The notes under the pieces are model-generated. The model ran no database searches. It worked only from the letters and a program-made list of their open reading frames with translations, and was not told where the DNA came from. Both the position numbers and the translations under genes were made by a program. Positions 1 through 64,000 of a stretch of 64,000 bases of DNA are shown here, one piece after another. The stretch covers positions 310,001-374,000 of the forward strand of contig MCFL01000001.1 of the NCBI GenBank assembly GCA_002102555.1. Reading direction: 5' to 3'. This DNA is from Catenaria anguillulae PL171. Lineage: Eukaryota; Blastocladiomycota; Blastocladiomycetes; Blastocladiales; Catenariaceae. The stretch's first letter is position 1; the number at the start of each line of letters is the position of its first letter.

Positions 1-128
1 TTGACGCGGGCGAGCTGGTCGCGGCCAGGGCCCGTGAAGTTGCGCTTGTGGTTGTACTGCGTGTGCAGGTCGTCCTCGGAGCGGCCCTGCATTTTGATGC
101 GCGGGTTGTTGAGCGACATGGGCGACAT
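1..128 (-). CDS. Unknown protein, N-terminal fragment (runs off window)
   Basis: The first 42 codons of a minus-strand gene are visible before the window edge. It starts with an ATG at 128 (Met-Ser-Pro-Met), and a second possible ATG lies three codons on. The peptide is basic and hydrophilic, containing the segments NNPRIKMQGRSEDDLH and HKRNFTGPGRDQLAR. No signal peptide or membrane segment is visible. The codon choice, rich in C at third positions, matches neighbouring real genes, which is the main reason for calling it. I do not recognise the family, and the 3' part is missing. Confidence 0.5.
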   Translation of the reverse strand, partial: MSPMSLNNPRIKMQGRSEDDLHTQYNHKRNFTGPGRDQLARV

Positions 129-1199
129 TGTGTGATCTGTAGGAGTGCAAGTTGGGTCAGTGAGAAGCAAGAGGCGTTCGGGGTGCGGCCGAGGCGGAGG
201 AGTGGGCACATACATTGGGTTCAGAGCAAAGCAGAGCAGAGAATAGAGGTGGTCGGTTTGTACTATGGTTGGACAAGAGGTGTCAACCAGCAACAGCGAG
301 AGAGAGGGTCTTGTCGCGGTTTTGGCTTTTCGCTGACCTGTGTGTTCGGTGTTGGGTGGACGCGTCGATCTCACACTGCTCTGGCTGGCGGAAGTGGAAT
401 CAGACTTTGGGCATGGATAACTTTACTTTGCCAGATGCAAAACAAGCCGAGTCGACAGAGCCAAGTCAAGTCGGAGGGACCGGCTGCTGGCCGGGATAAG
501 GCGGGTTTTATAGGGCTGAGAAAATGGGACTCAATGTCCAATACAGGTGACGGCAACCCTGCGGAGACAGAGTGTCGATGTGACTGACCGCCAGTGCGTC
601 TTCGATCGTCTCTCACCGTCAACCAACTGGTCTGTCCCAGAGGTCGTGCCAACGTCCATAGGTAGGTGTCTGCGCGTTCTGTCATGAAATTGTGCGCAAA
701 CTCCAAAAGCTGCTCAAAGATGACTGCCCTCTCAAACTCTAAATAATAGCTTGCCTGAGCATGGATAGTGATCAGTTCCTTTTGAGACTCATCATGGAGC
801 CAGCATGAAAGCAATGTCGACCATTAAGAGTATCATTGGTACCGACCTGAGGGCGCTTGGCCAGGACAGCAGGCCCGGTGGTCGATCGATGTGGTGCTTG
901 CTCGCGAGGAACGAGGAATCATCGCTCGACATCGCCCTTGCCTTTTCTTTTGAAATGCACGGGCTGGGTCAAAAGGCCAAAGTCTCGAGGATGGGAGTCG
1001 GGACGTGAGTGCACGTGGGCAGATGCGGGTCATGTTGGAAATCAACTTGGGTTATGTAGACCTGATTCACTTCTCTCGTCTCCGCTCCAACCATTGGCAT
1101 CCCTACGTGTTGATGTTACAGACCGACCGGAATCCATGAGCCTTTGAGCGCCCGTCCATGTAAGTCGTCCCAGCCACGACCCACACCTCAACCCCTCCA
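129..1199. other. Intergenic region
   Basis: About 1.07 kb lies between the divergent start of the partial gene at 128 and the CWC27-like gene. It should hold both promoters. Several short overlapping reading frames on both strands look like chance frames. I see no tRNA, repeat array or transposon feature. Confidence 0.5.
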
Positions 1200-2809
1200 A
1201 TGTCGTCGTCCTACACCACGGAACCGGCCACGCGCGGCCAAGTCATCCTGCACACCTCCAAAGGGCCCATCGACATTGTGCTGTGGCCCAAAGAAGCCCC
1301 ACTCGCAACCCGCAACCTGATCCAGCTCGCCCTCGACGGGTATTACGACGGATGCATCTTCCACCGGCTCGTACCAGGGTTTATCCTGCAGGGCGGCGAC
1401 CCGACAGGCACGGGCCACGGCGGCGAATCGGCCACGGGTGCCAAGCTGCCCATTGAAACGCACCAGCGCCTCAAGTTTAATCGGCGCGGCCTCGTGGCGC
1501 TCGCTGATGGGTTCTCCCAGTTTTTCATTACGCTCGACAAGACGCCCGAGCTCGATGGCAAGCACACGCTCATGGGCAAGGTTGTCGGCGATACCCTGTT
1601 CAATGTACTGGACATGGCCAATGCACCCGTGGACGCAAACGAACGGCCGACCAATCCAGTTCGGATTGAGCGGGTCGAGGTGGTCGACAATCCGTTCGAG
1701 GACATTGTTCCCAGGGCAAATGTGGCGGCACGTGCAGTGAATGCGAGGGTGGAGGCTGAAAAGGCGGCCAGGGGAGAAAAGAGTGTAGCCGGTGTGCTGG
1801 CAAAGAAACCGACAAAGCGCACGCGAGCGTTACTGTCCTTTGGGGAGGACGAAGAGGATCAAGGAGGCAGTGCAATGGAGAGCAACAAGAAGGCAGCCAA
1901 GAAGCCGAGGAAGGTGATGATGTCGGCGATTGATGCCCAAGAGCAGCTCACAGGCGCAAGTACCGAGGCGCCATCAAGATCGTCTGAATTGACAGCTCCT
2001 GCTTCGAAAGAACCGAAAATGCCATCCAAGTACGTTTGCTCTCAAGTCCTTACTTTGGAAGTGTTGCCAGTGTGCTGAACTTCTCATTTCCATACATTAG
2101 CGAGCGACCTGTTGAGCCCGCGCCGACATCTCCACCACCTCGCAAAGCTTCCCCGCCGCCTCCTCCACCCGCCACTTCAAGTATCCCCACTTCGAACCCC
2201 GAAACCGCTTCGACGTCTGCCCCAAAGCCCAAAGCAAAACCCAAATCCTCTGTCCCACTCTGGCAACAAGAACGCGACAAATACCTGACTGCCTCTCGCC
2301 GCGCCAAATCCACATCCACGGCCTCGTCCGACTCTGCCATCCTCGACAAACTCGCCGCCTTCAAATCCAAGCTGGCCACGACCCGCGCCGCCGATGCCGA
2401 CGACGCCGATTCTGGCTCCGACACGGACGCAACTGTGGCGGCCGCCGCCGCCTCGCCACCGTGTCTGCTCCACTCTGTCCCCGGATGCCTGTCGTGCAAC
2501 CCCTCTTTTGGCGTGGGCCTCGGCAATGTGTCGGACAAGGGCTGGATGGCGCACAAGCTCAAGTTTGCAAAGGACCACTTGGGCAAGGACGTGACGAAGG
2601 GAAAGGCCTTGCAAGATGACATGTACATGGTGATTGATCCTAGGGACGAGTTGAGAAAGGATAAGAGCAAGGAGGGCCAAGGCGCAAGCAGGGCCACGGC
2701 ATCAAGTGCTGCAGCCAAGGGGGCGGCCGGTGGGCCGAATTGGAGGGAGGACAGCAGCCGTGGGTCGGGGGGATCGTCGGCATCAGTGACCCGTGCGTGG
2801 AAGCGCTAG
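1200..2809 (+). CDS. CWC27: CWC27-type cyclophilin (spliceosome-associated peptidyl-prolyl isomerase-like)
   Basis: Two exons, 1200..2029 and 2101..2809, give 512 residues. The intron starts GTACGT and ends CATTAG, and splicing restores the frame as AA|C. Residues about 12-175 form a cyclophilin fold with IFHRLVPGFILQGGDPTGTG and FNRRGLVALADG. CWC27/NY-CO-10 hallmarks follow: NPFEDIVPR after the domain, and near the C-terminus DKGWMAHKLKFAKDH and DDMYMVIDPRD. In this family a Glu replaces the cyclophilin A Trp121 (TPELDGKHT here), and the human protein is catalytically inactive but sits in the activated spliceosome with CWC22. The loop between GLVALA and SQFFITL is several residues shorter than usual. 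The middle is basic and disordered. The gene is convergent with PP1-A downstream. Confidence 0.93.
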
Positions 2810-3288
2810 ATGAAAGGTGGAGGCATGTAGATTTCAAGGGTGACAATTATTTATATATCATGAAAATGGAGACAAATCAAGACAGGCGAGCACGCATCAC
2901 AATGTCCACTTCGATGAAGGGACACTCGACACGATGCTAAAGCAAACAAAATAGAGAGGAACAAGCGAGGGTTAAAGCGAGAGCAGAAGAGAGATAACAG
3001 AAACTGAAGGTGGGGAGGCGCGTATCGTAAGAGAAAAGAACGGGCAGGCAAACAAACTAACGGAGAAAATGAGGCACAAGAAAACACGGAATCATGTGGC
3101 CCAACAATCCACGGGCGGCAAGCAAAGAACAGAAAGAAGCAGGACATCAACGAAAAAGGCACGGAACGAGTCGAGGTGAGAGGAGTCGATGATTTGGGGG
3201 GGGGGGGGGGGCGAGCGAGGCAAAAGGGAAACATGCTATGGCTACTTGTCTGACATTGTCGAGGACCGACCGCTGGGACTACATTTGT
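2810..3288. other. Convergent 3' intergenic region
   Basis: This stretch separates the stop of the CWC27-like gene from the stop of PP1-A. It is purine-rich on the + strand and contains a run of sixteen G at 3196-3211. The expected contents are two overlapping 3' UTRs and polyadenylation signals; a tattta/atata patch near 2849 could serve the + strand gene. Confidence 0.5.
3196..3211 (+). repeat. G16 homopolymer
   Basis: Sixteen consecutive G residues lie in the shared 3' region of two convergent genes. Such a tract could form G-quadruplex-like structure in the + strand RNA. It is also a likely place for a length error in the assembly. Confidence 0.9.
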
Positions 3289-4512
3289 TTAGGCGAACCG
3301 GTTGCGGGCGCCGCCGAGCTTTTGCTTCTTTTCTGCGGGCTTGAGGATCTGTTTGTTGTAAAGGCAGGACGAACGGCGGTCAGCGGCAAATAGGACAACA
3401 CCACCAACACAAAGGCGGGACTCATACCTGGAACGAGCACATCAACGTCTCATCCACACTCATCATGGCACCAGCGTTATCAAACTCTCCACAATAGTTT
3501 GGCGCCGAGAAAATGGTCACCAACTGCCTCTTGGCAAAGAACTGATAGCCATCCTCGACCACTTGATGCGCCCGACAAATCAAATCCATGTCATGCTTTT
3601 GCAAAAACCTTGTCACGACATCGGGCCCAAACGTAAAACTGATACCACGGTCGTTCTCGTTCCACCCGGTGATATCCGGATCCGGGTCGGCCCAGAGCAA
3701 GTCTGACAACAAGCCCGTGTCGGGCACGTCCGTGGGCCGCATCACGCGACGAATCTGCTCCATGGACTGCAAATCGGGCGAAAGGCCGCCGTGCATGGTG
3801 AAGATCTTTTCGTCGACAATGGCGGCAATCGGCAAGCAGTTGAAACAGTCGGTGAAGGTTTTCCACAGCTTGATGTTGTACCGGCGCTTGCATTCGTCGT
3901 AAAAGCCATAAATGCGGTTGATGGACGCGCACTCGTGATTGCCGCGAAGAATGAAAAAGTTTTCCGGGAACTTGATCTTGTATGCCAAAAGCAGGCAGAT
4001 GGTTTCGAGCGACTGCTTGCCGCGGTCAACGTAGTCGCCGAGGAACAGGTAGTTTGCCTCCGGCGGGAAGCCGCCGTATTCGAAAAGTCGCAAAAGATCG
4101 TAGTACTGGCCGTGGACATCGCCTGAGAGCGGGGAGTGACGATATGTATGTTAATTATGACCCGAGTCTCATGCGTGACCCAGTGCAATTGTTGGTGGAG
4201 TCATGGCGTACCGCAAATCTTGATGGGTGCCTCAAGCTCGAGCAAAATCGGCTGCGACAAGAAGACCTCGCGGGACTTTGTGCACAACCTTGAGAAGAAA
4301 AACAAACCAAGCAAGCAATGCTTTCCACGTCAGTACAGCGCAAAAAAAAAGACAGGCAGCCCTGGTCATGAAACCAAAGCAGGGGACATAAGATCGTACC
4401 ATTTGATCTCATACTCGCCCAGTTGCACAAGCTTGCCAGGACGGCTGCCACGAACTTCGAGGAGGCGGCTAATGATCGAGTCGACGTCGACTTCTTGGTT
4501 CTCTTGAGCCAT
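3289..4512 (-). CDS. GLC7: Serine/threonine protein phosphatase PP1 catalytic subunit (copy A)
   Basis: Four exons on the minus strand, 4400..4512, 4212..4288, 3428..4122 and 3289..3348, give 314 residues. Every junction keeps the frame (phases 2, 1, 0). PP1 motifs appear in order: [41 protein letters not shown], and [15 protein letters not shown], which supply the two-metal site and catalytic His. The N-terminus contains [16 protein letters not shown] and the tail ends RNRFA, close to animal and yeast PP1. The length matches the family. PP1 acts with regulatory subunits in glycogen, cell-cycle and transcription control. A second PP1-type gene at 26464..27922 shares the intron that splits the Gly codon before DVHG and the intron after the CSFx segment. 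Confidence 0.97.
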
Positions 4513-5754
4513 GCTTGGATCGACCGTGTGGTGTCGTGTTAGTGAGTGATGGTGTGGTCACGCAGAACGAGGTGGCGTTGCTTGACAAAAGCAGTCTGAT
4601 TGGCGTCACGTTATGGCGAACGACGGTGTGCGTGCAAATCGATACAATGAGTTGCACAAGAGAGCTTGAAGAAATGGACCGCAGCTGAGCCAGCCAGCCG
4701 ACCTCGCCCAGACAGATCGACAGAGTTTCTTACGGGTGGACTCGAGTGTGGAATCGGCAGGATGAAAGCCGGTGTGGTCGTGAGCGCGCAGCAGTGGGAG
4801 CAGCGGCGATGGGCGATCGGTGACGAGAGGGAGGGAGGGCGGCTGTCGGCGCGGATGAGGTAGGCGCGGAGGTCTGGTTGCGTGTTTGGTGCGGTCACCA
4901 AGAAGTCTGTGTTTGGTCCGTCACAAGAAGCGGGATCGAGGCTTGCGAGGCGTGTTCGGAGGCGGGGCGATGGTAAACCGCTGGGATGGCGAGAGAAGCG
5001 TGCTTTGGGCAAATTGCACAGAGTCTGGCGGGCGTGGAGCTTTGGTCAGATTGCTTTCGTCAAGGATTCCACAATGTTGCTATCACGAGCGCCTCCTGAC
5101 AACACGAACGAACAAAAATCTTCACCGTCGTAAGTTTGGCAGCAGAAGGGGACGACTGATGACGACCCAACACCCGCACGGAATTTATACACAGTCATGT
5201 CACAATTGACGAAGCATGTCGCTTGATGTTGTGTCTTTATCGATCTCTTGGGCTTTATGTACATCCCGCTATATCCAAGCTCAACCCAGCCAGCCGGGCA
5301 GAGCGGGCGGCAACCTGATCACAGCTCATCACGTGGTGTGGAGCGCGCAACATGATTCGAAGACGCGTCGCACGACTCTCGAGCCTGACTCGCGACACGC
5401 GGCCAGAGATGTCCGGTTTCCCAGGCAAGGGTGGGCGAGCCCCGTTGGGCATGTGCAATAAATGCAAGCATGAAGAGTTATGCAGCTCTGGCCGTTCAAG
5501 GCATCGTATTCATTCCACCTCCTGCGAACGAAGGGTGATGGTTCTGCATTGACAAGTATAGTAGAGTATGATACAATGATACACAGAAGGAACATGCACA
5601 AGCAATCAAGACGGATTGGAGGGATGTGGATGGGCAATTTGAAATGCGAGTATGAATATTAACAATGTTGAGCGAGGGATTCGGAAAATGAGCGCGTTGA
5701 TGCCAAATGGTCGGAGAATACAACCGCGGAATGCCGCTGCAAAGTTGGGATCGC
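4513..5754. other. Intergenic region
   Basis: About 1.2 kb lies between the start of PP1-A and the stop of the repeat protein gene, both on the minus strand. It should hold the PP1-A promoter and the 3' UTR of the repeat gene. Reading frames here are short, low in recognisable motifs and overlapping on both strands. I see nothing else. Confidence 0.5.
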
Positions 5755-6172
5755 TTACACCATAGTGGGCATGATAGCGTATTGCTGAGCAGCATCTTGC
5801 TCGGCACCGGTCGGAGCCCAGGTCGCGGGATCCTTACCGACCACCACGTGGCCGTCGGTCGTGGTAGGTGCCCATGTCGCGGGATCCTGGCCAACAACAA
5901 CATGGCCATCGGTCGTGGTAGGTGCCCATGTCGCGGGATCCTGGCCAACAACAACATGGCCATCGGTCGTGGTCGGCGCCCAGGTCGAGGACGACGTCCC
6001 GGTCATGATGTGGCCATCTGGAGTGGTGAACACTTGCTCGTGGTGTGTAATGTTGCCCGCGGCGTCCATGGCAATGGATGACGATCCGTGCACTTCACCT
6101 GGAGCGGGAGCTTGCCACGAGTGCTGGCCAGAGAAGGCATCTTGCTGCTGTTGTTGCTGTTGAGGCTGTTGC

Positions 6173-6213
<41 letters not shown>

Positions 6214-6915
6214 CTGTTGCTGCGCGTTCGACGAGGATCCGACGTCTTGCTGGTGCTTGCCGCCATACGAACCATGATGGCCACCATCGTGCTTCCACGA
6301 CCCGTTGTCATGCTTGTACGCGCCACCGTCGTGCTTCCAAGAGCCGTTGTCGTGCTGGTAATGCCCATTGTCGTGTTTGTAGTGACCATTGTCGTGCTTG
6401 TGGTGGCCATTGTCGTGCTTGTAGTGGGCACCGCCATCATGCTTCCACGAGCCGTTGTCATGCTTGTACGCGCCGCCATCGTGCTGGTAATGCCCATTGT
6501 CGTGCTTGTAGTGACCATTGTCGTGCTTGTGATGGGCGCCACCATCATGCTTCCACGATCCGTTGTCGTGCTTGTGGTGTCCGTGGTGCGAATCGTGCTT
6601 GTAGTGTCCCGAATCGTGCTGGTACTTGTGGCCATCGTCTTGGTGCTTGTAGTGACCATTGTCGTGCTTGTGGTGGGCACCGCCGTCATGCTTCCACGAT
6701 CCGTTGTCGTGCTTGTGGTGCGAGCCATTGTCGTGCTTGTACCCGTCGTGGCCCTTCCAGTGGCCCGAGTCGTATTGCTTGCCGTGCGCATCCTTGTACC
6801 CGTCGTGACCCTTCCAGTGACCTGAATCGTACGTGTTGCCGTGCGAGTCTTTGTAGCCGTCGTGACCCTTCCAGTGGCCGTTGTCGTGCTTGTCATGGGA
6901 ACCGTGGTTGGTCAT
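5755..6915 (-). CDS. Low-complexity His/Asp/Gly/Lys tandem-repeat protein
   Basis: A single-exon gene of 386 residues starting at the ATG at 6915 (Met-Thr-Asn-His-Gly). The frame stays open upstream, but that part has none of the repeat composition. Three zones follow in order. First, about 215 residues consist of 6-8 residue repeats such as KHDNGHY, KHDNGSW and KHDGGAH, opened by longer units like GHWKGHDGYKD. Next comes a polyglutamine stretch of about 30 residues. A C-terminal zone has three copies of an 18-residue unit (DGHVVVGQDPATWAPTTT). There is no signal peptide or membrane span. The His/Asp density suggests metal binding or a highly hydrated, stress-protective protein, but that is inference; I recognise no family. 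Confidence 0.75.
5815..5980 (-). repeat. Three 54-bp tandem coding repeats
   Basis: Three nearly identical 54-bp units each encode DGHVVVG(Q/K)DPATWAPT. Two adjacent copies differ by very few bases, which suggests recent duplication. Ends are approximate. Confidence 0.85.
6136..6222 (-). repeat. CAG/CAA microsatellite encoding polyglutamine
   Basis: A mixed CAG/CAA run, read on the minus strand, encodes a near-pure glutamine tract broken by a proline. It separates the two repeat zones of the gene at 5755..6915. Confidence 0.9.
6245..6900 (-). repeat. Coding tandem repeats (HDNG/KHDG units)
   Basis: Roughly thirty short coding units of about 18-30 bp, most encoding Lys-His-Asp-Asn/Gly-Gly followed by a variable pair, are arranged head to tail with some higher-order duplication. 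Unit boundaries vary, so copy number is approximate. Confidence 0.8.
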
Positions 6916-9019
6916 TGTGCGGGTGAGTGTTTGAGTGGAGAGCGGGCGGAGGGGAGGTTCAAATCTGTGGGAGACTCTGGATCGGGGAGATGATACAGAG
7001 GCAGTTGATGAGATCGGTTGGGATGATGAGCCAAGTAGTGAGGAATTTAGCGGGGATGGGTTGGGGTATTTGTACCAAACTGGCGAGATGTACAACCCAA
7101 CCGTAAGACATGGATGCACACGATTGACTGTCTCACACCCATTTCCCAGTCTGTCCGTCGAGTGTGTTCACACCTCTCGCCGAGACTCTGATCTATTGAC
7201 CGCAAGTCGCAAAATAGACGTTGTAGGAAACTGCCTGCAGTAGAATGTTTCCGGTCAATGGTAGCATTAAGACGAACCGCAATCCGTTCGGCTATTTGGT
7301 TTCGATTTACTACTGCAGAAGGCTGGTTGTCCGTTGGCGACCAGGCTGATGAGAAGACGCGAGAATTTGGGAACTGCACGAGGCTTATTCACATCACTCG
7401 CACCACTCATGTCCGTGTGCTCAATTTGACTAACTACAATGCATGACCGACGTCACACATGCCCTTCACGGCAGAGTCTTCATGAGCGGTAAAGATGTAT
7501 TCTCAGTCGACGGCGAATGTCCGCACCGCACGTCGATGCACACCAAGGTGGGGCTTTGGTAGAAGCGCAGCAAGCACGGGCCACGGCACAGCCGAAAGAA
7601 ATGGTAAATGCGTCATTGCCAACACAAGGTGTTCGCTGCAAGTGCACATACCAATGTTCCCTGATCGTGTTGGCTGTGCGATACGTTGCAAGGTCTGTCA
7701 GTGCGTAAGATTCAATGCGCCGGAGGACAAGCAGACAGATAAATGCGCTTGTCTGTGGAATCTTGAGCAATTTCCTGATACGAAGTGCGTACACATCGGC
7801 CAACTGCTAGATGTTGCCAGATCCTGTGGCGACAGACATGACGGAGAGCAACCCAGAATGAGGGCTCCATCAAGAACAACTCCGTGGCGCAACGACATGG
7901 AGTGACTAACTAACCTGCACCCTCAGGAAATACTCCATGCGTAGTGATATTGCCGGTGAAGCTCAAGCTTGAATCTGCCAGTGTTTCCAGATCTCACGGC
8001 TCCTCACACTCAAAAAGTTCCCATGCGCTCCTGCAAGATGTTGCCTCTCCATAGCAATCCAGAATAATCGGATTGAAATAACCCCTTTTTGCCAACCAGA
8101 GGCCATTTACCTTCATAATCACTTGTCTCTTCCACTCATCGAGCAAATCAATCATTCGCCGCCACCCATTGCCTCTCCCGAAAGCAACGGTGAGGCGGGG
8201 CAAAAACACAAGCTCACACGCGACCCAGTCATTGTTCGTCAAACTCGAAGCCTTCGCACATTTCGACCACCAACGAGCGCCTCCTCCTCACACCCTTTGC
8301 CCACTCGGCGCACTATTCCCAGTTTTTCCGTTGCACACAGCCTTGGTAGGTTTTTGTAATTGCCTTTGGCCGCACGCTTTGCCCTGTACTCGCCCATCCG
8401 CATTCGCTTTGGAGAGATCCCGCAATCAATCCAACCGGGAAGGGCGCGTCATCCAACCCGCCCGTTTTGCAACAACAATTGTGTGATTTTGCCTCGATAC
8501 ATCGCCCACATGCGACACATCCTCACGTGCATATAGACCCCCATTCTAACCTCGAGCAATCGCATCCATTTTGCTGGCACTGCCTTGCTGTCGATCCAGA
8601 AGCACCCGCCCGCCCACACTCGAGCCCTCACTCAACCATTCTCACCTCCGCTCGATTCTCGCTGGCGCCTTCCGTTGCCTCTTCTAACGACTGATACGCC
8701 CCACGACACCAAACGACGTGTTCTTGACCCAGCGAGCAGATTGCATTGTCGTGTGCCACACCATAAACGTTACTTCCGCCACGGTCCTCCGTCGACTATT
8801 CATGTCTCGTCGTTTCGCTTGACACGACCGTTCGCCTTTTCGCAGCCGTGTGATCCCCCTCACTCAATTCCAATCTTCACTTGACCACCCACCTCGCTTG
8901 ACGTGTTTCTCGCCCACGGCAACCCACCACGAGCCCGCCCCACCGCCATCCTTTGCGGACATATCACTCATCACTTTCCTCCCCCCCCCCCCAAGCTCAT
9001 CCCCACCAAACCAATCACC
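6916..9019. other. Long intergenic region with a divergent promoter
   Basis: About 2.1 kb lies between the repeat protein start and the G-alpha start. The 600 bases before the G-alpha ATG are C/T-rich, as expected for a fungal leader, and include a run of twelve C at 8981-8992. Minus-strand frames at 7994-8242 and 7480-7803 contain a few protein-like stretches but no family I recognise, so I do not call them genes. Confidence 0.45.
8981..8992 (+). repeat. C12 homopolymer in a 5' leader
   Basis: Twelve consecutive C residues lie 27 bases upstream of the G-alpha start codon, inside a pyrimidine-rich leader. Confidence 0.9.
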
Positions 9020-10347
9020 ATGGGCTGCCTTCAATCCACCGAATCTCGCGAGCGCAAGGCGGTCAACGACCAAATTGAGCAGCAGCTCAAGGATGCCAAG
9101 ATGCAGGCGCAAAAGGAAGTCAAGATGTTGCTGCTTGGTGCCGGTGAGTCTGGCAAGTCGACCATTCTCAAGCAAATGCAGCTGATTCACGGTGCCGGCT
9201 ACTCTGACGAGGAACGGTTGGCGTACAAGGAGATTATCTACTCGAACGTGATTCAGTCCATGAAGGTGATTTTGGAGGCCATGGACACGTTGGGCATCAC
9301 ACTGGGCGACGACGCCAATGCACCTCAAAAGGCCTTGATTGCCGACCAGCCCCCACAAGTCGATTCGGATACCTTGGCTCCCGAACTGGCGCAAGCGGTC
9401 CGGGCACTTTGGGTCGATACCGGCGTGCAGCAGTGCTTTACGAGGTCGCGCGAGTACCAGCTCAACGATTCGGCCAAGTAGTACGTGATGATTGTTTTTC
9501 ACTGGGATTGTCGGTGATTTCATCCAATGAGGTCTCTAAACCATATCCAATTCCATGGCTCTCTCTAGCTACTTTGACGCCATTGATCGGTTAGCCGACC
9601 CGGGATTCAAGCCGACGGATCAAGATATTCTTCGGTCGCGTGTCAAGACTACCGGTATTGTAGAGACCACATTCCGCATTCAAGAGCTCACTTACCGGTA
9701 CTGCCTTTCTCTCTCGCCATTGTTTTCGTCACTCCATCGACCAGTCCAGCTCACCCCCCTCCCCCTGACTCTGTTGTGCCGTGTGCAGGATGTTTGACGT
9801 TGGTGGCCAACGGTCCGAGCGTAAAAAGTGGATCCACTGCTTCGAGAACGTGACGGCCATTGTCTTCCTGGTTGCCATCTCGGAATACGATCAAGTCCTT
9901 GTTGAAGATGAGACCGTGAACCGCATGCAAGAGGCCATGACCTTGTTTGACTCGATTTGCAACTCGCGGTGGTTTGTCAAGACGTCCATCATTTTGTTCT
10001 TGAACAAGATTGATTTGTTCAAGGAGAAGATTCTGCGCTCGCCCATTTCCAAGTTCTTCCCCGAGTACAATGGCGGCGAAAACTACGATGCGGCGTGCCA
10101 GTTCTTCCTGGACAAATTCCAAGCGCTCAACCAGACACCCGAGACCAAGCAAATCTACGCACATTTTACTTGCGGTACTGACACAACGCAAAGTACGCTG
10201 TGTTTCTTCTCTCTTTCCTGACTTGGTTCATTTTTCGCTGACCAATTTCAACTGCAATCTCGTCACATCCAAACAGTCAAGTTCGTCATGGCCGCTGTAA
10301 ACGACATCATCATCAAGAAGAACCTTGAAGACTGCGGTCTCTTGTAA
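9020..10347 (+). CDS. Heterotrimeric G-protein alpha subunit, i/o class
   Basis: Four exons, 9020..9480, 9569..9697, 9789..10192 and 10277..10347, give 354 residues, the exact size of animal G-alpha-i and many fungal Gpa proteins. The start MGCLQS carries Gly2 for myristoylation and Cys3 for palmitoylation. Nucleotide-binding motifs are GAGESGKST (residues 40-48), [10 protein letters not shown] (switch I, with the catalytic Arg and Thr), DVGGQRSE (switch II, with the catalytic Gln), LNKIDLF and TCGTDT. The last has Gly where TCATDT is usual. The C-terminus CGLL keeps the pertussis-toxin Cys. The protein couples a membrane receptor to effectors at the inner plasma membrane. The exon 1 end needs the donor inside AAGTA|GTACGT, which yields the expected Lys-Tyr-Tyr. 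Confidence 0.97.
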
Positions 10348-11507
10348 GTGGGGCGCCATTTCCCGGCTCACCATCTGTTTAGCTGTTGCTCGTCATTTGT
10401 AGTTTGCCGATTGTTTGGGTCAGATGACTATTCCCTGTACCTAGCCGTTCCTTCCTGTTCCCCCACGTACTTGTTTGGCTATTTGCTTTCGTACCCTTGT
10501 TGCTTCCCTTTTCTATTCATTCCGTCGCCTCTATCTCTCCTCCCATCCCCTTCAAGTCTCTCGCTTTACCGTTATTTCCTCTTCGTGTTTGTTCCTTCCT
10601 TCTGTTGTCCGTGGCTGGCTTTCCACCCTTTTCCCCGTCCTCTCCAGCACTTTTTCCACTCTTGTCCTCTCATGAACCCAGACATCCACTCTGCCGCCAG
10701 CCATCGTGCGTGCCTTTCTCTTCCACCCCATTTGATACAAAGATGGATCTGGGTATCGCTTATTTTCGTCCCGTCTTTCCTTTTGTCTGTCTGTCTGCTG
10801 TCCGTCTTGTGAATACATTTGAAATCGGTTTCCATCATCCAAAGAACCTAGAGTTCAGGCATCCTGCAACAGTGCATGATGCCGAGACTCGATTCGACAG
10901 CGCCGGGCTGATTGGGCAGCTGACACTGCCACGGCTGCACCCGTGCAACTCATACAGTACAACCTCCTCAACAGCAATCCCAAGGATATGTCTCTGTTAC
11001 AACAGACGCGACCAGCATTTTGTGAAGGGTGGCCGGAAAGAGAGGCCGAAGCCGAACAGAAACAAACGCCCCTCGAACACCACAGCGACGCCCACTGCCC
11101 ACTGCACAATCACGGCGCTTTCAGTTGTGTGCGTGATCCAACTCAACGATCGTGCAAGTGCTAAATAAACAAACTTTGAATATCACACCTCGATATCTCC
11201 GTACGCGCTGCCGTAGCCCTGTATTTCTCTTGTTGCAATCTGTCCGTATCCGTGCGAAATCTCTATTTGCGTCGTCCCTAGGTCATGGCCCGTCTATGCT
11301 CGACCGCCCTCGATCGCTCGCCGCCACCTCGGACACCAACGCACGACTGGCCAAGCAACTCGCCAACGCCATCAACACATGACCGCGCTCAACGACTGCC
11401 CACATGCAAACCGCCCATGATTCTGACCATGCATGCTCCATGTATCTCGCCATTGCCATCGCATTTTCTCCAGATCGACTTGATCACTCCAACGTAAACC
11501 TTTCAAC
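10348..11507. other. Intergenic region, pyrimidine-rich
   Basis: This stretch holds the 3' UTR of G-alpha and the promoter of tropomyosin. The first 450 bases are strongly C/T-rich on the + strand. Reading frames here are compositional artefacts rich in Ser, Phe and Leu. I see no RNA gene or repeat. Confidence 0.5.
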
Positions 11508-12246
11508 ATGGACAAGTTCAAGGAGGTCCGTGTGCCCACTCCTTTTTGCCAGCCCTCCACCAATCTGGTCGCGCACCCGCTGCCCTGTGCTCCATGCGAG
11601 CTATCTGGCACTTTGGCCTCATCGTACCATACCACGCTCGCCTCTTCGCTCAAGCTGAACTGACGTCCGGCACCCGCCGCCACGACCACGTGAACACTTC
11701 AACAGAAGCTCAACCTGCTCCGTGCCGAAGCCGATGCGGCCAACGCCCGCGCCGACCAAGCCGAGCTTCAGCTCAAGAAGGTACAAGAGCAGCTTGCGTC
11801 CAAGGACAACGAGGTCAATTCGCTCAATAACAAGGTGGCCCTTTTGCAACTTGATAACGAACGTGCGGAAAAAACGCATTGATCAAGTCAAGACTCAAAA
11901 TGCCGCCGAGTCCGACCTCAAGTCGCAAATCGACGCGCTCAACCGCAAGGTGTCCCTGTTGGAGAAGGATTTGGCCACGGCCGAGTCGGCGTTGAAGGTT
12001 GCCCAGGAAAAGTACGTCAATGGCGATGCGGCTCACGTGTGATGCAAGCTTGTTGACGCCCATGTTTACATCCGTGAAACCAGGGTCCGCACCCTCGAGC
12101 TGTCGTCGGAGCAATTCGAGCGCAAGGCCAACAACCTCGAGCGCGAAAAGGTCGACTTGGAGACCAAGCTCGATGACATTTCCGCAAAGTACGCCAAGAC
12201 CAAGCAAGAGCTCGAGGACACGCTCAAGCAACTCGAGGAGCTGTAA
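11508..12246 (+). CDS. TPM1: Tropomyosin, with an apparent 1-base insertion
   Basis: Three exons, 11508..11525, 11706..12011 and 12084..12246. The protein begins MDKFKEKLNLLRAEADAANA and is a continuous heptad-repeat coiled coil, closely like fission yeast Cdc8. As given, exon 2 stops early: after Arg-Ala-Glu-Lys the frame breaks at a run of six A (11869-11874) and reads Thr-His-stop. If one A is extra, the frame continues EKRIDQVKTQNAAE and the product is 161 residues, exactly the length of Cdc8. That fit strongly supports a real gene with a one-base error or lesion. Exon 3 encodes the C-terminal heptads, ending LKQLEEL. Tropomyosin stabilises formin-nucleated actin cables and the contractile ring. 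The exon 1 donor (GTCCGT) is weak, but the peptide fits. Confidence 0.92.
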
Positions 12247-13144
12247 ATTGCGCCGCCGGATTGCTGATCCATGCATTTTCGATTTTGGCCTTTTCACCCT
12301 TTTGCTTTGTCCCTCTGCCCTGTTCTGTCCGCCTTACCTATTGAGCATGTGAACCCTTTCATTGATTGCCTGCGTTCTGCTCCCTCAATTGCACGTGCCA
12401 CCGCCTCCTTTTCTTTTGATTTCACCCCCGTTCCTCGTCTCGTCTTGCTGTGTTTGTTGTGAGTGATGTGCCACGGTGGCTCACCCTCCTATCATGAAAT
12501 GGAAGTATGAAATATGGGATCTATTGGCTCTTGTGCTCGCCCAGGGTCCTTTCTTGGTTGATAGATGGGAAGTCTTGGCTTTTCTTGGCATGCTACTCAC
12601 GGATCGATCCCAAGCGCTGGTCGGTATACAAGGCAGCTTGATCATTTCAAGTTGGAAGCATCCTGTACATGCGAGTCAGGGAAGGAGCTCGCAAGCACAG
12701 CGGCAGGCGGCCGGGTCAGAAGGCAAGATCCTGGACACCAGCGAGTTTCCGTCCACGACGAGAGGCTCGCTCAGGTTTCGTTGTAGCTTACTTGCCTCAT
12801 TGGGACTCAACACACGGCTGCTGCAAGTTGTCGTCGATTGAGTGACTGGTCCGCAAATTCCCTGCTTGCTGACACTACGATTTTCTCGGATGTTTGTTTG
12901 TGCCATCGACTCGCTGGCCACGGACGGCGCCCAGCAAGGGTCGTCCGCTTTGAGAAGTTGAAATCGGCCGATTCCTTTGTTTTCCGTCTTCATTTTCGTG
13001 ATGATTCTTTCTCGCCGTCCTGGCTCATTTATCCAACCGCTTGCCTGAAGTTGAATTGAGGGTCATTTCAGAAACAAGAATTTCTTGGCATTGGTAATCA
13101 CCCAACACACCACATGAGCCAGTTGCGTTGCCATATCAAGATTG
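12247..13144. other. Convergent intergenic region
   Basis: About 900 bases lie between two convergent genes, tropomyosin and the unknown gene at 13145. The first part is C/T-rich and looks like tropomyosin 3' UTR. I find no convincing reading frame or repeat. Confidence 0.5.
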
Positions 13145-15219
13145 TCACCATCCCAACCCCTTGTGTTGCCCAAACCTCCAAACGGCCATCGTCACATCCG
13201 CCGGCATGGCCGATGCATCTAAAACCAACGCATTCCCCACTGGATCGTAATGCAGCACTTGACGATCAAGCTCGCTTGAGTCGCGCTTGGCCAAACCACG
13301 TTCGTACAAGTGTTTTGTCAGCTCCAGCGCCTTGGCCTGTGACAAGGTGCCCAGTTTTGCGTGAAGGACGCGGCGAATGTCTGCAACTTGAGCGCTACTG
13401 CCCAACAGACGCACTTGTTGGCTGGCTGAGCTGTTGGACAATGAAGCGGGCGACGAAACCGTGCGAATAAGAATGGGCCGAGATCCGTCATGCGACTCGA
13501 TGGCGCGCGTGGTTTTGGTCACGGTGGTGACAGGGCTATGTGAGGAATCCGGCATAGAATTGGCCTGCTGGCTGGACGAGGACGTGGATGTCTGGGAAAT
13601 GGCAGACGCAACGGGTTCGAGAGGGGCGGCTTGTTTGTCAGGTGACGCGATTCCAAGAATGTGACTCAGAGTACGCCGGGCAAGGCCAACTCCGTCATGG
13701 GAATGCGGACCCGTTGGTACTGGCGGCCGCTGAGACACTTGGAACTGCATTGCGGTTGCATACGTCGCGACGCGTGATGCTTGATGGCCAGGTTTCACGA
13801 CGGATCCAACGCTTGAGCGCTTGGACTTGGAGACGGGCAGCGAGCGAGACATCACAGAGCTGACAACATCAGACTGGCTACCTTGCACCCGAGCGCGAGT
13901 CGCATTGCGAGGAGGAGAAAGCGGGTTTGGACGCTTAGAGGAAGCCAACATCGCCATAGTACCAGTCTGCGTATTGCGACGAAACAGCGGCTTTCGAACA
14001 TGGGCGTCGGCTGCAGAACCGGAGGACGCACTGGCTGTGTCAGTGTTGTTGCCTGGCCGCGGCTTCACCGACTGGGAACCCCTCCCATCGCGTTTGTTTG
14101 CACTATTCGAAGCGCTTGAACCAGTCATTGCGGCGGCTTTCTGGACCATTTTCTTCCTTACAAGCTCCTTTGGCGATGGTTCCGGAGCCTTGGCTTTTGG
14201 TTTCCTGCGATTCTGCGCGGGCTTTGGAGATGAGGCAGCTCGCTTGGGTTTAGCGGGCGATGAGACTTGCAGAGGATTTGGCTGGCGGTGACGCGACTTG
14301 GTCGAGCGAGGAGTGAACTCGTCCTCATCGGTTTCACCCCCAGAGTGACGAACTTCATTGGACAATGGAGACCGAGCACCTGATTTCGATTTCGACAGTG
14401 ACGTGTCCGTTTGGTTCGGGGACGAACGGGCCCCTTGCCGTCGGCGAGAAGCGGACGCACCCGATGAAGGCGGGTATGGAATTGGGTGGAGAGTAAAGGC
14501 GGCACCTGGAGTGGAACCCAATACAAGCAAGGGACCGGAATCTTCTGCAGCCTGGTTGGCACCGTTGAGCTCAGACGAGGATGACGAGTCAGGCGGGACA
14601 ACAGCATTCGGGTCTGTCTCGTGCTCGGGACTCTGCAAGGTAAACGAGTCTGTGTGCGGATGCCTCGCGGCCCGGGCTTGACGGTCCAGCTCGATATGAT
14701 CGGGCATAAAATACCTTGCTTTTGCCTCCTCCGTCAACCCGTAAAAGACGAGCTCTTTCGTCGACCTTGCATGAATCATTGCTTTTAACGGGATGGTTGC
14801 ACGGACTTGGATTGGAGGGTGAAAGTTGTCCTTGAGATGCACCAGGAAGAAAATGGTTTGCCTCACCCTTGTCCCATTGTCAAACGTGTATGGATACTCC
14901 AAAACTGAATGACCAAAGTGGTGCGACAGTTCAGTTTCGCGCGAGTGATTTGATCACAGATGTCTCGTTGACCCGTACCTTTCGAGGCACTGTGCGGCGA
15001 TTGCAACTGTTGTGGATGAGAGCATGTGGCGACAATACTCTTGATGAACTTTTCGAACGAGTAGGGCACAACGTTGACCACAAAATCGTGGTACACGCCC
15101 TGGGAATCGGAGGTTTGGGGATCTGTCGCCGCTGGAGGCGGCACCAACGGCTGTGGCGAATCAATGGTGATTATCATCTCAAACGGAAGTCGAAATGTTT
15201 TGACGTTGGCGGCCGACAT
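13145..15219 (-). CDS. Unknown protein with conserved-looking N-terminal domain and long disordered region
   Basis: Two exons on the minus strand, 14979..15219 and 13145..14904, give 666 residues (donor GTACGG, acceptor TTCAG, phase 1). I chose the ATG at 15219 because the open frame upstream is unlike protein. Residues 1-150 look folded, alternating hydrophobic strands as in VYHDFVVNVVPYSFEKFIK and, across the junction, FFLVHLKDNFHPPIQVRATI. Residues about 170-590 are Ser/Pro/Lys/Arg-rich and disordered, with several basic patches that could serve as nuclear signals. The last 80 residues look helical (VLHAKLGTLSQAKALELTK) and end VWRFGQHKGLGW. I do not recognise the family. The two ordered ends around a basic linker would suit a nuclear adaptor, which is a guess. 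Confidence 0.75.
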
Positions 15220-16121
15220 GACAGCGGTAGCGGCGCGGGCGTCAGAAAAGGAAATGGAGTTGAAAAGCTTTACACGGGTTTTACACGGGTATATTGATGC
15301 CGTTGGCAAGTGGTGTACAGGCGCCCGCCAGAGTCGACAACGTCGAATGGTCACGGTCGCGTGGGCTGTTTTCGGTGGGAAACAGTCAATGACTTGAGTC
15401 AACGAGAATGGCACAATCCAGTTAGTTTCAGACGAGCATGACATAGATTTTTTCGCATTGCCGAAAGTGGTTGCTTTTGTACATTCAAAGTGGCGAGCAG
15501 CCATGCGTACGGGACTATCTCGCTTCCATGGCTCACCATCAGCGCCAATCTGCAATCGGCCAATGGCTCGCTGACAGCCGTCCGATGCACCAACCATGCA
15601 AGATATTTACTTTTCAGGAATCAAATAGACGCATGCATTGCTAATCGATGGCATGTTTATTCAAAGTAAAATGAAAGCGAAAGCAAATGGGACCCGGGCA
15701 GAGACAACACAAACACGTCTCAAACCGCAGGAGACGACAAATCCATGCCCAAACATAGGAAACGTCAAGCAAGAGATAAACAGGGGACAGAACTTGCACA
15801 ATACGAGGCAGGAAACAACAGCCAAGAACACATATAAAGCGAAAAAGGACACGCAGCGCCACACCAAGCACACGGTGAACGGAAACAAGTCGTACATCAA
15901 CAGAGTCGTCGAGAAGCGACGGCAACGGGGGAAAAGAAAGAAAGGAATGAAAAGTTGAGTCAGAGAGGGTACTGGGCGTGACGTGACGGGGTCGCATTGG
16001 AACAGAGGGAAATATGACGAGACGGAGTGGGTGAGACAACTGGGTAATGAAAGTACAGCGAAGAGAGAGGGAGGGAGAGAAAAGAGTCAGGCGAGGCGAT
16101 GATGGAAAGATTAAAACGGGT
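15220..16121. other. Intergenic region
   Basis: This holds the promoter of the unknown gene at 13145..15219 and the 3' UTR of trehalase. The segment 15650-16100 is A/G-rich on the + strand, so C/T-rich in trehalase sense. Open frames here are compositional. Nothing else is seen. Confidence 0.5.
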
Positions 16122-18937
16122 TCAACGCGATTCGGAGCGGGACTCGGGTGGGAAGACCTTGTCCGGCGGCGACAAGACACCAAGCTTGCGGCGCATGCCC
16201 ATGTCCAGGTAAGTGAGACCAACTTGATACTACATTTTCACGAAAAGAGGCAGCAAAACAACAGTGAGCCAGTGGGTTGGAACGTGCGGAACTGTGAAAA
16301 GGAAACGTACAGATGCGTTCATCCAACCAAATCCTTCCCTCGGTACATACTTGAAATCGGTGCCAACGTTCCCATACTCGACCGTCAAGATGTGGTTGAG
16401 CGTGACCACGTCAAACTTTTCGGGCACGGTGCCGTTGAAATCCACAAATGCCTTGGTGATGGTGTACAGCCACCGGTACGCCAACCGCTGCGCCGTGCGC
16501 GTGTACCCGTACTTTGCCAACCCTTGCCAGGCCATGATTTGATGCGGCGCCCACCCAAAGGGGTAGTCCCATTGGCGGTTGGGTCGATCCAACGAGATCA
16601 CGCCGCGTGACTCTTCCGTTCCAGAAACCAACCCACCCAGCTCTTCAAACAGCGGCAATCCGCGGGACACCATGTTCTCTGCTTGCTCAGCTGTAGCCAC
16701 GCCAGCCCAAAGCGCCCAGGTCGAGGTGACAGACTGATAGTCGATGCGCTCGTTTTGCTTCTTGTCGAAATCGTAAAACAAGCCCGAGGCGTCGTCCCAC
16801 ATGAGGTCCGTCATGGTGGCCGCGCGGCGCGCAGCACGACGGCGCCAAAGGTCGGCCGATTCCCATACACACGCATCTGTGGGACGAAGTGGCGCGGGCA
16901 TGGATGTGTGCTTGACGTCACATGTCCACAAATCGGCGTATTCCGGACCGAGCGCCGACTCGAGGTTGGGCTCCACTCGCGACTGCCCGAGATTGAGTGA
17001 CGAATGCGCCAGTTTCTTGTCCACCAAATCATGCGCGGGAACGCCGCTGCCTTGCCGCCAAGCATAGGGCACGGGGATGCATTTGGCGCCGCCATGCGCT
17101 TGATCGCCCGTCACGACACCCAACAGGTCAATCAACTCGGCAATGTCCGACTCGTACTTGTACAGAAGCGAATTCAAGTCCACCGTCAACAAATTGGCAC
17201 ACTTCTTTTCAAAGCGATATGTTGTGTCGTGCCCCGACTCCCGCACAGCCCGATCGTGAACAAAGTAGGTGTCCAACTCGGGCTCCTGGATGGCTTGAAC
17301 GTCATACAGCTCGGAAAACTGCTCCACCGACATGCCGCGCTTCTTGGCGAACGGCTCCAAAATGTGCGTGAAATGCGACGCCTCGGTTTCGGGTGGCATG
17401 CCAATACCAGTCGTGTGATACGCAGACAAGCCCGTGTCCTTGTGCCACCTGGGCGCCGCTGTCCACACCGTGTAGTACTCGCGCATGGCAAACATGAGCA
17501 CGCGGCGAAGCCAGGAAACAGGGCTTGTTTGGTCGAGCTCGTGACCAGAGGTTGCGTGCGGCTCGTCCGAGGCAATGCCCGAGGGCAACGGGCCGCAGCC
17601 GGCGGGCCAGTGCTGCGTGACGCATCGGGCCATGTCGGTCAAGAACGGCGGCTGTGACCGGGTCAAGTAGTAGGACCGGTTGGCGTTGAGAATCTTGCCG
17701 TAGTGGTGGATTTGGTAGCAGAAATTGTCCACCATGTGCTTACCCATGTCCCACTTGCCGTCCACGACCAGTCCCAGCGTCTCGAAATACGAATCCCAGC
17801 CGTACATCTCGTTGAAGCGGCCGCCGGGGACAATGAACGGAATGCCCTTCCATGACATGCTGCCCGACACTGGGTCGTGGACGTTGTGCAGAGCGAGCGA
17901 CAGAATGCCTGGGTGGTGGTCCAAGGTTTTGACAAACTCGGGCGAAATGTTGGGTGGGAGCACGTGAACTTGAAGGCCCCAGTCGGTGGTGGCCATGAGT
18001 TGGCGGTAGTACGCTTGGCCAATGTGGTCTTCGTACGGGACGTAGATTTTGAACGATTGATCCGACGAGCGATTTTTTGGGTCTTGGCAAATGACGGCCA
18101 TGCCCTTGCGGTCAATGGCGCGCGTGAGCCCCGCCTAAATCATGGGCAGAGTCGCCATGTGAGTGAGACAATACCACCAAGAGCGACAAGCGCAATGACA
18201 TGACATACCCAGAAATGCGTCGCAATCATCCGACTCAACCGCGTCACGGGATTCTCATTCAACGTGCTCTCAGACACCACAATAAACTGCCTGCCGACAT
18301 CCTTTGCCAGCGCCAATTCTTGCAACAAGTTGGACAAGACGTAGGTTCCACGGACGTCATACTTGCGAAACCCCAGCGACGCGGCTGACCCGAGAGCCAT
18401 GGCCTTTGGGCCCATATCCTTGACTGTGATTTGGAAATCACCATCCGTGTCCTCTTGTGTCAAGATGACCTGCTCCGTTTCCAGAACATCAATCAAGAAC
18501 ATGCGATCGTTGACTTTGGCGTCGTGCGATCCGCGGCGGTAGCGCGTCGGGCGCGGGTCGTCATCAACTTGGGCATCGACGGCAGCACGTGGGTGAATGG
18601 GTTCCGCAGCGGCTCCCTTACTTGGGGAAGAGGACGACGACGAGTCGTCTTTGGATTGCGATCCAATGGCCGAGTCGGGTGATGATTGGTCGATGGCGAC
18701 GCTTTCGGATTTGTCGGATACAGAGCGCCCAGAGGGCAGGATGACGGGGATGCCCGTGCCATTGCTGGTGCTATTGGACGATCCGATGAATGCTCCACGC
18801 TACACAATGAATGAATGAAGCGAAATGAGTCTCTGGTCAAATGCAATCAGAGCTCTGGATGTAGTTAGGAAGTGGGAGCGAACCGTGGTCATGGACCGGG
18901 CACGCCGCAAAGTGGCGTCTGCTTGCAGCGTTGACAT
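16122..18937 (-). CDS. NTH1: Neutral trehalase (GH37), cAMP/PKA- and Ca-regulated type
   Basis: Four exons on the minus strand, 18884..18937, 18209..18799, 16311..18134 and 16122..16229, give 858 residues with all junctions in phase 0. The enzyme splits cytosolic trehalose to two glucoses. Both family signatures are present: [14 protein letters not shown] and [12 protein letters not shown]. The regulatory N-terminus has a PKA consensus RRGS followed by HDAKVND, an RRARS site in exon 1, and the fungal Ca-binding segment [17 protein letters not shown]. The last exon supplies the usual C-terminus after GFGWMNAS ([11 protein letters not shown]). The tiny first exon is supported only by frame and by its plausible basic peptide. 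RRGS plus the DTDGD loop implies activation by PKA, 14-3-3 and calcium, as in yeast Nth1. Confidence 0.96.
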
Positions 18938-20458
18938 GTTTGCGAGACGAATGCGGTTGCAATATGGTGTGGGAACAACGCGACTCGATGAATTGAGGGC
19001 CTCGAATTTGCGGTCGACAGAATGCGTGGTTGACGTGGGGCAACCGACAAGCGACAAAGGGGTTGGGACGTGAGGTCAACTCGTCGAGAGGTGTCGATGA
19101 CAAAGCTCCAGTGGAGAGTAGGAGGGGCGAAACAGTCGATTGCAAAGAGTCGTAGAGGCTGGTCGATTCGTTGCTCTTGCTGCTGGCGATTCCAAGTTTT
19201 GGTTGAATATTCACTGCCAAGGATAGTACACAGGGTCAGGGCCGATTGAGGATCGGCGGAGCGAGAAACGTGTGAGAGACAAACATGCATGCAGCCACGA
19301 ATGACTGGGAACGGAGTGGCGGGAAACCTCAAGCTTTATATCTACCGTATGAGCGGTTTCAATCCCAGCCATCGTAATGTAATCCGGCGCACATAAGGGT
19401 CGATGCCTTGTTGGTTAGATAATGCAACGCGCGTTATCTTAGCCAAACCCCGCCCCGCGATTTGTCGACGGCACCAAGCGCCAGAAACGCACGGAGTTGA
19501 CGGTTATCCCAAGTACTGGTGTGAGCGTGGTTGGTTGCAATAGGCCGCGGAAGGGTCAGCCGATTTTCTCCCCAACATTGTAATGATGAATCATGCCGAC
19601 TTCCAAACCGCCAGTCAATGCAGGAATGAGGCGTTGTCGTTGCAGGTTGACCTGGTGCTTTCCTGGACGGTGACTTGGTTGCACAAAATAATTCACAAGG
19701 AGCCACATGTACAAGGCTCGTTTTATTTCATATGGCGGTATTCTTGTATGCAGCCTGGCACCGCCGTTGGCGTTTGGCGCGTCACCCAAGAATAGCGATT
19801 CGGTCGATTCGGAACCAGACGCGTCTCACTGACTGGAGCTTGCCAACGCAAGTCCGACCCGGACTCACTCGTCCTGCAATGCGACGTTGAAATACAGTCC
19901 GTTTGTCGAGAAAAAAAGTGCGGCCATTACGCCCGAGAACGCCACTTGACCACTCGCATGAGGCTCATCCAGCTTGACTGGAAGGGAGAACAGTTGCGCT
20001 GGAAGCCTGTACCTTGTCGGGATTAGGTTGGACGTCGTGGAGCGAGCTCATGTTCCGGGTAATTCATACATGTGCTCTCGCTGCCATGTTGTATGGTAAC
20101 TCAGACCATGCTCAGACACTCAGTAAACGAGGTGAGATGGCGCTTGGGACTCGCAATTGTGCCCGGGTTCGCCCAAGTGGCGTTCGGGCAGACGGAGACC
20201 GTTCTCTGGATGATTGAAACAGGCCGTTGACAAAAAAAAATGTGATGAAGAAGTTCCCGAGCTGATCTGGTTGCCAAACGCGAACAAGTGGAGTGTTCGT
20301 GGCGAGTCGGTGCCGATCCATCGCGAAAAAGTGCAGACCCCCGATGGGCCTTGCAAGACTTCCATCCACAGAAACTAGTCGACAAGCTTGCTCAGGCGGG
20401 ATAAGTGGCCCTTCTCCACCACCACGGACGTTCAATTAACCCCCAAAACGCCCCCGCA
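18938..20458. other. Divergent intergenic region
   Basis: About 1.5 kb lies between the divergent starts of trehalase and RPL26. The 60 bases before RPL26 are C-rich. Reading frames on both strands lack recognisable motifs. I see no tRNA or mobile element. Confidence 0.5.
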
Positions 20459-21473
20459 ATGAAGTTCTCCAAGGGTGTGTAATGAAGAAAAACCATCATG
20501 CATTGATTCAATCGTCGCTTCGCTTCGAATGCCCCGCCAGCTCGAACATCCCCAATGTATTGCTCGACATGTGCAAGCAGCGTGCAACCAGCTTGCCCTG
20601 GTCCTTGTTCCGGCAGATTTCATCGCAGCAACTCGTCGACGTCTTGTAACACTGCCTTGACCGCATTTACGCTTTGCTGCACCCGCATCCAGCCAACCGT
20701 TACCGGCGCTGCCTGCTCGCCTCTGCGCACATTGCTCTCGGGGTTGTTGCATCGTACCGAGTTTGTTGATGAGATTTGTCGGGTTTTTGGCAATGTCGCA
20801 GTTGCATGGCGGCTACAAGGTGGTGGTCCCTCTGTCCTCGTTGAGGTTGTCAGAGCATCTACCCGTGTAGCTGCGGGTTGCTGCGACCGAGCCTGCTTGC
20901 CTGTCGGTGAAACTCTTGGGCCTGTTTTGCGGCGGGATCTCCCACATCCTACCACATTCCTTGCACCATGTTTCCCGCTTGAATGATCTACTTCGGATAG
21001 ACGACTGAGTGTCGCCTGTGCTTTCACAGACGTGTCCTCGTCGCGCCGCAAGTCCCGCAAGGCCCACTTCACGGCCCCCTCGCACGTGCGCCGTGTCATC
21101 ATGTCGGCTCCCCTCGCCAAGGAGCTCCGTGAGAAGCACAACGTATGTTCTTTTTTGTTGCGTCACTCGCACCAGTCTCTTAGGCTCACTTTTTTTCCGC
21201 TTGTAACAGGTCCGCTCCATGCCCATCCGCAAGGACGACGAGGTGCTTGTTGTCCGCGGCAACTTCAAGTCGCAGACCGGCAAGGTTGTTCAAGTGTACC
21301 GCAAGAAGTATGTGATCCACATTGAGCGCATCACCCGCGACAAGGTCAACGGCACCTCGGTCCCCGTTGGTATCCACCCCTCCAACGTGGTCATCACCAA
21401 GCTCCACCTCGACAAGGACCGCAAGGCCCTCCTCGAGCGCAAGGCTGCTGGCAAGGCTGTCCAGGCCGAGTAA
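20459..21473 (+). CDS. RPL26: 60S ribosomal protein L26 (uL24)
   Basis: Three exons, 20459..20474, 21030..21142 and 21210..21473, give 130 residues. The first exon is 16 bases (Met-Lys-Phe-Ser-Lys plus one base), followed by a 555-base intron, much longer than the others in the window. Splicing gives [20 protein letters not shown], then [17 protein letters not shown], a KOW motif, and [14 protein letters not shown], all typical of uL24. The protein binds 25S rRNA near the exit tunnel and acts early in subunit assembly. The tail ends AAGKAVQAE, shorter than in animals. A long first intron right after the start codon is common in ribosomal protein genes and may aid regulation. Confidence 0.96.
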
Positions 21474-21796
21474 GAACGCTTCTTTACTCTTGTGCTAAAG
21501 TGGACCCACGGGATTCATGCGTGTGAGTTGTTGCTTCCATGAAATACAATTTGCGTGTTTGCCTCGTGTACATGACCTTTTGGATTGTCTCAAGAGAGCG
21601 CCACTGGGTGTCGCTTACCTACACAGATAGTCGGAACTTTTGGTAATGCACTCAGTACTCTAATTCTTGACTATTGACGCATTTGTGCGTTGGGGCACGT
21701 CGAGAGACAAATTCCGGGATACTGGCTCCCCATGCAGTCACACTATTTTACACAATCAGCGAATGAATTGAATGTTTATAATAAATACTTGCCACA
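21474..21796. other. Short intergenic region
   Basis: RPL26 3' UTR and TRM9 promoter. AT-rich around 21700-21790. Nothing else is seen. Confidence 0.5.
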
Positions 21797-22740
21797 ATGA
21801 CTTCGCTCCCGCCGCAACTTGCTGAACTGACAGCCGTCGACAACCATGCCAAACTGGAACAAGAATCCGTCCACCAAGTGTACGACGTGATTGCCGGGCA
21901 CTTTTCTGCCACCCGCTACAAGGTCTGCTTTCAATGGCCAAACGCCCTCCATCAAGCACACAAGTCCATGTCACTGACGAAAAAGCATCCAAATTACAAT
22001 GCACCTAACAGCCTTGGCCCGTGGTCGAAGCGTACCTGGCCGACCAACCGAGCGGCAGCCTGGGCATCGACATTGGCTGCGGCAACGGCAAGTACCTTGG
22101 CGTGAACCGGGCCGTGGTAACGATTGGTGTCGACCGCAGTGAAAACCTCGTGTCCATCTGCCACGAGCGTGGATTCCAAGCACTTGTGTGCGACGGCCTG
22201 GCAGTGCCGTTTCCTGACAACAAGTTTGACTTTGCCATCTCGATTGCCGTCATTCATCACTTTTCGTCACCTGACCGGCGCATGCGTGCGATTCGCGAGG
22301 TGTTGCGGTTGATTCGACCACGCGGGTCGGCGCTCGTGTATGTGTGGGCCATGGAGCAGAAGGGCAAGCGCAAGTTTCCTGGCCAGGATGTCTATGTGCC
22401 GTGGCACATGCCCACTTGGCATGAGAAGCCTGGTGGTGCAAAGCAGGGTGGGAAGGATGATCAGGAGGCGCAGCGACAGAAGCAGGACCAGGAGCCAGGT
22501 CAGAATCAGGGACAAGCGACAAGGGCCGAGGAGGAGGAGGAGGACAAGGCGGACGAGGCGAGGGCAAAGGCGGAAAAGGTCGAGAGGGAGAATGGACGAG
22601 TGGACAAGGTTTACATGCGCTACTATCACTTATTTGTGCAGGGCGAGCTTGAGGAGCTGGTTGTTGCGGCTGGCGGCAAGGTTGTGCGCAGTGGGTATGA
22701 CCGGGACAATCATTACTGTGTGATTACCAAAGACGAGTGA
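21797..22740 (+). CDS. TRM9: tRNA wobble-uridine carboxymethyl methyltransferase, TRM9/ALKBH8 type
   Basis: Two exons, 21797..21922 and 22012..22740, give 284 residues. The first exon ends HFSATRYK and the second begins PWPVVEAYL, reproducing the family block HFS-TRYKPWP. The SAM motif is GIDIGCGNGKY (residues about 60-70), followed by GVDRSENLV and the ALVCDGLAVPFPDNKFDFA strand. SIAVIHHFSSPDRR and the C-terminal YYHLFVQGELEELV are also typical. The enzyme makes the methyl ester of 5-carboxymethyluridine at U34 of certain tRNAs, together with TRM112. A Gln/Glu/Lys-rich insertion of about 50 residues precedes the C-terminal block, a common variable place in this family. The gene is convergent with the next gene, with stops 118 bases apart. 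Confidence 0.95.
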
Positions 22741-22858
22741 ATACAATCTTGGTTCGACTGATCCAAGCGTATCAAAAGAAGAGAAGAAAGTATACAATGT
22801 AAAGGAAGCTATAAAAATGTAGACCAAAACGAAATGCCAAAAGATGCACGACGCAACA

Positions 22859-23671
22859 TCACTTCTTCAACACCTCGCTCCGCTTGACCTGTCCGCCCGT
22901 AACTCCCTCCACCACGGTGGCCACCACTGTCATCTTATCCTCCACCTTGTAGCTTGCATTCGCATTCAACACGCGCATGGCGCCCTGCAACACCCGCTTT
23001 TGGTCATGATCCAACTTTGCCTCGACTTCCTTGGGCAGCACGGCCACATGTGCCGAGTAATCCCCACCAACGTACTCGCGGATGATCTGTGCCTTTTCCT
23101 CCGTGAGCAGCTCGCCCTTGGGCAGCGGGCGCATGCCTGGCACCGTACGCGACCACGGGTTGCCATCGACAAAGTTGATGTCTGCGAGCGCGGGCGGCTG
23201 GAACGTTTCAAAGATGAAGGGTTCCGGGTAGCGTGAGCGAGCGGTTGCGGATTGCGCAACGGGACCGCGGCGGGCCGCTGGCGAGCGGTGCTTGGTGGGC
23301 GAGTCCTTGGCGTCCGAGGCGGGAGAGGAGCCATCGCTGGATTTGGAGGCTGGCGAAGAAGAAGATTCGGAGGACGAGGAGGACATGAGCGATGGGCGGC
23401 GACGGGCAAAGCCACGGCCGCCGCGGGCACTTGCTTGATCCGACGGGGGGGATGACGAGGAAGCAGATGCGTCCTTTTGCGGCTTGGACTTGGGCGACTT
23501 GCCAGAGAGAGCGTCCCAAAACGAGTTCTTGAGGCTGTTGAGAGAGGACGATGATTGCTGGGCCAAGGCCGAGGTGGCGATGGTGCGGCGGCTGGCAGCA
23601 GCAGCAGCAGCAGCAGCAGTGGCGGCAGCGGGGCGAACGGCCAGCATGGTGGCGGCGGCGGGCGAGTACAT
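22859..23671 (-). CDS. Unknown protein, probably mitochondrial
   Basis: A single-exon gene of 270 residues. The first 40 residues are rich in Ala, Arg, Ser and Thr without acids (AVRPAAATAAAA...SRRTIATSA), a good mitochondrial targeting sequence; a second ATG at codon 9 is possible. Residues 40-145 are Ser/Pro-rich and low complexity. The C-terminal 120 residues look conserved: EPFIFETFQPPALADINF, then LLTEEKAQIIREYVG, then a helical stretch ending QVKRSEVLKK. This could be a fungal mitochondrial ribosomal or assembly protein, but I cannot name it. It is divergent from the BMT6-like gene with 234 bases between starts. Confidence 0.7.
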   Translation of the reverse strand: MYSPAAATMLAVRPAAATAAAAAAAASRRTIATSALAQQSSSSLNSLKNSFWDALSGKSPKSKPQKDASASSSSPPSDQASARGGRGFARRRPSLMSSSSSESSSSPASKSSDGSSPASDAKDSPTKHRSPAARRGPVAQSATARSRYPEPFIFETFQPPALADINFVDGNPWSRTVPGMRPLPKGELLTEEKAQIIREYVGGDYSAHVAVLPKEVEAKLDHDQKRVLQGAMRVLNANASYKVEDKMTVVATVVEGVTGGQVKRSEVLKK

Positions 23672-23905
23672 GGTGCGTGGGCTATAGCTTCGGGTGAGGG
23701 ACTCGTAGTGCTCTCTGTCATTGCTTGGTTGCTGTCAATCAGTGTGTTGCCCGTTTGTAGTTTGTGTGTGGATGGGCCGCCGATCTGATGTGCTGATGAT
23801 GTGCCTGAAATCTCAAGTTCAATCCTTAGCTCCAATCCAGTCGTCAATGCCATTTGCAATCCATTCACACCATTGCTTGAATGGAACACCAGAAACGTTA
23901 AAAAG
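23672..23905. promoter_or_regulatory. Probable shared divergent promoter
   Basis: Only 234 bases separate the start codons of the putative mitochondrial protein (minus) and the BMT6-like methyltransferase (plus), so the two leaders must share this region. No clear TATA box is seen. Confidence 0.45.
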
Positions 23906-25000
23906 ATGCCTCAGCACAAGACCCCACAGGGCTCGACCCGTGCCCCTGGCAACTCCAGGTCAAAGGGCCCCACCAAGGAGCAGCGCCAAGCTCGCCAGCT
24001 GGCAACCCAGTCCTTGGCGACCTCGAAATCTTCCTCTGCTTCTGCACCAGCGGGCACACCCCAAGTTGACGGTTCAGGAACAGAATCCGAATCGACCGGC
24101 GTCGTCCCGTTGCCCGCCAACCTCGCCGATCACCAAGCCCTGCTCGACTTGCTTGCCGCAGCCTTCCACGACGAAATCTACGACCAGGCATTCCACACTC
24201 GCTTGCAACACATCAAGTCGCTCTTTTTCGAGCGCAAGTTTCTCGACATCTTTTCTGGCGAGCCAGCGCTGCTGCCAACTTACTCGGCACGATACATTCC
24301 GTACCGCACATTGGCCTACTTGGACTTGATTCGCGATGTGCCCGTCTTGCACAAGGCCCTTGCCGCAGGTGGTGGGCCATCCGAGTCACCGACCGTGATT
24401 GCAGTGGGTGGCGGCGCGGGTAGCGAATTGGCGGCATTTGGATTCCACCATCTTACTGGTCCCCCGACCAGTGACGATACAGTTCCATCAAACCTCCACC
24501 TCATGACCCTCGACATTGGTGACTTCACACCCGTCCTCACCCGCATTCACGCTGCCCTTGTCTCGTCATCAACATCACCCGCGTCTGCTTCACCGACCCT
24601 TTCGCACTCGTTCCACCTGTGTGATGTGCTCTCCCCAACCTGGCCCCCGCCCGACCACCTCGCCTCGCTTCAATCCGCCACCCTCGTTACGCTCATGTTT
24701 ACGCTCAACGAACTGTTTGCGCAAGGATCCAAAACGGGCGGGCTTGGGTTCATCACCAAGCTGACACGGAGCATGCGCCCAGGGTCGCTCTTGCTGCTGG
24801 CGGATTCCGCGGGCAGCTTTTCCGACATTGTGATTGGGTCGCGGCCCTACAAGATCACGGTGCTGCTGGATCGCTTGCCTGGGCTGAAGCGAGTTGCCGG
24901 CGAGGATGCGCGGTGGTGGCGGTGTGATGAAAAGACCATCAAGTATCCGGTCAAGGTGGAAAATATGCGATTTTTCTGGAGGGTATATGAGAAGGTGTGA
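23906..25000 (+). CDS. BMT6: BMT6-like 25S rRNA m3U methyltransferase
   Basis: A single-exon gene; I chose the ATG at 23906 (MPQHKTPQGSTRAPGNSRSK), giving 364 residues. An in-frame upstream ATG at 23801 would add 35 unlikely residues. The basic N-terminus suits a nucleolar protein. A helical block (LPANLADHQALLDLLAAAFH) is followed by FLDIFSGEPALLPTYSARYI and the SAM motif AVGGGAGSELAAFGF. Later come TLDIGDFTPVL, a VTLMFTLNELF strand and the C-terminal FFWRVYEKV. This arrangement matches fungal BMT6, which methylates a uridine of 25S rRNA. BMT5/6-type specificity cannot be told from sequence alone. Confidence 0.82.
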   Translation: MPQHKTPQGSTRAPGNSRSKGPTKEQRQARQLATQSLATSKSSSASAPAGTPQVDGSGTESESTGVVPLPANLADHQALLDLLAAAFHDEIYDQAFHTRLQHIKSLFFERKFLDIFSGEPALLPTYSARYIPYRTLAYLDLIRDVPVLHKALAAGGGPSESPTVIAVGGGAGSELAAFGFHHLTGPPTSDDTVPSNLHLMTLDIGDFTPVLTRIHAALVSSSTSPASASPTLSHSFHLCDVLSPTWPPPDHLASLQSATLVTLMFTLNELFAQGSKTGGLGFITKLTRSMRPGSLLLLADSAGSFSDIVIGSRPYKITVLLDRLPGLKRVAGEDARWWRCDEKTIKYPVKVENMRFFWRVYEKV

Positions 25001-26463
25001 TGGGGAAGTGAGTTGGGATTGCGCGTATGTATAGCCTCTGGGTGTTTTCGCCACAAAGTATACACTTTGCTTGGACCCAGCCGTGACTCGATTGGGCACT
25101 GCAACTGCATACTCCTTGGCCACTCGTCGGTTCTTGAACGCAGAATTGGGGCGACAGGTGGACACGAAGCAACCTCGGACGGTGCATGGGTTGGGTATCA
25201 CGCCCCCCTCGTTTAAGTCTCGGTAAGCTGCCGGCCGTCAGATGCCGTCTGAGCGTGGGAACGAGTCTTTCTGTACTGTCACCTTACGTCGTGGCCACGG
25301 GAGCTGCCAGTTGAGTTGGTGGAAGCGGACTCATTGAACATGCAATTTTGATTTGTGAGTTCGAGTGCGAATGATCACCGCCTGCTTCAAAGTGAAACAA
25401 GCGCCATAGCAACAAAACCAAAACGCCTTCCGCAATGTGCACAAACCACACACACAAACATGGGGCGTCGCCGCACCAGGCTTGTACATGTACATGTCGA
25501 GCGCTGCGTGAATCCTGGTGAAAAGTTGGCCCACCATGCTTTGGAGCCATCGATCGCCAACCATGGCCAAGGGACTGGCGGCCGACAGTAGCGGTGGAGT
25601 GCAGTACAGAGACGGTCGCAAGCAACCAGTGTATGGTGGGGCTGCGTGCGCGGCGGCGGGCAGAAGAGGGGCAATCATGTGGAGCTGGTCGGTGCGTTGG
25701 CGGGGGAACGGTGCATGTGCGAGCATGCCAAGTCTGGGTCTGCGTTCGATCACAGCTCGCCCACACCTGTGCCGACGGCGAGGCGAACGGCTCTTGCTCT
25801 TTGCTCTCTGTACATGCATATTTATGTGCCGCTGTCACTCTTGACCGATGCATTTGCATTCGATAACCGGAGCACATTGATGATCCATGCCGTTTCTTTG
25901 CCGAGTTGCCGCCGCCGCCCACCACGATTCCAACTCCACCCACAATCCCGCCCACGACACCCACGCGTAGCGCAAGTCGCCGCTAGCACCTTCAAACACC
26001 TCACCTTCCGAGTCCGCCTCATTCCGCCCTCACTCGACGTCTGTTGGCACTTGTCTCGCCCACAACCGACGGATCACCGGTATACCCCTTGTATGTGGTT
26101 CCTCAGGGGCACAGTTGGCCGCGGCTGCTGCTCTGCACCGCCCGGCGGCCACCAGGATTGGACTTGATTCTGACACATGCCAAGTTATTCTCGCCCCATA
26201 GACACATACATAGACGGACTTGCTCTTTGTTCGATTCGGAGAACAATTGCCGCTGTGCCCATCCAATACCGCAAACCACCTTGTAACCCGTATAGCGGCT
26301 CGCTTCCGCCACTTTCGTTCCTACCGTTCAACCTACACCTTGTAAAACAAGCGGGGTAACCACCGTTTCGCAGTTCTCGTTATACTGATAACTCGCTCGC
26401 TTTCGCCGACCCTTGCCCCATTTCGTGGACCCACTTAATCGACGATTTCTCTTCTCTCTCGCC
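25001..26463. other. Intergenic region
   Basis: About 1.46 kb upstream of PP1-B, C/T-rich in the last 200 bases. Minus-strand frames around 25284-25964 have no family features. Nothing else is seen. Confidence 0.5.
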
Positions 26464-27922
26464 ATGACTGACTCGAGCGCGACCACTGGCCCCCGTATCG
26501 ACTCTGGACTCGAAGACATGATCGAGGTCAACATCGACAGTATCATTGATCGCTTGCTTGCTGGTACGCTTTCTCCTTTTCTTTTCCTCGCGGATTTAGC
26601 TTTCGAATCCAACACTCGTTTTTCTCATGTTGTCTTTTTGCCATCTCGCAGTGCAGTCGAGCCGTGGCACCCAGCTGGTCAACCTTGAGGAATGGGAAAT
26701 ACAATGGCTGTGCATGACGAGCCGTGAAGTGTTCCTGTCGCAGCCTGTTATGCTCGAGCTGGCAGCACCGATTCAAATCTGCGGTTCGTCGCGTCTCCTG
26801 ATTCTCAAACCGGTGGCACTGCGGGCCCCTGCTCACCCAATCGTGACATTGCCCCAAAACTCCAGGTGACGTCCATGGCCAGTACTACGATATGCTCCGC
26901 CTGTTTGAGCACGGTGGTCATCCACCAGAATCAAACTACCTCTTCCTGGGCGATTATGTGGATCGTGGTAAGCAATCGCTCGAAACCATTTGCCTGCTCC
27001 TTGCCTACAAGATCAAGTACCCAAACAACTTTTTCCTTTTGCGCGGCAACCACGAATGCGCATCTATCAACCGCGTGTACGGATTTTACGATGAGTGTGC
27101 GTTCAATTTGTCGTTGTTGACGGGGATTTCTTGTGATGACTCACTTCACTCGTGTTGCTTTGGCGATGAACAGGCAAGCGTCGGTACAACATCAAGCTCT
27201 GGAAGACGTTTACCGATTGCTTCAACTGCCTCCCGATCTGTGCCATTGTCGAGGAAAAGATCTTTTGCATGCACGGGGGCCTTTCGCCCGACTTGCAGTC
27301 GATGGAGCAGATTCGCCGTGTGGTGCGCCCCACCGACGTTCCGGACACTGGTTCGTTGCCTTCTCCTTTAGCACCTTTTTTTTGTCTGCGCCACGGCTTA
27401 CTTTCCTGTTTTTTTTTTTTGCTCTGCATTTCCAGGCCTCATCAGCGACCTCCTCTGGGCCGATCCAGACCCAGACATCACGGGTTGGTCCGAGAACGAC
27501 CGCGGCATCAGCTATGTGTTTGGCGCCGACGTCGTCACACGCTTTTTGCAAAAGCACGAGCTCGACCTGGTGTGCCGGGCGCACCAAGTTGTCGAGGACG
27601 GATACGAGTTTTTCGCCAACCGCCAGCTCGTCACCTTGTTTTCTGCTCCAAATTATTGCGGCGAATTTGACAATGCCGGCGCCATGATGACGGTCAATGA
27701 GGAGTTGATGTGTTCTTTCAAGGTATATGTTGTTGTCACTGTTCCCACACTGCCTGGTCCTCACGCCGCCGACTCACACACGCATCAATGTTTGGACAGA
27801 TGATTCGGTCGGTTGCAGAGCGCAAATCGTCGCGCAAGCTTCGTCAGCGGTCGCCGAGCCCTCGGCCGGAACGAGGGGAAACGTTCGAGGACGATGCGGG
27901 CGTGGTTGCTGAATCTGCGTAA
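26464..27922 (+). CDS. PP1-type serine/threonine phosphatase (copy B) with altered C-terminus
   Basis: Six exons, 26464..26563, 26652..26783, 26866..27096, 27174..27350, 27436..27722 and 27800..27922, give 349 residues. All core motifs are present: [43 protein letters not shown] and [15 protein letters not shown]. The N-terminus ([15 protein letters not shown]) is longer than copy A, and [18 protein letters not shown] replaces the usual segment. After CSF the tail differs completely: [18 protein letters not shown], then a Ser/Pro/Glu-rich end, instead of the ILKPAEKK type. The introns before DVHG and after CSF are at the same positions as in copy A, so the two are paralogues. The altered tail should change which regulators bind. 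Role unknown. Confidence 0.93.
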
Positions 27923-28189
27923 ATTTTCCGCTCTCAACTTGCCTTTCCCGTCCAATCTTTGCTTTCTCATGTTTTGACCTTCTTTTGTCGCTTTTCTTTG
28001 TTTTATCGTTGCGTTTTTTGCCCCATCATTCCGCTTGGCGTTGCGTGTTGCGTGGCTCGTTCTATCCTATTGTTTCTTTACCCATGTACCATCGTATACA
28101 GCACCTCATTGCGTCCTACAAAGGCAATCGCATGGGAAAAGGCGTGTACAACTGGGACAAAAAGCACCACAAACAGGCCGAACTGATGA

Positions 28190-29506
28190 TTATTCCTTCA
28201 TCCTGTCCGTCATTCCCTGCTTCTTGCCCATGTCCGCCTCAACCTCCTCCAACGCATGTACATCCTCCCGCCTGTGCTCCTCCGATGCACACTTGCCAGC
28301 TTGCTGATCATGACAATAACACCCAACCGCGGCATTCAGCCTGGCCCATTTTGCCGCCTTTGCCGCCTGCTCGCGCATCGAGTTGCGCGGATCGATCCAC
28401 ACCTTGCCGACAGACGCGCCCGCATGCGCCACGTGCCCCGGAAACCGCTTCAGGTATGCTGGATAATGCCGCTGCATGCGCTCGAGCTCGGCAAACATGC
28501 CGGGCGGCGATAGCAAGTTGGGCGGCTCGGTGTCGGACACTTCGGGATGATGCAGGTAGAGTGGGCGGCTGGCGGTTGAAATGGCGCGTTTGGAAGACGA
28601 GGGATTGCTGAGGTGAGATGTGCTGTTGGCGATGGGGCGGCCGAATGCGAGGCGTTGGGGGTTCCCTGTGGACCGAGTAGGTGCGCCGGATGTTGTGGTG
28701 TGTTGAGACATGTCGGGCGTATAACCTGGGTAGAATGCAATGTCTCCAAACACGTCTGCAAATGTGACACGCGGCTCTTGTTGAGCTGAAGAGGATGAAT
28801 GCGAGGGAGGCACAATTGGGAACTGGTGCAGCTTTGGCCGGGTTGGCGGCGGCGGCGCCTTGCGCGCGGCCTTCCATTCATCGTACCGCTGCTTGGCCAG
28901 GGCGGTTGCGGCGGCTCGCAGTGCAGCACGCTCAGTGTCTTGCCTGGCGCGCTCGATGGCGGCACGATTCAGTTCTGCAGATTTGCGCTTGAGCCACTCG
29001 AGATACGCAGCCTGCGAGTCTGCGGTTTTGGGCGGTTTGGGCGAAGTGACCGGGGTGGTTGGCACGGTCAATGGAATTGCTCTGCGGCGGGCCGCGCTTG
29101 GTGGCGAAACAACGGGGATGGATGATGGACGAGCTTGTTTCTTGGGAGTGGTTGGGGCAGATAGCTGCTTTCTTCTTTGCAGAATATCTCGGCCATTGAG
29201 TCGCGTGTTTTGAGATGCGGACAGCAGTTCACGTTGCTTCTTTTTAACCCATTCTTTCAACTTTGCCTGAGCGAGCTCATGGTCCTTATTGAGCCACATG
29301 GCAATGGACTGCAATGGATCTTGCCGGACCTTGACGAGTGATGTGGGCGCCGCAGCTCCATTGATGACCGCCACTGTTTCGTCGTCAGAAGGATTGGTAA
29401 CATCGCCGGATGGTGAGTGGTGCGGGCGGTCCCACTTTATGCCCAGTGTGAAGAAATCGTCCGAAGCCGGGGGCACTTGGTGTGCCCAGTGGTGATTTTG
29501 CATCAT
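28190..29506 (-). CDS. Coiled-coil protein, possibly CCDC34/CCDC181-like
   Basis: A single-exon gene of 438 residues. Two similar helical blocks stand out: KLKEWVKKKQRELL (about residue 85) and AAYLEWLKRKSAELNRAA (about 170), the second followed by a long Ala/Arg/Glu helix ending KQRYDEWKAARKA. The EWLxxK pattern with a charged helix resembles the animal centrosome/flagellum proteins CCDC34 and CCDC181. If right, it fits a zoosporic fungus, but the match is by eye and weak. The middle is Ser/Thr/Pro-rich. The C-terminal part has a run MFAELERMQRHYPAYLKRF and a Cys/His-containing segment (VGCYCHDQQAGKCASEEH). It is convergent with PP1-B (267 bases between stops). Confidence 0.7.
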   Translation of the reverse strand: MMQNHHWAHQVPPASDDFFTLGIKWDRPHHSPSGDVTNPSDDETVAVINGAAAPTSLVKVRQDPLQSIAMWLNKDHELAQAKLKEWVKKKQRELLSASQNTRLNGRDILQRRKQLSAPTTPKKQARPSSIPVVSPPSAARRRAIPLTVPTTPVTSPKPPKTADSQAAYLEWLKRKSAELNRAAIERARQDTERAALRAAATALAKQRYDEWKAARKAPPPPTRPKLHQFPIVPPSHSSSSAQQEPRVTFADVFGDIAFYPGYTPDMSQHTTTSGAPTRSTGNPQRLAFGRPIANSTSHLSNPSSSKRAISTASRPLYLHHPEVSDTEPPNLLSPPGMFAELERMQRHYPAYLKRFPGHVAHAGASVGKVWIDPRNSMREQAAKAAKWARLNAAVGCYCHDQQAGKCASEEHRREDVHALEEVEADMGKKQGMTDRMKE

Positions 29507-29841
29507 GTTTCACATGTACATTCATGATTCGGCCAATGTGACTTGGGTGGATGACCGACCAATAAGATACAAGGTTACCTGATGCCGAAGTGACGTGCGA
29601 ACAAATCGTTTGAGGCAAGAAAGTTGCACTTGTATTCGTGAGACAGGGGCTGTCTGGAAAAGAATGGGGGAGAAGAGAACCTGGCAGGGGCTGCCGTCAG
29701 GAGAAACATGATGATGGGTTTAGTCGTGGTACGAATACACAACACTGTGGGGGAGCAGCACATTGGCGCAAACGAAAACAAGCGGCAAGACAAAACAGCA
29801 ATAAAGCAAAATGCGTGTGAGACATCAAATCACAACAGATC
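29507..29841. other. Short intergenic region
   Basis: This lies between the start of the coiled-coil gene and the stop of the NIPA-like gene, both on the minus strand. It holds a promoter and a 3' UTR. Nothing else is seen. Confidence 0.5.
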
Positions 29842-32733
29842 CTAACCGCCCTTGACTTCAGGGAGTGCCAGCGCCTCAGCGACTTTGCTCGCAGACAAGC
29901 TCGGCCGCATGTGGACAGCAGCCAACGAGAATGACCCAGCCGCCGGTGCGGCCACGGGATCGTGGTTTTGCTGCAGTGGTGCATGCAAAGGCAATGAGGC
30001 CGGCGCGCTCGGGTGATGTTGGTGCCTGACCAAACCCGTGGCGGTATTCATCCCCGCGGCCATGGACCCTGCAGCGCTGGAACCGGCCGCAGCGACATGG
30101 GAAGAAAGCCATTGAACCAGTTGCATGGCGGATTGGAGGCGGCCGCGGAGGGCGGCTGCACGGCGGCGGGACTCTGATGGATTTCCTGACTGCTGAGCTG
30201 CTGGGCGGTGTCGATCGTCTTGGTCATACAATGGTTGGATTTGCTGCTCGGCGGCCGCTGGAGTCGGTGACGCCGCTCTACCGAAAGCGTTCAAATTAGC
30301 CACGATAGCTCCAGGACCGGGCCAACTCATAGCCCGAGGTCGGCGAATGGCGGCACTCGTCGTGCCCGGCGACCGAGTTCCCACGCGTGCAGGTGCGTTA
30401 TCACCACAGCGTGGAGTTGGTGTGTTGTGCAAGGGTGACGAATCCGGGTCAATTTTGACAGAGGATGACGGCGAGTCTGTCAATGACGAGTTCGAGCCGG
30501 CAGATCGAGTATCAGCCCCAGCGCCACGGCCGTGCGCATCGTGCTCGTCCATCGTCGAATGAAGGGCACGCATGAGTGCAGACAACAATTCGGGAAAGTG
30601 GCCCATTGTATAGAGGAGCGGCTGCTCTCGAGTGTGAACATGGAGAACGTTACCAGACGGTAGGACCGGTGCAGACGCGGGGGCAATGGGAGAGAGCATG
30701 ACAGATGTCGTGGTGCGCTCGCGGCCATGCGCAGCAAAAGCTGCACTGGTCAACTGTGACGGGCTTGTAACAGGAAATGGCGGTGTGAATGTGTCCAAGT
30801 TTTGATGGGAGGGAACGGGAAGTAGCGTTGAGGAGCTTGCTCCAGGCGCGAGTGCTGGCAGAGTGGAAACCAGAAGCGATGGCGAATGACGGCTGGTTGA
30901 AGGAAAGCGGTCATGCGAAAACGACATGACGGACCGTTGTCGAGAAATACCCATCGTCGGATCGGAATGATTGAGGCCATGCGCCCGACTGGAGGCAAGG
31001 ACCCCAGGGGCTGCAACGCTTTCGGGCATTGCGGCGACTTCAGTTGTAGTCGTGGTGGTAATCTTGCTTGTTTGCAATAACAGGACACCGGAGCAAATGA
31101 TCGCAAAGGCAAGGAAGCAGGTGAATCCGGTCCGTGCGTCGAGCGTACTCCAAGGCGGGTTGAGCAAAAAGTTGGCCAGTAGTGTTGCAGAAGTGAATCC
31201 CGCGTAGTAAAGTGGAGTCACGAGAACAGCCGAAAATCGCGCGAGGGCTTCGTTCAAAAAGTAGAGTTGGGATACAAGCTCGACGATAGCCTTGACCAAG
31301 ACAACCCACCATAGCCAAGATTTGGTTGGAGACGAGCCTGCGCTCGTTGCAAGGGATCCCACAACAGCGGTCGCGACTGCTTGGATTTCAATCACTGAGA
31401 GCGATCCGAGCAGCGAGCACGCTCCGAGGTAGCCCAGTGCGTTGGAGCGGTATCGTGGTACGACGTAGAAAACTAGCGCAAGGGACCCCAAGACGGCAAT
31501 CACGTTCCACACGACAAATACAGGAGCAAAGTAGGCGCGGGAAAATGCGTCCATGTCGGCGGTCGCGACCTGGGCGGGGGCTAGGCAAGCAAAAAGCGAG
31601 GGTGAGATGCTTCACCGAGTCTTTCGTGGCCTGCCGCAAAAGTGACATACCGTTCAGGACGAGAATGGTCGAGCCCATGAGGGAAAGCGCGCATCCAAGC
31701 TTGCCTTGTAAGTTCATCCGTTCTGCGAGCATGAAGGACGACAAGATAGCGCTGGAAAACGCATGTGTCAGGATGCTTTGACAAAAGTCGAAAGAACTAA
31801 AACAAACGCACGATACGACAACACTCAGCGCACCAAGCGGGGCAACGACAATTGCAGACGTGAATGCATAAGCGCCGAGATTGGCGGCCTCGCCCACCAA
31901 ATCTGATACAGTGAAGAAATTAGGTTGCCGTGCCGTGCGAAAATGAGAGCAGGCTGCGTACTCAAAAAGGTTCCAAACCACCACTGTCTCGAATACAGGT
32001 ATGGCGGTCCGCGCCTTCTTCGTTTGGGCGCCTTTTCCACTCGGTTTGGTGCTCGTGCTTTGGCCAATTCATCAACGTTCGGGTCGGAATCGCCGCCAGC
32101 CCCCGTCCCTGAGCATGCAGCCGCTGCGGCCTGTCCGGCAGCGTGCTTTTCGGTGCACGAAGCGCGCCGAGACCGAGTGTTATTGGCTTCAGCGGCAGGT
32201 CTGACCACACTTGTTGACATGCCGCCCACTCCAAATCCACCAGTCACGTCGTGATGAGGCGGCGGTGGCGAGTCGGCCGACTGCCTGTCGCCGTTCTCTT
32301 GATCGTCGGCCTCGACATGCTCAATCCGAATCACGACATCGCTGTCGCGCGCTTCACCATCCAGCGTGCTCCGTGTATCCAAGAGAGCAGTGGGCGACGT
32401 CGGTTCTGGCGGCAGCCGCCCGTGGCCGGTGGCCGCGCCAGCGTTTGCTTGAGCTGCAGCGGCACGTTTTCGTCGCTTGCTTGCTTGAGCACGCGTCATG
32501 CCCTTCTTTTGCAACACGTAAGACAGGCCAATGAGGAGTGAGGAGAACACGGCAAGTCCGATACCCAGGACAGGAAAGTAGGGCGGCAGCTGCGTCGCGG
32601 CATTGTTGTTGTTGTTGTTGTTGTTGTTGCCGCCAATTGTCGACGAGGAGGCTGATCCAAGGGCGAGGGCGATCGTTGGCGGGGGCTCGAAAGCGCCCAC
32701 GGCCGTAGCTGGCTGGATAACCGCAGGAGGCAT
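29842..32733 (-). CDS. NIPA-type magnesium transporter with extended loop and tail
   Basis: Four exons on the minus strand, 31962..32733, 31812..31902, 31651..31751 and 29842..31580, give 900 residues. Transmembrane segments match [24 protein letters not shown] opens the core, then [106 protein letters not shown] and [18 protein letters not shown]. Family members are 300-450 residues. Here a loop of about 190 disordered residues follows the first segment, and a tail of about 390 Ser/Pro-rich residues follows the last. The core would move Mg2+ across plasma or endosomal membrane. An asparagine run lies near residue 40. The start could be 35 codons further up (32838). Confidence 0.9.
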
Positions 32734-33443
32734 GACTGCCCATGCGCGAAGTAAACAAAGACTGGCCGGCAGGGCACTTGTCTTGCGTGTTTGTCGGGTG
32801 GCGCGGAGGCACCGGGAGCTTCGTCTTTTCTTTTTCAAGCGGTGGTGGCAGATAGTAGTAGTAGCAGACTGCGTTGAGAATAAATGCTGGCAGTTTTTTC
32901 ACATCAATTGAATGAATTCATATTAATAGCTAGACCTCGGCCATCGGCCACATGGTCTTTCTTCCAGTATTTATATCGACGGCGGCATAGATCGTCACGG
33001 CGACGACATCAACCAGGGAAGAATCGTTTGCGCGCTGACGAATGGCAATACGCGCCCCAGCAACACTCTGAAAGCCCAAATGCCACCATACAGAGTCGCA
33101 ATGAAAATGCCGGCGATACAATGGAATACATCAAAATACAGAGATTGAAGGGCAAGAAGGTTGCCCAGTTCAGCACAGAGTGACTAACAAGTGGGCGAAT
33201 CCAAACGAAAAGAGGGTTGAAGGAAATGCGCCGAAGCAGAAACATGTGAGAAATGTGAAAGAAATGTTCAAGGGATTGAAAGGAGATAGAGGATGGGTAA
33301 ATGAATGGAACGAATGATTAAAACTAAGGTTGAGGAAAAGGAAAAACAAACAGAAGTGAAAGCGAAACGCAAGGAGCATACAACAACAGGGTACTAACAA
33401 CACCCTTGCAAAAACACACACGCTCACGCTGAATACCCAGCGC
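32734..33443. other. Intergenic region
   Basis: About 700 bases hold the NIPA-like promoter and the 3' UTR of the homeodomain gene (both minus strand). A/G-rich on the + strand from 33180 to 33400. Nothing else is seen. Confidence 0.5.
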
Positions 33444-35977
33444 CTACTCTTCACTGAACGGCTCATTCAACCACGCATCTGCTGAGCCAGAATGCAACCC
33501 GAGCCGATACGCTTTCTGCCTCAGCGCACGCACTGACGGCAATCGCCCCAGCGACTGGTCCACTGTACCCTGCGGGCCGTGTGCTGCGTGGATTGCTGCC
33601 CAATCGCGTCCATATCGCAGCACTGCGAGCCGCAGCGCTTCCAGCTCGGCGCTTGTCCAGCGGCCGCGGATATTGGTGGAGGGAGGTGGGGACGTGGACG
33701 GCACAGCCTGCTGCGTGTCAGATGAAACACCGTTGGCGCTGTGGCTGCTCAGGTTGCTCGTGTTGCGCGAGCGGCGGCGAGACCGTGGCGCAGGAGTGGC
33801 GGCAGGTGTTGGCGGAGTGGATGTTGAGGCTGAAACAGACGTGAGGTCGGCAGCAGCCCCTTCTTGAGAAAATCCTTGCTCGTGGAACGTGTGAGTGGCA
33901 AATGCCGGCGAAAACGGCGACTGCAGGGAAGGCGATTCACCATAGCCAGGCCCGTTGGCGGTAAACGTAGGCTGTGGCTGTTGTGACGTTTGATTGTTGA
34001 AGTGGTGGTGTTGCTGCATGTGTTGAAGCGGGGGTCCTGGATAGTAACTGGAGGTAACAGCACTCGTGGCGGCCGCGACAGGTCCAGCATACGACGATAT
34101 CTGACCACGTTCTTGACCAACTAACGGGGAGGGGAACGGACGCGCCGCCACGAAAGTGTCTTGAGCGAGTGACGTAGACGGCGTCGTATTCACGACGGAA
34201 ATGTATGCTTGAGAGGATGGGATAGGTGAGGGGACTGACGGCAGTGGGAGGACGCGATCCGACGCCTGACGCGATCTGTGCGAGGATTGGCTAATGTCGG
34301 ACTGGGCAGGGGAAACAAGAGCCGGGCCGAACGGTCCTGCTTCGTCGCTAGCGTCATGAGACATGTCGCTGCCAACGCCACCCAGATAGCGAGAATCAGA
34401 AGACACAACGGGTGCCGTTAGAGAAAACGGATGCGCGGCGGCGCCAAACTGATGCCAATTCGGCAGCCGCTGGGAATGCGAGTGGTCAACCTGTGGTGAT
34501 TGAGAAGAACCGTCGAGAGCGCTGCTCGTGACTGATGACAACACGTCGGATTGGTCGTCGAATGAGTGCGACTGGTCGGTTGCGGCCGCAGCTGGAGGGT
34601 TGAGCGGCGTGCCGACAAATGAGTGGAACCGTGGAAGCGTTTGTCGATGCGAGGGTAAGGCAGGGAGCTCTGAACGGCCGTGAGCATTGAAGCCAGCACG
34701 TCGCAGGCGTTCGCGGTGCATCTTGCGCTGGTTGTTGAACCAAATCTGCACATGAGACCACATTGTCAGCCCGAGTCGACTCCGGAAATGTGGGCATGGT
34801 GTAAGAGGAAGCAAGCAAAACATACAGTAATGGTCTTGTCCTCAATGCCTAATTCGCGACACAACCTTGCCCGCTCCATCCGATCGGGATAAGGCGACTT
34901 TGCGTAGCTTGCCTTGAGTGCACTCATCTTGTACTGAGCCAGCCGCCGGCGCATAACCCGCCCGTTGTCCAGCGCACCGGGTATGTGCATGGGGACAACC
35001 CCACCGTCCGGGTTGTACTGACTTGGATTCGGCGACCCGTGCTCAGTGAAATCGGGCCCAAACATTGAAAAATCGTATCCGTCATCCTCGTCAGGACCCG
35101 GGCTCATCCCCTCCATTGTGAGCTCAACGGAATCACGGCGCTGATCGCTCCCGCTTGCCGGCATGCCAACGGCCGGCGAGGTCGAGCTGCTGGAGGCGGA
35201 TGCGAGCGCATTCGTGGCGGCAGAATTCATTGCGCGCTGCACGTCGCACTGCGCAGAAGAGGAATCGATTGTGCCAGCTGCAGACGGCGTGCCTTGCCAG
35301 GGCAATGGTACTGGTATGAGCCCAGGGTCGGTTGGGTTCAAGGCAGAAGAAAGCGATGCCCAAGAGCGCACAATATCTGGGTCGGGTCGGTCCGGGCCGG
35401 TCAAATAGGACGCCTGCTGCTGCTGCTGCTGCTGCTGGTATGTGCCACCGCCATCTTGAGAAGTACGCGCACGTTTCCTTGGTGGTTCCATGGGCTCCTC
35501 CTGGTCTGTTGCGTATTGCTGATGGTTAATCGCACCCGCACCCGTAGGCGCTGGCGACAGGAAATCAACCGCAGATGTCGATTCAGAGGAGTCGCCCCTG
35601 CCTGCACTGTCAAAATGCCCGTCGGTCACATCCTGTTGGTTGCCGATGAATCTGTGCGAATGGTCGGTGGTGTACTCGTCGTTTGGGGATCCCAAGCGCT
35701 GGTCGACCGCCCGCGCAACGGCTCCGCCAGCGATCGACGGGGAGTCGACATGGCCGGAATGTTGAACGGGGGAATCGTCGCGGCAGGGGCTCGAGGTGTC
35801 ATTGCGAATCGATGGTGTGTGTTGATCTTGCAGTTGAGCAAGTGGGAACGTCTTTGACGCAAAAGATCCAACCGCCAGTTGGGCGGCAGCGGCCGACTCG
35901 GCATTTGCTGTACGAATTCCAGAAAGGCGGTGAGCAGCTGATGAGCGAGTGGTCGTCGTGTCGGCGGCGGTGGACAT
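33444..35977 (-). CDS. Homeodomain protein with C-terminal Myb/SANT-like domain
   Basis: Two exons on the minus strand, 34826..35977 and 33444..34745, give 817 residues. The intron (GTATGT...TGCAG, phase 0) cuts the homeodomain before helix 3. The homeodomain, about residues 343-403, reads RRRLAQYKMSALKASYAKSP, PYPDRMERARLCRELGI and TITIWFNNQRKMHRER, with Trp48, Phe49, Asn51 and Arg53 kept and Asn at position 50. The C-terminal 70 residues contain a Myb/SANT-like domain: RGRWTSAELEALRLAV, YGRDWAAIHAAHGPQGTVDQ, then LRQKAYRL. That is the same domain type as in the genes at 38360, 52972 and 62580. The rest is disordered, Ser/Gln-rich, with a polyglutamine run in exon 1. Probably a transcription factor. 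The fusion is unusual. Confidence 0.9.
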
Positions 35978-36045
35978 CAGGCACGCGGAAGCATCAATGG
36001 GAGCATCTTTAAATCATGTGATTGTGGGGAGGTGTCAGCCAGCCG

Positions 36046-37485
36046 TCAATCCGCACGTGGTGTGGTGACAGGAGGAGGTTGAAAAATGAAATGACAAGGC
36101 ATGGATGAAACGCGTGCATGCATTCGCGCAATTTTTCCGACGTGAGCTGCCATTGGCTGCAAGCCGTGAACATGCAAAGGATCACGGAAAAATCGCGTAT
36201 GGTGGGAAAAGGAGAGCAAACGACACGTACCGCCATAGTGATCAGCGACGTGGCAAAGACGTGTCAATGGGGCTTGAGACGCTTCCAGATGCTGTTCGGC
36301 TTGGCGGCTGCAAGAATGACTCGATGACTGGTCAAAACGGTGATGTTGCTGAGCCTCATTGCCCGCACGGACAAGATCTGCCCCTTGAAGGTCCTGCATT
36401 CCGTTTTGAGTCGTCAAGCCACGTGTCGCGTTACTGTTTGTGTTAACCAATATGCTTGTGTCCAACACGGCAGTGGGTGGCAACGGCGCGGTTGCAGCCT
36501 GCGGGCGACCGAGAGCGGTTGAATGGCCCACAGCAGCCAAGGTCGACGACGACGATGATGACGAACTGCTGGTAGCATGGCAAGTGCACGAGCATGAGGC
36601 GGAAACACCAACACCAATGGCGCACTGGGAGGCGAGGGCAATCTTGGCGGCCTTTGCTTGAGCATCAAGCACCATGTTGGCCAACGCCGACCCGGGAGGA
36701 GGTGGGCTGGTCAATTGGCTGGCAAAGGCCAAGGTCGGTGGCGGAACAATGACAGATAGTGCTTGCAAGACGCTTGCCGGCGTATCGTCGTCTGCCTGGA
36801 CTGATTGGTCAACCATCGTGGCTCCACCATCGGGCGCACGGTTGAAACGTGCCGGCCGTTTGCACTTGTGCAAGAGCTCGTCAACAACTTGGGCAATGGA
36901 GTCGACTGCTGGGCCGTATGCGGTGCCGGGATGGTCCGAATCATCGTGGTCGATAAACTCGCCCATAATCTTGAGGCAGTATTGAACGTGCGACACAAGT
37001 GCTTGACCGGTTTGGCCATTGGGAATCCCGGCCGCCGCACTGGTAGATGATCGCGGAGGAGGTGGATCTTGCAACGAAATGGATGTACCCGCAGCTGCAA
37101 TCGCACCAGCCGATGAGGTTTCCTGGGCCACGACTACCCCATCTGATTCGTGTTCATGGTCACTTTGCAACTTGGGGTTCCGGTTCCCCTTGTTGGGAGA
37201 CGTCAGCTGGCCACGTCCACCGCCACGCTTGCCTCCACGACTGCCCCGACCGCCGCGAGTGGAACCGGTACCGCGGGATTGCGTTGCTCCGGACAAAGTC
37301 GGGTTGCGATCGCTGCGTGCAACGGGCGTTTCCGAGGCACTGGGATTCGATGCGGACACATCTTGGGCGTCGGTAGGGGTATTGCTGGTTTCGGCGGCAG
37401 CAGATGGAGGGAATGTGGAGCGAGTCGGCGACTCGGCATATGTGCTTACGGCGCGCGCGGCTCGCCGAGTGGGACGGGCGCTCAT
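36046..37485 (-). CDS. Disordered RGG-rich protein with helical module (Myb-like family, no Myb domain seen)
   Basis: Start taken at the ATG at 37485 (MSARPTRRAARAVSTY); the frame is open upstream but not protein-like. The uninterrupted frame gives 479 residues. A Gly/Arg segment, STRGGRGSRGGKRGGGRG, lies near residue 80. Residues about 155-205 hold a predicted helical module, ALVSHVQYCLKIMGEFI then VDSIAQVVDELLHK, similar in spacing to the N-terminal module of the genes at 38360, 52110, 52972, 60189 and 62580. The last 70 codons may be intronic: a donor GGCG|GTACGTG at about 36228 could splice to an acceptor TTGCAG about 75 bases on, changing the C-terminus. The gene is divergent from the family member at 38360. 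Function unknown; RGG repeats suggest RNA or DNA contact. Confidence 0.6.
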   Translation of the reverse strand: MSARPTRRAARAVSTYAESPTRSTFPPSAAAETSNTPTDAQDVSASNPSASETPVARSDRNPTLSGATQSRGTGSTRGGRGSRGGKRGGGRGQLTSPNKGNRNPKLQSDHEHESDGVVVAQETSSAGAIAAAGTSISLQDPPPPRSSTSAAAGIPNGQTGQALVSHVQYCLKIMGEFIDHDDSDHPGTAYGPAVDSIAQVVDELLHKCKRPARFNRAPDGGATMVDQSVQADDDTPASVLQALSVIVPPPTLAFASQLTSPPPPGSALANMVLDAQAKAAKIALASQCAIGVGVSASCSCTCHATSSSSSSSSSTLAAVGHSTALGRPQAATAPLPPTAVLDTSILVNTNSNATRGLTTQNGMQDLQGADLVRAGNEAQQHHRFDQSSSHSCSRQAEQHLEASQAPLTRLCHVADHYGGTCRLLSFSHHTRFFRDPLHVHGLQPMAAHVGKIARMHARVSSMPCHFIFQPPPVTTPRAD

Positions 37486-38359
37486 GATGGGATTGCGGCA
37501 ATGGTGCTGGAAAATGGCTGGACGGGAAGGGGGCACGAGCGATAGCAGAGATTTGAAGAGAGTGACAATGGGCAGTTCAAATGAAGGTCGGATACAAGAG
37601 AGCAGAAGAGTGCAGCGGTTGTGTTGTGGATGTGACAAAGAGAAGGGAGAGAGCCGACATGTAATCCCGTGTTCCAAAGTGTTACGTGGGCTGAGACAGT
37701 GGGTGGTGGAAATCATCAACACATCATGTTTCGGCATGGATTGCGAGCTCAACATCTCTGGAAGACAAAGACGAATGGTGAAAAGTTCCTGCCTTGCACC
37801 TGTGCTGCGCCAGCATGCATGTACCCGGATCGTTGTCAGCACGGCCAGACCCAGCAGTTCCAGTTGCGGGATGCCAGGGCTGCATTTCAGTCGTGAATTG
37901 CAAGCAAGGTGGGAAGCACCCAACTCAGTGGATTGATTGGCACCAAGCTCCCAGGAGAACAACACCCGCGACGGACCTCAACAATACTGTAAGTATGTTC
38001 AGTCTGTCCCAACAGTTGATATTATAGCCTCGAGAGCAGAGCATGTTCCCACAATACATCTCGAAGCAATGATAAATACTTGGAAGTATTGTTGTCTTCG
38101 AGCATATGAATACAATTTGGTTGGACACGATCGATGCACATCACTGGCAGACGCGGTTGAGCGATTGCTTGATAATCGCATCAAGCTTCCAGTGATGGCA
38201 TATGTACTTACTACTATTTTGACACATCGACGTTCGCATGTATATGTGAAGGTGGTGAAGGAAGGTGCCCGTCCTTTTTTCTCTCGCAAAAGTCGGCTTC
38301 AAAGGGTCATGTTGCGTTCTGGGCATGTAGTTCTCTCTCTGCTAGTTCCCTTTCACACG
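37486..38359. promoter_or_regulatory. Divergent promoter region between two related genes
   Basis: About 870 bases lie between the start codons of two family members on opposite strands. Reading frames extend into it from both sides (to 37965 on minus and 37937 on plus), but the encoded residues lack the composition of either protein. Confidence 0.45.
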
Positions 38360-39979
38360 ATGCATGCACCGTTGATGGACAAGACCGACCTTCGGCAACA
38401 TTCGCTGCACCTCGGTGCCCCGTCATTGCTGCCATTGGAGCGGGCAAGCTGCCAAGTTGGCCTCCTCGTTTCCCCGCCGAGCAGCAGCTCCTTGCTCCCC
38501 GATAGCTCCAATCCCGCTGCGCGAGACAAGATTGCTTCGGCAGTGCAAGTCGGCCTGTTCGGTTCCCCGCTCGCAAGGGATTCAAAATCGCCTCACTCGC
38601 ATGTGCTCTTTGGCGCAGCACACAGCACAGTGTCGGCAAAGGTACCTGCAGATTTGTGGGCTGAATCACGCATGCACGTCGAGCCTGTATCGGTGTGTGA
38701 GGCGTCAGTGGCGTTGGTGGACGAACTCGAGCTGGAGGTGCCAAGCAAGGACCCAACTGGAGCAGCCGCAGGAGGTATGGTCGCGAGCGCTCAAAGCGGC
38801 CACTGGGATGTCCGAAATCCGTTTCAACCGCTCGAGTGTCCAGCAAATCCGCTCCAAGCGCTCCTGTCCCTCTTGGATGCCAGTTCAATTCAAGTCGCCA
38901 AACAGATCGAGTCGCATAAAGACTTCTCTGCCGCATCCGAATCAGATGCTGCTCAGCTGCTCGACATTGGTACTCGGTTATGCTCGTTAGCGAATGGGCT
39001 TCTTGGTAAGGGGCACGATTCGACAAGTGTGCCAAGCCCTTCTGCTGCAGAAGCCTCGGACATGGACGTTGAACAACTGCTTGTGGACCAGTCGCAAGAA
39101 CCCTCGACGAGCGTACTGTCCCCAACAGTCGCAGTCGAGGCGTCGCACGAGTCGAATGCTCCCCGCTCGACTGTTGTCCACATCAACCCACCAATTGCTG
39201 TGCCCCTGTATTTTATGTCGCCGGTACCATACCCATACTTGGCGCATGCTGCCGCCACCGCGAATCATGAAGCCGCCCTAGCAACACAAAATGTTCCGAA
39301 CTGGATTCATCATTCCGCTCATACTCCCAGCCAATCCCAAGCTATGGTCGAATCGGGGTCAAGCACGACGTCAACACAGCGTGGTGCAACCGACATTGCT
39401 GAAACCTTCGGAATCCGCTCACCCCAGCCTCCGCCGCCGCTCCCACCACCGCCGTCATCCGCATCCGCCATTCCCTCTCCTAATTCGACCCATCGTCCTA
39501 CTCCGCCTCCCGACGCGGGATATACGCCCTCTTCCAACCGTGTCCGCGGCCCGCGCTCGGCCACGCGGCGATGGACACCGCTCGAGTACGCAACGCTCGA
39601 GCGCGCTGTCACTACCTTTGGCCGCGCCTGGTCTGTGATCATGCTCGCACATGGAAAGGATGGTCGCGTGGACAAGGCGCTCGCGCGGTTTTCGGCAGCG
39701 GATTTGCAGGCCAAGGTCGAGTACGAGGTGCGCAAGAAGCGCAAGGCTGGGTGGACCGATGAGCAAATTGGCGTGTTTGCAACGGCCAGGCCGGGCGTGA
39801 GGGGACAGGTGAGTAGTGCGAGGTGGGACGAGATCAGGGATTACGCGAAGCAGCTGGATGCGGAGAAGAAACTGGCCAGAGCCGAACGTGACGGGGATGA
39901 GCTCGTGAACGCTCCTGAACCTATCGCAACGCTGTCCAATGATGCCGATTCTGAGGATGATAGCATCCATGTAGATTAG
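38360..39979 (+). CDS. Myb/SANT-like protein with N-terminal helical module
   Basis: A single exon; I chose the ATG at 38360 (MHAPLMDKTDLRQHS), giving 539 residues. A second ATG lies five codons on. The helical module at residues about 162-215 reads NPLQALLSLLDASSIQVAKQ then a helix ending LCSLANGLL. The Myb/SANT-like domain at about 403-460 reads RRWTPLEYATLERAV, FGRAWSVIMLAHGKDG and LARFSAADLQAKVEYE, with a basic RKKRKAGWT following. It is preceded by a proline run. The architecture (module, disordered linker, one Myb-like domain) is shared with the gene at 62580. Probably nuclear and DNA-binding. The gene ends 91 bases from the stop of TRM732. Confidence 0.8.
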   Translation: MHAPLMDKTDLRQHSLHLGAPSLLPLERASCQVGLLVSPPSSSSLLPDSSNPAARDKIASAVQVGLFGSPLARDSKSPHSHVLFGAAHSTVSAKVPADLWAESRMHVEPVSVCEASVALVDELELEVPSKDPTGAAAGGMVASAQSGHWDVRNPFQPLECPANPLQALLSLLDASSIQVAKQIESHKDFSAASESDAAQLLDIGTRLCSLANGLLGKGHDSTSVPSPSAAEASDMDVEQLLVDQSQEPSTSVLSPTVAVEASHESNAPRSTVVHINPPIAVPLYFMSPVPYPYLAHAAATANHEAALATQNVPNWIHHSAHTPSQSQAMVESGSSTTSTQRGATDIAETFGIRSPQPPPPLPPPPSSASAIPSPNSTHRPTPPPDAGYTPSSNRVRGPRSATRRWTPLEYATLERAVTTFGRAWSVIMLAHGKDGRVDKALARFSAADLQAKVEYEVRKKRKAGWTDEQIGVFATARPGVRGQVSSARWDEIRDYAKQLDAEKKLARAERDGDELVNAPEPIATLSNDADSEDDSIHVD

Positions 39980-40070
39980 GCACGATACTCAAGTGTTTTT
40001 GGCTGGTTGCTGTATGTGTGAAATACAATGTCTATTGCTAAAGCTATCTGTCAAGTCTATACAACATGGC

Positions 40071-43000
40071 TCAAGCAAGGAAAAACTGCTCGGCAACCGC
40101 CAATACTTGTTCCTTGGTAATCCCGGGCTCGGATGCATCAAACAAGAACCGCAGTGTCGTCAAACTGACGTTCACATCTTGCGAATCCCGTCTTCCAGTC
40201 TCAATGTTCTAGAGCATGATACAAGCCGCAGAAAAGTCAGTGACGTGAAGTGGTAGCAGCCAGAGATTCCCAGTCACGACGTACCTTTACTGAATCAAGC
40301 AAGTAGCTGAAACTCTCGACCTCAGCCTCAATTTGCCTCATTCCCCACGCTACTGCAATCGCTTCCCGTAATTGATCCTTGAACAAGTTTGGATCCTCCT
40401 TGTTGAACAACCCGTCTTGTCTCAGCTTTCCTCCCGTCAAGGCTGGAACCAAATACTTGTGGAGCGTTTCCCTCCACAAGGGCTCCACGACATGCCTCAC
40501 GGCCGCATCGCCCGTGACCATCTCGACGAGCCACCGCATCGCGCACGGCAGCATGGCCGAGTTGTGCACAGCACTACCGCCAGTGGTGCCAAAAACAACG
40601 TTTGCCAGTGCTCGCGTTGCACCTTCGCGCACGTCGTCGTCGTCGTCCTGCACAAGCAACGTGGTCGCAACCCAGACAAGCCTTGCGAGGGCCGCTGATC
40701 CGGCAACAGCGCGCACATGTGCCAGCCCTTGTGTCAAACTGGCGGTGCACCCTTCGCGAACAAACAGGGGCTCTTCGGGTTGCGACCACTGCGTGAACAC
40801 GTCAATGTAGGTTGCCGCGACGGTGGCCGAGCCAATGGCGGCTTTTGCGAGTGAGTGAATGAGCGGCACACGCAGGTTGAGTGCGACCGAGGCTGGATCG
40901 GCTACAAGGCTTAGAAGGTGCGCTGTTGGCAGGCTGTGGCCGGCGTCGACCAGGATCTTGGTGCGCAAACCGGTACGGGGCGCGGATGGGTCGAATAGCA
41001 CGTCAGTGACTTGTGGAGAGAGTGGGAGCATTCGTACCAGAGCGCCCGACTCAGCGTTGGCCAGGGTTTCAAGCACAAATGAATGAATCAATGGGTCGCG
41101 CTCTTGTACGAGGAGAACATCGAGGGCGCCGGTATCCGATCCGAGGAGCATGGCTTCTGCCAAGCGGGACTTGACGAGCTCGTAACCATAGCCGGTCGGA
41201 ATCCCTTGGGAATACCACTCGCTGGCGACCCTCGCAAACTGCTCACCAACCACCATAGTCGCCACCTGAATGGCCACGGCCTGCGCGTACGGGCTCGCTC
41301 GAGACTGCCGCACGTACTCGACCAACCGCATGACCATGTCCCTTGCTGGGCCATGGCTAACGGCGTCCTGGCCCATCACGGCCACGGCTGCACCCACCAA
41401 ACTTCTCACATACAGCACGCTTCCGTGGACGCCATTGTGCCCATCGCCCTCGACCTTACCCCGTACCAACTTGTCCACGACCTCCACAGCGCGCTGCACC
41501 AACCTTTCCCTCTCCACCATCGCAACCAATGCCTCGGCTGCCACCTCCCTGACCTTCCAAACAGCACTCGCCAAACACTTGCCGACAAGCGCCTCAAACT
41601 CGGCACCCAACACCGACTGGTCCTCGCTCCCGCCGACGGCCGGCGACGGCGCCATGCGTGCCAACACCACGAGTAACGGGAACGCCATCCCTGCGCCAAC
41701 CACCTCGCCACGGACATGCTCGACGGCCGCCCGCAAATGCCTGATGAGCGCCGCGTGCAATTTCGGATACCGCAAGAAAAACTCGCGTCCCGTCAACCCA
41801 CTCGTGCGATCGCCCTGGCCGGCGCTCGCGCGCGACCCAAATACACGCGTCAGCAAGTTGGAGTGCAGCATGAGTGCGCCATTGCGCACGGCCCAGTCAC
41901 TGTGGTGCAAGTGTTCGAGGGCAAGCAAAAGGGCAGGTTCAATGTACGCGGGCGTGTCCCGCGCCAGGTGCCGATCGTCGAGCAAGCGGCGCAGCGTGTT
42001 CATGGCGTTGACTTTGACGGTCGCGTCGGCCGTGGATGACGAGTTGGCGAGTTGGAACAGGGTCGACATGGTGGTGGGCAGAAGGTAGCGGGCGTGCTGG
42101 GAGGTGAGCAGGGCTAGGATCACATGGGGAAGGCCGCCGGACCGGCGTGTGACCGAGTAGTCCGAGTGGGCTACGGCAGTCAGGGCAGACTGCATCCAAG
42201 TGTCCAAGTGCGCCGAGCCAACTGATTGCGTGAGCGTGTGTGTGACGAGGACAAGGTTTGGTTGCACAGCACAAAAGGCGCCGCGGTGCCTAATCGAGAG
42301 CATGAGCGAGATAAAGTGGGTCCCAACGGTGGCGAGAAGTGGCTCATAGGACTATGTTCACATGAAGAGATGAACGTCCAGACATTAGTTTCGCTTGTAA
42401 GCCGAGACGATGCGGAGGATGACAAGCATACCTTGGCGTCAACACGTTCAACAACGACACCCATTAAATCACACGCATGCTTGACAACTCGCCACGAATA
42501 CGACAAAATCAACTGACTTGCCGCGCTTGCCTCGTCGGCCCCAACTTCGTCCTCGGCGTCATCCGCACGTACGTCCTCGGGCAAGTTACCCTCTGGTGCA
42601 TCCTCGGTCAGCACTTGCAAAACGGCTTGAGTGGCCTCTTGACACACACTCGCCAATTCATGGATCCATCGCTCGGGTGCATGCACATGTGAAAAGATGA
42701 TTTGCAGGGCAAGCAGCGTGCCGGGCAATGGCGACGCTTGCGCCGCGGTCAGCAGGTTGGACTGGGCGCCCTTGGTCTCGTTGACAACGGTCGCAATGAG
42801 CTCCTGAATGAAATACGCTGCAACACAGCAACACACCAAGTGAGGTTTGAATGAGTGACGCAATAAAAACAACACATCATACGTACATTGCCTCTCTTGG
42901 CCCGCCGCCCTCACAACCACGTCCCACAAGAGCGCGCCCGCTCTGGCCTCGCTTCCCCTCACACTCGCCACCTTTTCCTTGGCCACACGCAAAACTTGGT

Positions 43001-45290
43001 CCACCATCTCGTCCGGCACACGAAACTTGCTAACGAGCGCATGTGCTGCGCGCTGCACATCTTCGTACGCGGCCGTCGTCACGACCCTCAGCACGGCCCG
43101 GCACATCGTGTCTGAATCCACGCGCACGGCAATCGGATATGTCGGCGGCGCACAATGGTCCTTGTGAAACCCATTAGGCATGGGCACCGCATCAATCCCA
43201 AATGCAATAACCAGGGCGTCCACCAAGCCTAAGCATGTGGTTGCAATGGCGTACGGGCACGCGGGGCGGTCGAGGTGTGCGGCGAGCAGCGTTTGCAGCC
43301 ACGAGAGAAAACTGGCGTAGGCGTCAATCAGGGTCTGGGCGGCCACGTTGTCAGGCGTCGGTGGGAATCCCGGCCGGCACTTTGCAGCCCGCCCGAGGGC
43401 ATACCCAGAGTGGCGCATGCGCTCAAACACCTTGAGTGCGCGCGCAAGCAGGCCGTCGCGGAACTCTGCGTCAGTCGAGTCGAGGTTGAAGGTGAAGAGG
43501 TGCTTGAGCCAGTCGAGATCGGCCGCGGATAGCGCAAGTGTTGGACGGCGCACGTCGGCAATCAGTCCGAGAGCGTCGAGGCGCAAGGTCGCCAGTGGAT
43601 GTGTTGCTGCGCCGAGTGGGACAGAAGTGGCTGCGGTGGCCGATGAGGCGGTAGCAAGGTCGAGCGTGCGGGCAACGCGCTCAACGGCAACATGTGCAGC
43701 AAGCATATCGCCCGGCAGAGCGGAAAGACGGGCCGTGGTCAGTGGGTAAACAGCGGGCAAGTTGGACAGGATGGGTTTGAGCAAGTGCGAGGCAAAGTGT
43801 TTGCGGATCAAGTCGCTTGGCGCAGTCAATCCGGCAACCACAAACTCGACGATACTGTACACCAGGTCGTGATCTTGAGCTGGCTGAGCCTTTTTGAGGG
43901 CAAGAACCACTGCGCCGACAAACTCGGCCACCCTGGCTGCCATGCCGTGCCTGCCCACACTTTCAATCACCTCGGCGCGTCCTTCGGGCGTCCCACAACA
44001 CGCGTGCCATGCCACAGCGGGTCCGACTACGGGAACCACAGCGGCCATGACGACATAGCGGACTTTGGTTGCCGGGACGGTTGCATCCACCACACGTTTC
44101 ACGAGCTCGGCCTTGTCATGGCCAAGCTTTTTCAAGAGCGGCTCGACAACACCCCGCGCACGCGATTGGATCGAGTCCATTGGGTCGTCCAAAAATGTCC
44201 ACATGGCGTCAAGAATGGAAGATGCCTGGGCTGAATTGGGAGCGAGATGGGTCGCAGTGATGGCGAGTGCATCGAGGACGGCCAAGATGCATTGGGTTCC
44301 GACCGATGTTCCCGCTTGTGTGATGAGTTGGAGGAGAGCCGGGGTGGTTGTATCGATGAGGTGGGCCGAGGAGGGTGATGATGCGAGCAGGGCACGCAGA
44401 GCGAGGGCGCGCGGCGAGCCGTGCGGGAGAGAGAGTGACCATGCCAGAGCTGCATCAGTCACAGTTGGTGCGACAAGGAGGGTGGGTGCAGCATGGGATG
44501 GGTGCGTAAGGAGCGACTGCACCAGGACTACTGCGGAGAGGCTGCGAGCATCGGCGTCGGTTGTCGGGCTGACAAGAAGCGATTGGCAGGAGGTCAAGAG
44601 GGCTAGCGGCAGGTCCTGGGACGAGACGAGTTTGGGAACAAGCAAGGCTGCGAGCTTGAGGACAAGCACTCGATCAAATGTTGCACTTGATGCGGAACCG
44701 TTGGCCAAAGCATTTTGGACAGTCTGAAGCAAGTTTGGGATGGATTCCAGCGTTGCCTGGGTCGAGACTGGGTGGCGGAAGAGCGCTTGGACCACGGCAT
44801 ACTGGTCTGCCAAGTGAAGCGACGGCAACCACGAGCGCAAAGTGGACGACAAGCTGGCCAACACGGCGTGATTCAATGCTCCTCCTTGCCCGGTGGACAC
44901 TGTGTGCAACGCATGCAAAATTGCAGGGCGGGATGCGGTTGATGCCGAGTTGCGCTGATCCACCAAAGCGAGAGTCAGCCACGGCACCAGGTAGGTGGCG
45001 GCCCATTGGTGAGCGGCGGGAACAGAGGAACTGGCGACGGCTGTGGCGAGGCGCTTGAGAGCCTGGTCCTGTTGCTTTGGCGTGGCCCTGAGGCCCGAGT
45101 CGAGTGGGATGAGGGCATTGAGGTCGCGTGACAATGGCTCGGGCACGGCCTCCGCGGGGGAATGCCATGGCGGAAAGAAGAGGACCATGGTGACTTGAGA
45201 CTTGGGTAGGTATTCGTAGTGCGTATGCTCCAAGGCAATACGGCATCCATTGATTGACTCGTCCTGCCATGCCGCAAGCGCCCTGGCCAT
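40071..45290 (-). CDS. TRM732: THADA/TRM732-type tRNA 2'-O-methylation cofactor (DUF2428, HEAT-like)
   Basis: Four exons on the minus strand, 42887..45290, 42432..42817, 40285..42351 and 40071..40208, give 1664 residues. The protein is an all-helical HEAT/ARM-like array. DUF2428 blocks identify it: LLSIRHRGAF-type MLSIRHRGAF, then SVTRRSGGLPHVILALL, then VNAMNTLRRLLDDRHL, SDWAVRNGALMLHSNLLTRV and SGLTGREFFLRYPKL. TRM732 partners the methyltransferase TRM7 for 2'-O-methylation of position 32 in tRNA anticodon loops. Exon 1 includes the conserved SEARAGALLWDVVV block. The first intron (42818..42886) is 69 bases without in-frame stops, so its retention would keep the frame. The ATG at 45290 was chosen; only a GTG start lies further upstream in frame. 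Confidence 0.93.
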
Positions 45291-45559
45291 ACCAGCATCA
45301 AGATAAAAGGCACGTGCACGTGATGCGTCGCCATCGAACTCGATCGGCCCACAGCACACCCCGCCGCCAACCTATAGTGCAGGCAAAGGGCGAGCCGTCG
45401 TCCGTCACAAGGTCTGCCCTGTGCTGCAACGAGCGTTCCGGGCCGTACTCTTTATTCCCATGGAACCAAGACGCTAGCTATAGCTAGTCGACTGCAAAGC
45501 ATGTGCACCCAAGATCAAGAACGGAAAAATGGATGCGCACCATGTCCTTACGAGTAGAA

Positions 45560-46513
45560 CGATGGATCCGACTGACCGCATCTCGTGGAGGCCAAGATGT
45601 GTGTGTTTGTCGCCGTTTGCATGGTGGAGTCGGACGTCAATTTGGTAACGAGCACATGCGCCTCAGCGACAACGGTACCGACCCTGACGAGAAAGTCAAT
45701 GTGGATCTCGATACTATTCTGGACAAAAATGCCAACGCATCTATTGCCAGAAGGCGCCAGGCTACCAGCCCATCAACGTGGCCATCATCGGCAAGGGTCT
45801 CCCATTGAGCTCAGCCGTTTCCCCAGTCCGGCAAGCGGCCGCAGCGGCGATGTGCGCTGTGTACCTACGGCTTGGACCCGCGATCGTTGCACTTGTTCCA
45901 CCAACCGGCGCAAGATCGCCTCCCCTTCGGCAAGCCGTCCAAGGAGTTTGTCATTTCCACCATCACGGATCCGCTCTCGTGGGCGCTTGGACACCACCTG
46001 GACGTCACAACGCTTTCCGCCGCGAGCCTTGCGCTGCTGGCCGTTGGGCCGGCTGGACTTGCTCGCGGAGTTCTACGACGTCTCGGTCGCCAACTCGTGA
46101 CGCCTCTGTGCCCGCCTGGCTCGCGCACACCGTGCAGCCCAGAAGGACCTTGCCGGCCCCGCTGTCTACCACGTGCTCCTGGGCCACACTTGGGGCCACT
46201 ACACGCTCGCTGTCATGGACCTTGTGCCCGAGGTTGAGCAGTCCATCCGCGATGCGCGTCGACAGACCCACGTCCGTTCGCCGTTTACGCACGGCACATG
46301 TTGGTTGCCCTGACCAACAACGAACTGATCTGGTTCAACACACTCATGGATGATTTTGTGCGCTTCCTTGGTGCAGCGGCCTTTGACCCCGTCTCCTTTG
46401 CCCACGTTCGCCACACACCATGCGTCGATGTCCAGCTTGCATGGGCTGGCATGGCACATCTGACTCGGCCGCGCCCGGCCCAAGAACGTGTCCATTTGCG
46501 ATTGACGATTTGA
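45560..46513 (+). pseudogene. Probable pseudogene, family unknown
   Basis: Protein-like segments follow each other on the + strand but in changing frames. They include APGYQPINVAIIGKG (near 45760), LDPRSLHLFHQPAQDRLPFG and VISTITDPLSWALGHHLDV (45870-46010), RLDLLAEFYDVSVANS followed by TGA (to 46100), then VYHVLLGHTWGHYTLAVMDL (46165-46225), and HMLVALTNNELIWFNTLMDD (46298-46355), ending at a stop at 46513. At least three frame changes and one in-frame stop separate them, and no intron boundaries explain all of them. The order and common strand suggest one decayed gene rather than chance. I do not recognise the family. Its 5' end is uncertain; an ATG at 45598 (MCVFVAVCMVESD) is a candidate. 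Confidence 0.4.
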
Positions 46514-47047
46514 GAAAGGAGGATTTGGTGGGCCAAGCAATCCACTTGAATGGACGACAATGCACCTTTCAGTTTTGGATTGGCCGCGGCAAATCGAGTC
46601 GTGTGTGGAAGGTCTTGCTGGTGAGTGAGGGCAGGCTGTGGGCAATGTACGTTGCCATTTCAAACTTCTGCCTGTACTGCACATGTGCATGGATTGATTG
46701 ATTACCAATAAGTCAACTCACACATACTTATCCACATGGATTCCTTTTTCTTTTTCCAGGCAGGAAGCTCGTCGCAACTGCAAGTAACAGTCATGATCTG
46801 GTCAAGGGTCATTCCCATGTGTTTTGTCTGGCTTCTGGCGCTCGAAAGCAAATAAAAGACATTGGTGCTGGATAAGATGCTCTTGGTTCTGGGCCTTGTC
46901 TTGTGCTTCACCCGTCTTCATCCGTAACAAATGAACAACTTTCAAACAAAAGCATCTTTGCGTTGATGTTTGTTAGCCCATGCGAGATGTCCATTTATGC
47001 ATTAGGCTGCCCATCGTACGGGGCAGCGTATTGAACGACGAGCGAAA
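46514..47047. other. Intergenic region
   Basis: About 530 bases between the decayed gene and the stop of the racemase gene. AT-richer than its surroundings. Nothing else is seen. Confidence 0.5.
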
Positions 47048-48211
47048 TCACAACTTTGCCTTGCCATCTCTGACCCTTGCCTGAACCCATTTGTCCACGT
47101 CTTGCCATGACTTGAGAACCCGCTCCTCGCTCATTGCCTCCCATCCTTCATCATTCCCATCGCCGCCGTGACCACTCTTGACCGGCTCAAACCCGACCCC
47201 AGAAAACTTTGGCCACTGGCCATTGGGCACCTCGTCCATGAGGCGCACACCGACCAAACACGCATCTGTGCCCATGCCCACCTGCTCCCACTTGTCGTAC
47301 GCGTGCCTGCGAAATACTTGTTCCAAGACAGGCTTCTTTTCGTCCCACCCTTGCAACACTGACCCTTTGGTCAATTGCGTCATCTCGTCATGCGTTGCCA
47401 TCTCATTTGCCTTGAGCAACCCAATAAACTTTGCATAAAACTGGGGCTCGAGTGCCGCCAGCGACACATACCTGCCCTTGTCGCTCGTCTCATACACGTC
47501 GTAATTGTGCGCCCCCGAATCCAACAAGTTTGCCCCACGTTGGGTGGGATCCAGCAACCCGTGGACTTGAAACGCGCGCAAGAAGGATGCCAAGTACTGT
47601 ACGCCCTGGACCATGTTGATATCCACCAGGGTGCCCGCTCCCGAGTGTTGGCGGGCAATGAGGGCCGCGAGCACGCCAAGCACAAGCATGAGCGATCCGC
47701 CTGCGAAATCGGCCAAAAGGTTGTGTGGAAACGCCGGCTTGGCGCCCTTGCGTCCCAACAGCGACAGAATTCCGCTGAGTGCCAGGTAGTTGAGGTCATG
47801 GCCCGCCATGCGTCCATGCGAGGGCAACGTGCGTGGAAAGCCAACGAGCCGGCCAATGATGAGCCGCGGGTTGTGCTGTTGGATAAAGCCATGCAAGTCT
47901 TTTGTGCCGAGGATGGATTCCAGGACGCCCGGGCGGTACGGGTCAAGTAACACGTCGGCCGAGGCAAGCAGGTGCAGCAGGCGCGCGCGGTCGCGCTTGA
48001 GGTCGAGCTGGACGGCACGCTTGCCGCGCGTGAGAAAGTCGGGGGCGGGCAGGCTGTCCGAGGATGAAGAGGCCGATGGGGGGCGGTCGATGCGGAGAAC
48101 GGAGGCGCCCAGGTCGGAGAGGATCAGGCCGGCAAAGGGGACGGGCGCGAGTCCCGCGAGCTCGATGACGAGGGTGCCAGCAAGAGGGGCGCTTTCACGA
48201 TCGGAAGTCAT
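47048..48211 (-). CDS. Alpha-methylacyl-CoA racemase-like CoA transferase family III enzyme, probably peroxisomal
   Basis: A single-exon gene of 387 residues, the normal size. The start GTLVIELAGLAPVPFAGLIL is typical of the family. The catalytic residues of bacterial MCR and human AMACR are recognisable: His138 in AGHDLNYLALSG, Asp168 in NLLADFAGGS, and the Glu of SLAALEPQFYAKF near 256. GTDACLVGV near the end is another family block. The enzyme would swap the (R) and (S) forms of 2-methyl-branched acyl-CoA for beta-oxidation. The C-terminus is Ala-Lys-Leu, a good peroxisomal PTS1 signal. It is divergent from COG7, with 214 bases between starts. Confidence 0.93.
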   Translation of the reverse strand: MTSDRESAPLAGTLVIELAGLAPVPFAGLILSDLGASVLRIDRPPSASSSSDSLPAPDFLTRGKRAVQLDLKRDRARLLHLLASADVLLDPYRPGVLESILGTKDLHGFIQQHNPRLIIGRLVGFPRTLPSHGRMAGHDLNYLALSGILSLLGRKGAKPAFPHNLLADFAGGSLMLVLGVLAALIARQHSGAGTLVDINMVQGVQYLASFLRAFQVHGLLDPTQRGANLLDSGAHNYDVYETSDKGRYVSLAALEPQFYAKFIGLLKANEMATHDEMTQLTKGSVLQGWDEKKPVLEQVFRRHAYDKWEQVGMGTDACLVGVRLMDEVPNGQWPKFSGVGFEPVKSGHGGDGNDEGWEAMSEERVLKSWQDVDKWVQARVRDGKAKL

Positions 48212-48425
48212 GATGGTGCTGATGCTGAATCTGATGAGTCAAAGCGCACGTTCCCTGGTCCTGGTGGCGTGTCGGATGCGGAGAGGAAGGCCGCCGCCAG
48301 TGGTTCGTGGCCCATTCATGAGAGTATGTGATCATATGAGGGCATGCGACCGTGACGGTATTGACGTTGACATTGACATCCAAATCACTCTCTCAACTTG
48401 AAGCCGATGCACTCCACTCGCCGAC
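48212..48425. promoter_or_regulatory. Probable shared divergent promoter
   Basis: The start codons of the racemase-like gene and COG7 are 214 bases apart on opposite strands, so both promoters lie here. No defined motif is called. Confidence 0.45.
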
Positions 48426-51344
48426 ATGACTGTGACTGTACAGCTGCCCACCGGGCAAAACACTCACACGAACACTCACACTGCGGCCGAATCGGATCCG
48501 CCTGAGGACCACAACGGCCACGGCCAGTCCTCCCAAAGCGCTTCTGCCCCGCCCAGTCACAGTCACACTCACAGTCAGCAGGATGTGGACGCCGCTCTGG
48601 CCGCCGTCATGGCCATGGCCCTGTCCCACACCGACCGATTCGGTGCCGCCAAGCAGCACATCAACAAGTCGCTCGAAGCCGCCACGGCCTCTGCCTCGGC
48701 TACGGCCACGGCTACGGCCACCGCCAAGACAGCCAAGAGCAAGGGCAAAGGCACCCAGGCCAACTTGAGCTTGCACCAAGTCGCCCAAGAGCTGTCGATC
48801 ATTGCAGCCAAGGCTCACGTCAACCACACGCAAGCAACCGCCCAGCTGCCCACTCTGCACGCGCAACTCACGGCCGCCATTGCCCACTCTCCTTCGCTGG
48901 CCACTCCCATCTCCACCCAACTCGAGTCCCTACTGCTGTCCAACCCGACTGCCCACTCGACCGAACCCATCTGCGACCCACAACTCACAGCCAGCCTGTC
49001 GCGCCTCACCTCAACAAGAGCACGCATCGAGTCTGCGCGCGTTGCCCTTGCCGACCTCCGCCGCTGGTCCACGCTCGCATCCACCATTCTCGCTACCGAC
49101 CCGGCAGACGCCGCTCAGGCGTTTGCTGCTGCGCGCGACGACCTCGATCGACTCGCCACCTTCTTGCCCGTCGACGAGCATGAGCGTCGGGTTGGGGTGC
49201 TGGCCGATCTCAAATCGCAGCTTTGGTCACGGATCGCACCCAAACTCGACACGGCGCTGCGTACTGCTTCCTCGAGCAGCGCAGCAGGCGACGTTGCAGC
49301 CTTGTATGCACTTGCCCACAAGATTGGCGCGGGTCAGGAGTTTGTCAAACAGTACTGCACTGTGCGCACTCAAACAATTTCTTCCTCGTCGGCTTCGACA
49401 TCACCCGTGTTGACGGCACTCGCAGATACCATTGAGCACGACCTCGCAACCCTTCCGCTCTTACCACCCGACCGCCTCCCACTCTCGTTGGCATTGCTTG
49501 CCCATGCGCTGACCACGCTCACGTTGCCCGACGACCCGACAGGCGATCCGGCCATCATTCAACGCCTCGACCGGCTCTACTCGCCGACATCCACTCCAGA
49601 ATTCACTCAAGCCATCCACCCGTTGCTCGTACGCATCCACGGCCTGCCTCATCGCTCGTCGCGGCTCGCCCTCGCGGCCATTGACACCTTGTTTGATCGG
49701 ATTCCCCTCACGTCGGCCGATCCAGCTCATATCGACACGGTGTGGCGGTCCCAAGTGATGCCGTCGGCACTGGCGGTCGCAAGCAAAGTCATTGCGCAAC
49801 ACGCAGGCGTGTGCGGTGGGTTGAGGGTCAAGGGCAAGGATGGGTTGAAGGCCACAGTAAGGAGGACGTGGGAGCACATGTGCGCCAGGATTGGCAAGGT
49901 CATGGCAAGGCTGCACCAGTTGCATTCGAGTGTGGCGGGTGCGGGTGGCCAAAGCAAGTTGGTTGTGGTGCCAGAGGTCATGGCTAGGTATGTTGCCGCG
50001 GTGAGTATGGCGGCGGCCGTTTTGGACAAGGCCAAGGTCGTTGAGGCGCAGATGGACGAGTTGGTGCTGCGAGGTGGGGACGGGGTTTGCAGAGTTGTTG
50101 CCGAGTATTTGGCAAGCAAAGAGGGAACGGACGAAGATCAAGCCTTGGGGTTGATTGATTTGACAACAAGTGTGGGCGCCTCTGCACTCAACTATGCGTT
50201 CGAATATCTTCTCGCGCCCGTGACTTTTACCCTCACGCAAACGGTCCTGTCGCCACTGCTCAAGCCTACGTCTGCCCGCGCATCTGCCTCTGCCGCCAAT
50301 CAACCTGCGCGCCCATCCACGCCAATCTCCCGCACTGGTACCCCGCAACCAAGCTCGGCCACGACATCTACCCCGGCCCCGCGCGCAACCATGGTCACGG
50401 CTCTGCCGCAATTCTCGCGCTCGCCAACACCCGCCGCAACTGCTCTGGGCGAATACCTGCTGCAGCTTCCACATCACTTGCACGCGTTTTCAACCACCAC
50501 CAGTGCCGTGCCCGGAGCACGTGCATTCGCATTCACAGACAATATGCAATCCGCACTGGGCAAACTGTGCCAAGTCCCCGATGGCGACCAGACCAGTGCA
50601 GACTTGCTGGAAGCCGTAGTGCTTGTCGCACAACTCTCGCTCGTCCACGCTGTTGCGTCGCGCGCCGATCCACCACACCCCTCCACCTCCTCGCGCAAAT
50701 CGTCTGACGCTGCCAGCACGCACCCTGGCCCACTTGCCAACGCTTCACACGCATCGACCAGTAGCACCGGCGTGTCGCACTCTGCATCCACTGGCCGGCT
50801 CGCATCGCTCGTGTCATCCACCCTATCCGGCCTGCCGTCGTCGCTCAGCATGCGCGCGGGCTTATCCGAAATCACCTCTTCCTCATCTTCGTCTTCCACA
50901 CCGGCATCCGCAACCTCGCCGCGTGTCGGCCGGTCATTTGCCGGCTTGACGTCGCCTGCATCGGACCAAGCCTCAGTGGCCGCCGCCTTGCTTGCACCCA
51001 TGGACACGCTGGCGCGCGAACAGCTCGCGCAAGATCTGGCCTACTTGGGCAATGTGTTTACCGCGCTCGACTGTGTGCCGCGCTGCGAGTGGACGTATGT
51101 CTTGGGGTTGGTGGAGCGCGGGACACCTACGGGCGGGTGGGATGCGAGCCGCGTAGCGAGCGTGTTGGCCGAAGAAGCGGCAATGGACATGGGAAACAAG
51201 ATTCGGGTCGGCAAATTGAGCGAGTTGATGACACGCGCGGCCAAGGCGGACGACCAGGTGGCAAAGTGGTGGGCGCAGGTCGCGCGTGTGGCGGCCAGCG
51301 TGTTTCCGCCAACGGCGGGGGCGGGCGGGCAGGCGGGCAGGTAG
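48426..51344 (+). CDS. COG7: Conserved oligomeric Golgi complex subunit 7
   Basis: A single-exon gene of 972 residues, longer than human COG7 (about 770). The N-terminal 130 residues are His/Ser/Thr/Ala-rich and disordered. The COG7-type helical region then follows: a helix with LSLHQVAQELSIIAAKA, RVALADLRRWSTLAS (the ADKWSTL block of animals), and the block ERRVGVLADLKSQLWSRI with FVKQYCTVR further on. Late blocks include LAQDLAYLGNVFTALD and DMGNKIRVGKLSELMTRAA. COG7 belongs to lobe B of the COG tether, which recycles Golgi glycosyltransferases. Low-complexity inserts (Ser/Thr/Ala) at about residues 600-850 explain the extra length. No introns are needed. Confidence 0.87.
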   Translation: MTVTVQLPTGQNTHTNTHTAAESDPPEDHNGHGQSSQSASAPPSHSHTHSQQDVDAALAAVMAMALSHTDRFGAAKQHINKSLEAATASASATATATATAKTAKSKGKGTQANLSLHQVAQELSIIAAKAHVNHTQATAQLPTLHAQLTAAIAHSPSLATPISTQLESLLLSNPTAHSTEPICDPQLTASLSRLTSTRARIESARVALADLRRWSTLASTILATDPADAAQAFAAARDDLDRLATFLPVDEHERRVGVLADLKSQLWSRIAPKLDTALRTASSSSAAGDVAALYALAHKIGAGQEFVKQYCTVRTQTISSSSASTSPVLTALADTIEHDLATLPLLPPDRLPLSLALLAHALTTLTLPDDPTGDPAIIQRLDRLYSPTSTPEFTQAIHPLLVRIHGLPHRSSRLALAAIDTLFDRIPLTSADPAHIDTVWRSQVMPSALAVASKVIAQHAGVCGGLRVKGKDGLKATVRRTWEHMCARIGKVMARLHQLHSSVAGAGGQSKLVVVPEVMARYVAAVSMAAAVLDKAKVVEAQMDELVLRGGDGVCRVVAEYLASKEGTDEDQALGLIDLTTSVGASALNYAFEYLLAPVTFTLTQTVLSPLLKPTSARASASAANQPARPSTPISRTGTPQPSSATTSTPAPRATMVTALPQFSRSPTPAATALGEYLLQLPHHLHAFSTTTSAVPGARAFAFTDNMQSALGKLCQVPDGDQTSADLLEAVVLVAQLSLVHAVASRADPPHPSTSSRKSSDAASTHPGPLANASHASTSSTGVSHSASTGRLASLVSSTLSGLPSSLSMRAGLSEITSSSSSSSTPASATSPRVGRSFAGLTSPASDQASVAAALLAPMDTLAREQLAQDLAYLGNVFTALDCVPRCEWTYVLGLVERGTPTGGWDASRVASVLAEEAAMDMGNKIRVGKLSELMTRAAKADDQVAKWWAQVARVAASVFPPTAGAGGQAGR

Positions 51345-52109
51345 TGTGTTGTGATTGCTTTTGTGATAGACTCATGATAACATCTTTTTTGCTAGACTGG
51401 TTGTTTTTGCTGGCACTTTTCCGGAGGCGATTGGCTGTGTGATTGCGTGCACGTAATTTGCGACACCCAACACATTGATTGCACACCTGCCATCATGCGT
51501 ATCTTGATGTATTTCATGGAACGACGTTTGGTAGACACTATGCATCTTCGGTGTGAGGATCCAGGTCTCGTTCAGGTTTGCACCAGTGAAGTCGTCCATG
51601 GCTGGTGATGGGTGACGGGTGTGGCACCATAGCGAATACATGCAACTGGTAGGACGCGTCTGAGCCGAGCATGTGAGAAGGAGCGTGTCTACCCCTTTGA
51701 TATGGTGATAGCATTCGTGGCCATGGAAATGGGTGTGAGTGGTGATCCCTGCAAGACGTTTGAGTTCTTTCGGTGCAGTGTCGCGAGGATGTGATCAAAG
51801 TTTGAGCGGCATGTCTCGCGACCAATCGCTGGCTGTCTCACGAATCCCTTTCGCGCAGACAGCCTGGAACGTTACAGGTCTTTGGGTTTGCATGGGCCAA
51901 CCTCGGCGCCTTTCGGCAGACTCGCTCGACGTCGTCCCATCACGAGGGGCTCACTGGCTCAGGATGGGATGTGTTTGGTAAGGAGAGCCGGCTGAATCAG
52001 CGCGGCTTTAAATGTCGTCCGCCCCCCCCTTTTCGACTTTGCAACAAATGCCAACCTATTGACTTGAAATACCTACACCCCAATTACGTTCACGAAAAGG
52101 CTGATCGTT
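51345..52109. other. Intergenic region
   Basis: About 765 bases between COG7 and the small family member at 52110. A run of seven C lies at about 52023. No reading frame I would support. Confidence 0.5.
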
Positions 52110-52880
52110 ATGAATTCCCACCACCACCCGCATCGCTCAGCGCCCATCAAGTCAACCCACCGTCCGTCCCCTGCAATTGAAGCCATGGTGGCTGCCATTG
52201 AAGACCATATTCACGCGCTTGCAGAATACATTCAAGTTGTGTACGACGGAAATGCGAACGCGGCTTTGGATGCAACCGTTGTAACACGGCTTGAAGCAGT
52301 CTCCGAGCAACTCAGTCAGCTCGTCGCTCCAAGTCACCAGCAGCGTGTGGCGGATCCTGCAACAGCTGTACCATCTGTCAGCCCTCCGCCGGGATATGTC
52401 CGAGTGCCCGTTGTCCGTTTGGGTTTGATTCGACTTTTTGCACCACCAATTCCCACGTCTGGCCGTCGACATGATTCTCACCACCAACAAGGTTCCGTTG
52501 CGGAATCGCCTCGCTCGGTCTACAAGCTGCCAGCTGCAGCGCACCAGTCGGGCTCATCTCCTCCAAAGCCAAAACCTATTGTGCCGGCAGACCACGTCAT
52601 TCGTGAGACACCAGCACCGTCGGTCGAATTGCCCCAACAGCCAACTAGCCATTCTCAATCCTCTTCATTCAAGCCTCCTTCTACACCATTCTTCCCTGGC
52701 GCTTGTGTGACAAAGGCCGCGGCAACAGTTGCGTTCAAAGGCAAATCAAGGAGGAAACCGCGTCCGCCTCCTCTTCAAGCATTGGCGAGCTATTTGGCAA
52801 TAGGTCCGCGGGTCGCGGTCGGAGGAGCCGACAGTGATGGCTACACGGCATACCGCCATGAGGGGCATGTGTCGCGGTGA
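52110..52880 (+). CDS. Small protein with the helical module only (Myb-like family)
   Basis: A single frame of 256 residues from the ATG at 52110 (MNSHHHPHRSAPIKSTH). Residues about 23-75 form the helical module, AIEAMVAAIEDHIHALAEYI then VVTRLEAVSEQLSQLV, aligned with the start regions of the genes at 52972, 60189 and 62580. The rest is Pro/Ser-rich with a basic stretch FKGKSRRKPRPPP near the end. No Myb-like domain is present. The stop codon overlaps a good donor (CG|GTGAGT), but only about 90 bases remain before the convergent neighbour's stop at 52972, so a further exon is unlikely. If the module pairs family members, this short form could act as a regulator; that is speculation. Confidence 0.6.
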   Translation: MNSHHHPHRSAPIKSTHRPSPAIEAMVAAIEDHIHALAEYIQVVYDGNANAALDATVVTRLEAVSEQLSQLVAPSHQQRVADPATAVPSVSPPPGYVRVPVVRLGLIRLFAPPIPTSGRRHDSHHQQGSVAESPRSVYKLPAAAHQSGSSPPKPKPIVPADHVIRETPAPSVELPQQPTSHSQSSSFKPPSTPFFPGACVTKAAATVAFKGKSRRKPRPPPLQALASYLAIGPRVAVGGADSDGYTAYRHEGHVSR

Positions 52881-52971
52881 GTGCTTTGAAAGCGAGTAGT
52901 ATTGGTCACTGTTCCGCAATCATGAAAATATCGATATGATGAGTGAAAGAATACACACTGTGCGAAACCTG

Positions 52972-54899
52972 CTATACCATACTTGGACCTCCATCCTTGC
53001 AAAGTGTGTCTGTGCTCGGAAGTTGGTCCCCATCATCCAACCTTGGCCGCTTCCTCGGGCTCCCATCCGCCTCCAATCCAGCACCGTCCCCTCCTTGTGA
53101 ATCCTCTGCATCCTCTCCCTCTATATCCGTCATATCATCCCCGTCGCCCATCAACTCTTCCACATCTTGCGGATCACCAGGCTCCCCCGCTTCACTGGCG
53201 ATTCCATACCCCGGGACGCCTTTTTCCGCCAACATTCGCTTGATCTCGGACATCCTCGGATTACACCCGCGCAACTCATTATACCACTTGAACCTTCCCT
53301 GCTTCAACGTAAATCTGGCCAATCGCCTAGACTCTGTACCCTCGGGCCCATGCAGCTCCCAAATCTTGGGCAGGCCGCGATGCCCACCATGCTCGACCAC
53401 CTGCGCGAACAAGAAATCAATCTCTTCGGGTTTCCAAATGCCGCGTGCGCCTCCGCGACCGCGCTTCTTGCGCGCCGTCTGGTTGGGCTGCGACGAGATG
53501 GGATACGCGGCAAGCAGTTCGGCCTCGGTCTTGTGCTTTTTCGCATTGTGCCATTTGGCTTGCAGTTGCGTGGGGGTGAAGCGGGCAAGTGTTTGCGATT
53601 CGGTGCCGGCGAGGCCGTGGAGCTCGTGAATCAACTTGAATTGGGTGCCGTAATTTGCGACCTGCTGGCACAAAAAGTCAAACTCATTGTCGGTCCAGCG
53701 GCCAGATGCAAGGAAACCGGAGGCGTTGTCGTTGTCGTCGTCGGCGCTATTGGCCTCATCCATCGCCGGTGCCATCGGCACCAGGTTCTCCAACTCTGGT
53801 CTCTGCTTCTTTGCATTGTGCCATTTCGCCTGCAACTGCGTCGTCGTGAACCGTGCCAACGTCTGCGACAGCGTCCCCTCTGGCCCGTGCTCAACCCAGA
53901 TGCGTTTAAACTGCGTTCCATGCATGCCACCTGCTGGCACAGAAACTCAAACTCGTCGTCCGTCCACAGCTTGAACCCCTTACCGAGCGCAGCAGCAGAT
54001 GCGGCGGCGGCCGCTCGTTGCTCGTCAAAAGCCTCGCCAGCACGTGCTGCCTTTTCCGTCCATTCGGCCGCGTCGGCCGCGCTCATGCGCGCGAGCCCGC
54101 GGTGCCATTTCGCAGTGAGTTGCGTCACGGTGAATTCGGCAAGCTGGCGCGATTCCGTGCCGGCCGCCCCGTGCAGGTTGTATATGTGGCGGAAACGAGG
54201 ACCATACTTGGCAACTTGGGCCAGCAAAAGCTTGTACTTTTCGGCGGTCCACACGGCTCGTTGCGGTTGCGGATATGAGGAAGACGATGATGACGAGTGG
54301 TTGGATGATTTGGGCGCATTGTCCGGTCCCGCAGTCGTGTCGATGTTGGCGAATATTGCAGGGGTGCCTGGTGGTACAACTGTGCCGGGCGGGACAATGA
54401 CCCATGACGGGATACTTGATCGCTTCGCAGAGACGGTTGAGAGTAATGGCGACGGTTGTTGAACGTTGTTGGCCGCACCAACGCGAGACGACGATGACGA
54501 CGATACATCCGCAGACGATGAGGACAAGAAGGGGGACAGTGGGAAAGAAGCTGGGGAACCCGCAGGGCGAGCCAATTGTCGTAAAATGTGCATGACTTTG
54601 CCCAGTTTCATTTTGTCCGCGTCGCACATGGCTGTCGCAGGATCTGCTTCCGTCAATGCAAAGTAGTCGACGAGCAATTGGGACGAGTCTTGGAGCATGT
54701 CTGTGATGGCCACTATTGGGTTTGGCACTTGCGCTTGGTTCTGCCGTTGTGTATGGGCATCATTGACAGTCGTTGCAGGTGTCGTGGCTCCCGATGAAGC
54801 AAAAAACGACACACCCACGGGGGAGGCAGGGCTGATTGGGGAAGGAGACATTGCTATGATGGTTGGTGGATTCATATTGCTGAGTGCTTTGACGTGCAT
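52972..54899 (-). CDS. Four-repeat Myb/SANT-like protein, with apparent 1-base deletion
   Basis: Minus-strand gene starting at 54899 (or an ATG at 54875). The helical module at about residues 57-110 reads NPIVAITDMLQDSSQLLVDY. Four Myb-like domains follow: VWTAEKYKLLLAQVAKYG with LHGAAGTESRQLAEFTVTQ; LWTDDEFEFLCQQVA with HGPEGTLSQTLARFTTTQ; RWTDNEFDFLCQQVANYG with LHGLAGTESQTLARFTPTQ; and IWKPEEIDFLFAQVVEHG with LHGPEGTESRRLARFTLKQ. The frame breaks inside domain 2 near 53917-53925: frame 1 runs into nonsense after QQVAC, while the correct continuation (HGTQFKRIW) is in another frame. Adding one base makes domain 2 the same length as domain 3, and the whole 642 residues. Basic stretches KKRGRGGARG and PRKRPRLDD suggest nuclear location and DNA contact. 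Confidence 0.85.
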
Positions 54900-55473
54900 G
54901 CGTGCATAAATACATGTGAATAGAAATTATACTGTGAAGAAGGGCAAGGAGAGAAGCGACAAGTCAAAAGAGAATCGAGCGATCTCAGAATGACCAAACA
55001 ACAAAAAAAGAAAAAGAAAAAGAAAAAATAAAGCCCTTTCCAGACAGACTTCTTGATTGTTGTTTGTGCGTCTTCGATGTTGTTCGTCCTGTTTTCCTTC
55101 CCATCGAGTCACGTGCAATTCATCATGCGATTGCCTGCTCCGAGTCTCTGCTATTCTTGGGTGAGAGCTTGAGCTCATTTTTTCATGGCGGAAATATTTA
55201 GCCCCCCCACAGTAGTGAGACCTCGGCAACCCACACTGCTTGATTCTCATGACCAGTATATACTGTAGCATCAGAGTCTTGAGTTCGGACGAGTTTCGAT
55301 CTCTCTCCGCTGCCGTGGATGACGGGGCAGGAGCGCTGGGGACCGCCTCGCAGAAGAAAAGGGATGCCATCAAGTCATGTAGGCACAAAGAGCAAATAGA
55401 GCGATGATTGGAAAAGAAAAGACACGGCAACCGGCAAAATGGCACACACACCCAATACGACAATACGACAAGC
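54900..55473. other. Intergenic region
   Basis: Promoter of the four-repeat gene plus the 3' UTR of methionine synthase. It contains an A-rich tract with regular G interruptions at about 55001-55031. Nothing else is seen. Confidence 0.5.
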
Positions 55474-58400
55474 TTAATGGTCCTCAACATCATAATTCAG
55501 AATGGGTGCCAACCACCGTTCCACCACATCCACCGACATGCCCTTGCGGCCGGCATAATCCACAATCTGATCCTTGCCAACCTTGCCCACGGCGAAATAG
55601 GTCGAGTCTGGGTGGGCAAAGTACAGGCCCGAAACGGCGGCCGCTGGGTACATGGCGAGCGACTCGGTTAGCTCGATACCTGTGTGCTTGGAAACTTGCA
55701 GCAAGTCCCACATGGTGCGCTTCTCGGTGCTATGCAAAAGAAAAATAGGGCAAATGTGAGAACTTGACAGCCATCAATAACAGAGATGAGTGGCATGAGA
55801 ATCGTACTGGTCAGGTTGACTCGGGTAACCGGGCGCGGGCCGAATGCCCTGGTACTTGATGGCCAACAAATCCGCTGTATCGAGCTTTTCCTCGGCAGCA
55901 TATCCCCACCACTCTGAACGCACACGCGCGTGCAAATCCTCAGCAATGGCCTCGGCCAACCGATCTGCCACGGCCTTGACCAAGATGGAGTTGTAATCGT
56001 CCAATTTGGCCTCGTACTCCTTGGACAGCTCCTCGGCGCCAAACACGGCCGTTGCAAATGCACCAACGTGGTCGCGAATGCCCGTGGATTTCGGGGCAAT
56101 GAAATCCGACAGGCAGTACGTGACATCGAGCTCCTCTTTGATGGCTTGCTGACGCAACCCGTAAAACGTGGCGACTTGCTCGGTCGGATTGGCCGCGTCA
56201 AAAACGTGAATGTCGTCACCGACCGAATGTGCGGGCCAGAACCCAATGATGGCTTGCGCAGTCAGCTTGCCCGACTGGATGAGCTCGTGCATCATCTTGA
56301 CGGCGTCGTCGTATAGCTTCTTGGCCTCCTTGCCCACATGCTCGTCGTTGAAGATCTTTGGGAACCCGCGGTTCGGGAACCGGCCGCGCAGTTGCCATGT
56401 TTGGAAGAAGGGGTTCCAATCAATCTTGTCGAGCACCGACATGAGGTCGTAATTGTCGAGGACCTTGATGCCACTAACGGCGGGTGCCGCTGGGACTCGT
56501 GCCGCGTCGGTCCAATCAATCTTGAACTTGTGGTCGCGCGCCTGTTCGAGCGAAGCATACTTCTTATCGCGCAAGCCCTCGTAATGCTCCTCGCGCAGCT
56601 CTTCGTACTCTTCGGCAATGGACTCGATGTAGTCGTCGCGGACCTTTTCGTCCAGCAGTTGCGAGACAACCACCGTGGCCTTTGACGCATCGAGCACGTG
56701 AATGACGGGGTGCGAGTAGCGAGGAGCAATTTTCACGGCCGTGTGCTGGCGCGAGGTTGTGGCACCGCCAATGAGGAGAGGCACAGTCAGGTTACGCTCT
56801 TGCATCTCGCGGGCAACGTGTACCATTTCGTGCAGCGAGGGAGTGATGAGACCAGAGAGACCAAGGGCAACCGCATTGTGCTCGACGACTGCATCAAGGA
56901 TCTTGTCGGATGGCACTGTTTTGAATCGACATGAGGTGAGCTCGAATTCGAATCGTTCAGAGACAATAAGGAAAGGGCATACCCATGACCCCAAGGTCCA
57001 CCACCTTGTACCCGTTGCATCCGAGCACGACACCGACCAAGTTCTACAAAAAGAGCAGTGGACCAAGTCAGAGATGATCAGCACACGCAGCCAAACATCT
57101 TCATGGGGATGGAGAGACAGACCATACCTTGCCGATATCGTGCACATCTCCCTTGACGGTCGCCATGACAATGACGCCGTTATGCGCCTCCTCCAAGTTT
57201 TCCATTCCGAGGGCCGCCTTCTCAGCCTCCATGTACGGAATCAAAATGGCGACCGCCTTCTTCATGACACGTGCCGACTTGATGACTTGCGGCAAAAACA
57301 TTTTGCCCGCGCCAAACAACTCACCGACCTTGCCCATGCCCGCCATCAACGGGCCTTCAATGACGTGCAGCGGGCGATCGTACTTGAGCCGCGCCTCGTC
57401 CACATCGGCCTCCACATACTTGCCGTCGCCATGGACGAGCGCGTGCATCAGACGTGCCTCGACCGACTCCTTGCGCCACGCCTCCTCGTCGCCCTTTGCC
57501 TGCGTAGCGCCCTTGCCCTGGCGCTGCGCATACTCGAGCATGCGCTCCGTCACGTCCTCGGACTTGTTCCAAATGGCCTCCTCGCAAAGCTGCAACAAGT
57601 CCTTTGGGATCTCGTCGTACACGGGCAAGTGGCCCGCGTTGACAATGGCCATGTCCATGCCCAGGCCAATGGCGTGGTACAGGAACACCGAGTGCATGGC
57701 CATGCGAATGGTTTCAAAGCCACGGAACGAAAACGACAGGTTGGACAGGCCGCCGGAAATCTTTGCTCCGGGCAGCTCGGTCTTGATGCGCTTCATGACA
57801 TTGAGCACTTCGACTGCATAGTTGTTGTGCTCGGCCATGCCCGTGCAAATGGTGAGAATGTTGGGGTCAAAGACAATGTCGTGCGGCGGGAACCCGACCT
57901 TGTCGACGAGCAAGTGGTAGGCACGGTGGCAGATTTCAAACTTGCGGTCCGTATCGACGGCCTGGCCCTCCTCGTCAAATGCCATGACAATGACGGCCGC
58001 GCCAAACCTCTTCACAATACGCGCCTTGGCCAGGAAATCGGCTTCGCCTTCCTTGAGCGAAATCGAATTGACAATGGCCTTACCCTGCGTGCACTTGAGA
58101 CCCGCTAGAATAATGTTGAAGTCGGACGAATCAATCATGAGCGGGACACGGGCAACGTCGGGCTCGGTCGATTGCAAGTTGACAAATCGGGTCATGGCGG
58201 CCTTGCCATCGAGCAGCGCCAAATCAAAGTTGAGATCGAGCACTTGGGCGCCGTTTTCGACCTGGGAGCGGGCAATCGCCAGGGCATCTTCGTAGTTGCC
58301 GTTGGCAATGAGACGAGCAAATTGGCGAGAGCCAGCGACATTGCATCGCTCACCAACATTGATGACTAGAGAGTTGCATGCTTGAGCGTGAGTCAAGGTT

Positions 58401-59581
58401 CAATGATCGGGGGATGGATGAACCGGAAGTAAAAACGTACAGCCAGACGTGGCTGCATTCAAGGGTTCGAGACCCGACAACCACATGTTCTGATCCAACT
58501 GCGCCTCTCCCTTTGCGGGCCGCTTCCTGGGCTTCATCTTTTCCAGCGCCTTGACCATGGCCGCAATGTGGTCTGGGGTCGTCCCGCAACACCCGCCCAC
58601 AATATTGACAAGCCCGCTCTTTGCATACGACACCATGCTGGCTGCCATGGTCTCTGGCTCCTCGTCGTACTCGCCAAATGTGTTGGGCAACCCGGCGTTG
58701 GCGTACACGAGGGCATACGAGGGCGTGAATGCGGCAATGGCTTCAAAGAAGGGCTTCATTTGCTTTGCGCCGAGCGCACAGTTGAGCCCAACAGCCAAGG
58801 GCTTGGCATGTGCCGTCGAGATGACAAATGCTTCGCCCGTTTGGCCAGAGAGCGTGCGGCCAGACTGGTCGACAATGGTACCCGACACGAGCACAGGGAC
58901 GCGCGCATAGTTGTCAAGGTCAAAGAGCTCGTCAATGGCGTACAGGGCGGCTTTGGCGTTGAGTGTATCAAAGATGGTTTCGACCAGGAGCACGTCCGAC
59001 CCGCCATCGAGCAGGCCGCGGGCTTGCTCCTTGTACGCCGTAACGAGTTCGTCAAACGTCACGTTGCGGAACGACGGGTCCGTGACCGAGGGGGAAATGG
59101 ACAGCGTGCGGTTGGTCGGGCCAATGGCGCCGCACACAAATCGGGGCTTGTGCGGCGTGAGTGCAGTGACTTGCAAGGCGACCGTTTTCGCAATCTTTGC
59201 GGCCTCCACGTTGAGCTCGTACGCCAAGTGCGACAGGTCATAGTCGTCCTGGGCAATGGTGGTGGACGAGAAGGTGTTGGTTTCAATAAAGTCGGCGCCC
59301 GCGTCCAAGTACTGGCGGTGGATGCCCGCGACCGCGGATGGGTGCGTGAGGACCAAGACATCATTGTTGCCGACGAGGTTCTTTGAGTGATCCTTGAAGC
59401 GCTCGCCGTGGAAGTGGTGCGGCTCGAGCTTGAGGCGCTGGACCATGGTGCCCATGGCACCGTCGAGGAACATGATGCGCTCGCCGAGGGCGCGGTCCAG
59501 GTACTCGGTGACATTGCCGACCGGGTGCGACCGCAGCTGCTCGTCCGTGAATGCTCCTGGGTGGTATTCGTGTTGGGTCAT
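55474..59581 (-). CDS. metH: Cobalamin-dependent methionine synthase
   Basis: Five exons on the minus strand, 58441..59581, 57128..58365, 56983..57043, 55808..56915 and 55474..55729, give 1267 residues (human MTR 1265). Domains in order: homocysteine domain with zinc Cys in VGLNCALGA and [11 protein letters not shown]; folate domain starting [16 protein letters not shown]; cap; B12 domain with [12 protein letters not shown], where His789 is the cobalt ligand; and the AdoMet activation domain with [20 protein letters not shown] and [20 protein letters not shown]. The enzyme moves the methyl of 5-methyltetrahydrofolate to homocysteine through methylcobalamin, so the organism must take up B12 and have a reductase. 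No domain is missing. A 61-base exon encodes the strand around VVDLGVM. Long antisense frames opposite are shadows. Confidence 0.98.
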
Positions 59582-60188
59582 GGTGGTGCCGTTAGAGTGA
59601 CTGGGATTGCATCGAAATGGGATGATGTGTTGTGTGTCTCGCACAAACACTAAACACTGGAGTAAGGAGAGGGAGGGAGAGAGAGACGGGTGACCCCGCG
59701 AGACACTCAGAGTCTCTGAAATCCATTCTGCTCTGCTGTGTGCTGTGGGAACGCCCACAACGGCAACACAATCACTACGCCAAATGCCACGAGGCCCATT
59801 TTTCATTCCTCGCAAGTGATCGGCGGCCAGGAAAAAGTGAATCACACCATCAGCCATTTGGCTTGCGGAGCGCGTCGCGTCATGAGGCTGTGGTCAAGTT
59901 GGATCAAGCGACCAACCCCCGCGCCCGCCTGGATGGGTCCAGCTCAACAAGTTATCGCCCATGATACAAACATATCCATGGTACAACCAACCACAATAAA
60001 TATGTACATGCATGTCATCAATCACCTGTCTCAACCCGCCATCTCCATCTGATCCTCTTTCTTGATTCACGCACATGGCCGGCATTCTCTACATACCAAA
60101 ACACAGCCCAGGTGTTCTGTTCAAGCCATTGCCTAAGTGCAACGGCGGACGAGTTCAGACTGTGCGCTCCTTGCGTATGCGCATCCAA
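59582..60188. other. Intergenic region
   Basis: About 600 bases upstream of methionine synthase; also the 3' UTR of the next gene. I looked for but cannot define a cobalamin or folate responsive element. Nothing else is seen. Confidence 0.5.
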
Positions 60189-62028
60189 CTACCATTTGCG
60201 AGCGAGCGCGATTTGATTCGCTGCGGGCTGGGCCGGCGCAGGAGCCAGCGGGGCCAGAGGCTTTGAATGCAGGTGCTTTGCTGGCTGTGCGCGGGTCGGC
60301 TGCGAGATTGATGGTGCGGGTGGTGGTGGACGTGGTGCGATCGAGAGGGAACGTGCAGGTGGGGTGGGCAGCCGATTGGCAGAAGAACCCGCTTCTTCTG
60401 TGTGAAAAGCCTTGGTTGACGCAACAGCTGGCGGGCGAGCTAAGGGATTTGCAAATGAAGTCAATGGGCCTGTAGCGAGATGATGAGCAGCGGACGAAAA
60501 GGGGGGCGCTGCTTGAGTATGTGGATGCAACGGTGCGTTTGATCTAAGCGCTGGTACTGGCTCAGTGCCCAGTCCTGCGTGAAGATATGGGAATCCTGGT
60601 ATGCCAGCGGCGGTCGGCAAGGTGCTGGGTTTGGGAAAAATGGGCCGGAGTCCCGTCGGCCAACTGGCCGCCGCCAGTGCCTCCTCATGCACCCTGATGG
60701 TGGATCGACGTGACTGGGTCTTGCTTGCCCCGGCATCGGCAATATCTTCGCGTTTGACGACCACCCCTGACGCAGCCTGCGCGCCGGCCATCTTGGACGC
60801 CTCGATTGCGGCTGTCGTAAGCGACAGTTGACGTGTTGATTCCACCGTGTGCAACGCTGCAATCCAGGCAGGGATTGGGTTGGTTGGGGTGGCGGTGCCC
60901 GCATCGCTTGGTGGAGGGATGTGGAATGAGGAGATGGGAACATCACAGGGCATGTACATTGCGCCGCCCGGTGGCACGGGCCATGTGACGTGACCCGAAG
61001 CCGGGGGCGCCGGATTGTGGCGGCGAGCAGCCCCAGCAGGCTTTTTGCCAGCCGGGTCGGCTGATGCACCGCGCACCGTTGGCTTTCTTTGCCGGTGTGC
61101 CCGCTCGTTACGTGGTAATCTTGGATCGGCTGGCTTTGGTGGTGGAGCGCTTGACGACGTTTGCGTAACATCTTTGTGGTGCGAAGATTGTATACGTTGA
61201 TATGATGCGTCGGCTGCTGATGCCTGTCTGGAACAACAGAGGAGCAGAAGTGAGAATCCAGGCGTTTGCGGCGACTGTCCCAAAAACAAAATCAAAGAAA
61301 TGATCGCACCTTGCGTCTGTTGTTGACGTAAACTTTGGAGTGGGCTCTTCAAATCGAGCACCGGTTTGAGCCCCACGTCCCTCTGTGGCCTGGCTCCATG
61401 TCCTCTTTTTCCCTTCAACCAAATCCACTTCGCCTTCCGCCGTATCGGTCGCATCCGCTGTCGCGCTCGCATTTGCACTTGCTTTCGCACCTGGTCTCGC
61501 ACTTTCAAGCGCACCGCTACCCGAACTGGCAACCTGCAACAGGACGGCAAAAGTCGACGCGAGCTTTTCGTAATCGTCCTTGCCGACATGAGCGGCGGCC
61601 AATCCTCCAACCAGGCACAAGTAGTCAATGAGCGTGGATGTCGAATCCTCGAGCATGTCGACGAGCGCCGAAAGGGGTGTTACGGGCAAGTCGGAACTGG
61701 AACCCTTCGCCGCGGGTAGCTTCGCCGTCGCAATGGCATCGCGTTGAATCGGTCGTGGCGAAGCGCCACCGATCAGGGTCGCTTGCGTAATAGTGGTCGT
61801 GGCCGAGCCAGCGGGGGTGAGTTTTCCCGTCAGGAGTCGACGGCGCTTGACGATGAATTGGGATTGTGATGCTGCGTCTTCGACTGCGCATGGTGGATCC
61901 TTTGGGGTTGCACTTTCAGGAGGTTGAGGCTGTCCATCGAATGCTGCTTGGACGCTGGTCATGGCGTCGTCTGTGAGGGGCCGCTGAATCCTGGTTGTAG
62001 AGACCTGACTTGTCTGGTTGCTTGCCAT
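60189..62028 (-). CDS. Protein with the helical module, no Myb-like domain (family member)
   Basis: Two exons on the minus strand, 61310..62028 and 60189..61227, give 585 residues (donor GTGCGA, acceptor TTCCAG, phase 2). I chose the ATG at 62028 (MASNQTSQVSTTRIQRP). A basic patch IVKRRRLLTGK lies near residue 60. The helical module at about 112-165 reads TPLSALVDMLEDSTSTLIDY then KLASTFAVLLQVA, closest to the modules of the genes at 52972 and 62580. The second exon encodes a Pro/Ala/Ser-rich region with RRSTIRVHEEALAAA but no recognisable DNA-binding domain. It lies between methionine synthase and a one-domain family member on the same strand. Function unknown. Confidence 0.72.
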
Positions 62029-62579
62029 GGTGATGGGCGACGATATAGGCCATTTCAAGAGCGGTCCTCTGGCATACAATGGGATGAATGCTTGGCAGGC
62101 GGGATCCAGGTGAGGAGCGAGAGCTTTCGCGTCAATCAAGAAAGCGTGAAGCCTTCTCCCATTGCCCACAAGCTCACGTGGAGAACAATATCATCACGTG
62201 CAAATGGTCGGATGGGCCGTTTGTGACTTTGTCATGGGCTAGCGAAAGGTCAAGGCAAATGCTCAATGGGCTATCGACGATGGCCTAGGTGAAGATCATG
62301 AAGGTAATGCTTAGCGACCCAATAAGTGCGTGCGGACAGGCAACACGGAACGGGCTGGACGCGTTCGACTGCCGTGGAGCAGTGTAGAAGTGACTCATGT
62401 CATCAGGTGTGTTGAGTGAGGAAAGTGAGGACGGAAAGCGGATGCAACAAAAGACATGTTGGCAGACGTTTCAGGAGAATAAATGGATGGCAATTAGACA
62501 AAGAGCATACAAAATACACCAAAGAGAAAACATGGCTTGAAACAAAAAGTCGTGGAGGGAAAAAGCAAGGCGGACGACG
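62029..62579. other. Intergenic region
   Basis: Promoter of the gene at 60189..62028 and the 3' UTR of the gene at 62580. A/G-rich on the + strand near 62480-62570. Nothing else is seen. Confidence 0.5.
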
Positions 62580-63862
62580 TCACACATCATCCATGAGTTC
62601 GTCCTCCTCTTCGTCGTCTTGAGCCTCGGACATGTGCGCATCCTCCCAGGAATCCGCCTGCAACCCAAGTGCCGATGCTCCTGCACCGCCACCGCGGCTC
62701 ACGGGCGTGGTCGCGCCGGACGACATTCCGACCACCTCACTCCCATCCACGTCCGCATCTGCCTCGTCCTCGCGAATCTCGCTCACATCACCGACATCCA
62801 CGGCCGACTCGGCCTTGTCCGCTGCGGCCGCCTCCTCGCCCAACAACTTCTTCTCGGGCAACCGCGGCAGGCCACTGCGCTCGCGTTTTGCGCGCTCATT
62901 GGCCCACTTGTTTGCCAAATGCTTGACTTCGAATCGCTTGAATGTTTGCGTAATGGACCCCTCGGGCCCGTGCAAGCTCATGATTTTGGCAAAATTGCGG
63001 CCATTCTCGAGCACTTGCTGCTGCAAATACGCCCACTCGGCGTCGCTCCAGCGAATCAAGGCGGTGCGTGGGCCGCGCGCCTTTTTCGTGACCTCGCCGG
63101 GACCGAGCGTGGATCCGCCCGCAGGCGATGTGTGCGACGACGACGAGGGTGACGACTTGAACGAGGGCTTGTTGAGAATGGTCCCCGCACTCAGCGAGCC
63201 CTTTGGCTTAGGTCCGGTTTGCGGCCGGGCTTCTTCTTGCCAGTGCTAGCGGCGGCACCCTGGTCATTGTCAATATCGTCGCTGCCACTATGCGACCCGG
63301 CACCATCTGCATCGTCGTGCATGCTGTGCATATTGTGCATACCTGCCCCGCCAGCAGCTTGCATGCGAATGTGCTGGTCGTACTCGTCGAGCTCTTGCTC
63401 GTCAATCCCGTTGAGCTTGGCCAGGTGGCGCACGGCTGCAGCCGTGAGCGTTTGTTCCTGTTTGCCCTCGGCAGCGTTGAAGACGACCGTCAAGTGCTGG
63501 ACAATGGTGGCGACCTTGGCACGATCCGATTCGGCAATTCTGCCCGGCTGCAGCGAGTTGGTGAGCCGCAGGTACTCAAACAGGGCGCGCGCAGAGTCGT
63601 GGAGCATGTCGATGATGGCCGATACCGGTGAAGAGGGAATGCCTGAGGCGGTGAGTGGGGCTGGCGTCAGCCCGACAGCGGCAATGGCGGCAGCAGAGAC
63701 TGCGGCTGCAGGCGAAGTCGACGACGACGAGGTCGATGTCGAAGCTGACGATGGGTTCGAGGACGAGGGCATGGGCGGGGCGCCAAAGACGAGGTGGGTC
63801 CTGGAAGCGGTGCTCGCGGTGGCACCTGCACCTTGGGGCGGCTGCTTGGTAGGGGTGTTCAT
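62580..63862 (-). CDS. One-domain Myb/SANT-like protein with AT-hook-like linker and apparent 1-base deletion
   Basis: Starts at the ATG at 63862 (MNTPTKQPPQG). The helical module at about residues 75-128 reads SPVSAIIDMLHDSARALFEY then KVATIVQHLTVVF. An acidic linker leads to KKKPGRKP, where the frame ends six codons later (near 63211-63218). One base on, the frame continues GPKPKGSLSAGT and then the Myb-like domain: LIRWSDAEWAYLQQQV, NGRNFAKIMSLHGPEGS and TFKRFEVKHLANKWANE. Inserting one base yields 427 residues and an AT-hook-like GRKPGPKPKG at the join. The acidic C-terminus ends DEEEDELMDDV. Probably a nuclear DNA-binding protein. A good donor-like site (GCAG|GTATGC) lies upstream, but no acceptor gives a sensible protein. 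Confidence 0.8.
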
Positions 63863-64000
63863 CGTGATTCAATCAACTGGCAGTTGGAAGCTGTTGGAGA
63901 AAGGGCGTGAGAATTGATGTCGATGGGCAAGTGAATGAGTACGTAAGTGTTGAGCGAGCGAGTGGATAAGAATGAGAGCGTTTGGGTGAGGGCAAGGAAG

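Follow-up and report, generated by a model that had tools for sequence, protein, structure and literature searches.

In the genome of Catenaria anguillulae PL171 we found a cluster of genes whose products share a Myb domain with a long loop between helices 2 and 3, of the kind present in the telomere-repeat reader Tbf1. The explanation that we favor, at a probability of about one half, is that these genes code for Catenaria-restricted, locally amplified Myb proteins of the Tbf1 structural class, with rewritten recognition helices and, in some members, an N-terminal module that may serve in pairing. The domain is a Tbf1-class long-loop Myb whose recognition helix has changed, and at least three genes code for a small module that has no known relatives. 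C. anguillulae is a blastocladiomycete, a zoospore-forming fungus; the stretch of its 41 Mb genome that was analyzed, hereafter the window, covers 64,000 nucleotides (C1:310001-374000).

The product of gene A (33444..35977, minus strand) is a homeodomain protein that also has a long-loop Myb, at its C-terminus, and gene B (38360..39979, plus strand) codes for a possible helical module followed by a long-loop Myb. A helical module is joined to four long-loop Myb repeats in gene C (52972..54899, minus strand; deposited as BCR44DRAFT_26899) and to one long-loop Myb in gene D (62580..63862, minus strand), whose two overlapping open frames presumably form one protein, and a module is present in gene E (60189..62169, minus strand). 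The first-pass annotation had united these genes with the ORFs at 36046..37965 (minus strand) and 52110..52880 (plus strand) in a single seven-gene family. This grouping is not supported, because neither part was found at significance in the latter two. Searches of the organism's own genome revealed gene F, the fifth clustered long-loop Myb gene, at C1:381609, 7.6 kb past the window end, and gene G, a dispersed locus on contigs C33 and C58 (99% identity over the 69-residue query) whose two copies look, from their sequences, like two haplotypes. Among the matches listed, five of the six family loci fall within 38.3 kb on contig C1; the number of loci is at least six, since the own-genome searches score the best candidates only. 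With five clustered long-loop Myb genes and one dispersed locus, the proposal of a clustered and diverging set is borne out.

Seven copies of the Myb domain were found in four genes of the window. The domain of gene A (33492-33665, minus strand) was detected by profile (hold-one-out E 4e-16), and those of gene B (39563-39781, plus strand) and gene D (62883-63053, minus strand), as well as repeats C1 (54081-54251, minus strand) and C4 (53275-53442, minus strand), were detected both by own-genome search and by hold-one-out profile. Repeat C3 (53500-53706, minus strand) was found by hold-one-out profile and also matches Pfam PF13921 (26.7 bits, the score of a single domain being given for this repeat only). 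Repeat C2 (53782-53966, minus strand) changes reading frame near 53930, so that its two parts lie in different frames, and was omitted from the hold-one-out set, which consisted of the six other window copies and those of genes F and G. The file searched contained 4306 ORFs, taken from the window and from loci most of which had been selected by their Myb matches. All eight full-length copies were retrieved from it, each with a profile built on the seven others, at E values of 4e-23 to 3e-12. Pairwise, the domain of gene A matched that of gene G (E 1.8e-11) and the domain of gene B that of gene F (E 8e-20); the gene C repeats matched one another, and the domain of gene D grouped clearly with none. 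B and F (88/84) and C1 and C4 (87/85) were also joined in a tree. Pfam Myb_DNA-bind_6 (PF13921) scored 28.2 bits in the ORF at 52972-53940, against a cut-off of 22.9, and at E values up to 1 the single domains matched PF13921 in five of nine cases and PF00249 in six of nine. The AlphaFold model of the gene A domain (pLDDT 92.7) consists of three helices. The family thus carries a Pfam-recognized three-helix Myb and belongs to the Myb/SANT superfamily. Of the seven genes first named, four (33444, 38360, 52972 and 62580) carry the Myb-like domain, which was not found in the other three.

The distance from the conserved W to the K/R of the third helix is 48-50 residues in eight family copies, compared with 37-39 in five ordinary Mybs of the same genome, in agreement with the earlier remark that a long insertion sets the domain apart from ordinary Myb repeats. 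The same spacing occurs in Tbf1 of budding yeast (TBF1; 8x6d), with 48 residues, and of fission yeast (Tbf1/'trf1'; 6k5u, 8ynu), with 49, and Tbf1 also has the family's long loop, located between helices 2 and 3, with its GPxG sequence. The loop reads HGPxG...LxRF in the family, YGPGG...LKxR in Tbf1 and HGQPGG..LARF in the genome's own telobox. Among the 59 PDB sequences matched by the Myb profile, only budding- and fission-yeast Tbf1 were matched over the whole domain; the top whole-sequence score was that of the two-repeat Trichomonas MYB21 (E 8.4e-9), reached through two short stretches within positions 3-27. The AlphaFold model likewise aligned best with the two yeast Tbf1 proteins, in a ranking obtained by re-examining the matches of Foldseek with VIA-align. 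The domain was initially taken to be of no described kind, but its long loop and predicted overall fold are those of the Tbf1/telobox class. Canonical teloboxes are also encoded in this genome (C2/C87, C403/C207 and C138/C428) and, unlike the family, they retain LKDKAR. The one on contig C2 resembles the family in its spacing of 48 and in HG..G..LARF; the spacing is 42, 44 or 45 in the others, and the loops of those on C403 (42) and C138 (45) are shorter than those of the family. These shorter spacings speak against the Tbf1 link.

A lysine, an aspartate and an arginine in the third helix are described as the residues with which human TRF1/2 read bases (PMC8867601). None of the three is kept in any of the nine family repeats. 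According to a table arranged by hand from the alignment, the residues found in A, G, B, F, C1, C2, C3, C4 and D, in this order, are R, H, Q, S, T, Q, Q, R and A at the lysine position, Q, A, A, S, A, A, A, F and N at the aspartate position, and Y, L, E, S, H, H, H, Y and A at the arginine position. The lysine that follows the aspartate position, however, is kept in all nine. Tbf1 differs from the family in that it keeps the lysine, aspartate and arginine; its third helix contains V/QLKDKxRN, which we take to be the telobox signature and which the family lacks. The five telobox rows compared (C90 being left out) keep all four residues. Since the Tbf1-type loop is kept and the telomere-reading residues are replaced, the family looks like a set of DNA-binding proteins that is being re-purposed. 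Gene C, with its four Myb repeats, also departs from Tbf1. More than one telomere-type Myb per protein is described for the fungal tandem-Myb proteins Tay1/TayL2 (PMC7952879). TayL2, which we liken to the family by description only, has two or three divergent Mybs that are not predicted to bind TTAGGG, and a helical module goes unmentioned in the portion of that account at hand (PMC7952879).

The Tbf1 link depends on the loop and the surrounding fold, because the helices by themselves do not distinguish teloboxes from ordinary Mybs: once the loop had been removed, a joint comparison of seven of the nine rows of the family gave E 2.3e-10 for the ordinary Mybs and E 1.3e-10 for the teloboxes. 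In the tree, the canonical teloboxes were separate (98/99) and not joined to the family, and two long-branched ordinary Mybs were placed among the family. Together with a plain Myb third helix (T..QL..KW) that resembles TPKQCKARW of an ordinary Myb from the same genome, these results would suit a family of ordinary Mybs in which a Tbf1-like loop arose independently. Such convergence, which would amount to a second origin of the Tbf1-type loop, appears doubtful to us, as it would have to reproduce the length of the yeast Tbf1 loop and its sequence as well, and Tbf1 ranks first by structure; we consider it probable that the long-loop Myb family and Tbf1 share descent. The Myb of mammalian TERB1, a meiotic protein, is also of the telomere type, has the same three residues replaced and is reported to bind no DNA (PMC8867601); the comparison is by contact residues alone. 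Both a new specificity and a loss of binding are therefore possible for the family. The reading that the domain has given up DNA binding for protein interaction, which is what is reported for the Myb of TERB1 (PMC8867601), would agree with the disappearance of the contact residues from all nine repeats, but seems rather unlikely given the invariant neighboring lysine and the presence of four tandem copies in gene C and of a homeodomain fusion in gene A, arrangements that would be common in DNA binders.

Two further explanations concern the array itself. Recent duplicates that are losing function would explain the frame-split repeat C2 and the differences between the alleles of gene G (L017/L018), where, among 430 codons, 16 changes fall in codons that alter the amino acid and 4 are silent (a ratio of 1.38). 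The other domains, however, lie in long open frames and are strongly alike, and 15 of those 16 changes fall outside the Myb domain of gene G, so that we regard a decaying array as improbable. A domestication of transposon Myb/SANT domains would agree with the local multiplication and with the fact that the searches met no relatives elsewhere. The nine domains, however, match seven Pfam families at E values up to 1, none of which is of what we presume to be the transposon type, and we give this origin hardly any weight. With regard to relatives, searches of 5.8 billion proteins gave matches in Catenaria only (one of 8000 scored candidates, one of 8000 and one of 65), at a sensitivity limited by the need for shared five-residue words, so that distant relatives may have been missed. 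To this extent the family looks restricted to its lineage, as had been supposed. No such family was found in the literature, by titles, on Catenaria Mybs, on Blastocladiomycota Mybs and telomeres or on Tbf1 and the telobox.

The helical module is firm in gene C (54561-54722, minus strand; hold-one-out E 1.1e-7), gene E (61522-61680, minus strand; E 2.8e-9) and gene D (63470-63634, minus strand; E 6.9e-9), the three copies retrieving one another from the 4306-ORF file with E values of 1e-7 to 3e-9. A stretch of gene B (38843-38998, plus strand) is suggestive only (hhalign E 0.0028, probability 11%). The module is N-terminal of the Myb in genes C and D; no Myb domain was found in gene E with the family profile. 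The claim that the two parts are paired thus stands firmly for two of the seven genes (52972 and 62580), gene E having the module alone and gene A the Myb alone, and the module itself was recovered in 52972, 60189 and 62580, tentatively in 38360, and not in 36046 or 52110. The stretches proposed in these two ORFs (at about 36856-37017 and 52167-52331) are absent from the twelve best matches of the three-copy profile. Among the hold-one-out profiles a single one reached the stretch of 52110, at no better than E 22; a profile of four copies gave it E 17, and an alignment of the pair compared with the module core gave E 0.028 and a probability of 1.8%. In own-genome searches 52110 retrieved only itself, and the stretch of 36046 retrieved, besides itself, three sequences that it matched weakly, over part of their length and not in the module. 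Pfam, which recognizes the Myb domain, gave no useful match for six module stretches (a single match, E 0.096, in one of the six), and the three-copy profile matched no PDB sequence below E 0.75. The first helix is amphipathic relative to shuffles in the three firm modules, and the second is not so beyond chance in any of them. In the stretches of 36046 and 52110, the first helix is equally amphipathic (8 and 1 of 2000 shuffles), and this property is therefore not specific to the module. A common VPPG linker motif was also considered; below E 1, it retrieved only its two training sequences.

Our favored reading, a Tbf1-class family with rewritten recognition helices, would have the domain descend from a Tbf1/telobox-type protein, the canonical forms of which persist in the genome. 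The third helix and the invariant lysine would still dock on DNA, and the family would read sequences other than telomere repeats, with copies diverged in their targets. The N-terminal module may pair the proteins in genes C and D, and perhaps B, and so take the place of the TRFH dimerization domain of TRF proteins. The profile of that domain (PF08558) had no match in the ten window ORFs scanned, and was silent genome-wide, as it equally was in control genomes. Most economically, the Mybs would position module-paired proteins on DNA; as the module would pair proteins, the Myb-less gene E could provide a partner or a competitor. The proteins would be nuclear, as was first suggested, and, as far as sequence can tell, are likely regulators of transcription or chromatin rather than telomere caps. 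In fungi, both gains and losses of telomere roles are reported for duplex telomere-binding proteins (PMC7952879). A telomere-reading Myb could, tentatively, have been freed from telomeres and multiplied, its recognition helix rewritten copy by copy and the large dimerization domain swapped for a small helical module, to form an undescribed family. If true, a cluster that carries different recognition helices on a common scaffold, in an early-branching fungus whose genome also encodes canonical teloboxes, would allow the transition from telomere reader to other roles to be tested and would offer a natural series of a telobox acquiring new DNA targets.

Four tandem copies of TTAGGG have no match in the assembly. 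Three copies of TTGGGA have 13 exact matches, some overlapping, at nine places genome-wide; the five places checked are contig-internal, and for this reason we do not claim TTGGGA as the telomere repeat. Near-identical loci occur on the contig pairs C33/C58, C2/C87, C232/C455, C138/C428 and C90/C122, which suggests, from sequence similarity, that the assembly retains both haplotypes in places. Between the window end and gene F lies a low-complexity ORF of 1855 residues (L015:512-6076, about 64512-70076 in window numbering, minus strand). Its first 1359 residues have no Pfam match at E values up to 0.1, and a module-like stretch in it was not found by the module profiles. The stretch C-terminal of the Myb in gene B resembles that of the genome's canonical teloboxes and taken alone is not significant (E 6.2). 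At the edge of the Myb cluster, the homeodomain protein (34766-35977) has its own C-terminal long-loop Myb; its homeodomain (Pfam Homeodomain, 27.7 bits against a cut-off of 22.9) is interrupted by what appears by eye to be an 80-base GT..AG intron at about 34746-34825. Also by eye, the deposited model of gene C appears to span the split repeat C2 (53915-53985) by a 20-base skip and stops inside repeat C4.
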